A stretch of DNA of 64,000 bases. It comes from Henricia sp. BOLD:AAB3569. Its lineage: Eukaryota > Echinodermata > Asteroidea > Spinulosida > Echinasteridae. Shown here piece after piece: positions 1 through 64,000 of the stretch. The notes beneath the pieces are model-generated. The model ran no database searches. It was not told the DNA's origin and was given only the letters and a program-made list of their open reading frames with translations. The stretch is from positions 124,001 through 188,000 of the forward strand of contig JBBELK010000433.1 of NCBI GenBank assembly GCA_037783545.1, read 5' to 3'. Position 1 is the first letter of the stretch. Each line of letters starts with the position of its first letter. Both the position numbers and the translations under genes were made by a program.

Positions 1-148
1 GGGGAATTAGCACGGTGAGAAAATGACAGATTTGTTTTGTCCTGTTTTGTGATGGCGTGTTCATGTTCTTAGTGCTTCTCAGCTCTACTGCTAAAAGACC
101 ACATCCCAATGAAAAATGATAAAGCAAGAGCTGAGATTATCTTAGCTA

Positions 149-655
149 GCGGCGCCTGAACTTTAAGATCGGACAGAAACGTTTTCGGCTAGCGCAATAA
201 TCCACTGCCTAATCGCCACCAAACTCCGTCTGATAGTTCTTGAGACACTCACCTTGCGTGTGTCTACGGAATTTCGGTACCATTTGTCCATTAAATTCTC
301 CTAAAAAATGTTGGGAAATGAACGGGAACATGTGCGATGCGTCCACATGCGTGATCCAGGCATTTGGTAAAAGCCAACAGCTGGGACCAATAAAAAATCC
401 AGGCAACTCTGGGAGTTCTGGCAACTCCGGCTTTTACCGAATGCCTGGATCACGCATGTGGACGCATCGCACATGTTCCCGTTCATTTCCCAACATTTTT
501 TAGGAGAATTTAATGGACAAATGGTACCGAAATTCCTTAGACACACGCAAGGAGAGTGTCTCGAGAACTATCAGACGGAGTTTGGTGGCGATTGGGCAGC
601 GGATTATTGCGCTAGCCGAAAACGTTTCTGTCCGATCTTAAAGTTCAGGCGCCGC
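149..655. repeat. 507-bp near-perfect palindrome (fold-back element)
   Basis: The left arm (about 149-375) is the reverse complement of the right arm (about 429-655) with only scattered mismatches, around a 53-bp spacer. The outer ends read GCGGCGCCTGAAC and its complement. Both arms carry a protein-like stretch in the same frame (for example DASHMFPFISQHFLGEF), so the arms may derive from a coding segment or a larger transposon. On the minus strand the left arm contains a good splice donor (GCAAG|GTGAGTG near 248-258), while the right arm has GA in place of the donor GT. No terminal target-site duplication was clear. It could be a fold-back transposon or a palindromic duplication. Confidence 0.8.
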
Positions 656-679
656 CATATTGGAAAAAAACAACATTAC

Positions 680-706
680 CTATGGGGGATACATTATCCC
701 CCATAG
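680..706. repeat. Short hairpin with G/C-run stem
   Basis: CTATGGGGGAT and ATCCCCCATAG are complementary around a short spacer. It lies between the large palindrome and the tRNA-like sequence and may belong to the body of the SINE. Confidence 0.5.
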
Positions 707-726
707 TTCTAGGGGTAAACCCAATC

Positions 727-799
727 CACATACACGCCCAGGATTCGAAACGGGTACGCCAGAGGAAAGGCGAGGAAAGAACCACTACGCCAACCGGAC
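727..799 (-). mobile_element. tRNA-derived SINE head (Pol III A and B boxes)
   Basis: Read on the minus strand, TGGCGTAGTGG (792-782) matches the tRNA A box and GTTTCGAATCC (751-741) matches the B box. The distance from the A-box start to the B-box end is about 52 nt, as in a tRNA. The anticodon arm is not well paired, so this is a SINE-type promoter rather than a functional tRNA gene. The SINE body would run leftward towards 656, where the palindrome ends. The family is not identified. Confidence 0.6.
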
Positions 800-803
800 C
801 GCC

Positions 804-1105
804 ATTAAGCAAATTAAATTAAAAATGATCAACGGGGGTTTGAAAGAAGAAATACAAATAAAGCAAACTAACAAACAGACAAAGTGAGAATTTTATCAAT
901 ATAAATTTCTTTATATTATTTATAACAATTTAAAACAATGTAACTGTACAATCTAGACGATTCCAAGATTTTGGGTATCAGGCTATAAATAGTTTCATTA
1001 TGTAATAATGTACGACTACCCCGGTAACTAATTTTTTGACAAAATTAAAGCCTCCCAGATATAGATGTTTAAAAATCATACACCTCAGGCGACAGACAAA
1101 AAAAG
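804..1105. other. AT-rich sequence without a supported gene
   Basis: No frame with coding character, no repeat structure and no splice signals that pair up are visible here. Confidence 0.5.
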
Positions 1106-1158
1106 GAACATAGTTAGTCACACGAATGTGGTCACGTGACGTCTGACTGTCACGTTCC
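1106..1158. repeat. Imperfect hairpin containing a CACGTG palindrome
   Basis: GGAAC..AGTCA on the left pairs with TGACTG..GTTCC on the right. The centre holds the perfect 10-bp palindrome GTCACGTGAC (1131-1140), an E-box core. It could be regulatory or part of a small element. Confidence 0.4.
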
Positions 1159-1199
1159 TAAATAATCATGATAATGCCGTATTCCACTCATGCTCGCGG

Positions 1200-1452
1200 G
1201 ATAACTAATATTATCTTCAAGCAAAATTGACGCACTAATAACACGCGCACTCTGCAAGTACTACATGTACTCCGCGCATACAGTATGCGTAGGGACACGG
1301 TTATCTTGGAATACCATGGTGCATTTACCGGTACACAGAGTGCAATATGAGTATCGGAAGAGTATTATGAAACATTATCACACTGTTGGTTGCCATGGAT
1401 CCACCAATCAAAACAACGGATTCAAGTTTGCTTGAAGATATATTAAGTTATC
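1200..1452. repeat. Inverted repeat with about 30-bp arms
   Basis: The arm at 1200-1229 (GATAACTAATATTATC...) is complementary, with few mismatches, to 1423-1452 (...TATTAAGTTATC). The interior shows no coding potential. It resembles a small non-autonomous transposon. Confidence 0.5.
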
Positions 1453-1676
1453 AACATTTGAAGTTATACAGGGTGTATCAGAAAAAGTAGACACTCCTAA
1501 AATTGTAGATAAAATGAAAATTGTAGTATTTTTAGAAAATTGGCTCACTAATATTGAAATATCGGTAGACATAGGTTTCGATTTTTCATTAACGTCGTCA
1601 TCATGTTGGGAATTTCACACCTGGCTGAACAGGGGTTAGTTTTGTAAACAAAACTAAAATTAACTTGCGCATAAAA

Positions 1677-4600
1677 ATGGAAGATGCAAAACAGGATCAA
1701 GGAGCACGAGAGAGCAATTTGACATGTCCTTTTTTTGCTATCAGCTTATCAGAAAGTATAGCTTTACAGAAAGTGTGTACCTTGAAGGGGCATCGGGGCC
1801 AACTCAGCAGGGCATGAGGCCATTGGCCTTGGAGCCTTGGTTAATGTCAAAGCCTGGATTGGTTCCATTTCTGTCACAGTTGCTAATTTTTGTTCATTAT
1901 GTATTCACAGATTGGAGATGGAGCCCACAGACTGTGGAGCTTCATATTACACACTACAAAAGTGGAAGTGTTGCCATGGATACTGAAAACACAGGAGAGG
2001 TGAGTTTTTGGCCATCATTCAAATTTTATTACAGTGGAATTTCGCTATAATGAACACCAAAAAGAACATTCAGCTACAGTGAACATCGCTCATGGCTCCC
2101 AATCATTTGTTCGCGTTAAACGCCACCAAAACAAACACTTGTATGGTTCAGATACGATGCCCATTTATGGTGACTTTCCACTGTATTAAAACTTGTCTAG
2201 CTTCCGCTTATAGGCATGCATGGGTAGGGCTTCCTCAAAGATGATATAGCAGCAAAAGTGCAAGATAGCCCACCCATGCGAAATCAATTCAATAAAGTCA
2301 AGTACATGTATGTAAAGGCACCATTTTAGTAATAAGCAAACTAGACGCGCCTTGTGTCTGTTTGACATGCCTCTCGTAGTGTAATCTGTGTCGCGGCGAA
2401 TAGTTACAGCGGCATCCACACTTGGGATGAGAGAAAAGTCGTAAGGGCTTTATCGGGATTCCAACCTGACACCTGTGACTCACTGGGCAGAAGCTCTACC
2501 ATCTGAGCTATAAGGCACAGTGGTATACTCCCTCAGAGTTTCCCCAAGACCTCTGCCACACCAGGCAGATGCTCTACCAGCTGAGCCATAAGGCACAGTG
2601 GTATACTCCCTCAGATTTTCCCCAAGACCTCTGACTCACCAGACAGACACTCCACCAGCTGCTGAGCTATAAGGTACAGTGGTATACTCCCTCATATTTT
2701 CCTTAAGACCTTTTACACACCAGGCAGATGCTCTACCGGTACCAGCTGAGCTATAAGGCACAGTAGTACATGTTATACACCCTCGGATTTTCCCCAAGAC
2801 CTCTGACACACCAGGCAGATGCTCTACCAGCTGAGCTATAAGGCACAGTGGTATACTCCCTTGGGTTTTCCCTAAGACCTCTGACACACCTGGCAGACGC
2901 TCCACCAGCTGAGCTACATGTATAAGGCACAGTGGTATACACCCTCAGGTTTTCTCCAAGACCTCTGACACACCGGGCAGATGCTCCACCAGCTGAGCTA
3001 CATGTATAAGGCACAGTGGTATACTCCCTCAGGTTTTCTCCAAGACCTCTGACACACCGGGCAGATGCTCTACCAGCTGAGCTATAAGGCACAGTGGTAT
3101 ACTCCCTCGGGTTTTCCCCAAGACCTCTGACACACCGGGCAGATGCTCCACCAGCTGAGCTATAAGGCACAGTGGTATATTCCCTCAGGTTTTCCCCAAG
3201 ACCTCTGACACACCGGGCAGATGCTCTACCAGCTGAGCTATAAGGCACAGTGGTATACTCCCTCAGGTTTTCTCCAAGACCTCTGACACACCGGGCAGAT
3301 GCTCTACCAGCTGAGCTATAAGGCACAGTGGTATACTCCCTCGGGTTTTCCCCAAGACCTCTGACACACCGGGCAGATGCTCCACCAGCTGAGCTATAAG
3401 GCACAGTGGTATACTCCCTCAGGTTTTCCCCCAAGACCTCTGACACACCGGGCAGACGCTCCACCAGCTGAGCTATAAGGCACAGTAGTATATATGTACA
3501 CCCTCAGATTTTTCCCAAGACCTATGACACACCAGGCAGATGCTCTACCAGCTGAACTATAAGGCAAAGTGGTATACTCCCTCGGGTTTTCCCCAAGACC
3601 TCTGACTCACCAGACAGATGAGCTACAGGGAAGACGCTCTACCATCTGAGCTATAAGGCACAGTGATATACTCCCTCAGGTTTTCCCCAAGAACCCAATT
3701 GTTCTCTTATTGTTGCATGGGACCGCAACTGAGCAAAGTAACAAACACAATATTTGGTATGGTACCTAATCACCATTGAAATGAAACAACCAAACTATGG
3801 GATGAGAAAAAAATCAGCAACCGCGAGAGTCATGTCAAACGGACATGAGGCGCATCTACCGGTAGTTTGCTTACTAAAATGGCACCTTGAATTTCTACGG
3901 AGGTCAGCCCCTGGTAGAGTAGTCTATCTTGCAGCAGGCATTTAACTTTAATAGTTTGTGTAGTATTCAATTGTTCGTATTCAAATTTATGCAAATAAAT
4001 GCTTAATTTACATATTACTGCACCATTAATTAATACTGACATATTGATGTACTGTTCTTGCCTTAATCAAAATTATGCAAATCTGCTACTTATTTACATG
4101 TCACTGCAGCATGCTAAATTTACTATTTTGCCCTTGCTCATGTATGGTGTTCACCTGAAACTGAGTTCCAGTTTTGTTTTTTGGAAGTCACATCATGGCC
4201 ATGGTTTTATCATGATGCTACCCAGAATGCCCCAATATTTTCTCATGTTTATTCATGCATGGTGTCTCTCTGAAACTGAGTTCCAGTTTTGTTTTTTGGA
4301 AGTCACATCATGGCCATGGTTTCATCATGATGTTACCCAGAATGCCCCAATATTTTTTCATGTTTATTCATGCATGGTGTCCCTCTGAAACTGAGTTCCA
4401 GTTTGGTTTTTTGGAAGTCACATCATGGCCATGGTTTTATCATGATGCTACCCAGAATGCCCCAATATTTTCTCATGTTTATTAATGCATGGTGTATACC
4501 CCTGAAACTGAGTTCCAGTTTTCTTTTTTAGAAGTCACATAGTGGCCATGGTTTCATGATGCTACCCAGAATCCCCTAATATTTTCTCATGTTTATTCAT

Positions 4601-5604
4601 GCATGGTGTATACCCCTGAAACTGAGTTCCAGTTTTATTTTTTAGAAGTCACATAGTGGCCATGGTTTCATGATGCTACCCAGAATGCCCCAATGCATTG
4701 AATGAAATGAGTTAATACTGACATCAGGTGTACTATCCTTATCAAAATTTTAATTTTAAAAATTGCTCATTTACATACCATATTTCCTAAATATGTTTGT
4801 TTCTACTACGGCATGTTACTCACAGTGGCTCAAGAGCCCAAAAACATTTACTTCCAGCCAAAAAGCTACAAGAGTTGAATACAGCTTTCAAAGATTTTTG
4901 CAAACTTTGTTTTGTTGATCATCATGTCTCTGTTAGGAGCCGTCCATAAAGGAGGGGGGAGGGGGTTGTTGACATTGCGTACAGGGTGGCAGGGGGGAGG
5001 GTCCAAACCGATACGTATGTACGCAAACTGAAAATTTGCTTTTACTAAAACGAGAAAGGAATTGGACAAGTTGACAAACATATTAGACAGGCCACACATT
5101 TTTGTCACTCATCTCACATTTTTTCACTCCTCAATTTAGGTTTTTCCCATTAAATCTGCAGTTTGTGTAAACTTTTGTAAGGCACATTTTTGTATTTTCT
5201 TTTTTAATTACTAAAACATCTTTGAGCAAATTCCGCTCAAACTCCATAACATTTTCGGGCCTGTTGTCTGTTTTGGCACCGATTTGGCACCGTCATATCT
5301 AGTTCGATGATAGCATTTCTGCGGTTGTACCAGTGTGGATGAACTACAATGTAGCTAAAATAAACCATCTTTTGTTTGGATCAATTCTGCTTTCATAAAA
5401 TGCATTAAGTTCATTCATACCTCCACACATTTTCCACTTTAGTGTTAGATATTTGGTTTGAAGTCTTGCATGTAGCTCTGATTTGTAAGTACCGTAACTT
5501 AGTTAACTTATATATTTTCTGTCCCTTTTAGTCTGTGGCTACTGTTCATATGCACCACCCATCATGTTAAGATTTGCTGGGAGAAGAAATCGGGCCAGTG
5601 TTGA
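1677..5604 (+). CDS. Candidate three-exon gene, 85 codons, function unknown
   Basis: This is a model from splice signals, not a recognised gene. Exon 1 is 1677-1772, starting at an ATG in a favourable context (AAAAATGG) and ending before GTGTGT. Exon 2 is 1911-1999, between TATTCACAG and GTGAGT. Exon 3 is 5532-5604, after a pyrimidine-rich acceptor (CTTTTAG), ending in TGA. The phases join without a stop. Exon 2 has other open frames: the frame beginning WRWSPQTVELHIT joins exon 3 and stops early at TAA, so the true frame is uncertain. Intron 2 (3.5 kb) holds the tRNA-like array and the 115-bp minisatellite. A good donor at 5617 (CAGTAAGT) suggests the transcript continues to the exon-like blocks at 6683 and 7486. 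It could equally be a non-coding RNA or a decayed gene. Confidence 0.25.
2445..2517 (-). mobile_element. tRNA-like unit with near-intact A and B boxes
   Basis: On the minus strand this holds TAGCTCAGATGG (A box, 2510-2499), a D-arm stem GCTC/GAGC, and GGTTGGAATCC (B box, 2466-2456; one mismatch to GGTTCGAATCC). The spacing fits a tRNA. It sits at one end of the tandem array and is the only copy that retains a recognisable B box, so it may preserve the founder of the array. No usual anticodon stem could be folded, so it is not called as a tRNA gene. Confidence 0.5.
2499..3696 (-). repeat. Tandem array of about 15 tRNA-like 78-bp units
   Basis: About 15 head-to-tail copies are present. Those beginning near 3079, 3157, 3235, 3313 and 3391 are exactly 78 bp apart. 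Read on the minus strand each unit holds TATAGCTCAGCTGGTAGAGC, a textbook tRNA D-arm with A box, then CATCTGCCCGGTGTGTCAGA, then a degenerate region (GGTCTTGGGGAAAACC) where the B box would be. Some copies carry short insertions (for example ACATGT near 2915 and 3000). Because 78 is divisible by three, one minus-strand frame (3464-2751, 237 codons) stays open with a 26-residue periodicity; this looks like a by-product rather than a gene. Confidence 0.9.
3890..4137 (+). other. AT-rich intronic or intergenic sequence
   Basis: Apart from the inverted-repeat arm ending at 3886, no gene signal or repeat is visible. Confidence 0.4.
4138..4695 (+). repeat. 115-bp minisatellite, 5 copies
   Basis: CTGAAACTGAGTTCCAGTTT recurs at about 4155, 4270, 4385, 4502 and 4616, each followed by a conserved block ending ATGATGCTACCCAGAATGCC. 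The period is 114-117 bp. The last two copies share changes (TATACCCCTGAAAC, TAGTGGCCATGG), indicating stepwise expansion. Open frames across it are repeat artefacts. Confidence 0.9.
4696..5520. other. No gene seen; G-rich patch at 4951-4999
   Basis: The stretch is AT-rich with two purine/G runs (GGAGGGGGGAGGGGG near 4951 and GGCAGGGGGGAGGG near 4986) that could form G-rich structures. In the gene model at 1677-5604 it lies in intron 2. Confidence 0.4.
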
Positions 5605-5657
5605 CCTACAGTATCAGTAAGTCACAGTCCATTGTTCTGTTCATCTTTACTGCAAAT

Positions 5658-6092
5658 GGGTCTGTCCACAGTAATGGGGTACATTTCTGTAACATTCAAG
5701 ATCTTAGGTCCCAGTTCACTTCAAATTTCTTAATTTTATCTTTAAATTATCAAGCTAAACTGAGGAAATAACTTTTTCACCAAGGAGTAAGAAAAATAGT
5801 CCTACAACATACATTTGTGAAAACCCCTGCACAAATTTTCCTATTACGCATGTAACAAAGACGGAAAAACATGTCACAAAAGTGTCTGTCCACGTTACAT
5901 GCGTAATAGGAAAATTTGTACACAAGCTTTTCAAAAATGTATGTTGTGGCAGCAATTTCTTTCCTTTTTGGGCAAAAGTTATCTCCTGAGAACAAAACAA
6001 GGACATTTCTTTAATTCTGAGATAAACTAAAGACATCTGAAAGGAATTATTGACTTAATTTTCAAATGTACCCCATTACTGTGGACAGACCC
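5658..6092. repeat. Fold-back element A (199-bp arms, 37-bp loop)
   Basis: The arm 5658-5856 (outer end GGGTCTGTCCACAGTAATGG) is the reverse complement, with moderate divergence, of 5894-6092. The loop contains AGTGTCTGTCC. The architecture and much of the arm sequence match fold-back B at 6805-7217, so the two are one family. Confidence 0.85.
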
Positions 6093-6682
6093 AAATCCAT
6101 TTTGGGTCAATTTTATGACAATAATTTATTTTTTAAATCACAAGGGGTTAGTCCAGCAGTTATTTGCACAAATCGGCATAAAAATATATGACTTTTTAAA
6201 CAATGTCTCAGAAATTATCAGGAAAACAATTTTTGCCCGTTTCCAACCTGTTTTGGTACGTTTCAAAGTTAAATTCTTAATCTTTTTTGTCTTTGCTGAA
6301 AATCCATACTGATGTACCCCGGTAGGGTCGTCTCTACCATCCCAATCAACTCTGATTGTGAATGTAGCCTGCAGTTTATACAGTGAACACTCATTGGGGA
6401 AGATTCCACTACACATTCAAATATTTGCGGAAATGCCTCTCATCTTGCATTTTAATTGCTCTACACTTCACGTTAATTTCTCCAAAGCAGTTTATTTGTA
6501 AACTCCACCATGCGTGAGGCAATCCATGATTTTAAACAAATCAGATGTGAATCTTTGTAAGCAACCTAACGTGTCTTCATTTTTCCAGCCAAATTGAAAA
6601 ATTCATCAACTTTTAATTTTCTCTAAACTTGCAGCATTTTATAATGTACATGTAGTCGTTATGTTTTCTTAATTTGTGACAG
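6093..6682. other. AT-rich sequence, no gene seen
   Basis: No repeat or exon with paired splice sites was recognised. If the plus-strand transcript continues past 5617, this is intron, together with fold-back A. Confidence 0.4.
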
Positions 6683-6775
6683 GTGACAAAGACGTGTGTG
6701 CCAAGCGATGTCGACCAGGAGCTGTTTTGGCAGACCTCACTGCATCGTCTTCAGAGTGGCCAAGATTGACCCACG
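6683..6775 (+). other. Candidate internal exon
   Basis: A 93-nt block bounded by TTGTGACAG and GTGAGC. One frame is fully open (GDKDVCAKRCRPGAVLADL...). A second (VTKTCVPSDVDQELFWQTSL...) is open to a TGA at about 6767 and would join in phase to the CGYCSYAPP frame of the block at 5532-5616. No single frame runs through all proposed exons, so coding status is unresolved. Confidence 0.25.
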
Positions 6776-6804
6776 GTGAGCCCCAATATACTGGCATTTT
6801 CCAC

Positions 6805-7217
6805 GTTAAGGGGGGAATTTTGGCAACATATACCATATTTTCCAGAAAATACCTTTGTCTGGTCTCAAAATAAAAGAAATAAGTTTCAGTTGTTCTGAAG
6901 AGATAACTTGGGCCCAAAAAGGGTTACAAATAGTGTGACAACATGCCTTTCTAAAAACCCTGTATACCAATCTCCAATATACACTCGTAACTGGGACGGC
7001 CTAAAATGTAACACAAGTGTCCGTCCCGGTTACGAGCGTATATTGGAAATTTGATCACAGGGTTTTTAGAAAGGCATGTTGTCACACTATTTGTAACCCT
7101 TTTTGGGCCTAAGTTATCTCTTCAGAACAACTGAAACTTATTTCTTTTATTTTGAGACCAGACAAAGGTATTTTCTCGAAAATATGGTCTGTATTGCCAA
7201 AATGCCCCCTTTAATGT
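6805..7217. repeat. Fold-back element B (about 195-bp arms, 21-bp loop)
   Basis: The arm 6805-6999 is complementary to 7021-7217. The outer ends read CGTTAAGGGGGGAATTTTGG and its diverged complement. The loop holds ACAAGTGTCCGTCCC, the counterpart of AGTGTCTGTCC in fold-back A, and both right arms share CCTTTTTGGGC..AAGTTATCTC..AGAACAA in the same order. Confidence 0.85.
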
Positions 7218-7485
7218 ATGAAGTATCTCCAGTTTTCGAAAAATTACCGTTGGGCCTTCAGGAGTTGCAGTTTACATGCATGCAACTTTTCCTCATCTGC
7301 ACCATCGAAAATTTAAAAAAAACACTGTACAAAGTCGGAGATTTGTTTGTATTTCCCTTGTAACAGTTGCATGTCTGAGTTTACAGCATAGAAAAACATC
7401 TGATTCAACAAATATGGAAATGTTGCATTTGTGCCATCTGTAGATTTACTATACTGTTTACAAACTTTTTACTTTTCCCCCGCAG

Positions 7486-8045
7486 ACACAAGTTGAAGAA
7501 ATCAGGATGATTGAACCTTCTGCCACAGAGTTCCCAAAAAAACCCAAAGCAACTTTCCAACAAGAACCTCTGCTGTCCAAGCCTCTCTCCAAAAACAGTT
7601 TGTAAACATTGAATCAACTCAACCTTCCATCTATCAGTCAGTCCCTAAGCACACAACTCTTCAATGTCTCAAAAAAATGACTAACAGCTTGTAAACAAAC
7701 AGGCTGTCCTAAATTTGTTCAAGCCTCTCTCCAAAAATTGATTAACAGTTTGTAAACATTGAATCTTCTATCCATCCCTAAGCACACAACTCTTCAGTGT
7801 CTCAAAAAATGACTATCAGTTTGTAAACAAACCAAAACTTGCTCAAATTATTCTCTCAAAAAATGACTAACAGTTTGTAAACATTGACTTGTACTTAATA
7901 TTCTTGTCTTCATTTAGCAACAACCAATTGTATTTATTTCTCTTGTAGCATTGTTAAATGTACTTTAACAAATATAGTAATGTTTGTAAACAATCTTATT
8001 TAAATAGTGTTATATAGTTAAAGTAACTTCCAAAGTCAAAATAAA
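7486..8045 (+). other. Candidate 3'-terminal exon with poly(A) signal
   Basis: A strong acceptor (TTTTCCCCCGCAG) at 7485 opens a 39-codon frame (TQVEEIRMIEPSATEFPKKP...) that ends at TAA 7603-7605. A poly(A) signal AATAAA lies at 8040-8045. This is the best evidence that a plus-strand transcript ends here. The frame does not join in phase to the upstream block at 6683-6775, so either an exon is missing or one block is wrong. Confidence 0.35.
7578..7895 (+). repeat. Imperfect tandem repeat in putative 3' UTR (about 145 bp)
   Basis: AAGCCTCTCTCCAAAAA, AGTTTGTAAACATTGAATC, CCCTAAGCACACAACTCTTC and TGTCTCAAAAAATGACTA recur in the same order from 7578 and from about 7723, with a third partial copy near 7850-7895. 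The repeats account for part of the clustering of GTAAACA words. Confidence 0.75.
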
Positions 8046-8216
8046 AGTCACTGACAACAAAAGTTTCATTTGTAAACAAGTCTCATTTTATTCTGTACTC
8101 CAATAAGTAAACCAAGTAATATATTCAAGTAAAATGTTCATTAACTTAATTTATGCAAGGTCCTAATTGCTATTGTCTTTACAGATAGGGCACGGTGGTC
8201 CAAAATTTAAATTTGA

Positions 8217-8249
8217 AAATCGAACAGGGGTTGCCCCCTGTCCGATTTT
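8217..8249. repeat. Hairpin between two convergent 3' ends
   Basis: AAAATCG-A-ACAGGGG pairs with CCCCTGT-C-CGATTTT around a short loop. It lies between the plus-strand poly(A) signal (8040) and the minus-strand one (8338). Confidence 0.6.
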
Positions 8250-8337
8250 CTGATGTATTGAAGTGGAGGTTTCCCTCCTCTAACTGTTAAAGAAAACATT
8301 AATAAAAATGGTGTACAAAGAAATACAATTAAAATGA

Positions 8338-8343
8338 TTTATT
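8338..8343 (-). terminator. Poly(A) signal AATAAA for the minus-strand gene
   Basis: TTTATT on the plus strand is AATAAA on the minus strand, about 410 nt downstream of the proposed last acceptor at 8752. It fits as the 3' end of the minus-strand gene. Confidence 0.4.
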
Positions 8344-8750
8344 AAACATTCACTGTAAAACAAGAAAATATAATTACAAACGATAACTGCAATTTCAAGA
8401 AACAAATCAGTAAAACACAACATTTGTAACTTGGTAAATCACAATTAAGTTACATATTGTTAGTAACAACATGACGATAAACTGAAAATTGACTCTCAAG
8501 TTTTCTGTCTACATACCCAATTGACTAAAAATACCATCGGCAATTTGTTCCAGATTACGACGTACCACGGCACAAAGACATCACTCGCGAAAAGATTTAA
8601 AAACTATTCCGTCAAACGTCCAGAAGGATGAGCATGCACAAACGAATGCCTTTGTTGGAGTTCATTTGAGTAGCCTGTCACTTGTATTAAGACCCAGGGA
8701 CTTGTGGTGGACTTGACTACAACCCTGCTTGCAGCCTCATGAGCTCCCAT

Positions 8751-11700
8751 TTCTGAAAAAGAAAATTACAAAAATTAATTTCAGATCAACACAATTTACA
8801 ATACATTTCATACCAAAACAAACTGATTTTTGAGTTAAATTTCTCATAACTTATTCCATTTGCCTAAAACAATTTACCAGTCGTACAAAAAAGTACCTTT
8901 TAGCTGGAAATCATGTGTAGCTTTTTGAACTGTATTATGTTCAATAAATTTCCTGTTGGTGAATACTTTTGCATTAATATACATGTAGCATGGAAGTCAT
9001 CTACAGGGGTCACCTTATATAATAATACAGCATTTGTCTCAAATTTACTTGAACATTTCTTTTTACAGGGAAAACATTTGTGACATTTCTGACGTCACAC
9101 ACATAACATACATTTTCCCCCTGTAAAAAGGAACTTTTAGATAAATTTGAAACAAATGCTGTACTATTATAAGGTGCCCCCTGTAGATGACTACCATGCT
9201 AAACTCCTCAAAAAAAGTTCGGAAAGTCAAGTTTGACTGACGATTTTTCTCTTGTTACTAAATCATTTCCCTTGAAATTTGTATCATTGGAAAGCCCCGT
9301 TATTCCTCTTTACAGTGATGTGTCATTTGTTATGATTAATCGATTGGGGGATGTGTAGTATAGCGGAATACAGGGGTGGGTGGAAAGTGAAATGTCACAA
9401 AATTCACTGCTATTGTCGTGCATTTCCCTTTTGCTTTGAGGATGGGAATGTGTCAATGCACTTTTTGACAATAGCAGTGCATTTTGTGACATTACACCCG
9501 CCCTGTATTCAGCTGTACTGCACATCCCCCAATTGCTTAATCATAACAAATGACACATCGTAAAGAGGAATAACAGGGCTTTCCAATGATATAAAATTCA
9601 AGGAAAATTATTTTGCAACAAGAGAGAAATCGACAGTCAAACTTGACTTTCCGGAAATGCTTCAAAATGTCACACACATAGGTTTATTTAAACATGTCCA
9701 GTTTACGTGATCACTAAATGGGTTGACAGGAAAATTTCCACATGTTTAGTTTTATTAGAATGTAAAATGTTACAGCAAAAAATTTGCAGATTTGATCAGG
9801 AAAAACCCAAAATTTACCCAAAAAAATGTGACTTATTCTAAAATGAGTTGGATGTTGCACAGCCCGAGTCAAGTTTTTGCAAGTATAACTGGAAATCAGT
9901 CGCGGTTCTAGGCTTATGGACATTTCAAGCACTACCCAGATAGTGCCTGGATCCACTGCCAATTTCTAGTCATGATCACAAAAACCTGGCCCAGGCTTAT
10001 GGACATTTCAAGCACTACCCAGATAGTGCCTGGATCCACTGCCAATTTCTAGTCATGATCACAAAAACTCAGCCCAAGCTGTCAGACACATTTTTCAAAA
10101 ACAAAATTACATTTTTTGGCCAATCCTCCGGTTTTCTGATGATTGAGTACTGAATTCTTTCCTCATAAAACCAGGACAATTTAGTTCAACTTTGAAAATG
10201 CACACAAACTTGTTTATGGTTTTTCAATGATTATCAATTTATAGGTAAGAATTAAGGGTTTTTTCCCTATAAAAAAAACCAAACTAAATTTAAGAATTTG
10301 CTTAGAATTTATTTTTAGCCATTCTCGTGTTTTGAGCACAAACTGCATGTTACACATTTCATTTTCTACAAAAAAGAAAAGGTCAATTCATGTGGCGTGG
10401 ATTGCATTTGAGACAATAGAGGTTTCGCAAGGTGACGAATACGGATAACGGTAACCGTTCACGTTGATGCGCTCACTGAACTGGGTTTCGCACTGTGTGA
10501 CTACGTGCATACATTCATCTGCTAAATATGCTCTGTGCTTGGCTTTGTTTGCAGCAGATTTTCCTCACTTTCACGTGGGAATGATTCATTAAATTCGATC
10601 GGTATTCATGGAAGATACATCACAAAGAAACAAAATGCATAAAACTTATTAATCCATCACGGAAAAAGCGAAAAATCTGCATAACCGGTATCCGTTTTTA
10701 TGTTACGCGTATGGAGGCCGATAACCGTTGTTCACGCATATGAAAACATGTGTACTATATACGGTTACGCGTCACGAGACGCGCATAAAGTCATGACGTA
10801 TCGGTATCTGTGACGGTGCGAAAACCTCCCTAATGATTAGTTCTAAACGTGGGTTCTCTCCACCCAGGAGTAAATGGGTACCTATAAGGACAGTGAATGT
10901 TGATATGTTTGCTGGAATACATGTATTATAATGGCAGACAGTTCATGTTGTAACATGCAGTTTGTACTCCAATTTTAAACCACTTCAGCAAGTAAATTCA
11001 TTCCCTTCGCACATATGCATTAAGTAAAGTTTGTTTAATCTACATGCCAAACATATTTGATTTTGTGCTGTACATTTACCAGCATGTCTGAATGAAAATT
11101 GTGGCCATGCACAACATGGAACCTTCCGACTTTTGACACAGATATGTTTTGCCAAACATATTTAATCTACGTATGCCAAACATATTTGATTTTGTGCTGT
11201 ACATTTACCAGCATGTCTGAATGAAAATTGTGGCCATGCACAACATGGAACCTTCCGACTTTTGACACAGATGAGTAGGTGAAGTCTGTACGATGTATGT
11301 ATTCATGTAGCCTTTTCGCAAATTCAACTTGATGTGCACAGGTTTCAGGATGATATACGGATACAAATACATTGCTATATTTTCTTCTTTAATAGCATAG
11401 TGCAGGTAATTTGCAGAATGAGTTATAAGTATCGTGGCAGTTTGGGTCATTAACTTACAAACTTCAGGTGGAAACACCCGAAGGTTGTGGTTTTTAGACT
11501 ACTTAAGGTACTTGTGCCCTTGAGCAAGGCGCTTTACCCCAATTGCTTCATCCTGTGGATGGGATGTAAAGCCCTAGGTCCAGTATTGTGTAATGCATCT
11601 TAAAGATCCTAGAACATTCTTTCGGAAGAGAAGGGGAATTTTCCCAATGTCTCTGGCTTAGCCGCCACTTGCCGATCTATGTATCAATATTGAGGTGGTT

Positions 11701-14700
11701 CGCATTGAGATGTCAAGAGACATGAAATGTGCTATTAAAGGACACCAGAAATTTATCAGTAAATTTATTTGTGTACACTGATTTCTCAAGCAATGAAATT
11801 GCGAAAAGGCCAATAATTTAGTTATTTAAAGAACGCTGAATGCCGCAATGGGGCGACATTTCGGCAAGACTCTCGCCGGAGACCACCGAAATTTCGGCAA
11901 GAGTCACTCAAAATGACACCTTATTTTTTTACCCGAAGCTTCCGGAGATGGTTCCAGACCTAAGAGAATCGGTTCCAGACCTAATAAAAATGGTTCTCGA
12001 TTTAAAAAAAATGGTTTTTGACCTAAAAAAAAATTAATTTTAAACTCAAAAATATTAGGGCGACACCAAAATGTCGCCCTATTGAGCAGGTCGCCCTAAT
12101 ATACCTTTTTTACACACGATTTGTCACCCTAACCTACAATTCATATTTTTTTTCCTAACTTAATTAGTTTTAAAATTATCAAAAACTAATGGTTTCCGGA
12201 AAATGCAGGTATTGATTTTCATCATCTCTCAAGCCAAGTTTCTTTCATGTCACTGCAGGGCCTCATATTCCAATTTGTTTTAGTTTTACTTTTTGCCACA
12301 AGATTTAAATTTGGAGGTTAGTTCTTTCCTTCAAAATATATGTGGGGTTCATTACCATGCACGGACACCCAGGATTTGCCTTTTTATGATCAATAAACCA
12401 AGTAAAAACACAAAAAAATGTCTGGGCCAATTTTAATATGAAATTTAGATATCCAAACAGTCAAGTGTCATGTACTCAATACCTTGGTTAATTCAAAAGG
12501 TTGTAGATGTGCCTTTGGGCAAGACATTTTACCATAAATTGCCTCTCCACACAGAACAATAGAGGTACCTACTTTGGTGGTGAATGTATAAAACTCCAGT
12601 ACTATTTATATCATTAACATCAACCTAAGAATTGCATGCCCAGATATTCATGGTAAAATTGGCTCCAAGCTCAAACAATGCATCTTTAAAGTTACAATAG
12701 AGACATACTTACATTTAAACTGGACCCTTGGCTGGTGATCAAAAACCTGAGGAGAAAAGACAAAGTATTGCTGTTAATAAAATAAATAAAACGTTCCCAA
12801 AACCCTAACCATGATCATTCAAAATGGCCTAATTTTGTTGAATTATTGTTTTGTGGTAATTTTAATTGTTCCTATGTGGATTAAATAAGAGAATTCTAGT
12901 TAAGAGTTGAGAAGTTAATCAGAATTGTTTTCCTTTAAAATAACTTATGTCGCGCTTACGCAATGTATTTTCAATGTATAAGGGAAAAAATACCGGGAAT
13001 TATTCCCAGTTGTCCGATGGGTTTAGTGCAGGAAAGCTTATGATGTCCGACTTGTAAATTCTTTCCAAAATTACCCTATCCACTATAAAATTCATGTTTC
13101 GGTAAAAGTTGAGAAGATGATCATAATTTGTTTTGGTATGAATTCCGTTCACTGGTTGCCACTGAGACGCCGTGTGTTAAATCTATGGAACAGGGCAGTA
13201 TTTTCAAGAAAATTTTTGAATGTTTGTTACTGCACAATTCACTTCCCTTTCAAATATTTTGATGGTTATTAAATCATAAGCCACTTGGAAAAAAAATTCA
13301 AAGTTCGATTTTGATTTAAAATATCATCTCACATTACAGATTATTTTATGTTAATTCTAAAACAGCATTTATTGCATAAATTGAGCAAGCGGTAGCCGAG
13401 ATATGCGTCTTAGGAATCGGCCTTTTTCCCGCGAAATCGTGCGTGTAAACTGATTAGGAGAGAGCTCGAAGAATGCGATGCAGTATGAAGCGCCCCCACA
13501 GTGACATATTGCGCCAAGCCAACGAAGATATCTTCAACTTCAAGTCTGATTAGTCTTAATTCAACACGGTTTCTCGTTTTGCGTTAAACTGAGTAATAAG
13601 CAATAAAGTGCCAATGCGCCCTCACGTGGCAATTGCGCGCCAAAATAACACTCATCCACAATGTACGTTTTTTGCGTGTTGGCAGTACACGCGTACCGAA
13701 GCGTAGAAGGGACAGGAATAAAAAAGTCACACATGTAATAGGTTAAAAGTGGGGGTATTCGACCGGATAAGGTTAATTTTAGCATAACAGTTTTCGACAA
13801 TCGCAAGTCTAGGTAACTGTCTTTCATTTGCATCAAGCCCGAAACTGGAGGACCGATGAATGATGTGCAGTTTGACCACCAAAATGAGGTGTAGATGATG
13901 TGGAATTCGACTACTGTGTTGGGTTATTCGTCCAGTGCCATTTGTACTGAATACATAGGGTTGATGGGACTTTGTTTGTTCGAAAATAAACGTACTTGAG
14001 TGGTAATTTTATTCTAATCGGCGCAATTTCATAGCGTGCTACTTGTGTGTGCATGCATTAGAAACACTTTTGGCCATCTATTGAAACATACAAATGATAT
14101 TCAGAGGATAATTTTCCTGCATGCCAAGAAAATAAGAAATGAAAAATATTGGACCGTTCGGATCCGTTTGCGCGAGGCGCATGAAATAAAATTGTCAGTG
14201 CTTTGAAATGTTGAACTCTTTTCCGAGACGTGTGGGGTGTGTGGTTTAGTGTGTGTGTTTGTTTGTAGTAGGCCTAACAAGTGTTATTTCCTCGATTCCC
14301 GCACTTAAACGCCAGAAAGGGACACAGTCACAGGATTTCCGACTCCACAAGAAAGACAAAGTCGAGTTATCATTCAATATACTCTCCAGCTAACATACCG
14401 CAACACAACAACGAAGTCCCGGGCCGCACAGGAAGCAAGACTAATACAAAGAATTGGTAATACATGTACAATGTTATACAATGTAATACATAACCCCGGG
14501 CGGCACGTGGCCAGACTCTTCTGGCACGCGCCAAAAGGATTGGCGCGTGCTAGCTCTATACGCAAACTAGGTCAATGCTTGGCAGAAGTTCCGTTCTGCC
14601 TCCAGAGTCTGATTAAAGGCACAGTCTCGTCAGCAATGCGCGCGCGGCATATTCGTGCCGTAGCTCGACGAAATACGCCGCGCAATATATGACTGCTTCA

Positions 14701-15363
14701 GCTGATGTCTAGTCAAAAGCGGTCCCGGTTTTCTGGCAGGCCTAGCTTGTTCGCACAATGGTGTCTGTTGCGAAACTTTATTGCAATGCGGCGGTGCTCG
14801 GCCCGGTCACAAGTGCAGATACGTATTTTAACCATTATATTTTGACAAAAATATTCAGCAATGACTGGTCACAATTATTTTAACCAAAATGAGTCTCATT
14901 TTAAGGCAAACCCTATGCAAAAGAATGGAAAACGCATGACGAATGAAAAACGAACCAAAGGAAAGGCGCCTTATCCCTTTTTTCATCCGTCTTGCGTGCG
15001 CGTTTTGCTCCACCCGTTTGTCTGTATCGGGCCATAGAGCGATTGAGATGTAGTCCATGGGCTACCAACCGAAACCCTCCCCCCCCCTCGGGATTTTTGG
15101 AGACCACTTTTTCTGGGTAGCCGATAGTGTACCATTGCAATATCTGCTTGTTTGCAAAATTAATACTGGTGGAATAAGGAGTTAGGGGGGAGGGGCAAAT
15201 TTCCCCCTTAAAATCACTAAAAACCTATTTGTGCTGTTATGCAAGCACAGACTTACATCACATGTATGTATTTTGGTTCTAAGTGTCACCCCATAATGGT
15301 TTTAGTACCTGGCAAATGGTCTGGGGATAAAATATTGGTATTTGAGGTCTTTCTTACCCCCCC

Positions 15364-15395
<32 letters not shown>

Positions 15396-18300
15396 ACCCC
15401 CCACCCACCCCCCCTCCAAAAAAAAACCACCAAAAAGGGCCTCTTTGAAATAACCGTATCAGTTCAAGGCAAATATTATGTTGAATCCCAGGCAATAAGG
15501 TAGGGACCAAAAACCGACAGCCATTGGTACAATGCCAGAAAAAGAGGGTTGGAAAGGGGGAAGTTCACCTGACCCCCCCCCCCCCCTTTTTTAAAAAGCC
15601 TGGATCCGCCCCTGAAAGTACAACTTTGCTAATAGTGCTTCGTTCGTTCGTAGGGTTGACGCTACTTCGGCGCTCAGCCAGGAGCGTATGTTGCCTTTAG
15701 CAACGCGTTTAGTTTGCACTTATCGAAAAGTGCTCGTCGGAGCTGGATCGGGTCGAGACCTAAGTCTCCTGCTAGTCTTTTCCACTGGCATACTATGTCT
15801 TTGTGTGCAGTGGGTGTGAATAGCCATTGTTTGAGTTCGGAGGAGTTGGGCATCCTTGAGATGTGGCCGAGGTATTTGAGATGTTGGGTTTGACAGAAAG
15901 TGGACGCTGTGGAGGTCTTGCATATCCGCAGGATGTCGGCATTTGAATATCGGTAGGCGTACTGGCAAGACGGGTCAGCATCCGGGGGTTCGGCTCTAAC
16001 CGCTCTTTGCTGGAAGCCACCTCTAATCATCTGCCTGCACATCCGCGCCCACACTTTTTGCTACGCTGGGCGGCGCTCAATCGCTCGGTTTGCACTGCAG
16101 ACGTCAATCTTGACCGTATGATCGACTCTGCCATCCTCACTCGTACCCTGAGCTGTATCTCTTTATCTGTTAGGACACCCTTGCACTCATTCCACTTCCC
16201 ATAGGCCGCACCAATCTGGTGCTGGAGGTATTTGGGTTCTTTCGGGTTGTCGGTGAGCACATGACCCAGGTATCGGAACTGGCGCACGTTGTCAAGGTCA
16301 GCGCCGTTCACGTTGATCAGTGTTGTCGCTTATTTGACATCCAGCGGTGTGTTCCACGTCATCGTGACCGTTTTTGACTCGGCCACTCGAAGTCCAAAGT
16401 TTCCGAAGTTCTCGACGATGATTTTCATCATCCCTTCCAACTCTACCTTGGACCTCGCCACCACCAGAATGTCATCAGTGTACATGATCAACTTCGATAC
16501 CACCATGCCGCGTGATGGGAAATCAGCGCGTTGTGCACAGTTGGTACATTCGTTGTTGACCGCCTAATTGTGTTTTATGCCGGCATTGGGGTATCGCTGC
16601 TCAATGTCACGGAGCGCGCAGTGGATTACTGTATCTAGCCAGTAGTTAAACAGCATGCAGCTCGATCTCCGCCGCCCCTTGCCGTAAGCCAACTTCGATC
16701 TGTACCGGGTCTTTGTGCCCGACCAACTCGGCTGTAGTGGTCTTGTATAGTTGTTCAAATATATCGACCAACTTGCCACCCGAATCGCCCAGTCGCCTCC
16801 GGAGTACTTTCCAGAGTGTTGCCCTGTCCACCCAGTCGTATGCAGCTTTGAGATCTACGAAGCACCCCCAGACCTCATCGGCGGTTTTCGTCGAGATTTG
16901 ACGAGCGAGAAAAACGCCATCCGTCGTTGACTTGTTGCTTCGGAACCCGTATTGACTTGGGAGTATCGCCTGTTCATAGTGCGGTGTCAGCCGGGCTAAC
17001 ATGACCATCACTAAGACCTTGTTGACCGTGCTATTGATCATTAGGCCTCGGTAGTTCTTAGCATCAGTCATGGAGCCCTTGTTCTTAAACAGCGGCTTCA
17101 ATCGCGACTTAGTCCAGGCATTTGGACACTCCCCGTTCACCCACACCCGTCGGATATTAGAGCGTGCACGTACTCTGCCAGCCGTGGAGTGTCCACGTAC
17201 TTGAGGTGTTCTCCTGCTATACCATCAACCCCCAAGCACCTCCCATTCTTCAGCTTCTGCAGAGCCTTGCTCGTCTCCTCCAGGGTGGGCTGACTATCCG
17301 CGCCACATCGACCTCGGGCAGGGCCTTCTGGTACTCGGGCTCGTCAAGTGCGCTCGCCGGCGGCCGGGGGCTCGCCTTGAAGTGCTCGCAGAAATGTTGG
17401 TGCAGCGACTCGACTGGGCAGAATTGGCGGTCGGTAGTGCATAGGAGGCGCTCCTCGCGGGCTAATCGATATTCCTCCTCAACCTGGCGCATTTCAGCAG
17501 CCCGGTTGATCTTCTCGGCTCGCAGGCGATGAAACTCGGACTTGAGTTTTAACCTTAACTTTTTCACCTGCTTGCCTAACCTTTTACGCCCGCGAGCACC
17601 CCTGGTCTCACCTAGCCTCTCCACCATGCCCCTGTACTCATCCGTCACCCAGTCACTCTCCTCCACCAGCTGTTTCGGTAGCGCCGACTCGCTGGCTGTT
17701 ATTGCTGTGCGTAGCCGGCACTCCAACGCCTCGGCATCGAGCTCGTCGTCCGAAGAGTCCAAGCTCGGAAGGTGTTGCTCTATCGCCTCGGCGTACAGCT
17801 GGCGGATGATCGGATCATCGCGAAGGGATTTGATTACTGTGCGTGGCTTCTGCTTGTCCGCCATGGAGCATCGAAGCTTGTTAAACCAACTGGCTTTCGA
17901 CGCGTCGGCCTGCATGTTGGTAGGCGCATAGACCGACCAAGCAGCTAGTTTGACTCCGCGATATTTTATTCGGGCAAAGAGTATTCGGCCCGGCTCAATA
18001 ATCTCGTAGTCAACTAGACTCGCTTCTGGAGAAAGCAATATCCCGACTCCAGCCGCCTTCTCCCTGGCTAAGCCTGAAAATACAAACCTCCAGCCCTCCA
18101 AGAGCGACCCTATCGGCCACTCCTCAATGACTCCCGCCCCCGCCATCCGCACCTGAAGCATAATGACTGGGACAGTTGTCTCACACTCACCGCACATTGA
18201 ACCAGCCTGCTCGCACATGATGCCGTCGTTACGTTGATGTTGCCGACCAAAAGCCGGTGAACGTTGCGCATCATCTTGGAACCGCTAAGAGTCTTACGAC

Positions 18301-21300
18301 TGGGAGTTCTGGCAGTGGTTTCGCAGTGCTGTGTAGTGTGGGCTCCGACGGTCTTACCAACATGACCCGTGTTGCTCCGATGTTGTCGCCTCGCTTTATG
18401 CTTGGCCACATTGTTAGTGTGCGCAGGAGTGGGCAGCTCACTGCTGACTTGCTGTTGCTGTAACGTACTGAACGCGATATAATCTCTTAGTTAGTAGCTT
18501 TCCAGGCGGCGGGTGGTGTGTCTCTTTTGTTGTTGCTCGCTACGACCTCATCGAGGTGGACTTCTGGACCCGTAGTATATCGTCTTGTTTTTATTACCGC
18601 TTGTCTATCTTAAGTAATATAGTTCAAGTCTTTTCAATCTAAATTGGACGTACTGTAACTTGGAAAAAGCAGACCAGGATTTGTACTTCAACTTACCTCA
18701 CACAATAGCAATGGAAGATGTCATTTAATTGTGTCAACAGCGCCCTCCAGAGTTCTGTTATAGTTAGCCATTTTTAAAAATATTTCTTTAAGGGGGTTTT
18801 GAGCATTTAAGAGGGGGACACCATTTCTACAATGCATTTTTAGCGGTGGTACCAAAAGAAAAACCTGTCCTCCCACGTGGCATGGTCAAAAACAGGGATT
18901 TTGGCGGCCATTTTGAAAATACGCCCCCACGGCCACACCCACCAGTAGGGAATTTGCAAACAACCTGATTTGAATAGCTCTATGGTCAAGGTTCCCAAAA
19001 AAAGTTGTCTTGAAAAATCCCGAGGGGGGGGGGGGGAGGGGGGGTTCTGGTAGCCCATGGACTAATGCAAATAGATAAAAAAACGCAGGATGGATAAAAT
19101 AAACTTATCGACCTGTAAAGGAAAGGCGCCTTTATTTGGTGTAAACCGACACGCAAACACCTAAATTCACCAACCAAATTGATTTTGCCAATTTTCAGTA
19201 TTGTTTCACTCTGGACAAAAACATATATTCGTGCCGCGTTCCCGTAAAGTGGGATGGGTGGGGGAAACAATTGATAGGTGCATAAATGAAGCTGATTCCT
19301 GAGACAGTTCACATTAAAAACGCATCAATGGAACAAAAATTAACGGACCGGAGACGACGTACGTCAATTTTACGTAGCCTATAGAAAAATTAACGTATCC
19401 GAAGGTTTCGTACGTCAAATGACAGATTACGGAAGAGTTGATTCGAGGTCTACTTGTCCGTCGATTTTTCATCCGTCATGTCCGTTGTACGTACAACAGC
19501 GCAATCAAAATACATCCACCATATAGTACCACAAGATGGTTCGTTTGAAATAAATCCTGTGGCGAATGTATTCTTTGTTTTGGAACATGTGTCTAAACTC
19601 AGGCGGCTGGATCGCTGCTATGAGCTAGCTTTGCTCGCGGAATTGGAAGGAACGGATAAAAATGGCGCGCGCGATGCGTGCTTCTCGTGTGTGTTTTGCT
19701 CAGCTAGCTCCGCATATGCGGTTGTTTAGATGCGTCGATAGTGTGAACCACTAGTGAAGACGTTAGTGTGTTTCGTGATGAATCATGATACACCACAAAG
19801 AAACAAAATGCATACAAATTATTCATCCATCAAGAAAAAAGCGACAAATCCCCATAACCGGTATCCGTTTTTATGCTACGCGTATGGAGGCCGATATTCC
19901 GTTATTTACGCGTATGAAAACGTGTGTACTTCGGTTACGCATCACGAGAAGCACATAGAGTCTTGACGTATCCGTATCGGTATCCGTGACGGTGCGAAAC
20001 CTCCCTAATATGCACACATGAGGGCGCGCGACATCTTTGTCTATGTGTAAGCTCACATTTATGCCTGGAATGAAGACTACGCACTCGACGACGTGTGCAA
20101 GACGGAGCCGTTAATCATTTTTGTGTTCTAAAAATAACAAGCAAGGGGAATGTTTTCTTCAATGAAATTTGGCACAAACACAAACAACTATCTCCCCAAA
20201 ATGTGTGTTGGTTTCACAAGTCTGTTTAGCAACATGAACTACCTTTTTTGGGGTCATAAATCTCACTATCAAACAAACATATTGCTGCGCCCCACTATAA
20301 ATATTTTACAAATCGTTTTAACAAATGCATATCGTCAGAAAAGTATGCTTTCTTCCACGCATCTATTTAAAAAATGAATTGAACAATGTTGTGAGATTTT
20401 AGAGGGCATTTTCCATGATGCGCCAACTCAGAGACGGCAAAAATCCGCTGTGAAAATAACCATTACTAGTGTACCCAGTGCGCGCGCGATGACGTCACTG
20501 ATTTCCAAGTCCCTACATAAGGAGAATAAGTGGCAGCCAGTAAACAGAATTCTTTCCTATTTTACTTAAATACCTGCATTATTTCATTCATACAGCTTAA
20601 TTATCTTCCGCTAAAAAAGTGAAATTTTGTTGTGAAAATATTATTTTAGTCTGAATAAAAAAAAGGTATTTTTTTCGTTTAGGTTGAACAAAGATTTTAA
20701 GGAAATTACCTCTTGGAATCAACAGATAATCCAATTCTAAGATATACTTTCCAGTTTCCACATGCAATTTGTCGCAAATGTTGCTTTTCTAAAGAAAAAT
20801 GACATTTTCTTCTTCAAAAATTGCATTTAGTTGGTGCACAAGATGAACCATGTACGCTTGCATGCAGCGGCCTCTATTGTCGCGCTTTATACTCGCTGTG
20901 ATTTTGTCTTACTCTCTGCAGTACCGGTAGTTTTATTATTTATTTATCTCAGAAATGCAACATTTCCGACAAAAGTGCAAGTGGGAAGTATATCTTAAAA
21001 TTGTATTATCTATTGATTCCAGGAGGTAATTTCCTTAACATCTTTGTTCAACCTAAACGAATAAAATAACAAAAAACCTTAATTTTGTTAATGAAGTCCA
21101 TATTCAAGACTTGTACAAAGAGTTGAAAGTGCAGGTATTAAAGTAAAATCTTTCAGGAATTTCTTCCAATTAAGAGTTTTAACAGATCCGCAATTTACCT
21201 TTTCCAAGAAGCCGCCGTCATACGGTAGTACACGACTCCATCCTGAAAGCGAAAACAACAATCAGATTAGAAGGATGGTTACTTGATTAAGCCCCATTAT

Positions 21301-21877
21301 AAGCAAGGAATCATAACAAGTTCATTTCACTCAACCCTAGACAAGGTTACCTCGGCTCGAAATTTTTCATGTGGTAATCTTTTTTAGACAAGGTTTACCT
21401 CGGCTCGAAATTGTTCACGTGGTAGCCTAATCTTTTAGAGATTACCACATGAAAAAAATCGAGCCGAGGTAACCTAAGCTTGTCTAACCATAGAGCAAGG
21501 AACTGTTCCTTGCCGACTATGGTCTAACTCAACCCACGTATTTTAAATCCCGAACCCCACATAGGCCCTAACTACTTTTCCCTTCTTCAAGTAGGTAAAA
21601 GACCCAGAAAAACTTTAATCTTTACCATTCCCACATAGCATGAAAACATAGCCTGAATAGGATATTCCGTTACAATCGTAGTTTACGTACCTAAAAATCC
21701 CACTAGCGTAGATTGTCGAGGACGTCCCGTATCATCACCAGCATCTTGACCGGCCGTCGGCAGTTCGTCTGTTGCAAAATCTACCTGCTGCTTCCACGGT
21801 TCATTGCGTCCGGAATGCGGTGCATGGTTACGTAACCGAAGAATGGAAACGCGGGCTTGGGCGACTCTGGACAGCAT
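8751..21877 (-). CDS. Four-exon gene, about 88 aa, putative mitochondrial protein of unknown function
   Basis: Exon 1 coding is 21877-21691, exon 2 21242-21199, exon 3 12746-12713, and the stop codon is completed at 8752-8751. All borders are GT-AG: donors AG|GTACGT, AG|GTAAAT and AAT|GTAAGT; acceptors GCTTTCAG, TCTCCTCAG and CTTTTTCAG. The phases (1, 0, 1) join exactly. The ATG context is AAAAATGC. The product starts MLSRVAQARVSILRLRN, rich in Arg without acidic residues, like a mitochondrial presequence; an acidic stretch follows, then WSRVLPYDGGFLEK (exon 2) and VFDHQPRVQFK (exon 3). The last intron splits the TAA stop (T|AA). After it the same frame stays open for 48 codons (MGAHEAASRVVVKST...) to TAG at 8606-8604. 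The introns are full of mobile elements. I do not recognise the family, and further exons in the 8.4-kb intron 2 cannot be excluded. Confidence 0.5.
8988..9199. repeat. Fold-back element C with a CRE palindrome in its loop
   Basis: The arm 8988-9074 (AGCATGGAAGTCATCTACAG...) pairs with 9113-9199. The 38-bp loop contains TGACGTCA (9090-9097), the cAMP-response-element palindrome. It lies inside intron 3 of the minus-strand gene and is separated from fold-back D by about 20 bp. Confidence 0.85.
9219..9654. repeat. Fold-back element D (about 180-200-bp arms)
   Basis: The outer ends are CGGAAAGTCAAGTTTGACT and its complement; the inner stem is CACTGCTATTGTC / GACAATAGCAGTG around a loop of about 60 bp. 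The arms differ by small indels and substitutions. The end sequence itself contains a small palindrome (AAGTCAAGTTTGACT). Confidence 0.85.
9655..9909. other. AT-rich intronic sequence, nothing recognised
   Basis: No repeat partner, exon or RNA gene was identified. Confidence 0.4.
9910..10070 (+). repeat. Tandem duplication, 83-bp unit, two copies
   Basis: AGGCTTATGGACATTTCAAG begins at 9910 and again at 9993. The two units are almost identical up to TAGTCATGATCACAAAAAC, which implies a recent duplication. Confidence 0.9.
10419..10831. mobile_element. Non-autonomous TIR element, copy 1
   Basis: It starts AGAGGTTTCGCAAGGTGACG and ends CGGTGCGAAAACCTCCCTA, giving inverted termini of the form GAGGTTTCGCA. 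The interior holds CATAACCGGTATCCGTTTTT and GCGTATGGAGGCCGATA, both of which recur in the partial copy at 19785-20010. No transposase frame is present. The superfamily is not assigned. Confidence 0.65.
10832..11045. other. Intronic sequence, nothing recognised
   Basis: No coding or repeat signal apart from homology to the duplication that follows. Confidence 0.3.
11046..11272 (+). repeat. Tandem duplication, 129-bp period
   Basis: GCCAAACATATTTGATTTTG begins at 11046 and 11175, each followed by the same roughly 95 bp ending TTTTGACACAGAT. The copies are practically identical, so the event is recent. Confidence 0.9.
11500..11650 (+). mobile_element. SINE-like remnant
   Basis: TGCCCTTGAGCAAGGCGCTT, CCCCAATTGCTTCATCCTG and TGGATGGGATGTAAAGCCC follow in order. 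From memory these resemble central or 3' segments shared by several animal SINE families. No tRNA-like head is visible upstream, so the copy would be 5'-truncated or old. Confidence 0.4.
11840..12037 (+). repeat. 21-bp minisatellite encoding heptads
   Basis: Four units beginning at about 11949 read GGTTCCAGACCTAA, GGTTCCAGACCTAAT, GGTTCTCGATTTAAA and GGTTTTTGACCTAAA, with a 21-bp period. In frame from an ATG at 11840 they spell VPDLRES, VPDLIKM, VLDLKKM and VFDLKKN, a heptad pattern with hydrophobic positions. The frame is 65 codons with no splice or promoter support, so it is listed as a repeat. Confidence 0.55.
12054..12110. repeat. Competing hairpins around AGGGCGAC / GTCGCCCT
   Basis: TATTAGGGCGACA (from 12054) can pair either with TGTCGCCCTAT just downstream or with GTCGCCCTAATA about 20 bp further on, giving two mutually exclusive stems. 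TTGTCACCCTAA follows as a decayed third copy. Confidence 0.6.
12131..12509. other. AT-rich intronic sequence, nothing recognised
   Basis: No exon or clear repeat was found. Confidence 0.4.
12510..12625 (+). mobile_element. Possible second, older SINE-like remnant
   Basis: TGCCTTTGGGCAAGACATTT followed by ACCATAAATTGCCTCTCCAC is a diverged counterpart of the GAGCAAGGCGCTTTACCCC block at 11520. The match is short and the call tentative. Confidence 0.25.
12750..14300. other. Large-intron sequence, no gene recognised
   Basis: It is AT-rich up to 13380, with more CpG from 13380 to 13850. No paired splice sites with a convincing frame were found on either strand. Confidence 0.4.
14523..14550. repeat. 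GC-rich hairpin
   Basis: GGCACGCGCCA pairs with TGGCGCGTGC around AAAGGAT. It sits in a CpG-rich patch (14480-14700). Confidence 0.6.
14600..14880 (+). other. CpG-rich patch with a small open frame, weak gene candidate
   Basis: CpG dinucleotides are frequent at 14600-14800. An ATG at about 14759 (CACAATGGTG) opens a frame of about 41 codons (MVSVAKLYCNAAVLGPVTSA...). No donor, promoter element or homologue is apparent, so it is recorded only as a possibility. Confidence 0.15.
14960..15125 (+). repeat. Dispersed repeat, copy 1 (opposite orientation at 18985-19135)
   Basis: It carries GGAAAGGCGCCTT, TTTTCATCCGTCTTGCGTG, AGTCCATGGGCTACC, a C-run and CTCGGGATTTTTGGAGAC. The same landmarks occur in the same order on the minus strand at 18985-19135. 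Confidence 0.7.
15357..15417. repeat. Poly-C / C-rich low-complexity tract
   Basis: About 60 bases are almost all C with a few T and A. The minus strand could form G-quadruplexes. Tracts of this kind are prone to length error in assemblies. A second C-run lies at about 15573-15587. Confidence 0.9.
15674..16311 (-). pseudogene. LINE C-terminal region, frameshifted
   Basis: The frame 16311-16027 reads NVRQFRYLGHVLTDNPKEPK then GKWNECKGVLTDKEIQLRVR, typical of the thumb region after the reverse transcriptase. The next frame, 16054-15674, contains KYLGHISRMPNSSELKQWLF and GLDPIQLRRALFDKCKLNAL, the conserved GH-x-x-RM segment at the C-terminus of many LINE proteins. The two frames overlap at a frameshift near 16030-16050. 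Confidence 0.8.
16327..17248 (-). pseudogene. LINE reverse transcriptase domain, broken
   Basis: From the 5' side on the minus strand: LKNGRCLGVDGIAGEHLK (pre-RT segment, about 17220-17165), a stop/frameshift, LKPLFKNKGSMTDAKNYRG, SQYGFRSNKSTTDGVFLARQ, motif A FVDLKAAYDWV (about 16863-16829), GLRQGA (motif B region, about 16690-16674), then after another frame change motif C YTDD (16482-16471) within LIMYTDDILVVARSKVELEG. The catalytic aspartates of motifs A and C are present, but the frames are disrupted. The usual YADD is YTDD here. Confidence 0.85.
17250..18218 (-). pseudogene. LINE endonuclease remnant plus linker (322 codons)
   Basis: The longest open frame in the window outside repeats. 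Residues about 35-105 match an APE-type endonuclease fold (WRFVFSGLAREKAAGVGILL, GRILFARIKYRGVKLAAWSV, YAPTN). Where the family has LQE-x-R, this copy reads LQVRMAG, so the catalytic glutamate is missing. The endonuclease then jumps from WFNKLR directly to CSMADKQKPRTVIKSL, indicating an internal deletion of its C-terminal part including the catalytic Asp/His region. A basic, helical linker (GRKRLGKQVKKLRLKLKSEF) leads to the RT. An upstream frame (about 18290-18250) retains HRLLVGNINV, the start of the endonuclease. Confidence 0.8.
18411..18984. other. No gene recognised
   Basis: Intronic sequence of the minus-strand gene. A good minus-strand donor (GTGTGAG|GTAAGT, near 18697) exists, but no convincing matching acceptor and frame was found, so an extra exon is possible but unsupported. 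Confidence 0.35.
18985..19135 (-). repeat. Dispersed repeat, copy 2 (inverted relative to 14960-15125)
   Basis: Read on the minus strand it gives GGCGCCTTTCC, TTTTATCCATCCTGCGTTTT, AGTCCATGGGCTACCAGAAC, a long C-run and CTCGGGATTTTTCAAGAC, the same order as in copy 1. The two copies face each other and bracket the LINE. Confidence 0.7.
19136..19784. other. No gene recognised
   Basis: Contains scattered TACGTC words and CpG (for example GACGACGTACGTCAATTTTA near 19350), possibly another degraded element. A 91-codon frame at 19454-19729 has no support. Confidence 0.35.
19785..20010 (+). mobile_element. TIR element, partial copy 2
   Basis: It matches the right half of the element at 10419-10831: ACCACAAAGAAACAAAATGC, CATAACCGGTATCCGTTTTT, GCGTATGGAGGCCGATA, and the terminus CCGTGACGGTGCGAAACCTC. 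The left terminus is absent. Confidence 0.7.
20011..20673. other. No gene recognised
   Basis: AT-rich with a CpG patch containing GCGCGCGATGACGTCACTG (CRE palindrome TGACGTCA near 20489). Confidence 0.35.
20674..21060. repeat. Fold-back element E (about 110-bp arms, 155-bp centre)
   Basis: The arm 20674-20795 (TTCGTTTAGGTTGAACAAAG...) is complementary to about 20948-21060. The unpaired centre differs in composition (GCATGCAGCGGCCTCTATTG). It lies 130 bp from exon 2 of the minus-strand gene. Confidence 0.8.
21337..21487. mobile_element. Short palindromic element, copy 1 (left arm duplicated)
   Basis: CTAGACAAGGTTACCTCGGC...CATGTGGTAATCTTTT occurs twice in tandem (from 21337 and from about 21387) and once inverted (to 21487, ...GAGGTAACCTAAGCTTGTCT). 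A second, simpler copy of the same palindrome lies at 32177-32279. Confidence 0.8.
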
Positions 21878-21885
21878 TTTTGGAA

Positions 21886-21960
21886 TCGATTAAATGGCTG
21901 TACATATTGTTATTTTTACGGCTTCCGGAAATGCTCGAAAGCAAGATGGAAAGTTAGGCA
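21886..21960 (-). promoter_or_regulatory. Candidate promoter motifs upstream of the minus-strand gene
   Basis: On the minus strand, CCATCTTGC (YY1-like, about 21948) and ATTTCCGGAAGCCG (ETS-type, about 21932-21919) lie 40-70 nt upstream of the ATG at 21877. Such motifs are common at promoters of housekeeping genes. No TATA box is seen at the expected distance. Confidence 0.3.
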
Positions 21961-22100
21961 CAATTTTACACACATATGCCGCGCTTTTTCAATGATTTTG
22001 TACCATCGTTAAAGGGAAAAATTCCCCATTTGTTTTCCCTTTTAATTAGTGAGAACATCCTCAAGTTTATTTTATAAGCGCCCCGAAAGATCTGGTCATG

Positions 22101-22566
22101 GGAAAACCTTAGCCCAATTACATTTTTTAAATGATAGATCAAAAAATAGGCACAAATTCTCCACGGTGTATGTTACACGATCGGAAACATTTTGTCTTTA
22201 TTGGAAACCATGATTATACCATTTTTGCACGGGTAATTGCGGGGTTGTCTAACTTGTCTTTTAACAGATTTTCTAAAATGCCAGATGAACGAACAAAAAC
22301 GCAAAACGCAGAAATCACAACAACGAAGACAATTATCTCTATTTTTGATGGGTGATAATCTTTATTTAATTCCTTCTTGCTCTAAAACTCCCATTTTCTA
22401 TTACAAAAAGTCAAATTCACACGTTTTTCTTCTTCAGACGACAAATGTTCTTAGATTGTAAGGAGATTATCTTAATTATCAGAAAATCATACCAGAAACC
22501 ATGCTTTTTACAATATTTCTATGTTGTAATTTAGAAACTGGGTTTTAAAAATTACCCCTCGCGAAT
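22101..22566. other. Spacer of the inverted repeat, no gene seen
   Basis: AT-rich. Small frames present (for example 22131-22355) lack splice or promoter support. Confidence 0.4.
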
Positions 22567-22766
22567 TTACCCCTGGCACACCTCGCAAATGATATCCAAC
22601 TGTACAATGAATAGCGAACTTGGTTTATAAAAACTACAAGTGTGTGCATGTAAGGGGCCCCGATTGGCACCCCTAGCGAATCATAGCCCAGTACAATGAA
22701 TAGCGAACTGGGTTAATAAAAACTGTGTGCAAGGGGCGCCGATTGGCAACCCTCGCGAATCATAAA
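22567..22766 (+). repeat. Tandem repeat, 2-3 partial copies (about 75-95 bp)
   Basis: GTACAATGAATAGCGAACT appears at about 22602 and 22691, and GATTGGCA-CCCT-GCGAATCATA appears at about 22663 and 22741, with an older version at 22574. Confidence 0.8.
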
Positions 22767-23001
22767 TTTAATTGGGTTGAGGTTTATCCTGACAAAATCT
22801 TTCGGGGCGCTTATAAAATAAACTCGAGGATATTCTTTACAGATTAGAAGAAAACAATTGTGCAATTTTTCCTTTTTACGATGGTACAAAATCATTTGAA
22901 AAGCGCAGCATCTATGCCTAACTTTTCATCTAGCTTTCGATCATTTCCGGAAGCCGTGAAAATAGCAGCCCGAAATTCGTGCTAGGTTCCGGCTGGTGAA
23001 A

Positions 23002-23330
23002 TATCGCACATATATTTTTAACATTGCATACATATGAAAAAACATTGCACATATATTTTTAACATCGCATACATATGGAAAAACATTGCATATATATGTC
23101 AAATTATTGCACATATATTTTTAACATCGCATATATACATATGAAAAAACATTGCATATATATGTCAAATTATTGCACATATATTTTCAACATCGCATAC
23201 ATAGGCCCTATCAAACATCGCACATATATGTCAAACATCGCACATATATGTCAAACATTGCACATATATGTCAAACATCGCATATATATGTCAAATATCG
23301 CACATATATTTGTGCATTATCGAATATTGC
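23002..23330 (+). repeat. 20-bp minisatellite
   Basis: AAACATCGCACATATATGTC and variants repeat from 23002 to about 23330. The 23210-23300 segment has a clean 20-bp period; the earlier part alternates ACATATATTTTTAACATCGC with longer units. The 190-codon frame through it is periodic and is judged a by-product. Confidence 0.85.
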
Positions 23331-23679
23331 AACGTATCACACGCCATACTAAATCCGCACCACAAATTATATTCAACATTACGCACACTCGTGTTCGTAT
23401 GTGGATTATGAGGTTTGGGAACCAGTCTAAAATTCAGCAGGCTGTGCCACAGATATACAAACGCATAGATAAACCATCTTCCATTGAAAATCGTGATTTG
23501 GAAAAGTATGGGCTGCATGAGCTAACCGCGCGGGTTCAAAGCGCTCGCGGCTATTCCAAAACGCGCGTACGCCGTGCTTATTCTACGCCCTCCTATGAAG
23601 TTTTATTTACAAGTATTCTAATTTTCAATAATTGCTTAATTTTGTAAATATTGTTATTAAATGTATTTATCCAAAAATT
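23331..23679. other. No gene recognised
   Basis: Continues the open frame of the minisatellite to 23647 without recognisable domains. It contains GGGAACCAGTCTA (about 23420), also found at an end of the element at 27707-28066. Confidence 0.3.
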
Positions 23680-23876
23680 ATCCAATTAGTTTGGAGAGCC
23701 CCTCGATAGAAACTTGTTTCTTTTGGGTAATCCTGCGGGAGCTATGTGGTTTGGGTATTGTTTTCTGTTATGTTTCCTTCTCAGTGTTTATTTGTATGTA
23801 TGTAATATGTGCGTGTAATTTATTTGTCTGTGATTTGTATATCCCGGAAAATGAAATAAATAAAATAAATAAAATA
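23680..23876 (+). mobile_element. Probable 3' tail of a non-LTR retrotransposon
   Basis: GGAGAGCCCCTCGATAGAAA, TTTGGGTAATCCTGCGGGAG, then a T/G-rich stretch and ATGAAATAAATAAAATAAAT at the end. From memory this resembles 3' UTRs of CR1/L2-type LINEs closing in a short A-rich repeat. No ORF is attached, so the copy would be severely 5'-truncated. Confidence 0.4.
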
Positions 23877-25430
23877 TGGGCGATGGACGCACGACGCGCG
23901 CAAAGCGGACTGAAAGCGCACGCGAGGATTCTTTTTTTGTCTGAAAATCGCTTAATTTTTCATTATTCACACAGAAACCGAACAATTTGTAATCTACATG
24001 AAACATAGTTAGTACATAGGTTTTTTTTTTTTAATTGAAAAATGGCTTCATACAGCCTTGTCGAAGTCTATGAGTGAGCTGGCAAAATCTATAGACTGGT
24101 TCCCGCTCCACATATTCCACATACAACGACTGAATATGAGGACCGCGGGCTACTGTGGCGTTTAAAATAGCACTTTAAGCATTACGTCATGCATTTATTT
24201 TTAGTAGCACACTTTAACAACCGTTTAAGAGGAAGAATCCCCATTGACGAAAATCCAGCATTTAGGCTTTTTTCGATAGTCCAAACATCCCTCTTGCCGA
24301 CGTGGATTTTTATTATTTTTTAATTGTCGGTTTTCTGAAACGCTCATTAGGTATTCATGATATGCGCGTGACCCCGTGACGCAATCCTGAGAAAGAGAAG
24401 TCAACACGATTGTTAGCTCCCTACGTTTACACGCAAAAAACTTGGAAAACCGTCTCTGTTAGATGGTATTTTTTGAAGAATTTTGTTGGTCCAAAAAGCC
24501 AGAGATATTCCCAGTAGCTGCGTGGTTGTATGTTTTACCAGACACTATGAAAAAAAAGAGCAGAAAGATTTTCTTTTCTATTACCAAGAGAGAGAAAAAT
24601 TAGTCTCTCATTCTAACTTGTACCCACTACCGGCCGATGTTCAAACACGTGGGAACAACGGCCCGCAGGGAACCGTTCCATGCTGTACACAGACCGCTGT
24701 GAATGCCGTTCGTTCCGTGACAAAACCACCCGTCGCAATGCACCAGTATTTACTTCAAAAGAGCTTCATTGCGAGCCACAATTTCACCGTTTTTTCCACA
24801 AAACAGGTAATAGTAGATTGTTGTCATATTACATGAAGTGTTTTTCACGTTTGTATTTTGAATTGAATTACAAGGACAAAACAGGCATGATAAACATTCA
24901 CTTTTTCCATTCAATACTGCACAGGCCGTTTTGTATGTTTCTCAGGATGACGTCAAAACCCTGTTGATAAACAAACCAAGTGACCTCGAGCGTTTCAGAA
25001 TTTCTGGTGAAGAGGGTCGGAACTGCTTTACGTTTTAAGCAAAAGCCTGTCGATTTTTGTGAAAAACAAGTTGTGATGGTGTTGTAGCCACATACACCTC
25101 CATGATAAACAGAAAAACTTTAAAAATGTGGATGGGGGATTCTAGCTGTTTAAATTTTAAAGCGCGATGCGCGCTATATGGCATGAGTGTACAACAATTT
25201 GAAAGGGGTTATTCCATATTTGACCAATACAAATTTAATATAGGCCTATTAATCTTAAAATATTAAATATGCCCATTTAATTATACATGTAGGCTATCAT
25301 CAAAAAGAAAATTCAAACCTTGTCTGCATCACCCAGTGAGCTCCATACTGTACATGTAGTTTTAATCTGCTGTTGCAATCCCGTAACTATAGCCATTCAT
25401 ACGGTTACCGTAATATAGCCACTGCGTAGT
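23877..25430. other. No firm gene; candidate exon ending at 24806
   Basis: An open frame from 24483 to 24836 crosses a good donor (ACAAAACAG|GTAATA at 24806/24807). Joined to the exon at 26940 it would stay in frame, but no upstream start or acceptor and no family resemblance was found. TAGACTGGTTCCCG at 24092 resembles an end of the element at 27707. Confidence 0.2.
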
Positions 25431-25439
25431 TTTAAATCC

Positions 25440-26060
25440 GTGGCATCACTATAAATACACACGCAGCGGCACGCGACGTCAATTCAAATTCTCGAAACAA
25501 TGACGAATTGTACCCGACGATTAACGGAAACGTCCGGACGACAAGACGTGCATTCGGGGAACTTCGGGAACCTTCGGAAAAAGGAGGAATTCCTCCTGTT
25601 TCAAAATGGCGGAATTGGCGGTAGTCTTTCGGCAAGAGTGCCTTTTGGCGCGCGATACGCGACGTACATAGACTATTCACCATTGGCCGCCAGAGGGCGC
25701 ACCTGAAATACAGTCTAAAAGACAGTCTTTACTATTCCGTATAAATCGCTCGCAAAATACCGAGCGAATTCCTGGCATACCTGTTTTCGACACGGTGAAA
25801 TGCGTGACGTCATCTAATTTCCATAATTCACTGCAGCTCTGTGTCGGTCTGGTACCCAGAGTACATACACACTGGACCGACAGTACATGTCCCTGCGTTG
25901 CTAGCACTTTTAAGCCTACCCGCTGATCGATCGATCAGCAGGCAAACAATGTAAGACAAACACACATTGTCCACGAACAAAGCTATCTTCCTCGTTGCAC
26001 TGGCTCGCCCGCCCGGCCGACGCGGCCTGTGTGTTGCTCGCTAAACTAAGTTGAGCAACG
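25440..26060 (+). promoter_or_regulatory. CpG-rich promoter-like region with TATA box
   Basis: CpG density is high. CACTATAAATACAC (TATA-like, about 25447) lies about 50 bp upstream of ACAATGACG (ATG at 25500), which opens a 68-codon frame. AAAATGGCGG (YY1-like, 25603), CCGCCAGAGGGCGC (CTCF-like, 25687-25700) and TGACGTCA (CRE, about 25805) follow. It could be the 5' region of the gene ending at 27.2 kb. Evidence is motif-level only. Confidence 0.3.
25922..25939. repeat. Perfect 18-bp palindrome
   Basis: GCTGATCGATCGATCAGC is its own reverse complement and lies within the CpG-rich region. Confidence 0.95.
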
Positions 26061-26939
26061 CAGTACGGTCGGGTTGGTTATAGACCCGTGAGCAGGTCTA
26101 CATTCGGGTGTGATAATCGGGCAGCCAGTGAAGACGAAGCATTTCGTTCTAAATTGGGAATCGAAAAGTTCAAAGGCCATCAAAGACTGGCATTTAGAGA
26201 TTTTCTTACGACATTTTCTGCATGCTGGTCACTATTTTTGTCATCGCTTTACGCATGGAGAAAAAAAAAACGACTGGGAATTTGTTTTTCCCTTCCTCTA
26301 TATACTATAGCATGCTTTCATATTATTGGCTTCGATTTAAAAAAAAGTGCAAAACGATTTCAGAGAGGTTGTCTACTACTATTTTTCCCTAAAATGACTT
26401 GCAAGCATCAGTAATTTCAGATATGATAGAAATTTTTTTTTATTAACACACTTTTTTTAAAAATCTTTTGGAGTATGTATTTTAGATATCGAATTATAGG
26501 ATAAATCTTAGGCTGAATCCTAAATTTAGGAGTGAATCTGAGTGAAGAACTATACCCCTTCCTTAGAAACTACTAATTTCACTCAGTAGGCTATCACATG
26601 CTTTGTACACAATGTTTGAAGTAATAAATTGTTGGGCAGATTCAACAAAATTTCAAAATGCCCTTATTAAATTGTTGTAAATTTCATGTTGAAAGGCCCG
26701 CCGAGGAGTCTCTCAATGCCACATGGTTTTACTACTGTACATTTTCTTCAGCCTATTTGAAACAACACTTTTTTTCTGATTCTTCGTGCATGTGTTTTTT
26801 TTTTACAGCAATCAGAAAATTAATCTGAGCAACTTGCTTGCATAAGCCTCCGAAAATATACTGGAATAATGTTTAATGGAACCAATTTAAATTTGATGTC
26901 TATTAGTTTACTGAATGTTTACAATTTTACCCTTTTCAG
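26061..26939. other. No firm gene
   Basis: An open frame at 26088-26414 contains LGIEKFKGHQRLAFRDFL, vaguely like the start of RecQ-type helicases, but nothing following it fits. The rest is AT-rich. Confidence 0.2.
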
Positions 26940-27205
26940 TGCTTTGAGGAGGATGCTTTGAGAAGGCCCATACAGTTTGTGGATATGAAGCTGTTTTTAC
27001 AGCAAACTACCTTGTAGATAGAATAGAAGCCCTTGAAGAAAATTGGCACAGTTTTGTTAACTAAAAAAAAAAGAAATGTTCAACATTGTCTGATTTATTA
27101 GTTCAATATTTGACTTCAAGTGCAGAAATAATTTGAATTTTTAGGTTGAATTCCATATCCGACCACTATAAACGTCTTTATTTTGTATTAAATGAAAAAT
27201 AAAAA
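26940..27205 (+). CDS. Candidate 3'-terminal exon, 25 codons, function unknown
   Basis: A strong acceptor (TTTTACCCTTTTCAG) at 26939 opens CFEEDALRRPIQFVDMKLFL..., ending at TAG 27015-27017. A poly(A) signal (AATAAA near 27199) follows within 190 bp. Acceptor, frame and poly(A) signal together support a last exon of a plus-strand gene, but the upstream exons are not established and the peptide is too short to identify. It may belong with the promoter-like region at 25.4 kb. Confidence 0.35.
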
Positions 27206-27706
27206 TGCATGTTATGATGTTAGAACAGCAAGTTTGATGATAACAATGAGAAATAAAATTCTGACATGTCTGATTTTGAGCCCCCAGCCTGGATTTCCAT
27301 GTAAAATTTTAGTTGTAAAAACCATGGTGTAAAAACAAAGAGAGAAATTTTAATAATTTTTATATTTTTTCCCCACTGTTGTCCAACATTATCCAATGTT
27401 TTGGCCATGGCATTGGGTCTTAATCTGCACGGACAGGCACCCCAGGGACGGGAAGTCACCGAGCTGGGCTCTTGCGTGATTATCACATGCACCGTACCGA
27501 GAAAATGCCGCTTCTCGGCAGGCTATGCACCACGGTCACTGCACGGTCGAACCCACGAAAACTGCCCGATATCATTTTCCGGCGGCGCGGTGAACCACTG
27601 CACACGTATAAATGTACACGGCAAGTTACCATTCTACATGACCTATTTATGGAGGCACCGCTTTCTCTTCTACGCAGGCGCCCATAATTTTGGACCTTGC
27701 TGTTTA
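27206..27706. other. No firm gene
   Basis: The CpG-rich part (27400-27640) carries an open frame from 27401 without recognisable domains; its 3' end runs into the hairpin element at 27707, so it is unlikely to be a gene. Confidence 0.3.
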
Positions 27707-27718
27707 ATAGATTGGTTC

Positions 27719-27763
27719 CCGATCCCTATAGATTGGTTCGCTTATTGCGAACATATAGGGATC
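27719..27763. repeat. Two-segment hairpin
   Basis: GATCCCTATA...GTTCGC pairs with GCGAAC...TATAGGGATC around the loop TTATT. Confidence 0.85.
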
Positions 27764-27778
27764 GGTAAAGGGCAGCCA

Positions 27779-27802
27779 TGACGGGCAGAATTCTGCCCGT
27801 CA
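27779..27802. repeat. Perfect 24-bp palindrome
   Basis: TGACGGGCAGAA and its exact complement TTCTGCCCGTCA abut with no loop, 15 bp after the preceding hairpin. Confidence 0.95.
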
Positions 27803-28158
27803 CGTGGTTATTATTATTTTTTATTTTTTTTAGTAAGTGCGCAGATTTTGCATTGACATTTGTAACTTGGCCGTGCGTGTCGAACATATCCAATTATGTA
27901 AATAAAGTACATTGCCTAAAGCAAAGGGGCTTGGCCAATTTTTAAATATAAAAAACACAATGCGCATGCGCAAAGACGACCAATTACAGATCAAGATGAA
28001 GCGCCCTTTACCTGTCCTTATATTCTCCTGTGTGGAATATGTGGACGGGAACCAGTCTAGCTGTTTAATTATTCATGTGCTTCCATAAAGGTTATCGAAC
28101 TTTTTTCTTACGGAGTAATCAAGACCGAGTTTTCGAGTTCACGTCGCAAGTGTAGGTA

Positions 28159-28171
28159 CGCCCTCTGGCGG
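28159..28171 (-). promoter_or_regulatory. CTCF-like motif (minus)
   Basis: CCGCCAGAGGGCG on the minus strand repeats the core seen at 25687-25700 in the opposite orientation. A looser plus-strand relative, CCAATAGAGGGCGCAC, lies at 28330-28345. Confidence 0.3.
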
Positions 28172-29693
28172 CTGAAATGAGCAGTGCGTATGTGGGAATC
28201 GCGAACTCCAACAGTAAATTCGGTCTTGCATCAAGACTATTTGCCACGCAGATCATATGCACTGTAGTCTTTACTAAAGACGTTAACTGTCTGTGTTTGT
28301 CACACGTTCATGTGAGCACACTTGCATGTCCAATAGAGGGCGCACTTCAAGTACTTGTATTTGGACCTTCGTACGTGTGGATTTGGACCCAGTTACGGTT
28401 AACGTCTTTACGATCTTGGCATTTGAGGGCGGGACCAGACTATGCTAATATCAGATGATGTTTGCATTATTCATTGTCGTGGTTGGTGATTGACGGAAAA
28501 TTGTAAAATAATCAGCAAAGAGTTCACAACGCGTAAGGTCAACAGGTCAACTGTTCGGTAAACATACATAAAATTTGCCGAACATGTGAGCCGTTTTACG
28601 GGCGAGTTTCCCGGTCCAGCTTCCGTGTTGTGAACTGAGCCTCAGATCTAGAATGACTGAAGCGTACGGAATGCCAAATAGGGGAACTAGAATCCAGAGG
28701 GGAAGTGAGGTCACCCCCCCCCCCCCGCCCCCCCCGATCTGAGTAACAAAGACATGAAAATTTTCCTAATAAGTAATATAAAGAAGAGATGACATCCAAA
28801 TCAAACAATCAAAGTCTTAATTTGTTGTTTTTCTTGCTCTTATGATGATATTTGTTATTCAACTCACTGCTTTCATCTGCCCTTACTCGATCAGTAAACT
28901 ACCTTTCCTATCTGTTGTTTTTATGAATTGTTTGTGCAACAGATATTTCATGCAAACATTTCTGACCTGGTTTAAGTCAATTGCAGAATTATGGACAAGG
29001 TTGAAATTTATTCACTCCTGCACTCGGACCGCTTGTCAGATTTTCTAGATTATGGGATACTGATACTGTACCAGTTTGTCAAACTTGTAATGAGAGAAAA
29101 ATCATATGCAGACACAAATTTTATATTTCTTTATTTTTTTGGATAGAGATTTGATATAAAAATGCAGATTTTTTACATAACATCTGTGCTAACATTTTCA
29201 GTTACTGTTCATGTAAAATTAATTGTAATTTATATTGTTGTAGCTCTCAGATTTTAATTTTGGTTAGAAGTAAATGGAATACTGTGTGCACTTATCCTGA
29301 ATATCCATTCACAAAAGTACCAGCATTTGGACTAAGTGCAATTAGTTTAATGTCGAAGATAACATTTTGATTTTGATTTTAAATTCTCATAATTTGGCTA
29401 ATTTAACAATAACAGTTTGGGCCGATATAGCCACTCGATAGTGATTAGTCTCCTTTTTTGGCAATCCTTCGATCTGGGGTGCCAACACAATTTGTCTAGG
29501 TGATTTGTGTAATTGTCATTGTCATCACATTGCTGTTTTTGTAAATAGGCCTACATGTACTGGGAAATAGTGAATAAAATGCAATTAAATGTCCAGTCAT
29601 GGTCCAGTAAAAACAACCTTTTGTGTGCATGATTAATGTTTAGCCCCCCAAACCAAAATCATAATTATACCCATGTACAAAGTAGGGGAGGGT
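28172..29693. other. No gene recognised; poly-C tract at 28713-28735
   Basis: CpG-rich to about 28460, then AT-rich. The C-run near 28713 is interrupted by a single G. Small frames lack support. Confidence 0.35.
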
Positions 29694-30229
29694 GGGGTTA
29701 GTTGGAACATTTTTCACAAAATCGACTATAAAACACTAACATAATTTAGTAACCCTAACTTCCTAGGGTTAATGTAAAATCATATTGATTTTGAAGGATT
29801 GAGGAGTGTTGGGGTTAAAGAAAAAACAACCGTACCACTTCAAGCATACATAATTATTTGGGCTACAAATTAATGGAGCTTATAAAATGTTACGACTCGC
29901 TGGTTTCTCAGATAATCCACATGACCATGTCAGCTGTTCCGACTAGCCCCACCTATGGGGTAAGTTGAAACATGGTATGCTGTCATTTAAAAACTACTAT
30001 AACTTCTGTGATCACCCTAATTAGCAAGGCATACACTTAAGCTGTAAATTGGGGTGCTAATCAACTCTTTGGGGTACAGGGAGTCATTGACAACTGCTCA
30101 CTTATAATGCAGTGAAACGTGTATATAGTTGCCACCTTCGGGACTGGCAACTATAAACAGGTGGCCTGTTTCATGTGGTCAATGAAACATGTTCCAACTA
30201 GCCCCCTCATTTTGTTCCAACTAAACCCG
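29694..30229. mobile_element. AT-rich element with inverted ends GGGTT(T/A)AGTTGGAACA
   Basis: The left end GGGGTTAGTTGGAACATTTT and right end AAAATGAGGG..TGTTCCAACTAAACCC family words are inverted. Internal words of the same type recur (TTCCGACTAGCCCC at 29938, GGGGTAAGTTGAAAC at 29957, GTTCCAACTAGCCCC at 30191). A hairpin (TATAGTTGCCA / TGGCAACTATA) lies at 30124-30155. No transposase frame is present. Confidence 0.5.
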
Positions 30230-32036
30230 CTGGCCTGTTTAAAAAAACAGGGACTACAATTTGACATCTCGTTAACCTCATTTTGTACTCAAAAACTAGT
30301 CAAGTGAATCTATGAACATCATTAGCATACAATGCAATATTTTTAAAAATAACTGATGCCGTGGAAGAAAATATAAATGTTTCAACATACCCACTGTTCC
30401 AAATAACACCTCTCTTCTACTAATGGTGTATAGCTGTATTTCGATAATTGTTTCCTGCCCAGTTTTTAAATAACTGCATGCATGATACATGTAGGCCTAC
30501 AAATTGTCATGTGCAAGTAAAACAATGACACAGTGATTGTGATTTTCATAAACAGTATTATTACTACATTTACATGTCTTTTTTCATAAGTTTGGGATTT
30601 GTTTCAGTACTTGTATGTGTTTATATACTGTTTGTATAACTAGGCCTACAAGTCGGCAATCCATAATTGCTGAAATAAGCAAATGTAAACCAAACCAGTA
30701 CAACCAAGATTAAAACCTTTTGTTTCAAGACAATTTTAAATACTGATTTAATGTTTGTTTTTTTTGCTTGGATGCAAATATCCTGCCTGCACCAAGTGCT
30801 GCAGTAAAGTGCGACTGCTTATTCTCTGTAAACAGACTTCAGATCACTGATGTGCATTAATTGGAATGCAGTAATTAACCTCTGACAATATCACGTCTGC
30901 TCTTTCAACTACGCGTGTTCAAGGCTGTGATTTGTGGATCATCATTTTTTTAATGAAATGGCACGAAAATGTACAATGCTAAAGCGAAAAATGATTTAGT
31001 AAATCCCAGTGGTCATGCATAGATTATGCACTGTTATAGTCAAACTACCAGGGCAATGTGAGGGAATTTAGTGCAGTGAATGTGCACAAAATCAAACAAA
31101 CCAAACAACGTGAATATTGGATGTCATTAATTTCTCCATATCAGACATATCAACATCACAACATCACTTTAGTACATGTATGTTGCAGATTAGATGTAAA
31201 CAATCTACATTTGTAGAGGGAACAGCATGTGTAGGCCTATAATATCCTCCATGATGGTAATGGGGTCATTCTGTTGCATATACTTGTACATGTATAGTTC
31301 TTTTTTTAATCTGATGATGTTGTCCAATAAAAAAACAGTAATGTAAATCTCAAACAAGACCTATGCTATCAACAGGATTGATAAAAATGTAACATTGTGT
31401 CATATAGGAAATGTGTACAGCAAAAGGTCTGTTATTTCCTTTCTTGGCTCTCCACGTGGGCATCTCTTTTTTATTTAATCGTCTAGTACTGATGTGCTTT
31501 TTTAGAAAACATGATTGCATTATTTCAGAAAGATGAACTGCAAACAAGAATAGGAAAAGAATCTCTTAGGTCATTTCAGACTGTTTTGTGATGCAAACAG
31601 GCTCTCAATTTAAGAGATGTCCAGTCAAGGACATAAACATCATATTAAAATTCCATTCTGTGAATTTCTGTTTATACCCTGGATGACACGTTCTTCAGTT
31701 TTCTTTATTGGTCAAGTGGTACTGTATACAATGTGTTTACTGACCGGGTACATGTATTAAAAATTGGTATGTAAAACAAACATTATAGGACGTGTGTTGA
31801 GATTTTGTTTTGCCCTGGTATTTGTGAATTTTGTTGAACAGCATTTCAAATTAGTTTGTTGTTGAGACTATATAACTCGAACACTTTACTGTCAAACTTG
31901 AACATACAGTTTGTGATGATGTACTTTATTTTCGAACGAAAACAGTCGAGCAGGCCGAGAGGAAAAGGAGTACAGGTTGGGCATAGCTTGAGACCCTGTG
32001 GAAAAATACAGGGGGCTTGATTTCATCTAATGCACC
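30230..32036. other. AT-rich sequence, no gene recognised
   Basis: No exon with paired splice sites and no repeat structure was recognised. TAGGCCTA words are frequent. Confidence 0.45.
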
Positions 32037-32172
32037 TATCAATTGTTGTCCCCACCTAGGGGATGGGGATTTGGTTTTTATGCCCCAGGGTGGGGATTTT
32101 GTCACCTAAATTTTTTCCAGGGGTGGAAAATTTGTCACTCGGAAATTGACAATCCCCACCTCGTTTGTGGGG
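32037..32172. repeat. Degenerate G-rich repeats and imperfect hairpin
   Basis: TTGTCCCCACCTAGGGGATG, CCAGGGTGGGGATTTTGTCA and CCAGGGGTGGAAAATTTGTC are related words; TTGACAATCCCCACC closes the stretch. Confidence 0.45.
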
Positions 32173-32176
32173 TAGA

Positions 32177-32279
32177 CCTAGCCAAGGTTACCTAGCTCGG
32201 CTCGAATTGTATCCGATGTGGTAATCTGTTACCACAGATTACCACATGATAAAATTCGAGCCGAGGTAACCTTGGCTAG
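32177..32279. mobile_element. Short palindromic element, copy 2
   Basis: CCTAGCCAAGGTTACC...CGGCTCGAATT...GATGTGGTAATC pairs with GATTACCACATG...AATTCGAGCCG...GGTAACCTTGGCTAGG. It is the same family as 21337-21487. Confidence 0.9.
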
Positions 32280-32340
32280 GGTAGCCGGGGTTGGGGAAGG
32301 GGAGGGAGTTGGACAATTGATAGACCTGTATAAGAAAATT

Positions 32341-33160
32341 ATTAAAGGAACACGTTGCCTTCGGGTTGCGCTTTATTAGGCGTTTTTGGGCTTTTACAAG
32401 CATTTGAAGTATAATAAGCACGATCTGAAAGATGTTTAAAAAGTAGAATATAATGATCCACACAAACGTGCCTTAGAAATGCTTCAATTTTGCGTAATTT
32501 CTCGAAGCAGCACGCTCCGCCATTTATGGGAGTCAAAATCTTGACTCCCATAAATGGCGGAGAAATTATATTAGTCTTATTTCCAGCCTGGAGAAAGAAA
32601 TTATTTTTCCTTCCTCCGTCGCGTGTGATGTGCCTGTTTTTTTAAATTCGTGTCTACAATAACCATTGGGTATAAATCATCCAAGTCCTTTCTATCGGTT
32701 TGTCCCATGACAATATTTTTACCCTGATTGGCGAGGTTTTCGTTTTTTCTTTGTTGACGCGTCTGCTGTGTTCTCTTGACGATCCATTTTTTTACAGCCA
32801 GTCGGGGTGTGTGTGTGTTTACATTTCACACATGTCTCGGGAGGCGGAGAATGGTATGGTACCTTGCGTTCATCTGATAGGTTTGTCTGACCACTGGCTA
32901 CGGCGCCAGCCTAACTCCTGTTCGTCGCTGCATTTTGCCCACTACCCGGACGATCGTATTGACGGCTTGAAATACGTACATGTATACATTTCGCGGGACA
33001 TGTAGTGGGGGTCAGAGGTCAGTGTTTGTTTTTTTAATTACCATTCACTAATTATAACACATTAAATGTGTTTTATTGCAAGAACAACTCTTAATAAGTA
33101 TAAGGAACACCCTCAAACGTGAGATTTCGTGAAATCTGAAGGCAACATGTTCCTTTAATA
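32341..33160. mobile_element. TTAA-flanked MITE-like element with long central hairpin
   Basis: It begins TTAAAGGAACACGTTGCCTT and ends AAGGCAACATGTTCCTTTAA, giving inverted ends bordered by TTAA. A perfect 20-bp stem (32517-32536 / 32541-32560; CCGCCATTTATGGGAGTCAA with loop AATC) marks the original centre. The right arm breaks off soon after the hairpin (about 32570) and is replaced by about 500 bp of unrelated sequence before the right end at 33140-33160. I recall this end sequence from other marine invertebrate repeats, without verification. TTAA is the target of piggyBac-type transposases, but the ends are not classical for that group. Confidence 0.65.
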
Positions 33161-33548
33161 TGGTTTTCCCTTCCAAAATTACCCTTTTTTTAAACATCGG
33201 GGTAACCTCTTAACATTTCCCCTCTTATTTGTCTGTTTTTATAACCTTTTTATTTGGTTTAGAGATCGATTATCTATAGAATTTAATTCAAGACGAGTAA
33301 CAAGCTAACGTCAGGGTACTGAAATCCCCAGGTGAAATCCCGGCGGCCGTTAGCCGGGAAGCCGACCGTACCGATAGCTGCCTGCGCCTGCAGGCAGTGC
33401 GGTGTTGCCTGGCCCGGGCGCAGCGCTCGCTTGTCCGCAAATTTTCCCGATGCCGAGTTTTCCCTACACGTCAAAAATGACACTTGGGCTGTTGACTCGA
33501 TCAACCCAACAGACATCCCGCAATTTTACACACACATATAAAAAAACT
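33161..33548. other. Unique flank of the satellite with two GC-rich hairpins
   Basis: CCCGGC/GCCGGG (33339-33358) and CTGCCTGC/GCAGGCAG (33378-33397) form stable stems in a GC-rich island. The sequence up to 33548 (CACACATATAAAAAAACT) shows no convincing monomer homology, so the array boundary is sharp. Confidence 0.6.
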
Positions 33549-36498
33549 GAGCAGTCAGGAAGCCCCAACCCAGTTTTCCCTAAACTTTGAAATTTCTCTG
33601 CCATTTCCCGGCGAAAGTCTGTCAATTTTTTAGGACAAGTGCGCAATATAGAGAGTTTGGAGCATGCAAAATTTGAAGTTCGTCGGAAAATTTTTCGACC
33701 TCCAAATTTGCCGACGTTTGGACCACACTTTGACCAAATTGCCGAGCCAAACTGGGGTGCGTCAACGACAGTCCGAAGGACTGAGCATGCGCACGACTCA
33801 GGAGTACACCAAAGAGGTGTGTACAGACAGCCACGGTTTGCGTGAGCAGTCAGGAAGCCCCAACCCAGTTTTCCCTAAACTTTGAAATTTCTCTGCAATT
33901 TCCCTGCGAAAGTCTGTGAATTTTTTAGGACAAGTGCGCAATATAGAGAGTTTGGAGCATGCAAAATTTGAAGTTCGTCGGAACATTTTTCGACCTCCAA
34001 ATTTGCCGACGTTTGGACCACACTTTGACCAAATTGCCGAGCCAAACTGGGGTGCGTCAACGACAGTCCGAAGGACTGAGCATGCGCACGACTCAGGAGT
34101 ACACCAAAGAGGTGTGTACAGACAGCCACGGTTTGCGTGAGCAGTCAGGAAGCCCCAACCCAGTTTTCCCTAAACTTTGAAATTTCTCTGCAATTTCCCG
34201 GCGAAAGTCTGTGAATTTTTTAGGACAAGTGCGCAATACAGAGAGTTTGGAGCATGCAAAATTTGAAGTTCGTCGGAACATTTTTCGACCTCCAAATTTG
34301 CCGACGTTTGGACCACACTTTGACCAAATTGCCGAGCCAAACTGGGGTGCGTCAACGACAGTCCGAAGGACTGAGCATGCGCACGACTCAGGAGTACACC
34401 AAAGAGGTGTGTACAGACAGCCACGGTTTGCGTGAGCAGTCAGGAAGCCCCAACCCAGTTTTCCCTAAACTTTGAAATTTCTCTGCCATTTCCCGGCGAA
34501 AGTCTGTGAATTTTTTAGGACAAGTGCGCAATATAGAGAGTTTGGAGCATGCAAAATTTAAAGTTCGTTGGAAATTTTTTCGACCTCCAAATTTGCCGAC
34601 GTTTGGACCACACTTTGACCAAATTGCCGAGCCAAACTGGGGTGCGTCAACGACAGTCCGACGGACTAAGCATGCGCACGACTCAGGAGTACACCAAAGA
34701 GGTGTGTACAGACAGCCACGGTTTGCGTGAGCAGTCAGGAAGCCCCAACGCAGTTTTCCCTAAACTTTGAAATTTCTCTGCCATTTCCCGGCGAAAGTCT
34801 GTGAATTTTTTAGGACAAGTGCGCAATATAGAGAGTTTGGAGCATGCAAAATTTGAAGTTCGTCGGAAAATTTTTCGACCTCCAAATTTGCTGACGTTTG
34901 GACCACACTTTGACCAAATTGCCGAGCCAAACTGGGGTGCGTCAACGACAGTCCGAAGGACTGAGCATGCGCACGACTCAGGAGTACACCAAAGAGGTGT
35001 GTACAGACAGCCACGGTTTGCGTGAGCAGTCAGGAAGCCCGAACCCAGTTTTCCCTAAACTTTGAAATTTCTCTGCCATTTCCCGGCGAAAGTCTGTCAA
35101 TTTGTTAGGACAAGTGCGCAATATAGAGAGTTTGGAGCATGCAAAATTTGAAGTTCGTCGGAACATTTTTCGACCTCCAAATTTGCCGACGTTTGGACCA
35201 CACTTTGACCAAATTGCCGAGCCAAACTGGGGTGCGTCAACGACAGTCCGAAGGACTGAGCATGCGCACGACTCAGGAGTACACCAAAGAGGTGTGTACA
35301 GACAGCCACGGTTTGCGTGAGCAGTCAGGAAGCCCCAACCAAGTTTTCCCTAAACTTTGAAATTTCTCTGCAATTTCCCGGCGAAAGTCTGTGAATTTTT
35401 TAGGACAAGTGCGCAATATAGAGAGTTTGGAGCATGCAAAATTTGAAGTTCGTCGGAACATTTTTCGACCTCCAAATTTGCCGACGTTTGGACCACACTT
35501 TGACCAAATTGCCGAGCCAAACTGGGGTGCGTCAACGACAGTCCGAAGGACTGAGCATGCGCACGACTCAGGAGTACACCAAAGAGGTGTGTACAGACAG
35601 CCACGGTTTGCGTGAGCAGTCAGGAAGCCCGAACCCAGTTTTCCCTAAACTTTGAAATTTCTCTGCCATTTCCCGGCGAAAGTCTGTCAATTTTTTAGGA
35701 CAAGTGCGCAATATAGAGAGTTTGGAGCATGCAAAATTTGAAGTTCGTCGGAACATTTTTCGACCTCCAAATTTGCCGACGTTTGGACCACACTTTGACC
35801 AAATTGCCGAGCCAAACTGGGGTGCGTCAACGACAGTCCGAAGGACTGAGCATGCGCACGACTCAGGAGTACACCAAAGAGGTGTGTACAGACAGCCACG
35901 GTTTGCGTGAGCAGTCAGGAAGCCCCAACCCAGTTTTCCCTAAACTTTGAAATTTCTCTGCAATTTCCCGGCGAAAGTCTGTCAATTTTTTAGGACAAGT
36001 GCGCAATATAGAGAGTTTGGAGCATGCAAATTTTGAAGTTCGTCGGAACATTTTTCGACCTCCAAATTTGACAACGTTTGGACCACACTTTGACCAAATT
36101 GCCGAGCCAAACTGGGGTGCGTCAACGACAGTCCGAAGGACTGAGCATGCGCACGACTCAGGAGTACACCAAAGAGGTGTGTACAGACAGCCACGGTTTG
36201 CGTGAGCAGTCAGGAAGCCCGAACCCAGTTTTCCCTAAACTTTGAAATTTCTCTGCCATTTCCCGGCGAAAGTCTGTCATTTTTTTAGGACAAGTGCGCA
36301 ATATAGAGAGTCTGGAGCATGCAAAATTTGAAGTTCGTCGGAACATTTTTCGACCTCCAAATTTGCCGACGTTTGGACCACACTTTGACCAAATTGCCGA
36401 GCCAAACTGGGGTGCGTCAACGACAGTCCAAAGGACTGAGCATGCGGACGACTCAGGAGTACACCAAAGAGGTGTGTACAGACAGCCACGGTTTGCGT

Positions 36499-39400
36499 GA
36501 GCAGTCAGGAAGCCCCAACCCAGTTTTCCCTAAACTTTGAAATTTCTCTGCAATTTCCCGGCGAAAGTCTGTCAATTTTTTAGGACAAGTGCGCAATATA
36601 GAGAGTTTGGAGCATGCAAAATTTGAAGTTCGTCGGAACATTTTTCGACCTCCAAATTTGCCGACGTTTGGACCACACTTTGACCAAATTGCCGAGCCAA
36701 ACTGGGGTGCGTCAACGACAGTCCGAAGGACTGAGCATGCGCACGACTCAGGAGTACACCAAAGAGGTGTGTACAGACAGCCACGGTTTGCGTGAGCAGT
36801 CAGGAAGCCCCAACCCAGTTTTCCCTAAACTTTGAAATTTCTCTGCCATTTCCCTGCGAAAGTCTGTCAATTGTTTAGGACAAGTGCGCAATATAGAGAG
36901 TTTGGAGCATGCAAAATTTGAAGTTCGTCGGAACATTTTTCGACCTCCAAATTTGCCGACGTTTGGACCACACTTTGACCAAATTGCCGAGCCAAACTGG
37001 GGTGCGTCAACGACAGTCCGAAGGACTGAGCATGCGGACGACTCAGGAGTACACCAAAGAGGTGTGTACAGACAGCCACGGTTTGCGTGAGCAGTCAGGA
37101 AGCCCCAACCCAGTTTTCCCTAAACTTTGAAATTTCTCTGCAATTTCCCGGCGAAAGTCTGTCAATTTTTTAGGACAAGTGCGCAATATAGAGAGTTTGG
37201 AGCATGCAAAATTTGAAGTTAGTCGGAACATTTTTCGACCTCCAAATTTGCCGACGTTTGGACCACACTTTGACCAAATTGCCGAGCCAAACTGGGGTGC
37301 GTCAACGACAGTCCGAAGGACTGAGCATGCGCACGACTCAGGAGTACACCAAAGAGGTGTGTACAGACAGCCACGGTTTGCGTGAGCAGTCAGGAAGCCC
37401 CAACCCAGTTTTCCCTAAACTTTGAAATTTCTCTGCCATTTCCCTGCGAAAGTCTGTCAATTGTTTAGGACAAGTGCGCAATATAGAGAGTTTGGAGCAT
37501 GCAAAATTTGAAGTTCGTCGGAACATTTTTCGACCTCCAAATTTGCCGACGTTTGGACCACACTTTGACCAAATTGCCGAGCCAAACTGGGGTGCGTCAA
37601 CGACAGTCCGAAGGACTGAGCATGCGCACGACTCAGGAGTACACCAAAGAGGTGTGTACAGACAGCCACGGTTTGCGTGAGCAGTCAGGAAGCCCCAACC
37701 CAGTTTTCCCTAAACTTTGAAATTTCTCTGCAATTTCCCGGCGAAAGTCTGTGATTTTTTTAGGACAAGTGCGCAATATAGAGAGTTTGGAGCATGCAAA
37801 ATTTGAAGTTCGTCGGAACATTTTTCGACCTCCAAATTTGCCGACGTTTGGACCACACTTTGACCAAATTGCCGAGCCAAACTGGGGTGCGTCAACGACA
37901 GTCCGAAGGACTGAGCATGCGCACGACTCAGGAGTACACCAAAGAGGTGTGTACAGACAGCCACGGTTTGCGGGAGCAGTCAGGAAGCCCCAACCCAGTT
38001 TTCCCTAAACTTTGAAATTTCTCTGCCATTTCCCGGCGAAAGTCTGTCAATTTTTTAGGACAAGTGCGGAGCATTCAAAATTTGAAGTTCGTCGGAACAT
38101 TTTTCGACCTCCAAATTTGCCGACGTTTGGACCACACTTTGACCAAATTGCCGAGCCAAACTGGGGTGCGTCAACGACAGTCCGAAGGACTGAGCATGCG
38201 CACGACTCAGGAGTACACCAAAGAGGTGTGTACAGACAGCCACGGTTTGCGTGAGCAGTCAGGAAGCCCCAACCCAGTTTTCCCTAAACTTTGAAATTTC
38301 TCTGCCATTTCCCGGCGAAAGTCTGTCAATTTTTTAGGACAAGTGCGCAATATAGAGAGTTTGGAGCATGCACAATTTGAAGTTCGTCGGAACATTTTTC
38401 GACCTCCAAATTTGCCGACGTTTGGACCACACTTTGACCAAATTGCCGAGCCAAACTGGGGTGCGTCAACGACAGTCCGAAGGACTGAGCATGCGCACGA
38501 CTCAGGAGTACACCAAAGAGGTGTGTACAGACAGCCACGGTTTGCGTGAGCAGTCAGGAAGCCCGAACCCAGTTTTCCCTAAACTTTGAAATTTCTCTGC
38601 CATTTCCCGGCGAAAGTCTGTAAATTTTTTAGGACAAGTGCGCAATATAGAGAGTCTGGAGCATGCAAAATTTGAAGTGCGTCGGAACATTTTTCGACCT
38701 CCAAATTTGCCGACGTTTGGACCACACTTTGACCAAATTGCCGAGCCAAACTGGGGTGCGTCAACGACAGTCTGAAGGACTGAGCATGCGCACGACTCAG
38801 GAGTACACCAAAGAGGTGTGTACAGACAGCCACGGTTTGCGTGAGCAGTCAGGAAGCCCCAACCCAGTTTTCCCTAAACTTTGAAATTTCTCTGCCATTT
38901 CCCTGCGAAAGTCTGTCAATTGTTTAGGACAAGTGCGCAATATAGAGAGTTTGGAGCATGCAAAATTTGAAGTTCGTCGGAACATTTTTCGACCTCCAAA
39001 TTTGCCGACGTTTGGACCACACTTTGACCAAATTGCCGAGCCAAACTGGGGTGCGTCAACGACAGTCCGAAGGACTGAGCATGCGCACGACTCAGGAGTA
39101 CACCAAAGAGGTGTGTACAGACAGCCACGGTTTGCGTGAGCAGTCAGGAAGCCCCAACCCAGTTTTCCCTAAACTTTGAAATTTCTCTGCCATTTCCCGG
39201 CGAAAGTCTGTCAATTTTTTAGGACAAGTGCGCAATATAGAGAGTTTGGAGCATGCACAATTTGAAGTTCGTCGGAACATTTTTCGACCTCCAAATTTGC
39301 CGAAGTTTGGACCACACTTTGACCAAATTGCCGAGCCAAACTGGGGTGCGTCAACGACAGTCCGAAGGACTGAGCATGCGCACGACTCAGGAGTACACCA

Positions 39401-42400
39401 AAGAGGTGTGTACAGACAGCCACGGTTTGCGTGAGCAGTCAGGAAGCCCGAACCCAGTTTTCCCTAAACTTTGATATTTCTCTGCCATTTCCCGGCGAAA
39501 GTCTGTCAATTTTTTAGGACAAGTGCGCAATATAGAGAGTCTGGAGCATGCAAAATTTGAAGTTCGTCGGAACATTTTTCGACCTCCAAATTTGCCGACG
39601 TTTGGACCACACTTTGACCAAATTGCCGAGCCAAACTGGGGTGCGTCAACGACAGTCCGAAGGACTGAGCATGCGCACGACTCAGGAGTACACCAAAGAG
39701 GTGTGTACAGACAGCCACGGTTTGCGTGAGCAGTCAGGAAGCCCCAACCCAGTTTTCCCTAAACTTTGAAATTTCTCTGCAATTTCCCGGCGAAAGTCTG
39801 TCAATTTTTTAGGACAAGTGCGCAATATAGAGAGTTTGGAGCATGCAAAATTTGAAGTTCGTCGGAACATTTTTCGACCTCCAAATTTGCCGACGTTTGG
39901 ACCACACTTTGACCAAATTGCCGAGCCAAACTGGGGTGCGTCAACGACAGTCCGAAGGACTGAGCATGCGCACGACTCAGGAGTACACCAAAGAGGTGTG
40001 TACAGACAGCCACGGTTTGCGTGAGCAGTCAGGAAGCCCCAACCCAGTTTTCCCTAAACTTTGAAATTTCTCTGCCATTTCCCTGCGAAAGTCTGTCAAT
40101 TGTTTAGGACAAGTGCGCAATATAGAGAGTTTGGAGCATGCAAAATTTGAAGTTCGTCGGAACATTTTTCGACCTCCAAATTTGCCGACGTTTGGACCAC
40201 ACTTTGACCAAATTGCCGAGCCAAACTGGGGTGCGTCAACGACAGTCCGAAGGACTGAGCATGCGGACGACTCAGGAGTACACCAAAGAGGTGTGTACAG
40301 ACAGCCACGGTTTGCGTGAGCAGTCAGGAAGCCCCAACCCAGTTTTCCCTAAACTTTGAAATTTCTCTGCAATTTCCCGGCGAAAGTCTGTCAATTTTTT
40401 AGGACAAGTGCGCAATATAGAGAGTTTGGAGCATGCAAAATTTGAAGTTAGTCGGAACATTTTTCGACCTCCAAATTTGCCGACGTTTGGACCACACTTT
40501 GACCAAATTGCCGAGCCAAACTGGGGTGCGTCAACGACAGTCCGAAGGACTGAGCATGCGCACGACTCAGGAGTACACCAAAGAGGTGTGTACAGACAGC
40601 CACGGTTTGCGTGAGCAGTCAGGAAGCCCCAACCCAGTTTTCCCTAAACTTTGAAATTTCTCTGCCATTTCCCTGCGAAAGTCTGTCAATTGTTTAGGAC
40701 AAGTGCGCAATATAGAGAGTTTGGAGCATGCAAGATTTGAAGTTCGTCGGAACATTTTTCGACCTCCAAATTTGCCGACGTTTGGACCACACTTTGACCA
40801 AATTGCCGAGCCAAACTGGGGTGCGTCAACGACAGTCCGAAGGACTGAGCATGCGCACGACTCAGGAGTACACCAAAGAGGTGTGTACAGACAGCCACGG
40901 TTTGCGTGAGCAGTCAGGAAGCCCCAACCCAGTTTTCCCTAAACTTTGAAATTTCTCTGCAATTTCCCGGCGAAAGTCTGTGATTTTTTTAGGACAAGTG
41001 CGCAATATAGAGAGTTTGGAGCATGCAAAATTTGAAGTTCGTCGGAACATTTTTCGACCTCCAAATTTGCCGACGTTTGGACCACACTTTGACCAAATTG
41101 CCGAGCCAAACTGGGGTGCGTCAACGACAGTCCGAAGGACTGAGCATGCGCACGACTCAGGAGTACACCAAAGAGGTGTGTACAGACAGCCACGGTTTGC
41201 GGGAGCAGTCAGGAAGCCCCAACCCAGTTTTCCCTAAACTTTGAAATTTCTCTGCCATTTCCCGGCGAAAGTCTGTCAATTTTTTAGGACAAGTGCGGAG
41301 CATTCAAAATTTGAAGTTCGTCGGAACATTTTTCGACCTCCAAATTTGCCGACGTTTGGACCACACTTTGACCAAATTGCCGAGCCAAACTGGGGTGCGT
41401 CAACGACAGTCCGAAGGACTGAGCATGCGCACGACTCAGGAGTACACCAAAGAGGTGTGTACAGACAGCCACGGTTTGCGTGAGCAGTCAGGAAGCCCCA
41501 ACCCAGTTTTCCCTGAACTTTGAAATTTCTCTGCAATTTCCCGGCGAAAGTCTGTCAATTTTTTAGGACAAGTGCGCAATATAGAGAGTTTGGAGCATGC
41601 ACAATTTGAAGTTCGTCGGAACATTTTTCGACCTCCAAATTTGCCGACGTTTGGACCACACTTTGACCAAATTGCCGAGCCAAACTGGGGTGCGTCAACG
41701 ACAGTCCGAAGGACTGAGCATGCGCACGACTCAGGAGTACACCAAAGAGGTGTGTACAGACAGCCACGGTTTGCGTGAGCAGTCAGGAAGCCCGAACCCA
41801 GTTTTCCCTAAACTTTGAAATTTCTCTGCCATTTCCCGGCGAAAGTCTGTAAATTTTTTAGGACAAGTGCGCAATATAGAGAGTCTGGAGCATGCAAAAT
41901 TTGAAGTGCGTCGGAACATTTTTCGACCTCCAAATTTGCCGACGTTTGGACCACACTTTGACCAAATTGCCGAGCCAAACTGGGGTGCGTCAACGACAGT
42001 CCGAAGGACTGAGCATGCGCACGACTCAGGAGTACACCAAAGAGGTGTGTACAGACAGCCACGGTTTGCGTGAGCAGTCAGGAAGCCCCAACCCAGTTTT
42101 CCCTAAACTTTGAAATTTCTCTGCCATTTCCCTGCGAAAGTCTGTCAATTGTTTAGGACAAGTGCGCAATATAGAGAGTTTGGAGCATGCAAAATTTGAA
42201 GTTCGTCGGAACATTTTTCGACCTCCAAATTTGCCGACGTTTGGACCACACTTTGACCAAATTGCCGAGCCAAACTGGGGTGCGTCAACGACAGTCCGAA
42301 GGACTGAGCATGCGCACGACTCAGGAGTACACCAAAGAGGTGTGTACAGACAGCCACGGTTTGCGTGAGCAGTCAGGAAGCCCCAACCCAGTTTTCCCTA

Positions 42401-42956
42401 AACTTTGAAATTTCTCTGCCATTTCCCGGCGAAAGTCTGTCAATTTTTTAGGACAAGTGCGCAATATAGAGAGTTTGGAGCATGCACAATTTGAAGTTCG
42501 TCGGAACATTTTTCGACCTCCAAATTTGCCGAAGTTTGGACCACACTTTGACCAAATTGCCGAGCCAAACTGGGGTGCGTCAACGACAGTCCGAAGGACT
42601 GAGCATGCGCACGACTCAGGAGTACACCAAAGAGGTGTGTACAGACAGCCACGGTTTGCGTGAGCAGTCAGGAAGCCCGAACCCAGTTTTCCCTAAACTT
42701 TGATATTTCTCTGCCATTTCCCGGCGAAAGTCTGTCAATTTTTTAGGACAAGTGCGCAATATAGAGAGTCTGGAGCATGCAAAATTTGAAGTTCGTCGGA
42801 ACATTTTTCGACCTCCAAATTTGCCGACGTTTGGACCACACTTTGACCAAATTGCCGAGCCAAACTGGGGTGCGTCAACGACAGTCCGAAGGACTGAGCA
42901 TGCGCACGACTCAGGAGTACACCAAAGAGGTGTGTACAGACAGCCACGGTTTGCGT
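36499..42956 (+). repeat. Higher-order repeat: two copies of an 11-monomer, 3229-bp unit
   Basis: The unit 36499-39727 is repeated at 39728-42956. Private variants recur 3229 bp apart: GCGGACGACTC (37033/40262), AAGTTAGTCGG (37218/40447), the 16-bp-deleted monomer (38069/41298), GCACAATTTG (38372/41601), GAAGTGCGTCGG (38674/41903) and GCCGAAGTTTGG (39299/42528). Only a handful of differences between units were seen by eye. Confidence 0.9.
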
Positions 42957-45900
42957 GAGCAGTCAGGAAGCCCCAACCCAGTTTTCCCTAAACTTTGAAA
43001 TTTCTCTGCAATTTCCCGGCGAAAGTCTGTCAATTTTTTAGGACAAGTGCGCAATATAGAGAGTTTGGAGCATGCAAAATTTGAAGTTCGTCGGAACATT
43101 TTTCGACCTCCAAATTTGCCGACGTTTGGACCACACTTTGACCAAATTGCCGAGCCAAACTGGGGTGCGTCAACGACAGTCCGAAGGACTGAGCATGCGC
43201 ACGACTCAGGAGTACACCAAAGAGGTGTGTACAGACAGCCACGGTTTGCGGGAGCAGTCAGGAAGCCCCAACCCAGTTTTCCCTAAACTTTGAAATTTCT
43301 CTGCCATTTCCCGGCGAAAGTCTGTCAATTTTTTAGGACAAGTGCGCAATATAGAGAGTTTGGAGCATGCAAAATTTGAAGTTCGTCGGAACATTTTTCG
43401 ACCTCCAAATTTGCCGACGTTTGGACCACACTTTGACCAAATTGCCGAGCCAAACTGGGGTGCGTCAACGACAGTCCGAAGGACTGAGCATGCGCACGAC
43501 TCAGGAGTACACCAAAGAGGTGTGTACAGACAGCCACGGTTTGCGTGAGCAGTCAGGAAGCCCGAACCCAGTTTTCCCTAAACTTTGAAATTTCTCTGCC
43601 ATTTCCCGGCGAAAGTCTGTCAATTTTTTTAGGACAAGTGCGCAATATAGAGAGTCTGGAGCATGCAAAATTTGAAGTTCGTCGGAACATTTTTCGACCT
43701 CCAAATTTCCCGACGTTTGGACCACACTTTGACCAAATTGCCGAGCCAAACTGGGGTGCGTCAACGACAGTCCGAAGGACTGAGCATGCGCACGACTCAG
43801 GAGTACACCAAAGAGGTGTGTACAGACAGCCACGGTTTGCGGGAGCAGTCAGGAAGCCCGAACCCAGTTTTCCCTAAACTTTGAAATTTCTCTGCCATTT
43901 CCCGGCGAAAGTCTGTCAATTTTTTAGGACAAGTGCGCAATATAGAGAGTCTGGAGCATGCAAAATTTGAAGTTCGTCGGAACATTTTTCGACCTCCAAA
44001 TTTGCCGACGTTTGGACCACACTTTGACCAAATTGCCGAGCCAAACTGGGGTGCGTCAACGACAGTCCGAAGGACTGAGCATGCGCACGACTCAGGAGTA
44101 CACCAAAGAGGTGTGTACAGACAGCCACGGTTTGCGTGAGCAGTCAGGAAGCCCCAACCCAGTTTTCCCTAAACTTTGAAATTTCTCTCCCATTTCCCTG
44201 CGAAAGTCTGTCAATTGTTTAGGACAAGTGCGCAATATAGAGAGTTTGGAGCATGCAAAATTTGAAGTTCGTCGGAACATTTTTCGACCTCCAAATTTGC
44301 CGACGTTTGGACCACACTTTGACCAAATTGCCGAGCCAAACTGGGGTGCGTCAACGACAGTCCGAAGGACTGAGCATGCGGACGACTCAGGAGTACACCA
44401 AAGAGGTGTGTACAGACAGCCACGGTTTGCGTGAGCAGTCAGGAAGCCCCAACCCAGTTTTCCCTAAACTTTGAAATTTCTCTGCAATTTCCCGGCGAAA
44501 GTCTGTCAATTTTTTAGGACAAGTGCGCAATATAGAGAGTTTGGAGCATGCAAAATTTGAAGTTCGTCGGAACATTTTTCGACCTCCAAATTTGCCGACG
44601 TTTGGACCACACTTTGACCAAATTGCCGAGCCAAACTGGGGTGCGTCAACGACAGTCCGAAGGACTGAGCATGCGCACGACTCAGGAGTACACCAAAGAG
44701 GTGTGTACAGACAGCCACGGTTTGCGTGAGCAGTCAGGAAGCCCCAACCCAGTTTTCCCTAAACTTTGAAATTTCTCTGCCATTTCCCTGCGAAAGTCTG
44801 TCAATTGTTCAGGACAAGTGCGCAATATAGAGAGTTTGGAGCATGCAAAATTTGAAGTTCGTCGGAACATTTTTCGACCTCCAAATTTGCCGACGTTTGG
44901 ACCACACTTTGACCAAATTGCCGAGCCAAACTGGGGTGCGTCAACGACAGTCCGAAGGACTGAGCATGCGCACGACTCAGGAGTACACCAAAGAGGTGTG
45001 TACAGACAGCCACGGTTTGCGTGAGCAGTCAGGAAGCCCCAACCCAGTTTTCCCTAAACTTTGAAATTTCTCTGCAATTTCCCGGCGAAAGTCTGTGATT
45101 TTTTTAGGACAAGTGCGCAATATAGAGAGTTTGGAGCATGCAAAATTTGAAGTTCGTCGGAACATTTTTCGACCTCCAAATTTGCCGACGTTTGGACCAC
45201 ACTTTGACCAAATTGCCGAGCCAAACTGGGGTGCGTCAACGACAGTCCGAAGGACTGAGCATGCGCACGACTCAGGAGTACACCAAAGAGGTGTGTACAG
45301 ACAGCCACGGTTTGCGGGAGCAGTCAGGAAGCCCCAACCCAGTTTTCCCTAAACTTTGAAATTTCTCTGCCATTTCCCGGCGAAAGTCTGTCAATTTTTT
45401 AGGACAAGTGCGCAATATAGAGAGTTTGGAGCATTCAAAATTTGAAGTTCGTCGGAACATTTTTCGACCTCCAAATTTGCCGACGTTTGGACCACACTTT
45501 GACCAAATTGCCGAGCCAAACTGGGGTGCGTCAACGACAGTCCGAAGGACTGAGCATGCGCACGACTCAGGAGTACACCAAAGAGGTGTGTACAGACAGC
45601 CACGGTTTGCGTGAGCAGTCAGGAAGCCCCAACCCAGTTTTCCCTAAACTTTGAAATTTCTCTGCCATTTCCCGGCGAAAGTCTGTCAATTTTTTAGGAC
45701 AAGTGCGCAATATAGAGAGTTTGGAGCATGCACAATTTGAAGTTCGTCGGAACATTTTTCGACCTCCAAATTTGCCGACGTTTGGACCACACTTTGACCA
45801 AATTGCCGAGCCAAACTGGGGTGCGTCAACGACAGTCCGAAGGACTGAGCATGCGCACGACTCAGGAGTACACCAAAGAGGTGTGTACAGACAGCCACGG

Positions 45901-48900
45901 TTTGCGTGAGCAGTCAGGAAGCCCGAACCCAGTTTTCCCTAAACTTTGAAATTTCTCTGCCATTTCCCGGCGAAAGTCTGTAAATTGTTTAGGACAAGTG
46001 CGCAATATAGAGAGTCTGGAGCATGCAAAATTTGAAGTTCGTCGGAACATTTTTCGACCTCCAAATTTGCCGACGTTTGGACCACACTTTGACCAAATTG
46101 CCGAGCCAAACTGGGGTGCGTCAACGACAGTCCGAAGGACTGAGCATGCGCACGACTCAGGAGTACACCAAAGAGGTGTGTACAGACAGCCACGGTTTGC
46201 GTGAGCAGTCAGGAAGCCCGAACCCAGTTTTCCCTAAACTTTGAAATTTCTCTGCCATTTCCTGGCGAAAGTCTGTCAATTTTTTAGGACAAGTGCGCAA
46301 TATAGAGAGTCTGGAGCATGCAAAATTTGAAGTTCGTCGGAACATTTTTCGACCTCCAAATTTGCCGACGTTTGGACCACACTTTGACCAAATTGCCGAG
46401 CCAAACTGGGGTGCGTCAACGACAGTCCGAAGGACTGAGCATGCGCACGACTCAGGAGTACACCAAAGAGGTGTGTACAGACAGCCACGGTTTGCGTGAG
46501 CAGTCAGGAAGCCCCAACCCAGTTTTCCCTAAACTTTGAAATTTCTCTGCCATTTCCCTGCGAAAGTCTGTCAATTGTTTAGGACAAGTGCGCAATATAG
46601 AGAGTTTGGAGCATGCAAAATTTGAAGTTCGTCGGAACATTTTTCGACCTCCAAATTTGCCGACGTTTGGACCACACTTTGACCAAATTGCCGAGCCAAA
46701 CTGGGGTGCGTCAACGACAGTCCGAAGGACTGAGCATGCGCACGACTCAGGAGTACACCAAAGAGGTGTGTACAGACAGCCACGGTTTGCGTGAGCAGTC
46801 AGGAAGCCCCAACCCAGTTTTCCCTAAACTTTGAAATTTCTCTGCCATTTCCCGGCGAAAGTCTGTCAATTTTTTAGGACAAGTGCGCAATATAGAGAGT
46901 TTGGAGCATGCACAATTTGAAGTTCGTCGGAACATTTTTCGACCTCCAAATTTGCCGACGTTTGGACCACACTTTGACCAAATTGCCGAGCCAAACTGGG
47001 GTGCGTCAACGACAGTCCGAAGGACTGAGCATGCGCACGACTCAGGAGTACACCAAAGAGGTGTGTACAGACAGCCACGGTTTGCGTGAGCAGTCAGGAA
47101 GCCCGAACCCAGTTTTCCCTAAACTTTGAAATTTCTCTGCCATTTCCTGGCGAAAGTCTGTCAATTTTTTAGGACAAGTGCGCAATATAGAGAGTCTGGA
47201 GCATGCAAAATTTGAAGTTCGTCGGAACATTTTTCGACCTCCAAATTTGCCGACGTTTGGACCACACTTTGACCAAATTGCCGAGCCAAACTGGGGTGCG
47301 TCAACGACAGTCCGAAGGACTGAGCATGCGCACGACTCAGGAGTACACCAAAGAGGTGTGTACAGACAGCCACGGTTTGCGTGAGCAGTCAGGAAGCCCC
47401 AACCCAGTTTTCCCTAAACTTTGAAATTTCTCTGCCATTTCCCTGCGAAAGTCTGTCAATTGTTTAGGACAAGTGCGCAATATAGAGAGTTTGGAGCATG
47501 CAAAATTTGAAGTTCGTCGGAACATTTTTCGACCTCCAAATTTGCCGACGTTTGGACCACACTTTGACCAAATTGCCGAGCCAAACTGGGGTGCGTCAAC
47601 GACAGTCCGAAGGACTGAGCATGCGCACGACTCAGGAGTACACCAAAGAGGTGTGTACAGACAGCCACGGTTTGCGTGAGCAGTCAGGAAGCCCCAACCC
47701 AGTTTTCCCTAAACTTTGAAATTTCTCTGCCATTTCCCGGCGAAAGTCTGTCAATTTTTTAGGACAAGTGCGCAATATAGAGAGTTTGGAGCATGCACAA
47801 TTTGAAGTTCGTCGGAACATTTTTCGACCTCCAAATTTTCCGACGTTTGGACCACACTTTGACCAAATTGCCGAGCCAAACTGGGGTGCGTCAACGACAG
47901 TCCGAAGGACTGAGCATGCGCACGACTCAGGAGTACACCAAAGAGGTGTGTACAGACAGCCACGGTTTGCGTGAGCAGTCAGGAAGCCCGAACCCAGTTT
48001 TCCCTAAACTTTGAAATTTCTCTGCCATTTCCCGGCGAAAGTCTGTCAATTTTTTAGGACAAGTGCGCAATATAGAGAGTCTGGAGCATGCAAAATTTGA
48101 AGTTCGTCGGAACATTTTTCGACCTCCAAATTTGCCGACGTTTGGACCACACTTTGACCAAATTGCCGAGCCAAACTGGGGTGCGTCAACGACAGTCCGA
48201 AGGACTGAGCATGCGCACGACTCAGGAGTACACCAAAGAGGTGTGTACAGACAGCCACGGTTTGCGTGAGCAGTCAGGAAGCCCCAACCCAGTTTTCCCT
48301 AAACTTTGAAATTTCTCTGCCATTTCCCGGCGAAAGTCTGTCAATTTTTTAGGACAAGTGCGCAATATAGAGAGTTTGGAGCATGCACAATTTGAAGTTC
48401 GTCGGAACATTTTTCGACCTCCAAATTTGCCGACGTTTGGACCACACTTTGACTAAATTGCCGAGCCAAACTGGGGTGCGTCAACGACAGTCCGAAGGAC
48501 TGAGCATGCGCACGACTCAGGAGTACACCAAAGAGGTGTGTACAGACAGCCACGGTTTGCGTGAGCAGTCAGGAAGCCCGAACCCAGTTTTCCCTAAACT
48601 TTGAAATTTCTCTGCCATTTCCCGGCGAAAGTCTGTAAATTGTTTAGGACAAGTGCGCAATATAGAGAGTCTGAAGCATGCAAAATTTGAAGTTCGTCGG
48701 AACATTTTTCGACCTCCAAATTTGCCGACGTTTGGACCACACTTTGACCAAATTGCCGAGCCAAACTGGGGTGCGTCAACGACAGTCCGAAGGACTGAGC
48801 ATGCGCACGACTCAGGAGTACACCAAAGAGGTGTGTACAGACGGCCACGGTTTGCGTGAGCAGTCAGGAAGCCCGAACCCAGTTTTCCCTAAACTTTGAA

Positions 48901-51900
48901 ATTTCTCTGCCATTTCCCGGCGAAAGTCTGTCAATTTTTTAGGACAAGTGCGCAATATAGAGAGTCTGGAGCATGCAAAATTTGAAGTTCGTCGGAACAT
49001 TTTTCGACCTCCAAATTTGCCGACGTTTGGACCACACTTTGACCAAATTGCCGAGCCAAACTGGGGTGCGTCAACGACAGTCCGAAGGACTGAGCATGCG
49101 CACGACTCAGGAGTACACCAAAGAGGTGTGTACAGACAGCCACGGTTTGCGTGAGCAGTCAGGAAGCCCCAACCCAGTTTTCCCTAAACTTTGAAATTTC
49201 TCTGCCATTTCCCTGCGAAAGTCTGTCAATTGTTTAGGACAAGTGCGCAATATAGAGAGTTTGGAGCATGCAAAATTTGAAGTTCGTCGGAACATTTTTC
49301 GACCTCCAAATTTGCCGACGTTTGGACCACACTTTGACCAAATTGCCGAGCCAAACTGGGGTGCGTCAACGACAGTCCGAAGGACTGAGCATGCGCACGA
49401 CACAGGAGTACACCAAAGAGGTGTGTACAGACAGCCACGGTTTGCGTGAGCAGTCAGGAAGCTCCAACCCAGTTTTCCATAAACTTTGAAATTTCTCTGC
49501 CATTTCCCGGCGAAAGTCTGTCAATTTTTTAGGACAAGTGCGCAATATAAAGAGTTTGGAGCATGCACAATTTGAAGTTCGTCGGAACATTTTTCGACCT
49601 CCAAATTTTCCGACGTTTGGACCACACTTTGACCAAATTGCCGAGCCAAACTGGGGTGCGTCAACGACAGTCCGAAGGACTGAGCATGCGCACGACTCAG
49701 GAGTACACCAAAGAGGTGTGTACAGACAGCCACGGTTTGCGTGAGCAGTCAGGAAGCCCGAACCCAGTTTTCCCTAAACTTTGAAATTTCTCTGCCATTT
49801 CCCGGCGAAAGTCTGTCAATTTTTTAGGACAAGTGCGCAATATAGAGAGTCTGGAGCATGCAAAATTTGAAGTTCGTCGGAACATTTTTCGACCTCCAAA
49901 TTTGCCGACGTTTGGACCACACTTTGACCAAATTGCCGAGCCAAACTGGGGTGCGTCAACGACAGTCCGAAGGACTGAGCATGCGCACGACTCAGGAGTA
50001 CACCAAAGAGGTGTGTACAGACAGCCACGGTTTGCGTGAGCAGTCAGGAAGCCCCAACCCAGTTTTCCCTAAACTTTGAAATTTCTCTGCAATTTCCCGG
50101 CGAAAGTCTGTCAATTTTTTAGGACAAGTGCGCAATATAGAGAGTTTGGAGCATGCAAAATTTGAAGTTCGTCGGAACATTTTTCGACCTCCAAATTTGC
50201 CGACGTTTGGACCACACTTTGACCAAATTGCCGAGCCAAACTGGGGTGCGTCAACGACAGTCCGAAGGACTGAGCATGCGCACGACTCAGGAGTACACCA
50301 AAGAGGTGTGTACAGACAGCCACGGTTTGCGTGAGCAGTCAGGAAGCCCGAACCCAGTTTTCCCTAAACTTTGAAATTTCTCTGCCATTTCCCGGCGAAA
50401 GTCTGTCAATTTTTTAGGACAAGTGCGCAATATAGAGAGTCTGGAGCATGCAAAATTTGAAGTTCGTCGGAACATTTTTCGACCTCCAAATTTGCCGACG
50501 TTTGGACCACACTTTGACCAAATTGCCGAGCCAAACTGGGGTGCGTCAACGACAGTCCGAAGGACTGAGCATGCGCACGACTCAGGAGTACACCAAAGAG
50601 GTGTGTACAGACAGCCACGGTTTGCGTGAGCAGTCAGGAAGCCCCAACCCAGTTTTCCCTAAACTTTGAAATTTCTCTGCAATTTCCCGGCGAAAGTCTG
50701 TGATTTGTTTAGGACAAGTGCGCAATATAGAGAGTTTGGAGCATGCAAAATTTGAAGTTCGTCGGAACATTTTTCGACCTCCAAATTTCCCGACGTTTGG
50801 ACCACACTTTGACCAAATTGCCGAGCCAAACTGGGGTGCGTCAACGACAGTCCGAAGGACTGAGCATGCGCACGACTCAGGAGTACACCAAAGAGGTGTG
50901 TACAGACAGCCACGGTTTGCGGGAGCAGTCAGGAAGCCCCAACCCAGTTTTCCCTAAACTTTGAAATTTCTCTGCCATTTCCCGGCGAAAGTCTGTCAAT
51001 TTTTTAGGACAAGTGCGCAATATAGAGAGTTTGGAGCATGCACAATTTGAAGTTCGTCGGAACATTTTTCGACCTCCAAATTTGCCGACGTTTGGACCAC
51101 ACTTTGACCAAATTGCCGAGCCAAACTGGGGTGCGTCAACGACAGTCCGAAGGACTGAGCATGCGCACGACTCAGGAGTACACCAAAGAGGTGTGTACAG
51201 ACAGCCACGGTTTGCGTGAGCAGTCAGGAAGCCCGAACCCAGTTTTCCCTAAACTTTGAAATTTCTCTGCCATTTCCCGGCGAAAGTCTGTCAATTTTTT
51301 AGGACAAGTGCGCAATATAGAGAGTCTGGAGCATGCAAAATTTGAAGTTCGTCGGAACATTTTTCGACCTCCAAATTTGCCGACGTTTGGACCACACTTT
51401 GACCAAATTGCCGAGCCAAACTGGGGTGCGTCAACGACAGTCCGAAGGACTGAGCATGCGCACGACTCAGGAGTACACCAAAGAGGTGTGTACAGACAGC
51501 CACGGTTTGCGTGAGCAGTCAGGAAGCCCGAACCCAGTTTTCCCTAAACTTTGAAATTTCTCTGCCATTTCCCGGCGAAAGTCTGTCAATTTTTTAGGAC
51601 AAGTGCGCAATATAGAGAGTCTGGAGCATGCAAAATTTGAAGTTCGTCGGAACATTTTTCGACCTCCAAATTTGCCGACGTTTGGACCACACTTTGACCA
51701 AATTGCCGAGCCAAACTGGGGTGCGTCAACGACAGTCCGAAGGACTGAGCATGCGCACGACTCAGGAGTACACCAAAGAGGTGTGTACAGACAGCCACGG
51801 TTTGCGTGAGCAGTCAGGAAGCCCGAACCCAGTTTTCCCTAAACTTTGAAATTTCTCTGCCATTTCCTGGCGAAAGTCTGTCAATTTTTTAGGACAAGTG

Positions 51901-54900
51901 CGCAATATAGAGAGTCTGGAGCATGCAAAATTTGAAGTTCGTCGGAACATTTTTCGACCTCCAAATTTGCCGACGTTTGGACCACACTTTGACCAAATTG
52001 CCGAGCCAAACTGGGGTGCGTCAACGACAGTCCGAAGGACTGAGCATGCGCACGACTCAGGAGTACACCAAAGAGGTGTGTACAGACAGCCACGGTTTGC
52101 GTGAGCAGTCAGGAAGCCCGAACCCAGTTTTCCCTAAACTTTGAAATTTCTCTGCCATTTCCTGGCGAAAGTCTGTCAATTTTTTAGGACAAGTGCGCAA
52201 TATAGAGAGTCTGGAGCATGCAAAATTTGAAGTTCGTCGGAACATTTTTCGACCTCCAAATTTGCCGACGTTTGGACCACACTTTGACCAAATTGCCGAG
52301 CCAAACTGGGGTGCGTCAACGACAGTCCGAAGGACTGAGCATGCGCACGACTCAGGAGTACACCAAAGAGGTGTGTACAGACAGCCACGGTTTGCGTGAG
52401 CAGTCAGGAAGCCCGAACCCAGTTTTCCCTAAACTTTGAAATTTCTCTGCCATTTCCCGGCGAAAGTCTGTCAATTTTTTAGGACAAGTGCGCAATATAG
52501 AGAGTCTGGAGCATGCAAAATTTGAAGTTCGTCGGAAAATTTTTCGACCTCCAAATTTGCCGACGTTTGGACCACACTTTGACCAAATTGCCGAGCCAAA
52601 CTGGGGTGCGTCAACGACAGTCCGAAGGACTGAGCATGCGCACGACTCAGGAGTACACCAAAGAGGTGTGTACAGACAGCCACGGTTTGCGTGAGCAGTC
52701 AGGAAGCCCGAACCCAGTTTTCCCTAAACTTTGAAATTTCTCTGCCATTTCCTGGCGAAAGTCTGTCAATTTTTTAGGACAAGTGCGCAATATAGAGAGT
52801 CTGGAGCATGCAAAATTTGAAGTTCGTCGGAACATTTTTCGACCTCCAAATTTGCCGACGTTTGGACCACACTTTGACCAAATTGCCGAGCCAAACTGGG
52901 GTGCGTCAACGACAGTCCGAAGGACTGAGCATGCGCACGACTCAGGAGTACACCAAAGAGGTGTGTACAGACAGCCACGGTTTGCGTGAGCAGTCAGGAA
53001 GCCCGAACCCAGTTTTCCCTAAACTTTGAAATTTCTCTGCCATTTCCTGGCGAAAGTCTGTCAATTTTTTTAGGACAAGTGCGCAATATAGAGAGTCTGG
53101 AGCATGCAAAATTTGAAGTTCGTCGGAACATTTTTCGACCTCCAAATTTGCCGACGTTTGGACCACACTTTGACCAAATTGCCGAGCCAAACTGGGGTGC
53201 GTCAACGACAGTCCGAAGGACTGAGCATGCGCACGACTCAGGAGTACACCAAAGAGGTGTGTACAGACAGCCACGGTTTGCGTGAGCAGTCAGGAAGCCC
53301 GAACCCAGTTTTCCCTAAACTTTGAAATTTCTCTGCCATTTCCCGGCGAAAGTCTGTCAATTTTTTAGGACAAGTGCGCAATATAGAGAGTCTGGAGCAT
53401 GCAAAATTTGAAGTTCGTCGGAACATTTTTCGACCTCCAAATTTGCCGACGTTTGGACCACACTTTGACCAAATTGCCGAGCCAAACTGGGGTGCGTCAA
53501 CGACAGTCCGAAGGACTGAGCATGCGCACGACTCAGGAGTACACCAAAGAGGTGTGTACAGACAGCCACGGTTTGCGTGAGCAGTCAGGAAGCCCGAACC
53601 CAGTTTTCCCTAAACTTTGAAATTTCTCTGCCATTTCCCGGCGAAAGTCTGTCAATTTTTTAGGACAAGTGCGCAATATAGAGAGTCTGGAGCATGCAAA
53701 ATTTGAAGTTCGTCGGAACATTTTTCGACCTCCAAATTTGCCGACGTTTGGACCACACTTTGACCAAATTGCCGAGCCAAACTGGGGTGCGTCAACGACA
53801 GTCCGAAGGACTGAGCATGCGCACGACTCAGGAGTACACCAAAGAGGTGTGTACAGACAGCCACGGTTTGCGTGAGCAGTCAGGAAGCCCGAACCCAGTT
53901 TTCCCTAAACTTTGAAATTTCTCTGCCATTTCCCGGCGAAAGTCTGTCAATTTTTTAGGACAAGTGCGCAATATAGAGAGTCTGGAGCATGCAAAATTTG
54001 AAGTTCGTCGGAACATTTTTCGACCTCCAAATTTGCCGACGTTTGGACCACACTTTGACCAAATTGCCGAGCCAAACTGGGGTGCGTCAACGACAGTCCG
54101 AAGGACTGAGCATGCGCACGACTCAGGAGTACACCAAAGAGGTGTGTACAGACAGCCACGGTTTGCGTGAGCAGTCAGGAAGCCCGAACCCAGTTTTCCC
54201 TAAACTTTGAAATTTCTCTGCCATTTCCTGGCGAAAGTCTGTCAATTTTTTAGGACAAGTGCGCAATATAGAGAGTCTGGAGCATGCAAAATTTGAAGTT
54301 CGTCGGAACATTTTTCGACCTCCAAATTTGCCGACGTTTGGACCACACTTTGACCAAATTGCCGAGCCAAACTGGGGTGCGTCAACGACAGTCCGAAGGA
54401 CTGAGCATGCGCACGACTCAGGAGTACACCAAAGAGGTGTGTACAGACAGCCACGGTTTGCGTGAGCAGTCAGGAAGCCCGAACCCAGTTTTCCCTAAAC
54501 TTTGAAATTTCTCTGCCATTTCCCGGCGAAAGTCTGTCAATTTTTTAGGACAAGTGCGCAATATAGAGAGTCTGGAGCATGCAAAATTTGAAGTTCGTCC
54601 GAACATTTTTCGACCTCCAAATTTGCCGACGTTTGGACCACACTTTGACCAAATTGCCGAGCCAAACTGGGGTGCGTCAACGACAGTCCGAAGGACTGAG
54701 CATGCGCACGACTCAGGAGTACACCAAAGAGGTGTGTACAGACAGCCACGGTTTGCGTGAGCAGTCAGGAAGCCCGAACCCAGTTTTCCCTAAACTTTGA
54801 AATTTCTCTGCCATTTCCCGGCGAAAGTCTGTCAATTTTTTAGGACAAGTGCGCAATATAGAGAGTCTGGAGCATGCAAAATTTGAAGTTCGTCGGAACA

Positions 54901-55643
54901 TTTTTCGACCTCCAAATTTGCCGACGTTTGGACCACACTTTGACCAAATTGCCGAGCCAAACTGGGGTGCGTCAACGACAGTCCGAAGGACTGAGCATGC
55001 GCACGACTCAGGAGTACACCAAAGAGGTGTGTACAGACAGCCACGGTTTGCGTGAGCAGTCAGGAAGCCCGAACCCAGTTTTCCCTAAACTTTGAAATTT
55101 CTCTGCCATTTCCCGGCGAAAGTCTGTCAATTTTTTAGGACAAGTGCGCAATATAGAGAGTCTGGAGCATGCAAAATTTGAAGTTCGTCCGAACATTTTT
55201 CGACCTCCAAATTTGCCGACGTTTGGACCACACTTTGACCAAATTGCCGAGCCAAACTGGGGTGCGTCAACGACAGTCCGAAGGACTGAGCATGCGCACG
55301 ACTCAGGAGTACACCAAAGAGGTGTGTACAGACAGCCACGGTTTGCGTGAGCAGTCAGGAAGCCCGAACCCAGTTTTCCCTAAACTTTGAAATTTCTCTG
55401 CCATTTCCCGGCGAAAGTCTGTCAATTTTTTAGGACAAGTGCGCAATATAGAGAGTCTGGAGCATGCAAAATTTGAAGTTCGTCGGAACATTTTTCGACC
55501 TCCAAATTTGCCGACGTTTGGACCACACTTTGACCAAATTGCCGAGCCAAACTGGGGTGCGTCAACGACAGTCCGAAGGACTGAGCATGCGCACGACTCA
55601 GGAGTACACCAAAGAGGTGTGTACAGACAGCCACGGTTTGCGT

Positions 55644-58600
55644 GAGCAGTCAGGAAGCCCCAACCCAGTTTTTCCCTAAACTTTGAAATTTCTCTGCAAT
55701 TTCCCGGCGAAAGTCTGTGATTTGTTTAGGACAAGTGCGCAATATAGAGAGTTTGGAGCATGCAAAATTTGAAGTTCGTCGGAACATTTTTCGACCTCCA
55801 AATTTCCCGACGTTTGGACCACACTTTGACCAAATTGCCGAGCCAAACTGGGGTGCGTCAACGACAGTCCGAAGGACTGAGCATGCGCACGACTCAGGAG
55901 TACACCAAAGAGGTGTGTACAGACAGCCACGGTTTGCGGGAGCAGTCAGGAAGCCCGAACCCAGTTTTCCCTAAACTTTGAAATTTCTCTGCCATTTCCC
56001 GGCGAAAGTCTGTCAATTTTTTAGGACAAGTGCGCAATATAGAGAGTCTGGAGCATGCAAAATTTGAAGTTCGTCGGAACATTTTTCGACCTCCAAATTT
56101 GCCGACGTTTGGACCACACTTTGACCAAATTGCCGAGCCAAACTGGGGTGCGTCAACGACAGTCCGAAGGACTGAGCATGCGCACGACTCAGGAGTACAC
56201 CAAAGAGGTGTGTACAGACAGCCACTGTTTGCGTGAGCAGTCAGGAAGCCCGAACCCAGTTTTCCCTAAACTTTGAAATTTCTCTGCCATTTCCCGGCGA
56301 AAGTCTGTCAATTTTTTAGGACAAGTGCGCAATATAGAGAGTCTGGAGCATGCAAAATTTGAAGTTCGTCGGAACATTTTTCGACCTCCAAATTTGCCGA
56401 CGTTTGGACCACACTTTGACCAAATTGCCGAGCCAAACTGGGGTGCGTCAACGACAGTCCGAAGGACTGAGCATGCGCACGACTCAGGAGTACACCAAAG
56501 AGGTGTGTACAGACAGCCACGGTTTGCGTTAGCAGTCAGGAAGCCCGAACCCAGTTTTCCCTAAACTTTGAAATTTCTCTGCCATTTCCCGGCGAAAGTC
56601 TGTCAATTTTTTAGGACAAGTGCGCAATATAGAGAGTCTGGAGCATGCAAAATTTGAAGTTCGTCGGAACATTTTTCGACCTCCAAATTTGCCGACGTTT
56701 GGACCACACTTTGACCAAATTGCCGAGCCAAACTGGGGTGCGTCAACGACAGTCCGAAGGACTGAGCATGCGCACGACTCAGGAGTACACCAAAGAGGTG
56801 TGTACAGACAGCCACGGTTTGCGTGAGCAGTCAGGAAGCCCTAACCCAGTTTTCCCTAAACTTTGAAATTTCTCTGCCATTTCCCGGCGAAAGTCTGTCA
56901 ATTTTTTAGGACAAGTGCGCAATATAGAGAGTCTGGAGCATGCAAAATTTGAAGTTCGTCGGAACATTTTTCGACCTCCAAATTTGCCGACGTTTGGACC
57001 ACACTTTGACCAAATTGCCGAGCCAAACTGGGGTGCGTCAACGACAGTCCGAAGGACTGAGCATGCGCACGACTCAGGAGTACACCAAAGAGGTGTGTAC
57101 AGACAGCCACGGTTTGCGTGAGCAGTCAGGAAGCCCGAACCCAGTTTTCCCTAAACTTTGAAATTTCTCTGCCATTTCCTGGCGAAAGTCTGTCAATTTT
57201 TTAGGACAAGTGCGCAATATAGAGAGTCTGGAGCATGCAAAATTTGAAGTTCGTCGGAACATTTTTCGACCTCCAAATTTGCCGACGTTTGGACCACACT
57301 TTGACCAAATTGCCGAGCCAAACTGGGGTGCGTCAACGACAGTCCGAAGGACTGAGCATGCGCACGACTCAGGAGTACACCAAAGAGGTGTGTACAGACA
57401 GCCACGGTTTGCGTGAGCAGTCAGGAAGCCCCAACCCAGTTTTTCCCTAAACTTTGAAATTTCTCTGCAATTTCCCGGCGAAAGTCTGTGATTTGTTTAG
57501 GACAAGTGCGCAATATAGAGAGTTTGGAGCATGCAAAATTTGAAGTTCGTCGGAACATTTTTCGACCTCCAAATTTCCCGACGTTTGGACCACACTTTGA
57601 CCAAATTGCCGAGCCAAACTGGGGTGCGTCAACGACAGTCCGAAGGACTGAGCATGCGCACGACTCAGGAGTACACCAAAGAGGTGTGTACAGACAGCCA
57701 CGGTTTGCGGGAGCAGTCAGGAAGCCCGAACCCAGTTTTCCCTAAACTTTGAAATTTCTCTGCCATTTCCCGGCGAAAGTCTGTCAATTTTTTAGGACAA
57801 GTGCGCAATATAGAGAGTCTGGAGCATGCAAAATTTGAAGTTCGTCGGAACATTTTTCGACCTCCAAATTTGCCGACGTTTGGACCACACTTTGACCAAA
57901 TTGCCGAGCCAAACTGGGGTGCGTCAACGACAGTCCGAAGGACTGAGCATGCGCACGACTCAGGAGTACACCAAAGAGGTGTGTACAGACAGCCACGGTT
58001 TGCGTGAGCAGTCAGGAAGCCCGAACCCAGTTTTCCCTAAACTTTGAAATTTCTCTGCCATTTCCCGGCGAAAGTCTGTCAATTTTTTAGGACAAGTGCG
58101 CAATATAGAGAGTCTGGAGCATGCAAAATTTGAAGTTCGTCGGAACATTTTTCGACCTCCAAATTTGCCGACGTTTGGACCACACTTTGACCAAATTGCC
58201 GAGCCAAACTGGGGTGCGTCAACGACAGTCCGAAGGACTGAGCATGCGCACGACTCAGGAGTACACCAAAGAGGTGTGTACAGACAGCCACGGTTTGCGT
58301 GAGCAGTCAGGAAGCCCCAACCCAGTTTTTCCCTAAACTTTGAAATTTCTCTGCAATTTCCCGGCGAAAGTCTGTGATTTGTTTAGGACAAGTGCGCAAT
58401 ATAGAGAGTTTGGAGCATGCAAAATTTGAAGTTCGTCGGAACATTTTTCGACCTCCAAATTTCCCGACGTTTGGACCACACTTTGACCAAATTGCCGAGC
58501 CAAACTGGGGTGCGTCAACGACAGTCCGAAGGACTGAGCATGCGCACGACTCAGGAGTACACCAAAGAGGTGTGTACAGACAGCCACGGTTTGCGGGAGC

Positions 58601-60957
58601 AGTCAGGAAGCCCGAACCCAGTTTTCCCTAAACTTTGAAATTTCTCTGCCATTTCCCGGCGAAAGTCTGTCAATTTTTTAGGACAAGTGCGCAATATAGA
58701 GAGTCTGGAGCATGCAAAATTTGAAGTTCGTCGGAACATTTTTCGACCTCCAAATTTGCCGACGTTTGGACCACACTTTGACCAAATTGCCGAGCCAAAC
58801 TGGGGTGCGTCAACGACAGTCCGAAGGACTGAGCATGCGCACGACTCAGGAGTACACCAAAGAGGTGTGTACAGACAGCCACTGTTTGCGTGAGCAGTCA
58901 GGAAGCCCGAACCCAGTTTTCCCTAAACTTTGAAATTTCTCTGCCATTTCCCGGCGAAAGTCTGTCAATTTTTTAGGACAAGTGCGCAATATAGAGAGTC
59001 TGGAGCATGCAAAATTTGAAGTTCGTCGGAACATTTTTCGACCTCCAAATTTGCCGACGTTTGGACCACACTTTGACCAAATTGCCGAGCCAAACTGGGG
59101 TGCGTCAACGACAGTCCGAAGGACTGAGCATGCGCACGACTCAGGAGTACACCAAAGAGGTGTGTACAGACAGCCACGGTTTGCGTTAGCAGTCAGGAAG
59201 CCCGAACCCAGTTTTCCCTAAACTTTGAAATTTCTCTGCCATTTCCCGGCGAAAGTCTGTCAATTTTTTAGGACAAGTGCGCAATATAGAGAGTCTGGAG
59301 CATGCAAAATTTGAAGTTCGTCGGAACATTTTTCGACCTCCAAATTTGCCGACGTTTGGACCACACTTTGACCAAATTGCCGAGCCAAACTGGGGTGCGT
59401 CAACGACAGTCCGAAGGACTGAGCATGCGCACGACTCAGGAGTACACCAAAGAGGTGTGTACAGACAGCCACGGTTTGCGTGAGCAGTCAGGAAGCCCTA
59501 ACCCAGTTTTCCCTAAACTTTGAAATTTCTCTGCCATTTCCCGGCGAAAGTCTGTCAATTTTTTAGGACAAGTGCGCAATATAGAGAGTCTGGAGCATGC
59601 AAAATTTGAAGTTCGTCGGAACATTTTTCGACCTCCAAATTTGCCGACGTTTGGACCACACTTTGACCAAATTGCCGAGCCAAACTGGGGTGCGTCAACG
59701 ACAGTCCGAAGGACTGAGCATGCGCACGACTCAGGAGTACACCAAAGAGGTGTGTACAGACAGCCACGGTTTGCGTGAGCAGTCAGGAAGCCCGAACCCA
59801 GTTTTCCCTAAACTTTGAAATTTCTCTGCCATTTCCTGGCGAAAGTCTGTCAATTTTTTAGGACAAGTGCGCAATATAGAGAGTCTGGAGCATGCAAAAT
59901 TTGAAGTTCGTCGGAACATTTTTCGACCTCCAAATTTGCCGACGTTTGGACCACACTTTGACCAAATTGCCGAGCCAAACTGGGGTGCGTCAACGACAGT
60001 CCGAAGGACTGAGCATGCGCACGACTCAGGAGTACACCAAAGAGGTGTGTACAGACAGCCACGGTTTGCGTGAGCAGTCAGGAAGCCCCAACCCAGTTTT
60101 TCCCTAAACTTTGAAATTTCTCTGCAATTTCCCGGCGAAAGTCTGTGATTTGTTTAGGACAAGTGCGCAATATAGAGAGTTTGGAGCATGCAAAATTTGA
60201 AGTTCGTCGGAACATTTTTCGACCTCCAAATTTCCCGACGTTTGGACCACACTTTGACCAAATTGCCGAGCCAAACTGGGGTGCGTCAACGACAGTCCGA
60301 AGGACTGAGCATGCGCACGACTCAGGAGTACACCAAAGAGGTGTGTACAGACAGCCACGGTTTGCGGGAGCAGTCAGGAAGCCCGAACCCAGTTTTCCCT
60401 AAACTTTGAAATTTCTCTGCCATTTCCCGGCGAAAGTCTGTCAATTTTTTAGGACAAGTGCGCAATATAGAGAGTCTGGAGCATGCAAAATTTGAAGTTC
60501 GTCGGAACATTTTTCGACCTCCAAATTTGCCGACGTTTGGACCACACTTTGACCAAATTGCCGAGCCAAACTGGGGTGCGTCAACGACAGTCCGAAGGAC
60601 TGAGCATGCGCACGACTCAGGAGTACACCAAAGAGGTGTGTACAGACAGCCACGGTTTGCGTGAGCAGTCAGGAAGCCCGAACCCAGTTTTCCCTAAACT
60701 TTGAAATTTCTCTGCCATTTCCCGGCGAAAGTCTGTCAATTTTTTAGGACAAGTGCGCAATATAGAGAGTCTGGAGCATGCAAAATTTGAAGTTCGTCGG
60801 AACATTTTTCGACCTCCAAATTTGCCGACGTTTGGACCACACTTTGACCAAATTGCCGAGCCAAACTAGGGTGCGTCAACGACAGTCCGAAGGACTGAGC
60901 ATGCGCACGACTCAGGAGTACACCAAAGAGGTGTGTACAGACAGCCACGGTTTGCGT
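55644..60957 (+). repeat. Higher-order repeat: two copies of a 9-monomer, 2657-bp unit
   Basis: The unit 55644-58300 is repeated at 58301-60957. Shared markers 2657 bp apart include CCCAGTTTTTCCC, AAATTTCCCGACG (55803/58460), CCACTGTTTGCG (56223/58880), TTGCGTTAGCAG (56524/59181) and AGCCCTAACCC (56838/59495). The last monomer of the second unit has acquired ACTAGGGTGC and GTTAGCAG, so identity ends near 60868. Confidence 0.88.
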
Positions 60958-63022
60958 TAGCAGTCAGGAAGCCCGAACCCAGTTTTCCCTAAACTTTGAA
61001 ATTTCTCTGCCATTTCCCGGCGAAAGTCTGTCAATTTTTTAGGACAAGTGCGCAATATAGAGAGTCTGGAGCATGCAAAATTTGAAGTTCGTCGGAACAT
61101 TTTTCGACCTCCAAATTTGCCGACGTTTGGACCACACTTTGACCAAATTGCCGAGCCAAACTGGGGTGCGTCAACGACAGTCCGAAGGACTGAGCATGCG
61201 CACGACTCAGGAGTACACCAAAGAGGTGTGTACAGACAGCCACGGTTTGCGTGAGCAGTCAGGAAGCCCGAACCCAGTTTTCCCTAAACTTTGAAATTTC
61301 TCTGCCATTTCCCGGCGAAAGTCTGTCAATTTTTTAGGACAAGTGCGCAATATAGAGAGTCTGGAGCATGCAAAATTTGAAGTTCGTCGGAACATTTTTC
61401 GACCTCCAAATTTGCCGACGTTTGGACCACACTTTGACCAAATTGCCGAGCCAAACTGGGGTGCGTCAACGACAGTCCGAAGGACTGAGCATGCGCACGA
61501 CTCAGGAGTACACCAAAGAGGTGTGTACAGACAGCCACGGTTTGCGTGAGCAGTCAGGAAGCCCGAACCCAGTTTTCCCTAAACTTTGAAATTTCTCTGC
61601 AATTTCCCGGCGAAAGTCTGTGATTTGTTTAGGACAAGTGCGCAATATAGAGAGTTTAGAGCATGAAAAATTTGAAGTTCGTCGGAACATTTTTCGACCT
61701 CCAAATTTCCCGACGTTTGGACCACACTTTGACCAAATTGCCGAGCCAAACTGGGGTGCGTCAACGACAGTCCGAAGGACTGAGCATGCGCACGACTCAG
61801 GAGTACACCAAAGAGGTGTGTACAGACAGCCACGGTTTGCGTTAGCAGTCAGGAAGCCCGAACCCAGTTTTCCCTAAACTTTGAAATTTCTCTGCCATTT
61901 CCCGGCGAAAGTCTGTCAATTTTTTAGGACAAGTGCGCAATATAGAGAGTCTGGAGCATGCAAAATTTGAAGTTCGTCGGAACATTTTTCGACCTCCAAA
62001 TTTGCCGACGTTTGGACCACACTTTGACCAAATTGCCGAGCCAAACTAGGGTGCGTCAACGACAGTCCGAAGGACTGAGCATGCGCACGACTCAGGAGTA
62101 CACCAAAGAGGTGTGTACAGACAGCCACGGTTTGCGTTAGCAGTCAGGAAGCCCGAACCCAGTTTTCCCTAAACTTTGAAATTTCTCTTCCATTTCCCGG
62201 CGAAAGTCTGTCAATTTTTTAGGACAAGTGCGCAATATAGAGAGTCTGGAGCATGCAAAATTTGAAGTTCGTCGGAACATTTTTCGACCTCCAAATTTGC
62301 CGACGTTTGGACCACACTTTGACCAAATTGCCGAGCCAAACTGGGGTGCGTCAACGACAGTCCGAAGGACTGAGCATGCGCACGACTCAGGAGTACACCA
62401 AAGAGGTGTGTACAGACAGCCACGGTTTGCGTGAGCAGTCAGGAAGCCCGAACCCAGTTTTCCCTAAACTTTGAAATTTCTCTGCCATTTCCCGGCGAAA
62501 GTCTGTCAATTTTTTAGGACAAGTGCGCAATATAGAGAGTCTGGAGCATGCAAAATTTGAAGTTCGTCGGAACATTTTTCGACCTCCAAATTTGCCGACG
62601 TTTGGACCACACTTTGACCAAATTGCCGAGCCAAACTGGGGTGCGTCAACGACAGTCCGAAGGACTGAGCATGCGCACGACTCAGGAGTACACCAAAGAG
62701 GTGTGTACAGACAGCCACGGTTTGCGTGAGCAGTCAGGAAGCCCGAACCCAGTTTTCCCTAAACTTTGAAATTTCTCTGCAATTTCCCGGCGAAAGTCTG
62801 TGATTTGTTTAGGACAAGTGCGCAATATAGAGAGTTTAGAGCATGACAAATTTGAAGTTCGTCGGAACATTTTTCGACCTCCAAATTTCCCGACGTTTGG
62901 ACCACACTTTGACCAAATTGCCGAGCCAAACTGGGGTGCGTCAACGACAGTCCGAAGGACTGAGCATGCGCACGACTCAGGAGTACACCAAAGAGGTGTG
63001 TACAGACAGCCACGGTTTGCGT
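60663..63022 (+). repeat. Higher-order repeat: two copies of a 4-monomer, 1180-bp unit
   Basis: ACTAGGGTGCGTC (60866/62046), GTTAGCAGTC (60956/62136) and GTTTAGAGCATGA followed by A or C (about 61656/62836) recur 1180 bp apart. A third GTTAGCAG at 63316 hints at the start of another round. Confidence 0.82.
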
Positions 63023-64000
63023 GAGCAGTCAGGAAGCCCGAACCCAGTTTTCCCTAAACTTTGAAATTTCTCTGCCATTTCCCGGCGAAAGTCTGTCAAT
63101 TTTTTAGGACAAGTGCGCAATATAGAGAGTCTGGAGCATGCAAAATTTGAAGTTCGTCGGAACATTTTTCGACCTCCAAATTTGCCGACGTTTGGACCAC
63201 ACTTTGACCAAATTGCCGAGCCAAACTGGGGTGCGTCAACGACAGTCCGAAGGACTGAGCATGCGCACGACTCAGGAGTACACCAAAGAGGTGTGTACAG
63301 ACAGCCACGGTTTGCGTTAGCAGTCAGGAAGCCCGAACCCAGTTTTCCCTAAACTTTGAAATTTCTCTGCCATTTCCCGGCGAAAGTCTGTCAATTTTTT
63401 AGGACAAGTGCGCAATATAGAGAGTCTGGAGCATGCAAAATTTGAAGTTCGTCGGAACATTTTTCGACCTCCAAATTTGCCGACGTTTGGACCACACTTT
63501 GACCAAATTGCCGAGCCAAACTGGGGTGCGTCAACGACAGTCCGAAGGACTGAGCATGCGCACGACTCAGGAGTACACCAAAGAGGTGTGTACAGACAGC
63601 CACGGTTTGCGTGAGCAGTCAGGAAGCCCGAACCCAGTTTTCCCTAAACTTTGAAATTTCTCTGCCATTTCCCGGCGAAAGTCTGTCAATTTTTTAGGAC
63701 AAGTGCGCAATATAGAGAGTCTGGAGCATGCAAAATTTGAAGTTCGTCGGAACATTTTTCGACCTCCAAATTTGCCGACGTTTGGACCACACTTTGACCA
63801 AATTGCCGAGCCAAACTGGGGTGCGTCAACGACAGTCCGAAGGACTGAGCATGCGCACGACTCAGGAGTACACCAAAGAGGTGTGTACAGACAGCCACGG
63901 TTTGCGTGAGCAGTCAGGAAGCCCGAACCCAGTTTTCCCTAAACTTTGAAATTTCTCTGCCATTTCCTGGCGAAAGTCTGTCAATGTTTTAGGACAAGTG

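Follow-up and report, generated by a model that had tools for sequence, protein, structure and literature searches.

The DNA analysed here, which we refer to as the window, is a stretch of 64,000 nucleotides from the sea star Henricia sp., corresponding to bases 124001-188000 of contig C433 in an assembly of 740,731,340 bases and 2104 contigs. From position 33548 to 64000 of the window the forward strand consists of a satellite array with a 295-bp unit, comprising 103 complete units and a partial one, which was delineated using TRF, an anchor scan and BLAST. TRF reported a single array over precisely this interval, with a period of 295, 103.3 copies and 98% matches, whereas the anchor scan placed 104 unit starts from 33549 onwards, spaced at 295 bp (95 times), 296 bp (6 times) or 279 bp (twice), and BLAST put all 104 of them on the plus strand. 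In the phase used throughout, units begin with GAGCAGTC and the first of them occupies 33549-33843, immediately to the right of a sharp border at 33548/33549. The array extends past 64000 up to the end of the contig (198313), and since it fills C433 to its last base the contig evidently breaks within the array, whose right end must lie beyond it. The 103 complete units represent 50 distinct sequences, with a mean pairwise difference of 1.45% and a maximum of 4.7% (substitutions, gaps ignored), and none of them, nor any other part of the array portion in the window, carries an insertion. These results bear out a prior sequence-only reading of the window, which had described a homogeneous array of about 103 monomers in one orientation with a sharp left border. 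Its further remark that transposon insertions are lacking holds within the window but not elsewhere, where about 1,000 junctions with the tail of a LINE or SINE lie at a fixed point of the unit. This point, between unit positions 195 and 196 (33743/33744 in the first unit, plus strand), is empty here, and the 19-bp target site is intact in 102 of the 103 window units.

To the left of the array the window contains repeats of other kinds. Two long near-perfect palindromes of fold-back or MITE-like appearance lie at 149-655 and 6803-7217, with self-complementarity of about 91% and 90% respectively; 14.3 tandem copies of a 78-bp unit occupy 2471-3620; a remnant of another LINE is found on the reverse strand at 15674-18218, within which 16646-17146 matches RVT_1 at 1.4e-11; and 22999-23311 is taken up by AT-rich tandem repeats with a unit of about 20 bp. 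The reverse strand of the 78-bp unit seems to resemble the 5' half of a tRNA (motif GCTCAGCTGGTAGAGC), and ARAGORN calls no tRNA at this place. Elsewhere in the assembly, the mitochondrial genome was recovered as C2104 (16,221 bases). Judged by eye, its COX1 looks conserved under the echinoderm code, which assigns ATA to Ile and AAA to Asn, and the two reverse-strand frames ahead of COX1 are presumably ND2 and ND1, in the sea-star order; both features suggest a sea star. Another contig, C955, contains COX1 three times at a spacing of 16,221 bp, and hence looks like a head-to-tail mitochondrial concatemer that is probably a product of assembly.

Homogenisation and block duplication of the array

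Two duplications of multi-unit blocks stand out within the array, both on the plus strand. A block of 11 units at 36499-39727 is followed by an adjacent copy at 39728-42956 (36499-42956 in all), with 4 differences over the 11 units, and a block of 9 units at 55349-58005 is followed by an exact adjacent copy at 58006-60662 (55349-60662 in all), with 9 of 9 units identical. By comparison, the best blocks in 100 arrays with shuffled unit order showed 9 differences over 9 units and 16 differences over 11 units. The 279-bp unit length is seen twice because the 11-unit duplication carried along a unit with a 16-bp deletion (37974-38252), of which the anchor scan recovered the second example, with the same deletion, at 41203-41481. 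Beyond these blocks no lag repeats regularly, and no regular multi-unit period was found along the window array. Hence, we interpret the two duplications as recent block duplications rather than as a higher-order repeat, and the term "nested higher-order repeats" used in the sequence-only reading is an overstatement. Among the higher-order duplications of 11, 9 and 4 monomers that it had proposed, the 11- and 9-unit blocks are recovered, whereas a 4-unit period does not stand out. Of the shorter repeats that it had listed, a 2-mer at 54579/55169 (unit starts 54464/55054 in our phase) and a 3-mer at 46318/47203 (unit starts 46203/47088) are pairs at lags 2 and 3, respectively, each exact over 2 units only, and a 9-mer-like spacing at 45728/48383 (unit starts 45613/48268) does not resolve into a clean block, the differences of its units being 1, 2, 1, 1, 4, 1, 3, 4 and 8.

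The suggestion of the same reading that the array might be homogenised by unequal exchange agrees with the observation that closer units are more alike, the difference between units rising with their distance (Mantel r 0.197, with 0 of 2000 permutations as large). Further, the mean number of differences from the array consensus is 4.5 in the first 15 units as against 2.5 in the remainder. Units 61-103 (51218-63907, plus strand) form a more uniform, younger zone with a mean difference of 1.02%, falling to 0.38% once the 6 recurrent variant units among the 43 are set aside, compared with 1.53% for units 1-60, the boundary between units 60 and 61 (51218) having been picked by eye. The best explanation of these patterns is that the array is kept homogeneous through unequal exchange and block amplification, with uniformity greater away from its edge.

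Abundance of the satellite and the centromere question

A search of the 740.7-Mb assembly with a 28-base core of the unit, allowing up to 3 mismatches, recovered 313,714 copies (160,913 forward and 152,801 reverse), compared with 0 for the reversed control. At 295 bp for each core this amounts to about 92.5 Mb or 12.5% of the assembly, an estimate that is based on a single 28-base core and to which the 240-bp units of contig C1650, devoid of much of the core region, are additional. In the array of that contig (L021-L023) these deletion units are mixed with 295-bp units. Across 631 complete units from 8 contigs the consensuses of the individual arrays are 0 to 13 sites away from that of the window, and the mean unit difference within a contig ranges from 1.1% to 4.6%. 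These observations support the view, also voiced in the sequence-only reading, that the satellite is a genome-wide, recently homogenised repeat, and it does not occur only at this locus. It might be argued that the array is a local minisatellite or an artefact of assembly, given that contig C433 ends within it and that long arrays tend to collapse or be mis-joined; however, with matches on at least 12 contigs and both orientations common genome-wide, this is refuted for the repeat family and can be regarded as extremely improbable.

The satellite is presumably heterochromatic and probably centromeric or pericentromeric in location. A CENP-B-like box of the form TTCGNNNNANNCGGG (up to 1 mismatch) was not found in the array, and its 3 matches in the window all lie to the left of the array, as against 10.2 expected by chance over the whole window. 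Such a box is present in some centromeric satellites and is not required in all. The 295-bp satellite is comparable to alpha satellite in being a genome-wide tandem unit with homogeneous arrays and local block amplification (PMC4053949), but differs from it in that the window array shows neither a CENP-B-like box nor a regular higher-order repeat. As high abundance is usually a sign of the centromere repeat, according to PMC4053949, a centromeric role of the 295-bp satellite is plausible by analogy, and we treat it as a candidate. The alternative that it is a heterochromatic or subtelomeric filler without centromere function falls a little short of an even chance in our estimation: the two differences from alpha satellite just noted would both agree with it, as would the occurrence of several satellite blocks per large contig (e.g. 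C278 and C146, among the matches listed), whereas the 313,714 cores, in view of the usual link between abundance and the centromere (PMC4053949), argue against it. The species table of PMC10153287 includes a starfish, for which no unit length was found in the text consulted; nor did the open-access papers searched yield a description of a 295-bp sea-star satellite.

Other functions of the unit were considered and rejected. No Rfam family matches the window at gathering scores, which speaks against an RNA gene or structured RNA in the unit, and a single unit, when folded as DNA, fares no better than its shuffled versions (z -0.34). No ORF of 120 or more amino acids among those listed lies inside the array, and ARAGORN finds no tRNA genes. 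Taken by itself, the window array is a satellite of an ordinary kind, though a very abundant one, and a reasonable candidate for a centromere repeat.

A LINE and a SINE at one base of the satellite

Three interruptions were found in other arrays, all near unit position 195, one of them being a LINE and two a shorter element. The LINE is about 4.9 kb long (at L014, about 2512-7454) and antisense relative to the satellite. Its 5' end at L014 lies 17 bp ahead of the ATG of ORF1, which has a zinc knuckle (zf-CCHC), and ORF2, whose frame is interrupted in this copy, shows matches to an APE endonuclease (Exo_endo_phos in two pieces, 2.7e-05 and 3.6e-08) and a reverse transcriptase (RVT_1, 2.4e-34). 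The 3' end of the element, ...AATAAAACATTTTAGAAAAA, stands directly against the satellite. Among solved structures its reverse transcriptase is closest to that of human L1 ORF2p (4e-41; R2 3e-19), and on the basis of the domain matches and the nearest solved reverse transcriptase we tentatively label it as being of the L1/Tx1 kind. A second copy (L050) matches the first from end to end at 98.4%, with both junctions the same. A genome search with the reverse transcriptase gave 71 scored rows, at least 44 of them at 93-100% identity and at least 27 at 56-57%, the latter representing a second family; these counts are lower bounds, as 70 of 3286 candidates were scored. In at least 14 of the 44 near-identical matches the ORF2 frame spans at least 1090 amino acids and is stop-free within the match, a count that leaves out one element split over two rows. 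On contigs up to C287 the first family comprises 12 elements, of which 10 have the exact tail listed and all 10 of these adjoin satellite, the two without a listed tail being at C108:314537 and C48:11658. The second family is found genome-wide, e.g. on C1155 and C388, with frames of up to 1132 amino acids.

A SINE of 0.55-0.73 kb is found at the exact satellite point of the LINE. The two elements have a common 3' end, with a 92% match along a stretch of about 53 bp whose final few bases are satellite, and outside this tail they match at chance level only. With such a common tail attached to an unrelated body, the SINE would be mobilised by the LINE. SINE bodies show 0-8 differences among 16 of 17 copies, the remaining one (L016) being 11-16 differences from the others, and at least four types of 5' junction or deletion are seen. 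As regards a possible RNA polymerase III promoter taken from a small RNA gene, none of the three loci tested has an Rfam match, and about 34 bp of the SINE's 5' part matches a tRNA-like SINE in the C1650 array. That tRNA-like SINE, which is inserted three times in the array (L021), is about 90% like positions 717-803 of the window, a piece that is also partly like the SINE 5' region. At another locus (L051, C120:609000-612800) the SINE occurs in tandem, each copy running by its tail straight into the following one, with a spacing of 608-675 bp.

A search for the junction that tolerated 3 mismatches or fewer matched 1,086 places in comparison to 3 control matches. Of 19 junctions examined in detail, 17 belong to the SINE and 2 to the LINE, and in every one the satellite resumes at the same base. 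However, 16 of the 19 were chosen among the 100 places listed in this search, whose pattern itself included the junction (the other 3 had been found earlier), and hence the 3' agreement of those 16 is by construction. The 5' side, which was free to vary, is visible in 15 of the 16 and lies in these at reverse-unit position 97 or 102. Further, a 20-base tail searched without the target was recovered at 1,003 places, with 0 for the control, and among the 100 matches listed, as counted by hand, 87 tails lie against the satellite site or a sequence closely similar to it and 13 do not. The tail pattern admitted any base but T fourteen positions further along; the satellite site has such a base there, so that some non-satellite places may be missed. 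The 13 listed non-satellite tails are followed by tRNA-like sequence (6), SINE-like sequence (5) or neither (2, on C50 and C248, apparently at unrelated places); three loci account for 7 of them (five on C120, one each on C93 and C278), and at these the tail runs into the next tandem SINE copy or into part of a tRNA-like SINE. A near-copy of the target, GGCAAATTTGG, lies 31 bp on in the same unit and adjoins 0 of the 87 listed satellite tails. Pairs spaced 894-895 bp apart occur three times on C128, as expected from array copying, and since many of the SINEs are near-identical and some lie at repeated spacings, the junction counts are a mixture of insertion and array copying. The insertions lie at a single fixed base of a repeated target, and we read the element as a target-specific non-LTR retrotransposon with the satellite as its target.

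Origin of the insertions and their relation to known elements

Taken as a whole, it is probable that the window captures the left edge of an exchange-homogenised array of a very abundant satellite, about 12% of the assembly, which elsewhere serves a non-LTR retrotransposon and its short non-autonomous partner, the SINE, as their favoured site of insertion. In the mechanism that we propose, the ORF2 endonuclease would nick the satellite strand at unit position 195, immediately behind ...CCAAATTGCC, the satellite end thus released would prime reverse transcription of a LINE or SINE RNA ending in ...AATAAAACATTTTAGAAAAA, and later expansion of the array would passively multiply the inserts along with the units. 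An extreme version of the last step dispenses with targeting altogether, such that a single old insertion of each element, LINE and SINE, was propagated through expansion of the satellite. This could account for the near-identity of 16 of the 17 SINE bodies and for the recurrent pairs on C128, but it is unlikely, given that two unrelated elements share one 3' point, that at least four SINE 5' junction types occur in differing satellite backgrounds, and that LINE tails also adjoin satellite variants such as GGGAATTTGG and GGAAATTGG. We find it fairly likely that targeting and array turnover act together, in the sense that a LINE of the L1/Tx1 kind and a SINE have specialised on one base of a satellite constituting an eighth of the genome and owe their copy number to array turnover, with expansion multiplying the inserts. 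If this is true, the target being practically unlimited and non-coding, the copy number of the parasite would be set by array turnover and not by damage to the host.

R2 elements occupy one fixed site in 28S rRNA genes, where exchange within the tandem array both copies and removes the inserts. The sea-star LINE is similar to R2 in using a single fixed site in a tandem array, but the endonuclease is of a different type and its reverse transcriptase is far closer to L1 ORF2p than to R2 (4e-41 as against 3e-19). PMC4640811, in which R2 is mentioned, assigns most of the reported target-specific families to the early-branched, Tx1 and R1 groups, their targets including RNA genes and microsatellites, whilst PMC3747384 states that the Tx group inserts target-specifically and that the 3' end of a SINE often matches that of its LINE. 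As described in the two papers, elements of the Tx1 group of the L1 lineage likewise pair an APE endonuclease with an L1-like reverse transcriptase and enter a multicopy sequence at a single fixed base; in the present case, however, that sequence is a long satellite, apparently non-coding and accounting for about 12% of the assembly, and not an RNA gene or microsatellite. Residence of a LINE within a satellite is also recorded in PMC4640811 for YURE, a relative of Utopia/NeSL found occasionally in sea-squirt U2_sat, a satellite derived from U2. In contrast to that occasional use of a satellite with an RNA-gene origin, the tails listed here adjoin the satellite in 87 of 100 cases, and no RNA gene was recognised in the window. 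The agreement of the SINE 3' end with that of the LINE is shared with other LINE-SINE pairs with a common tail (PMC3747384), but both members of the present pair are found at a single satellite target site. In the open-access papers searched, a satellite-specific LINE/SINE pair of such kind was not found.

Most known target-specific LINEs are directed to RNA genes or microsatellites, targets that are small or that make an insertion costly. With a satellite as target, hundreds of thousands of sites are available, and the system thus offers a natural test of the safe-harbour idea. It is equally a natural test of short-site recognition by an endonuclease, in view of the near-copy 31 bp away that is used in none of the 87 listed cases, and it bears on the share of new copies that arises from satellite expansion as opposed to transposition.
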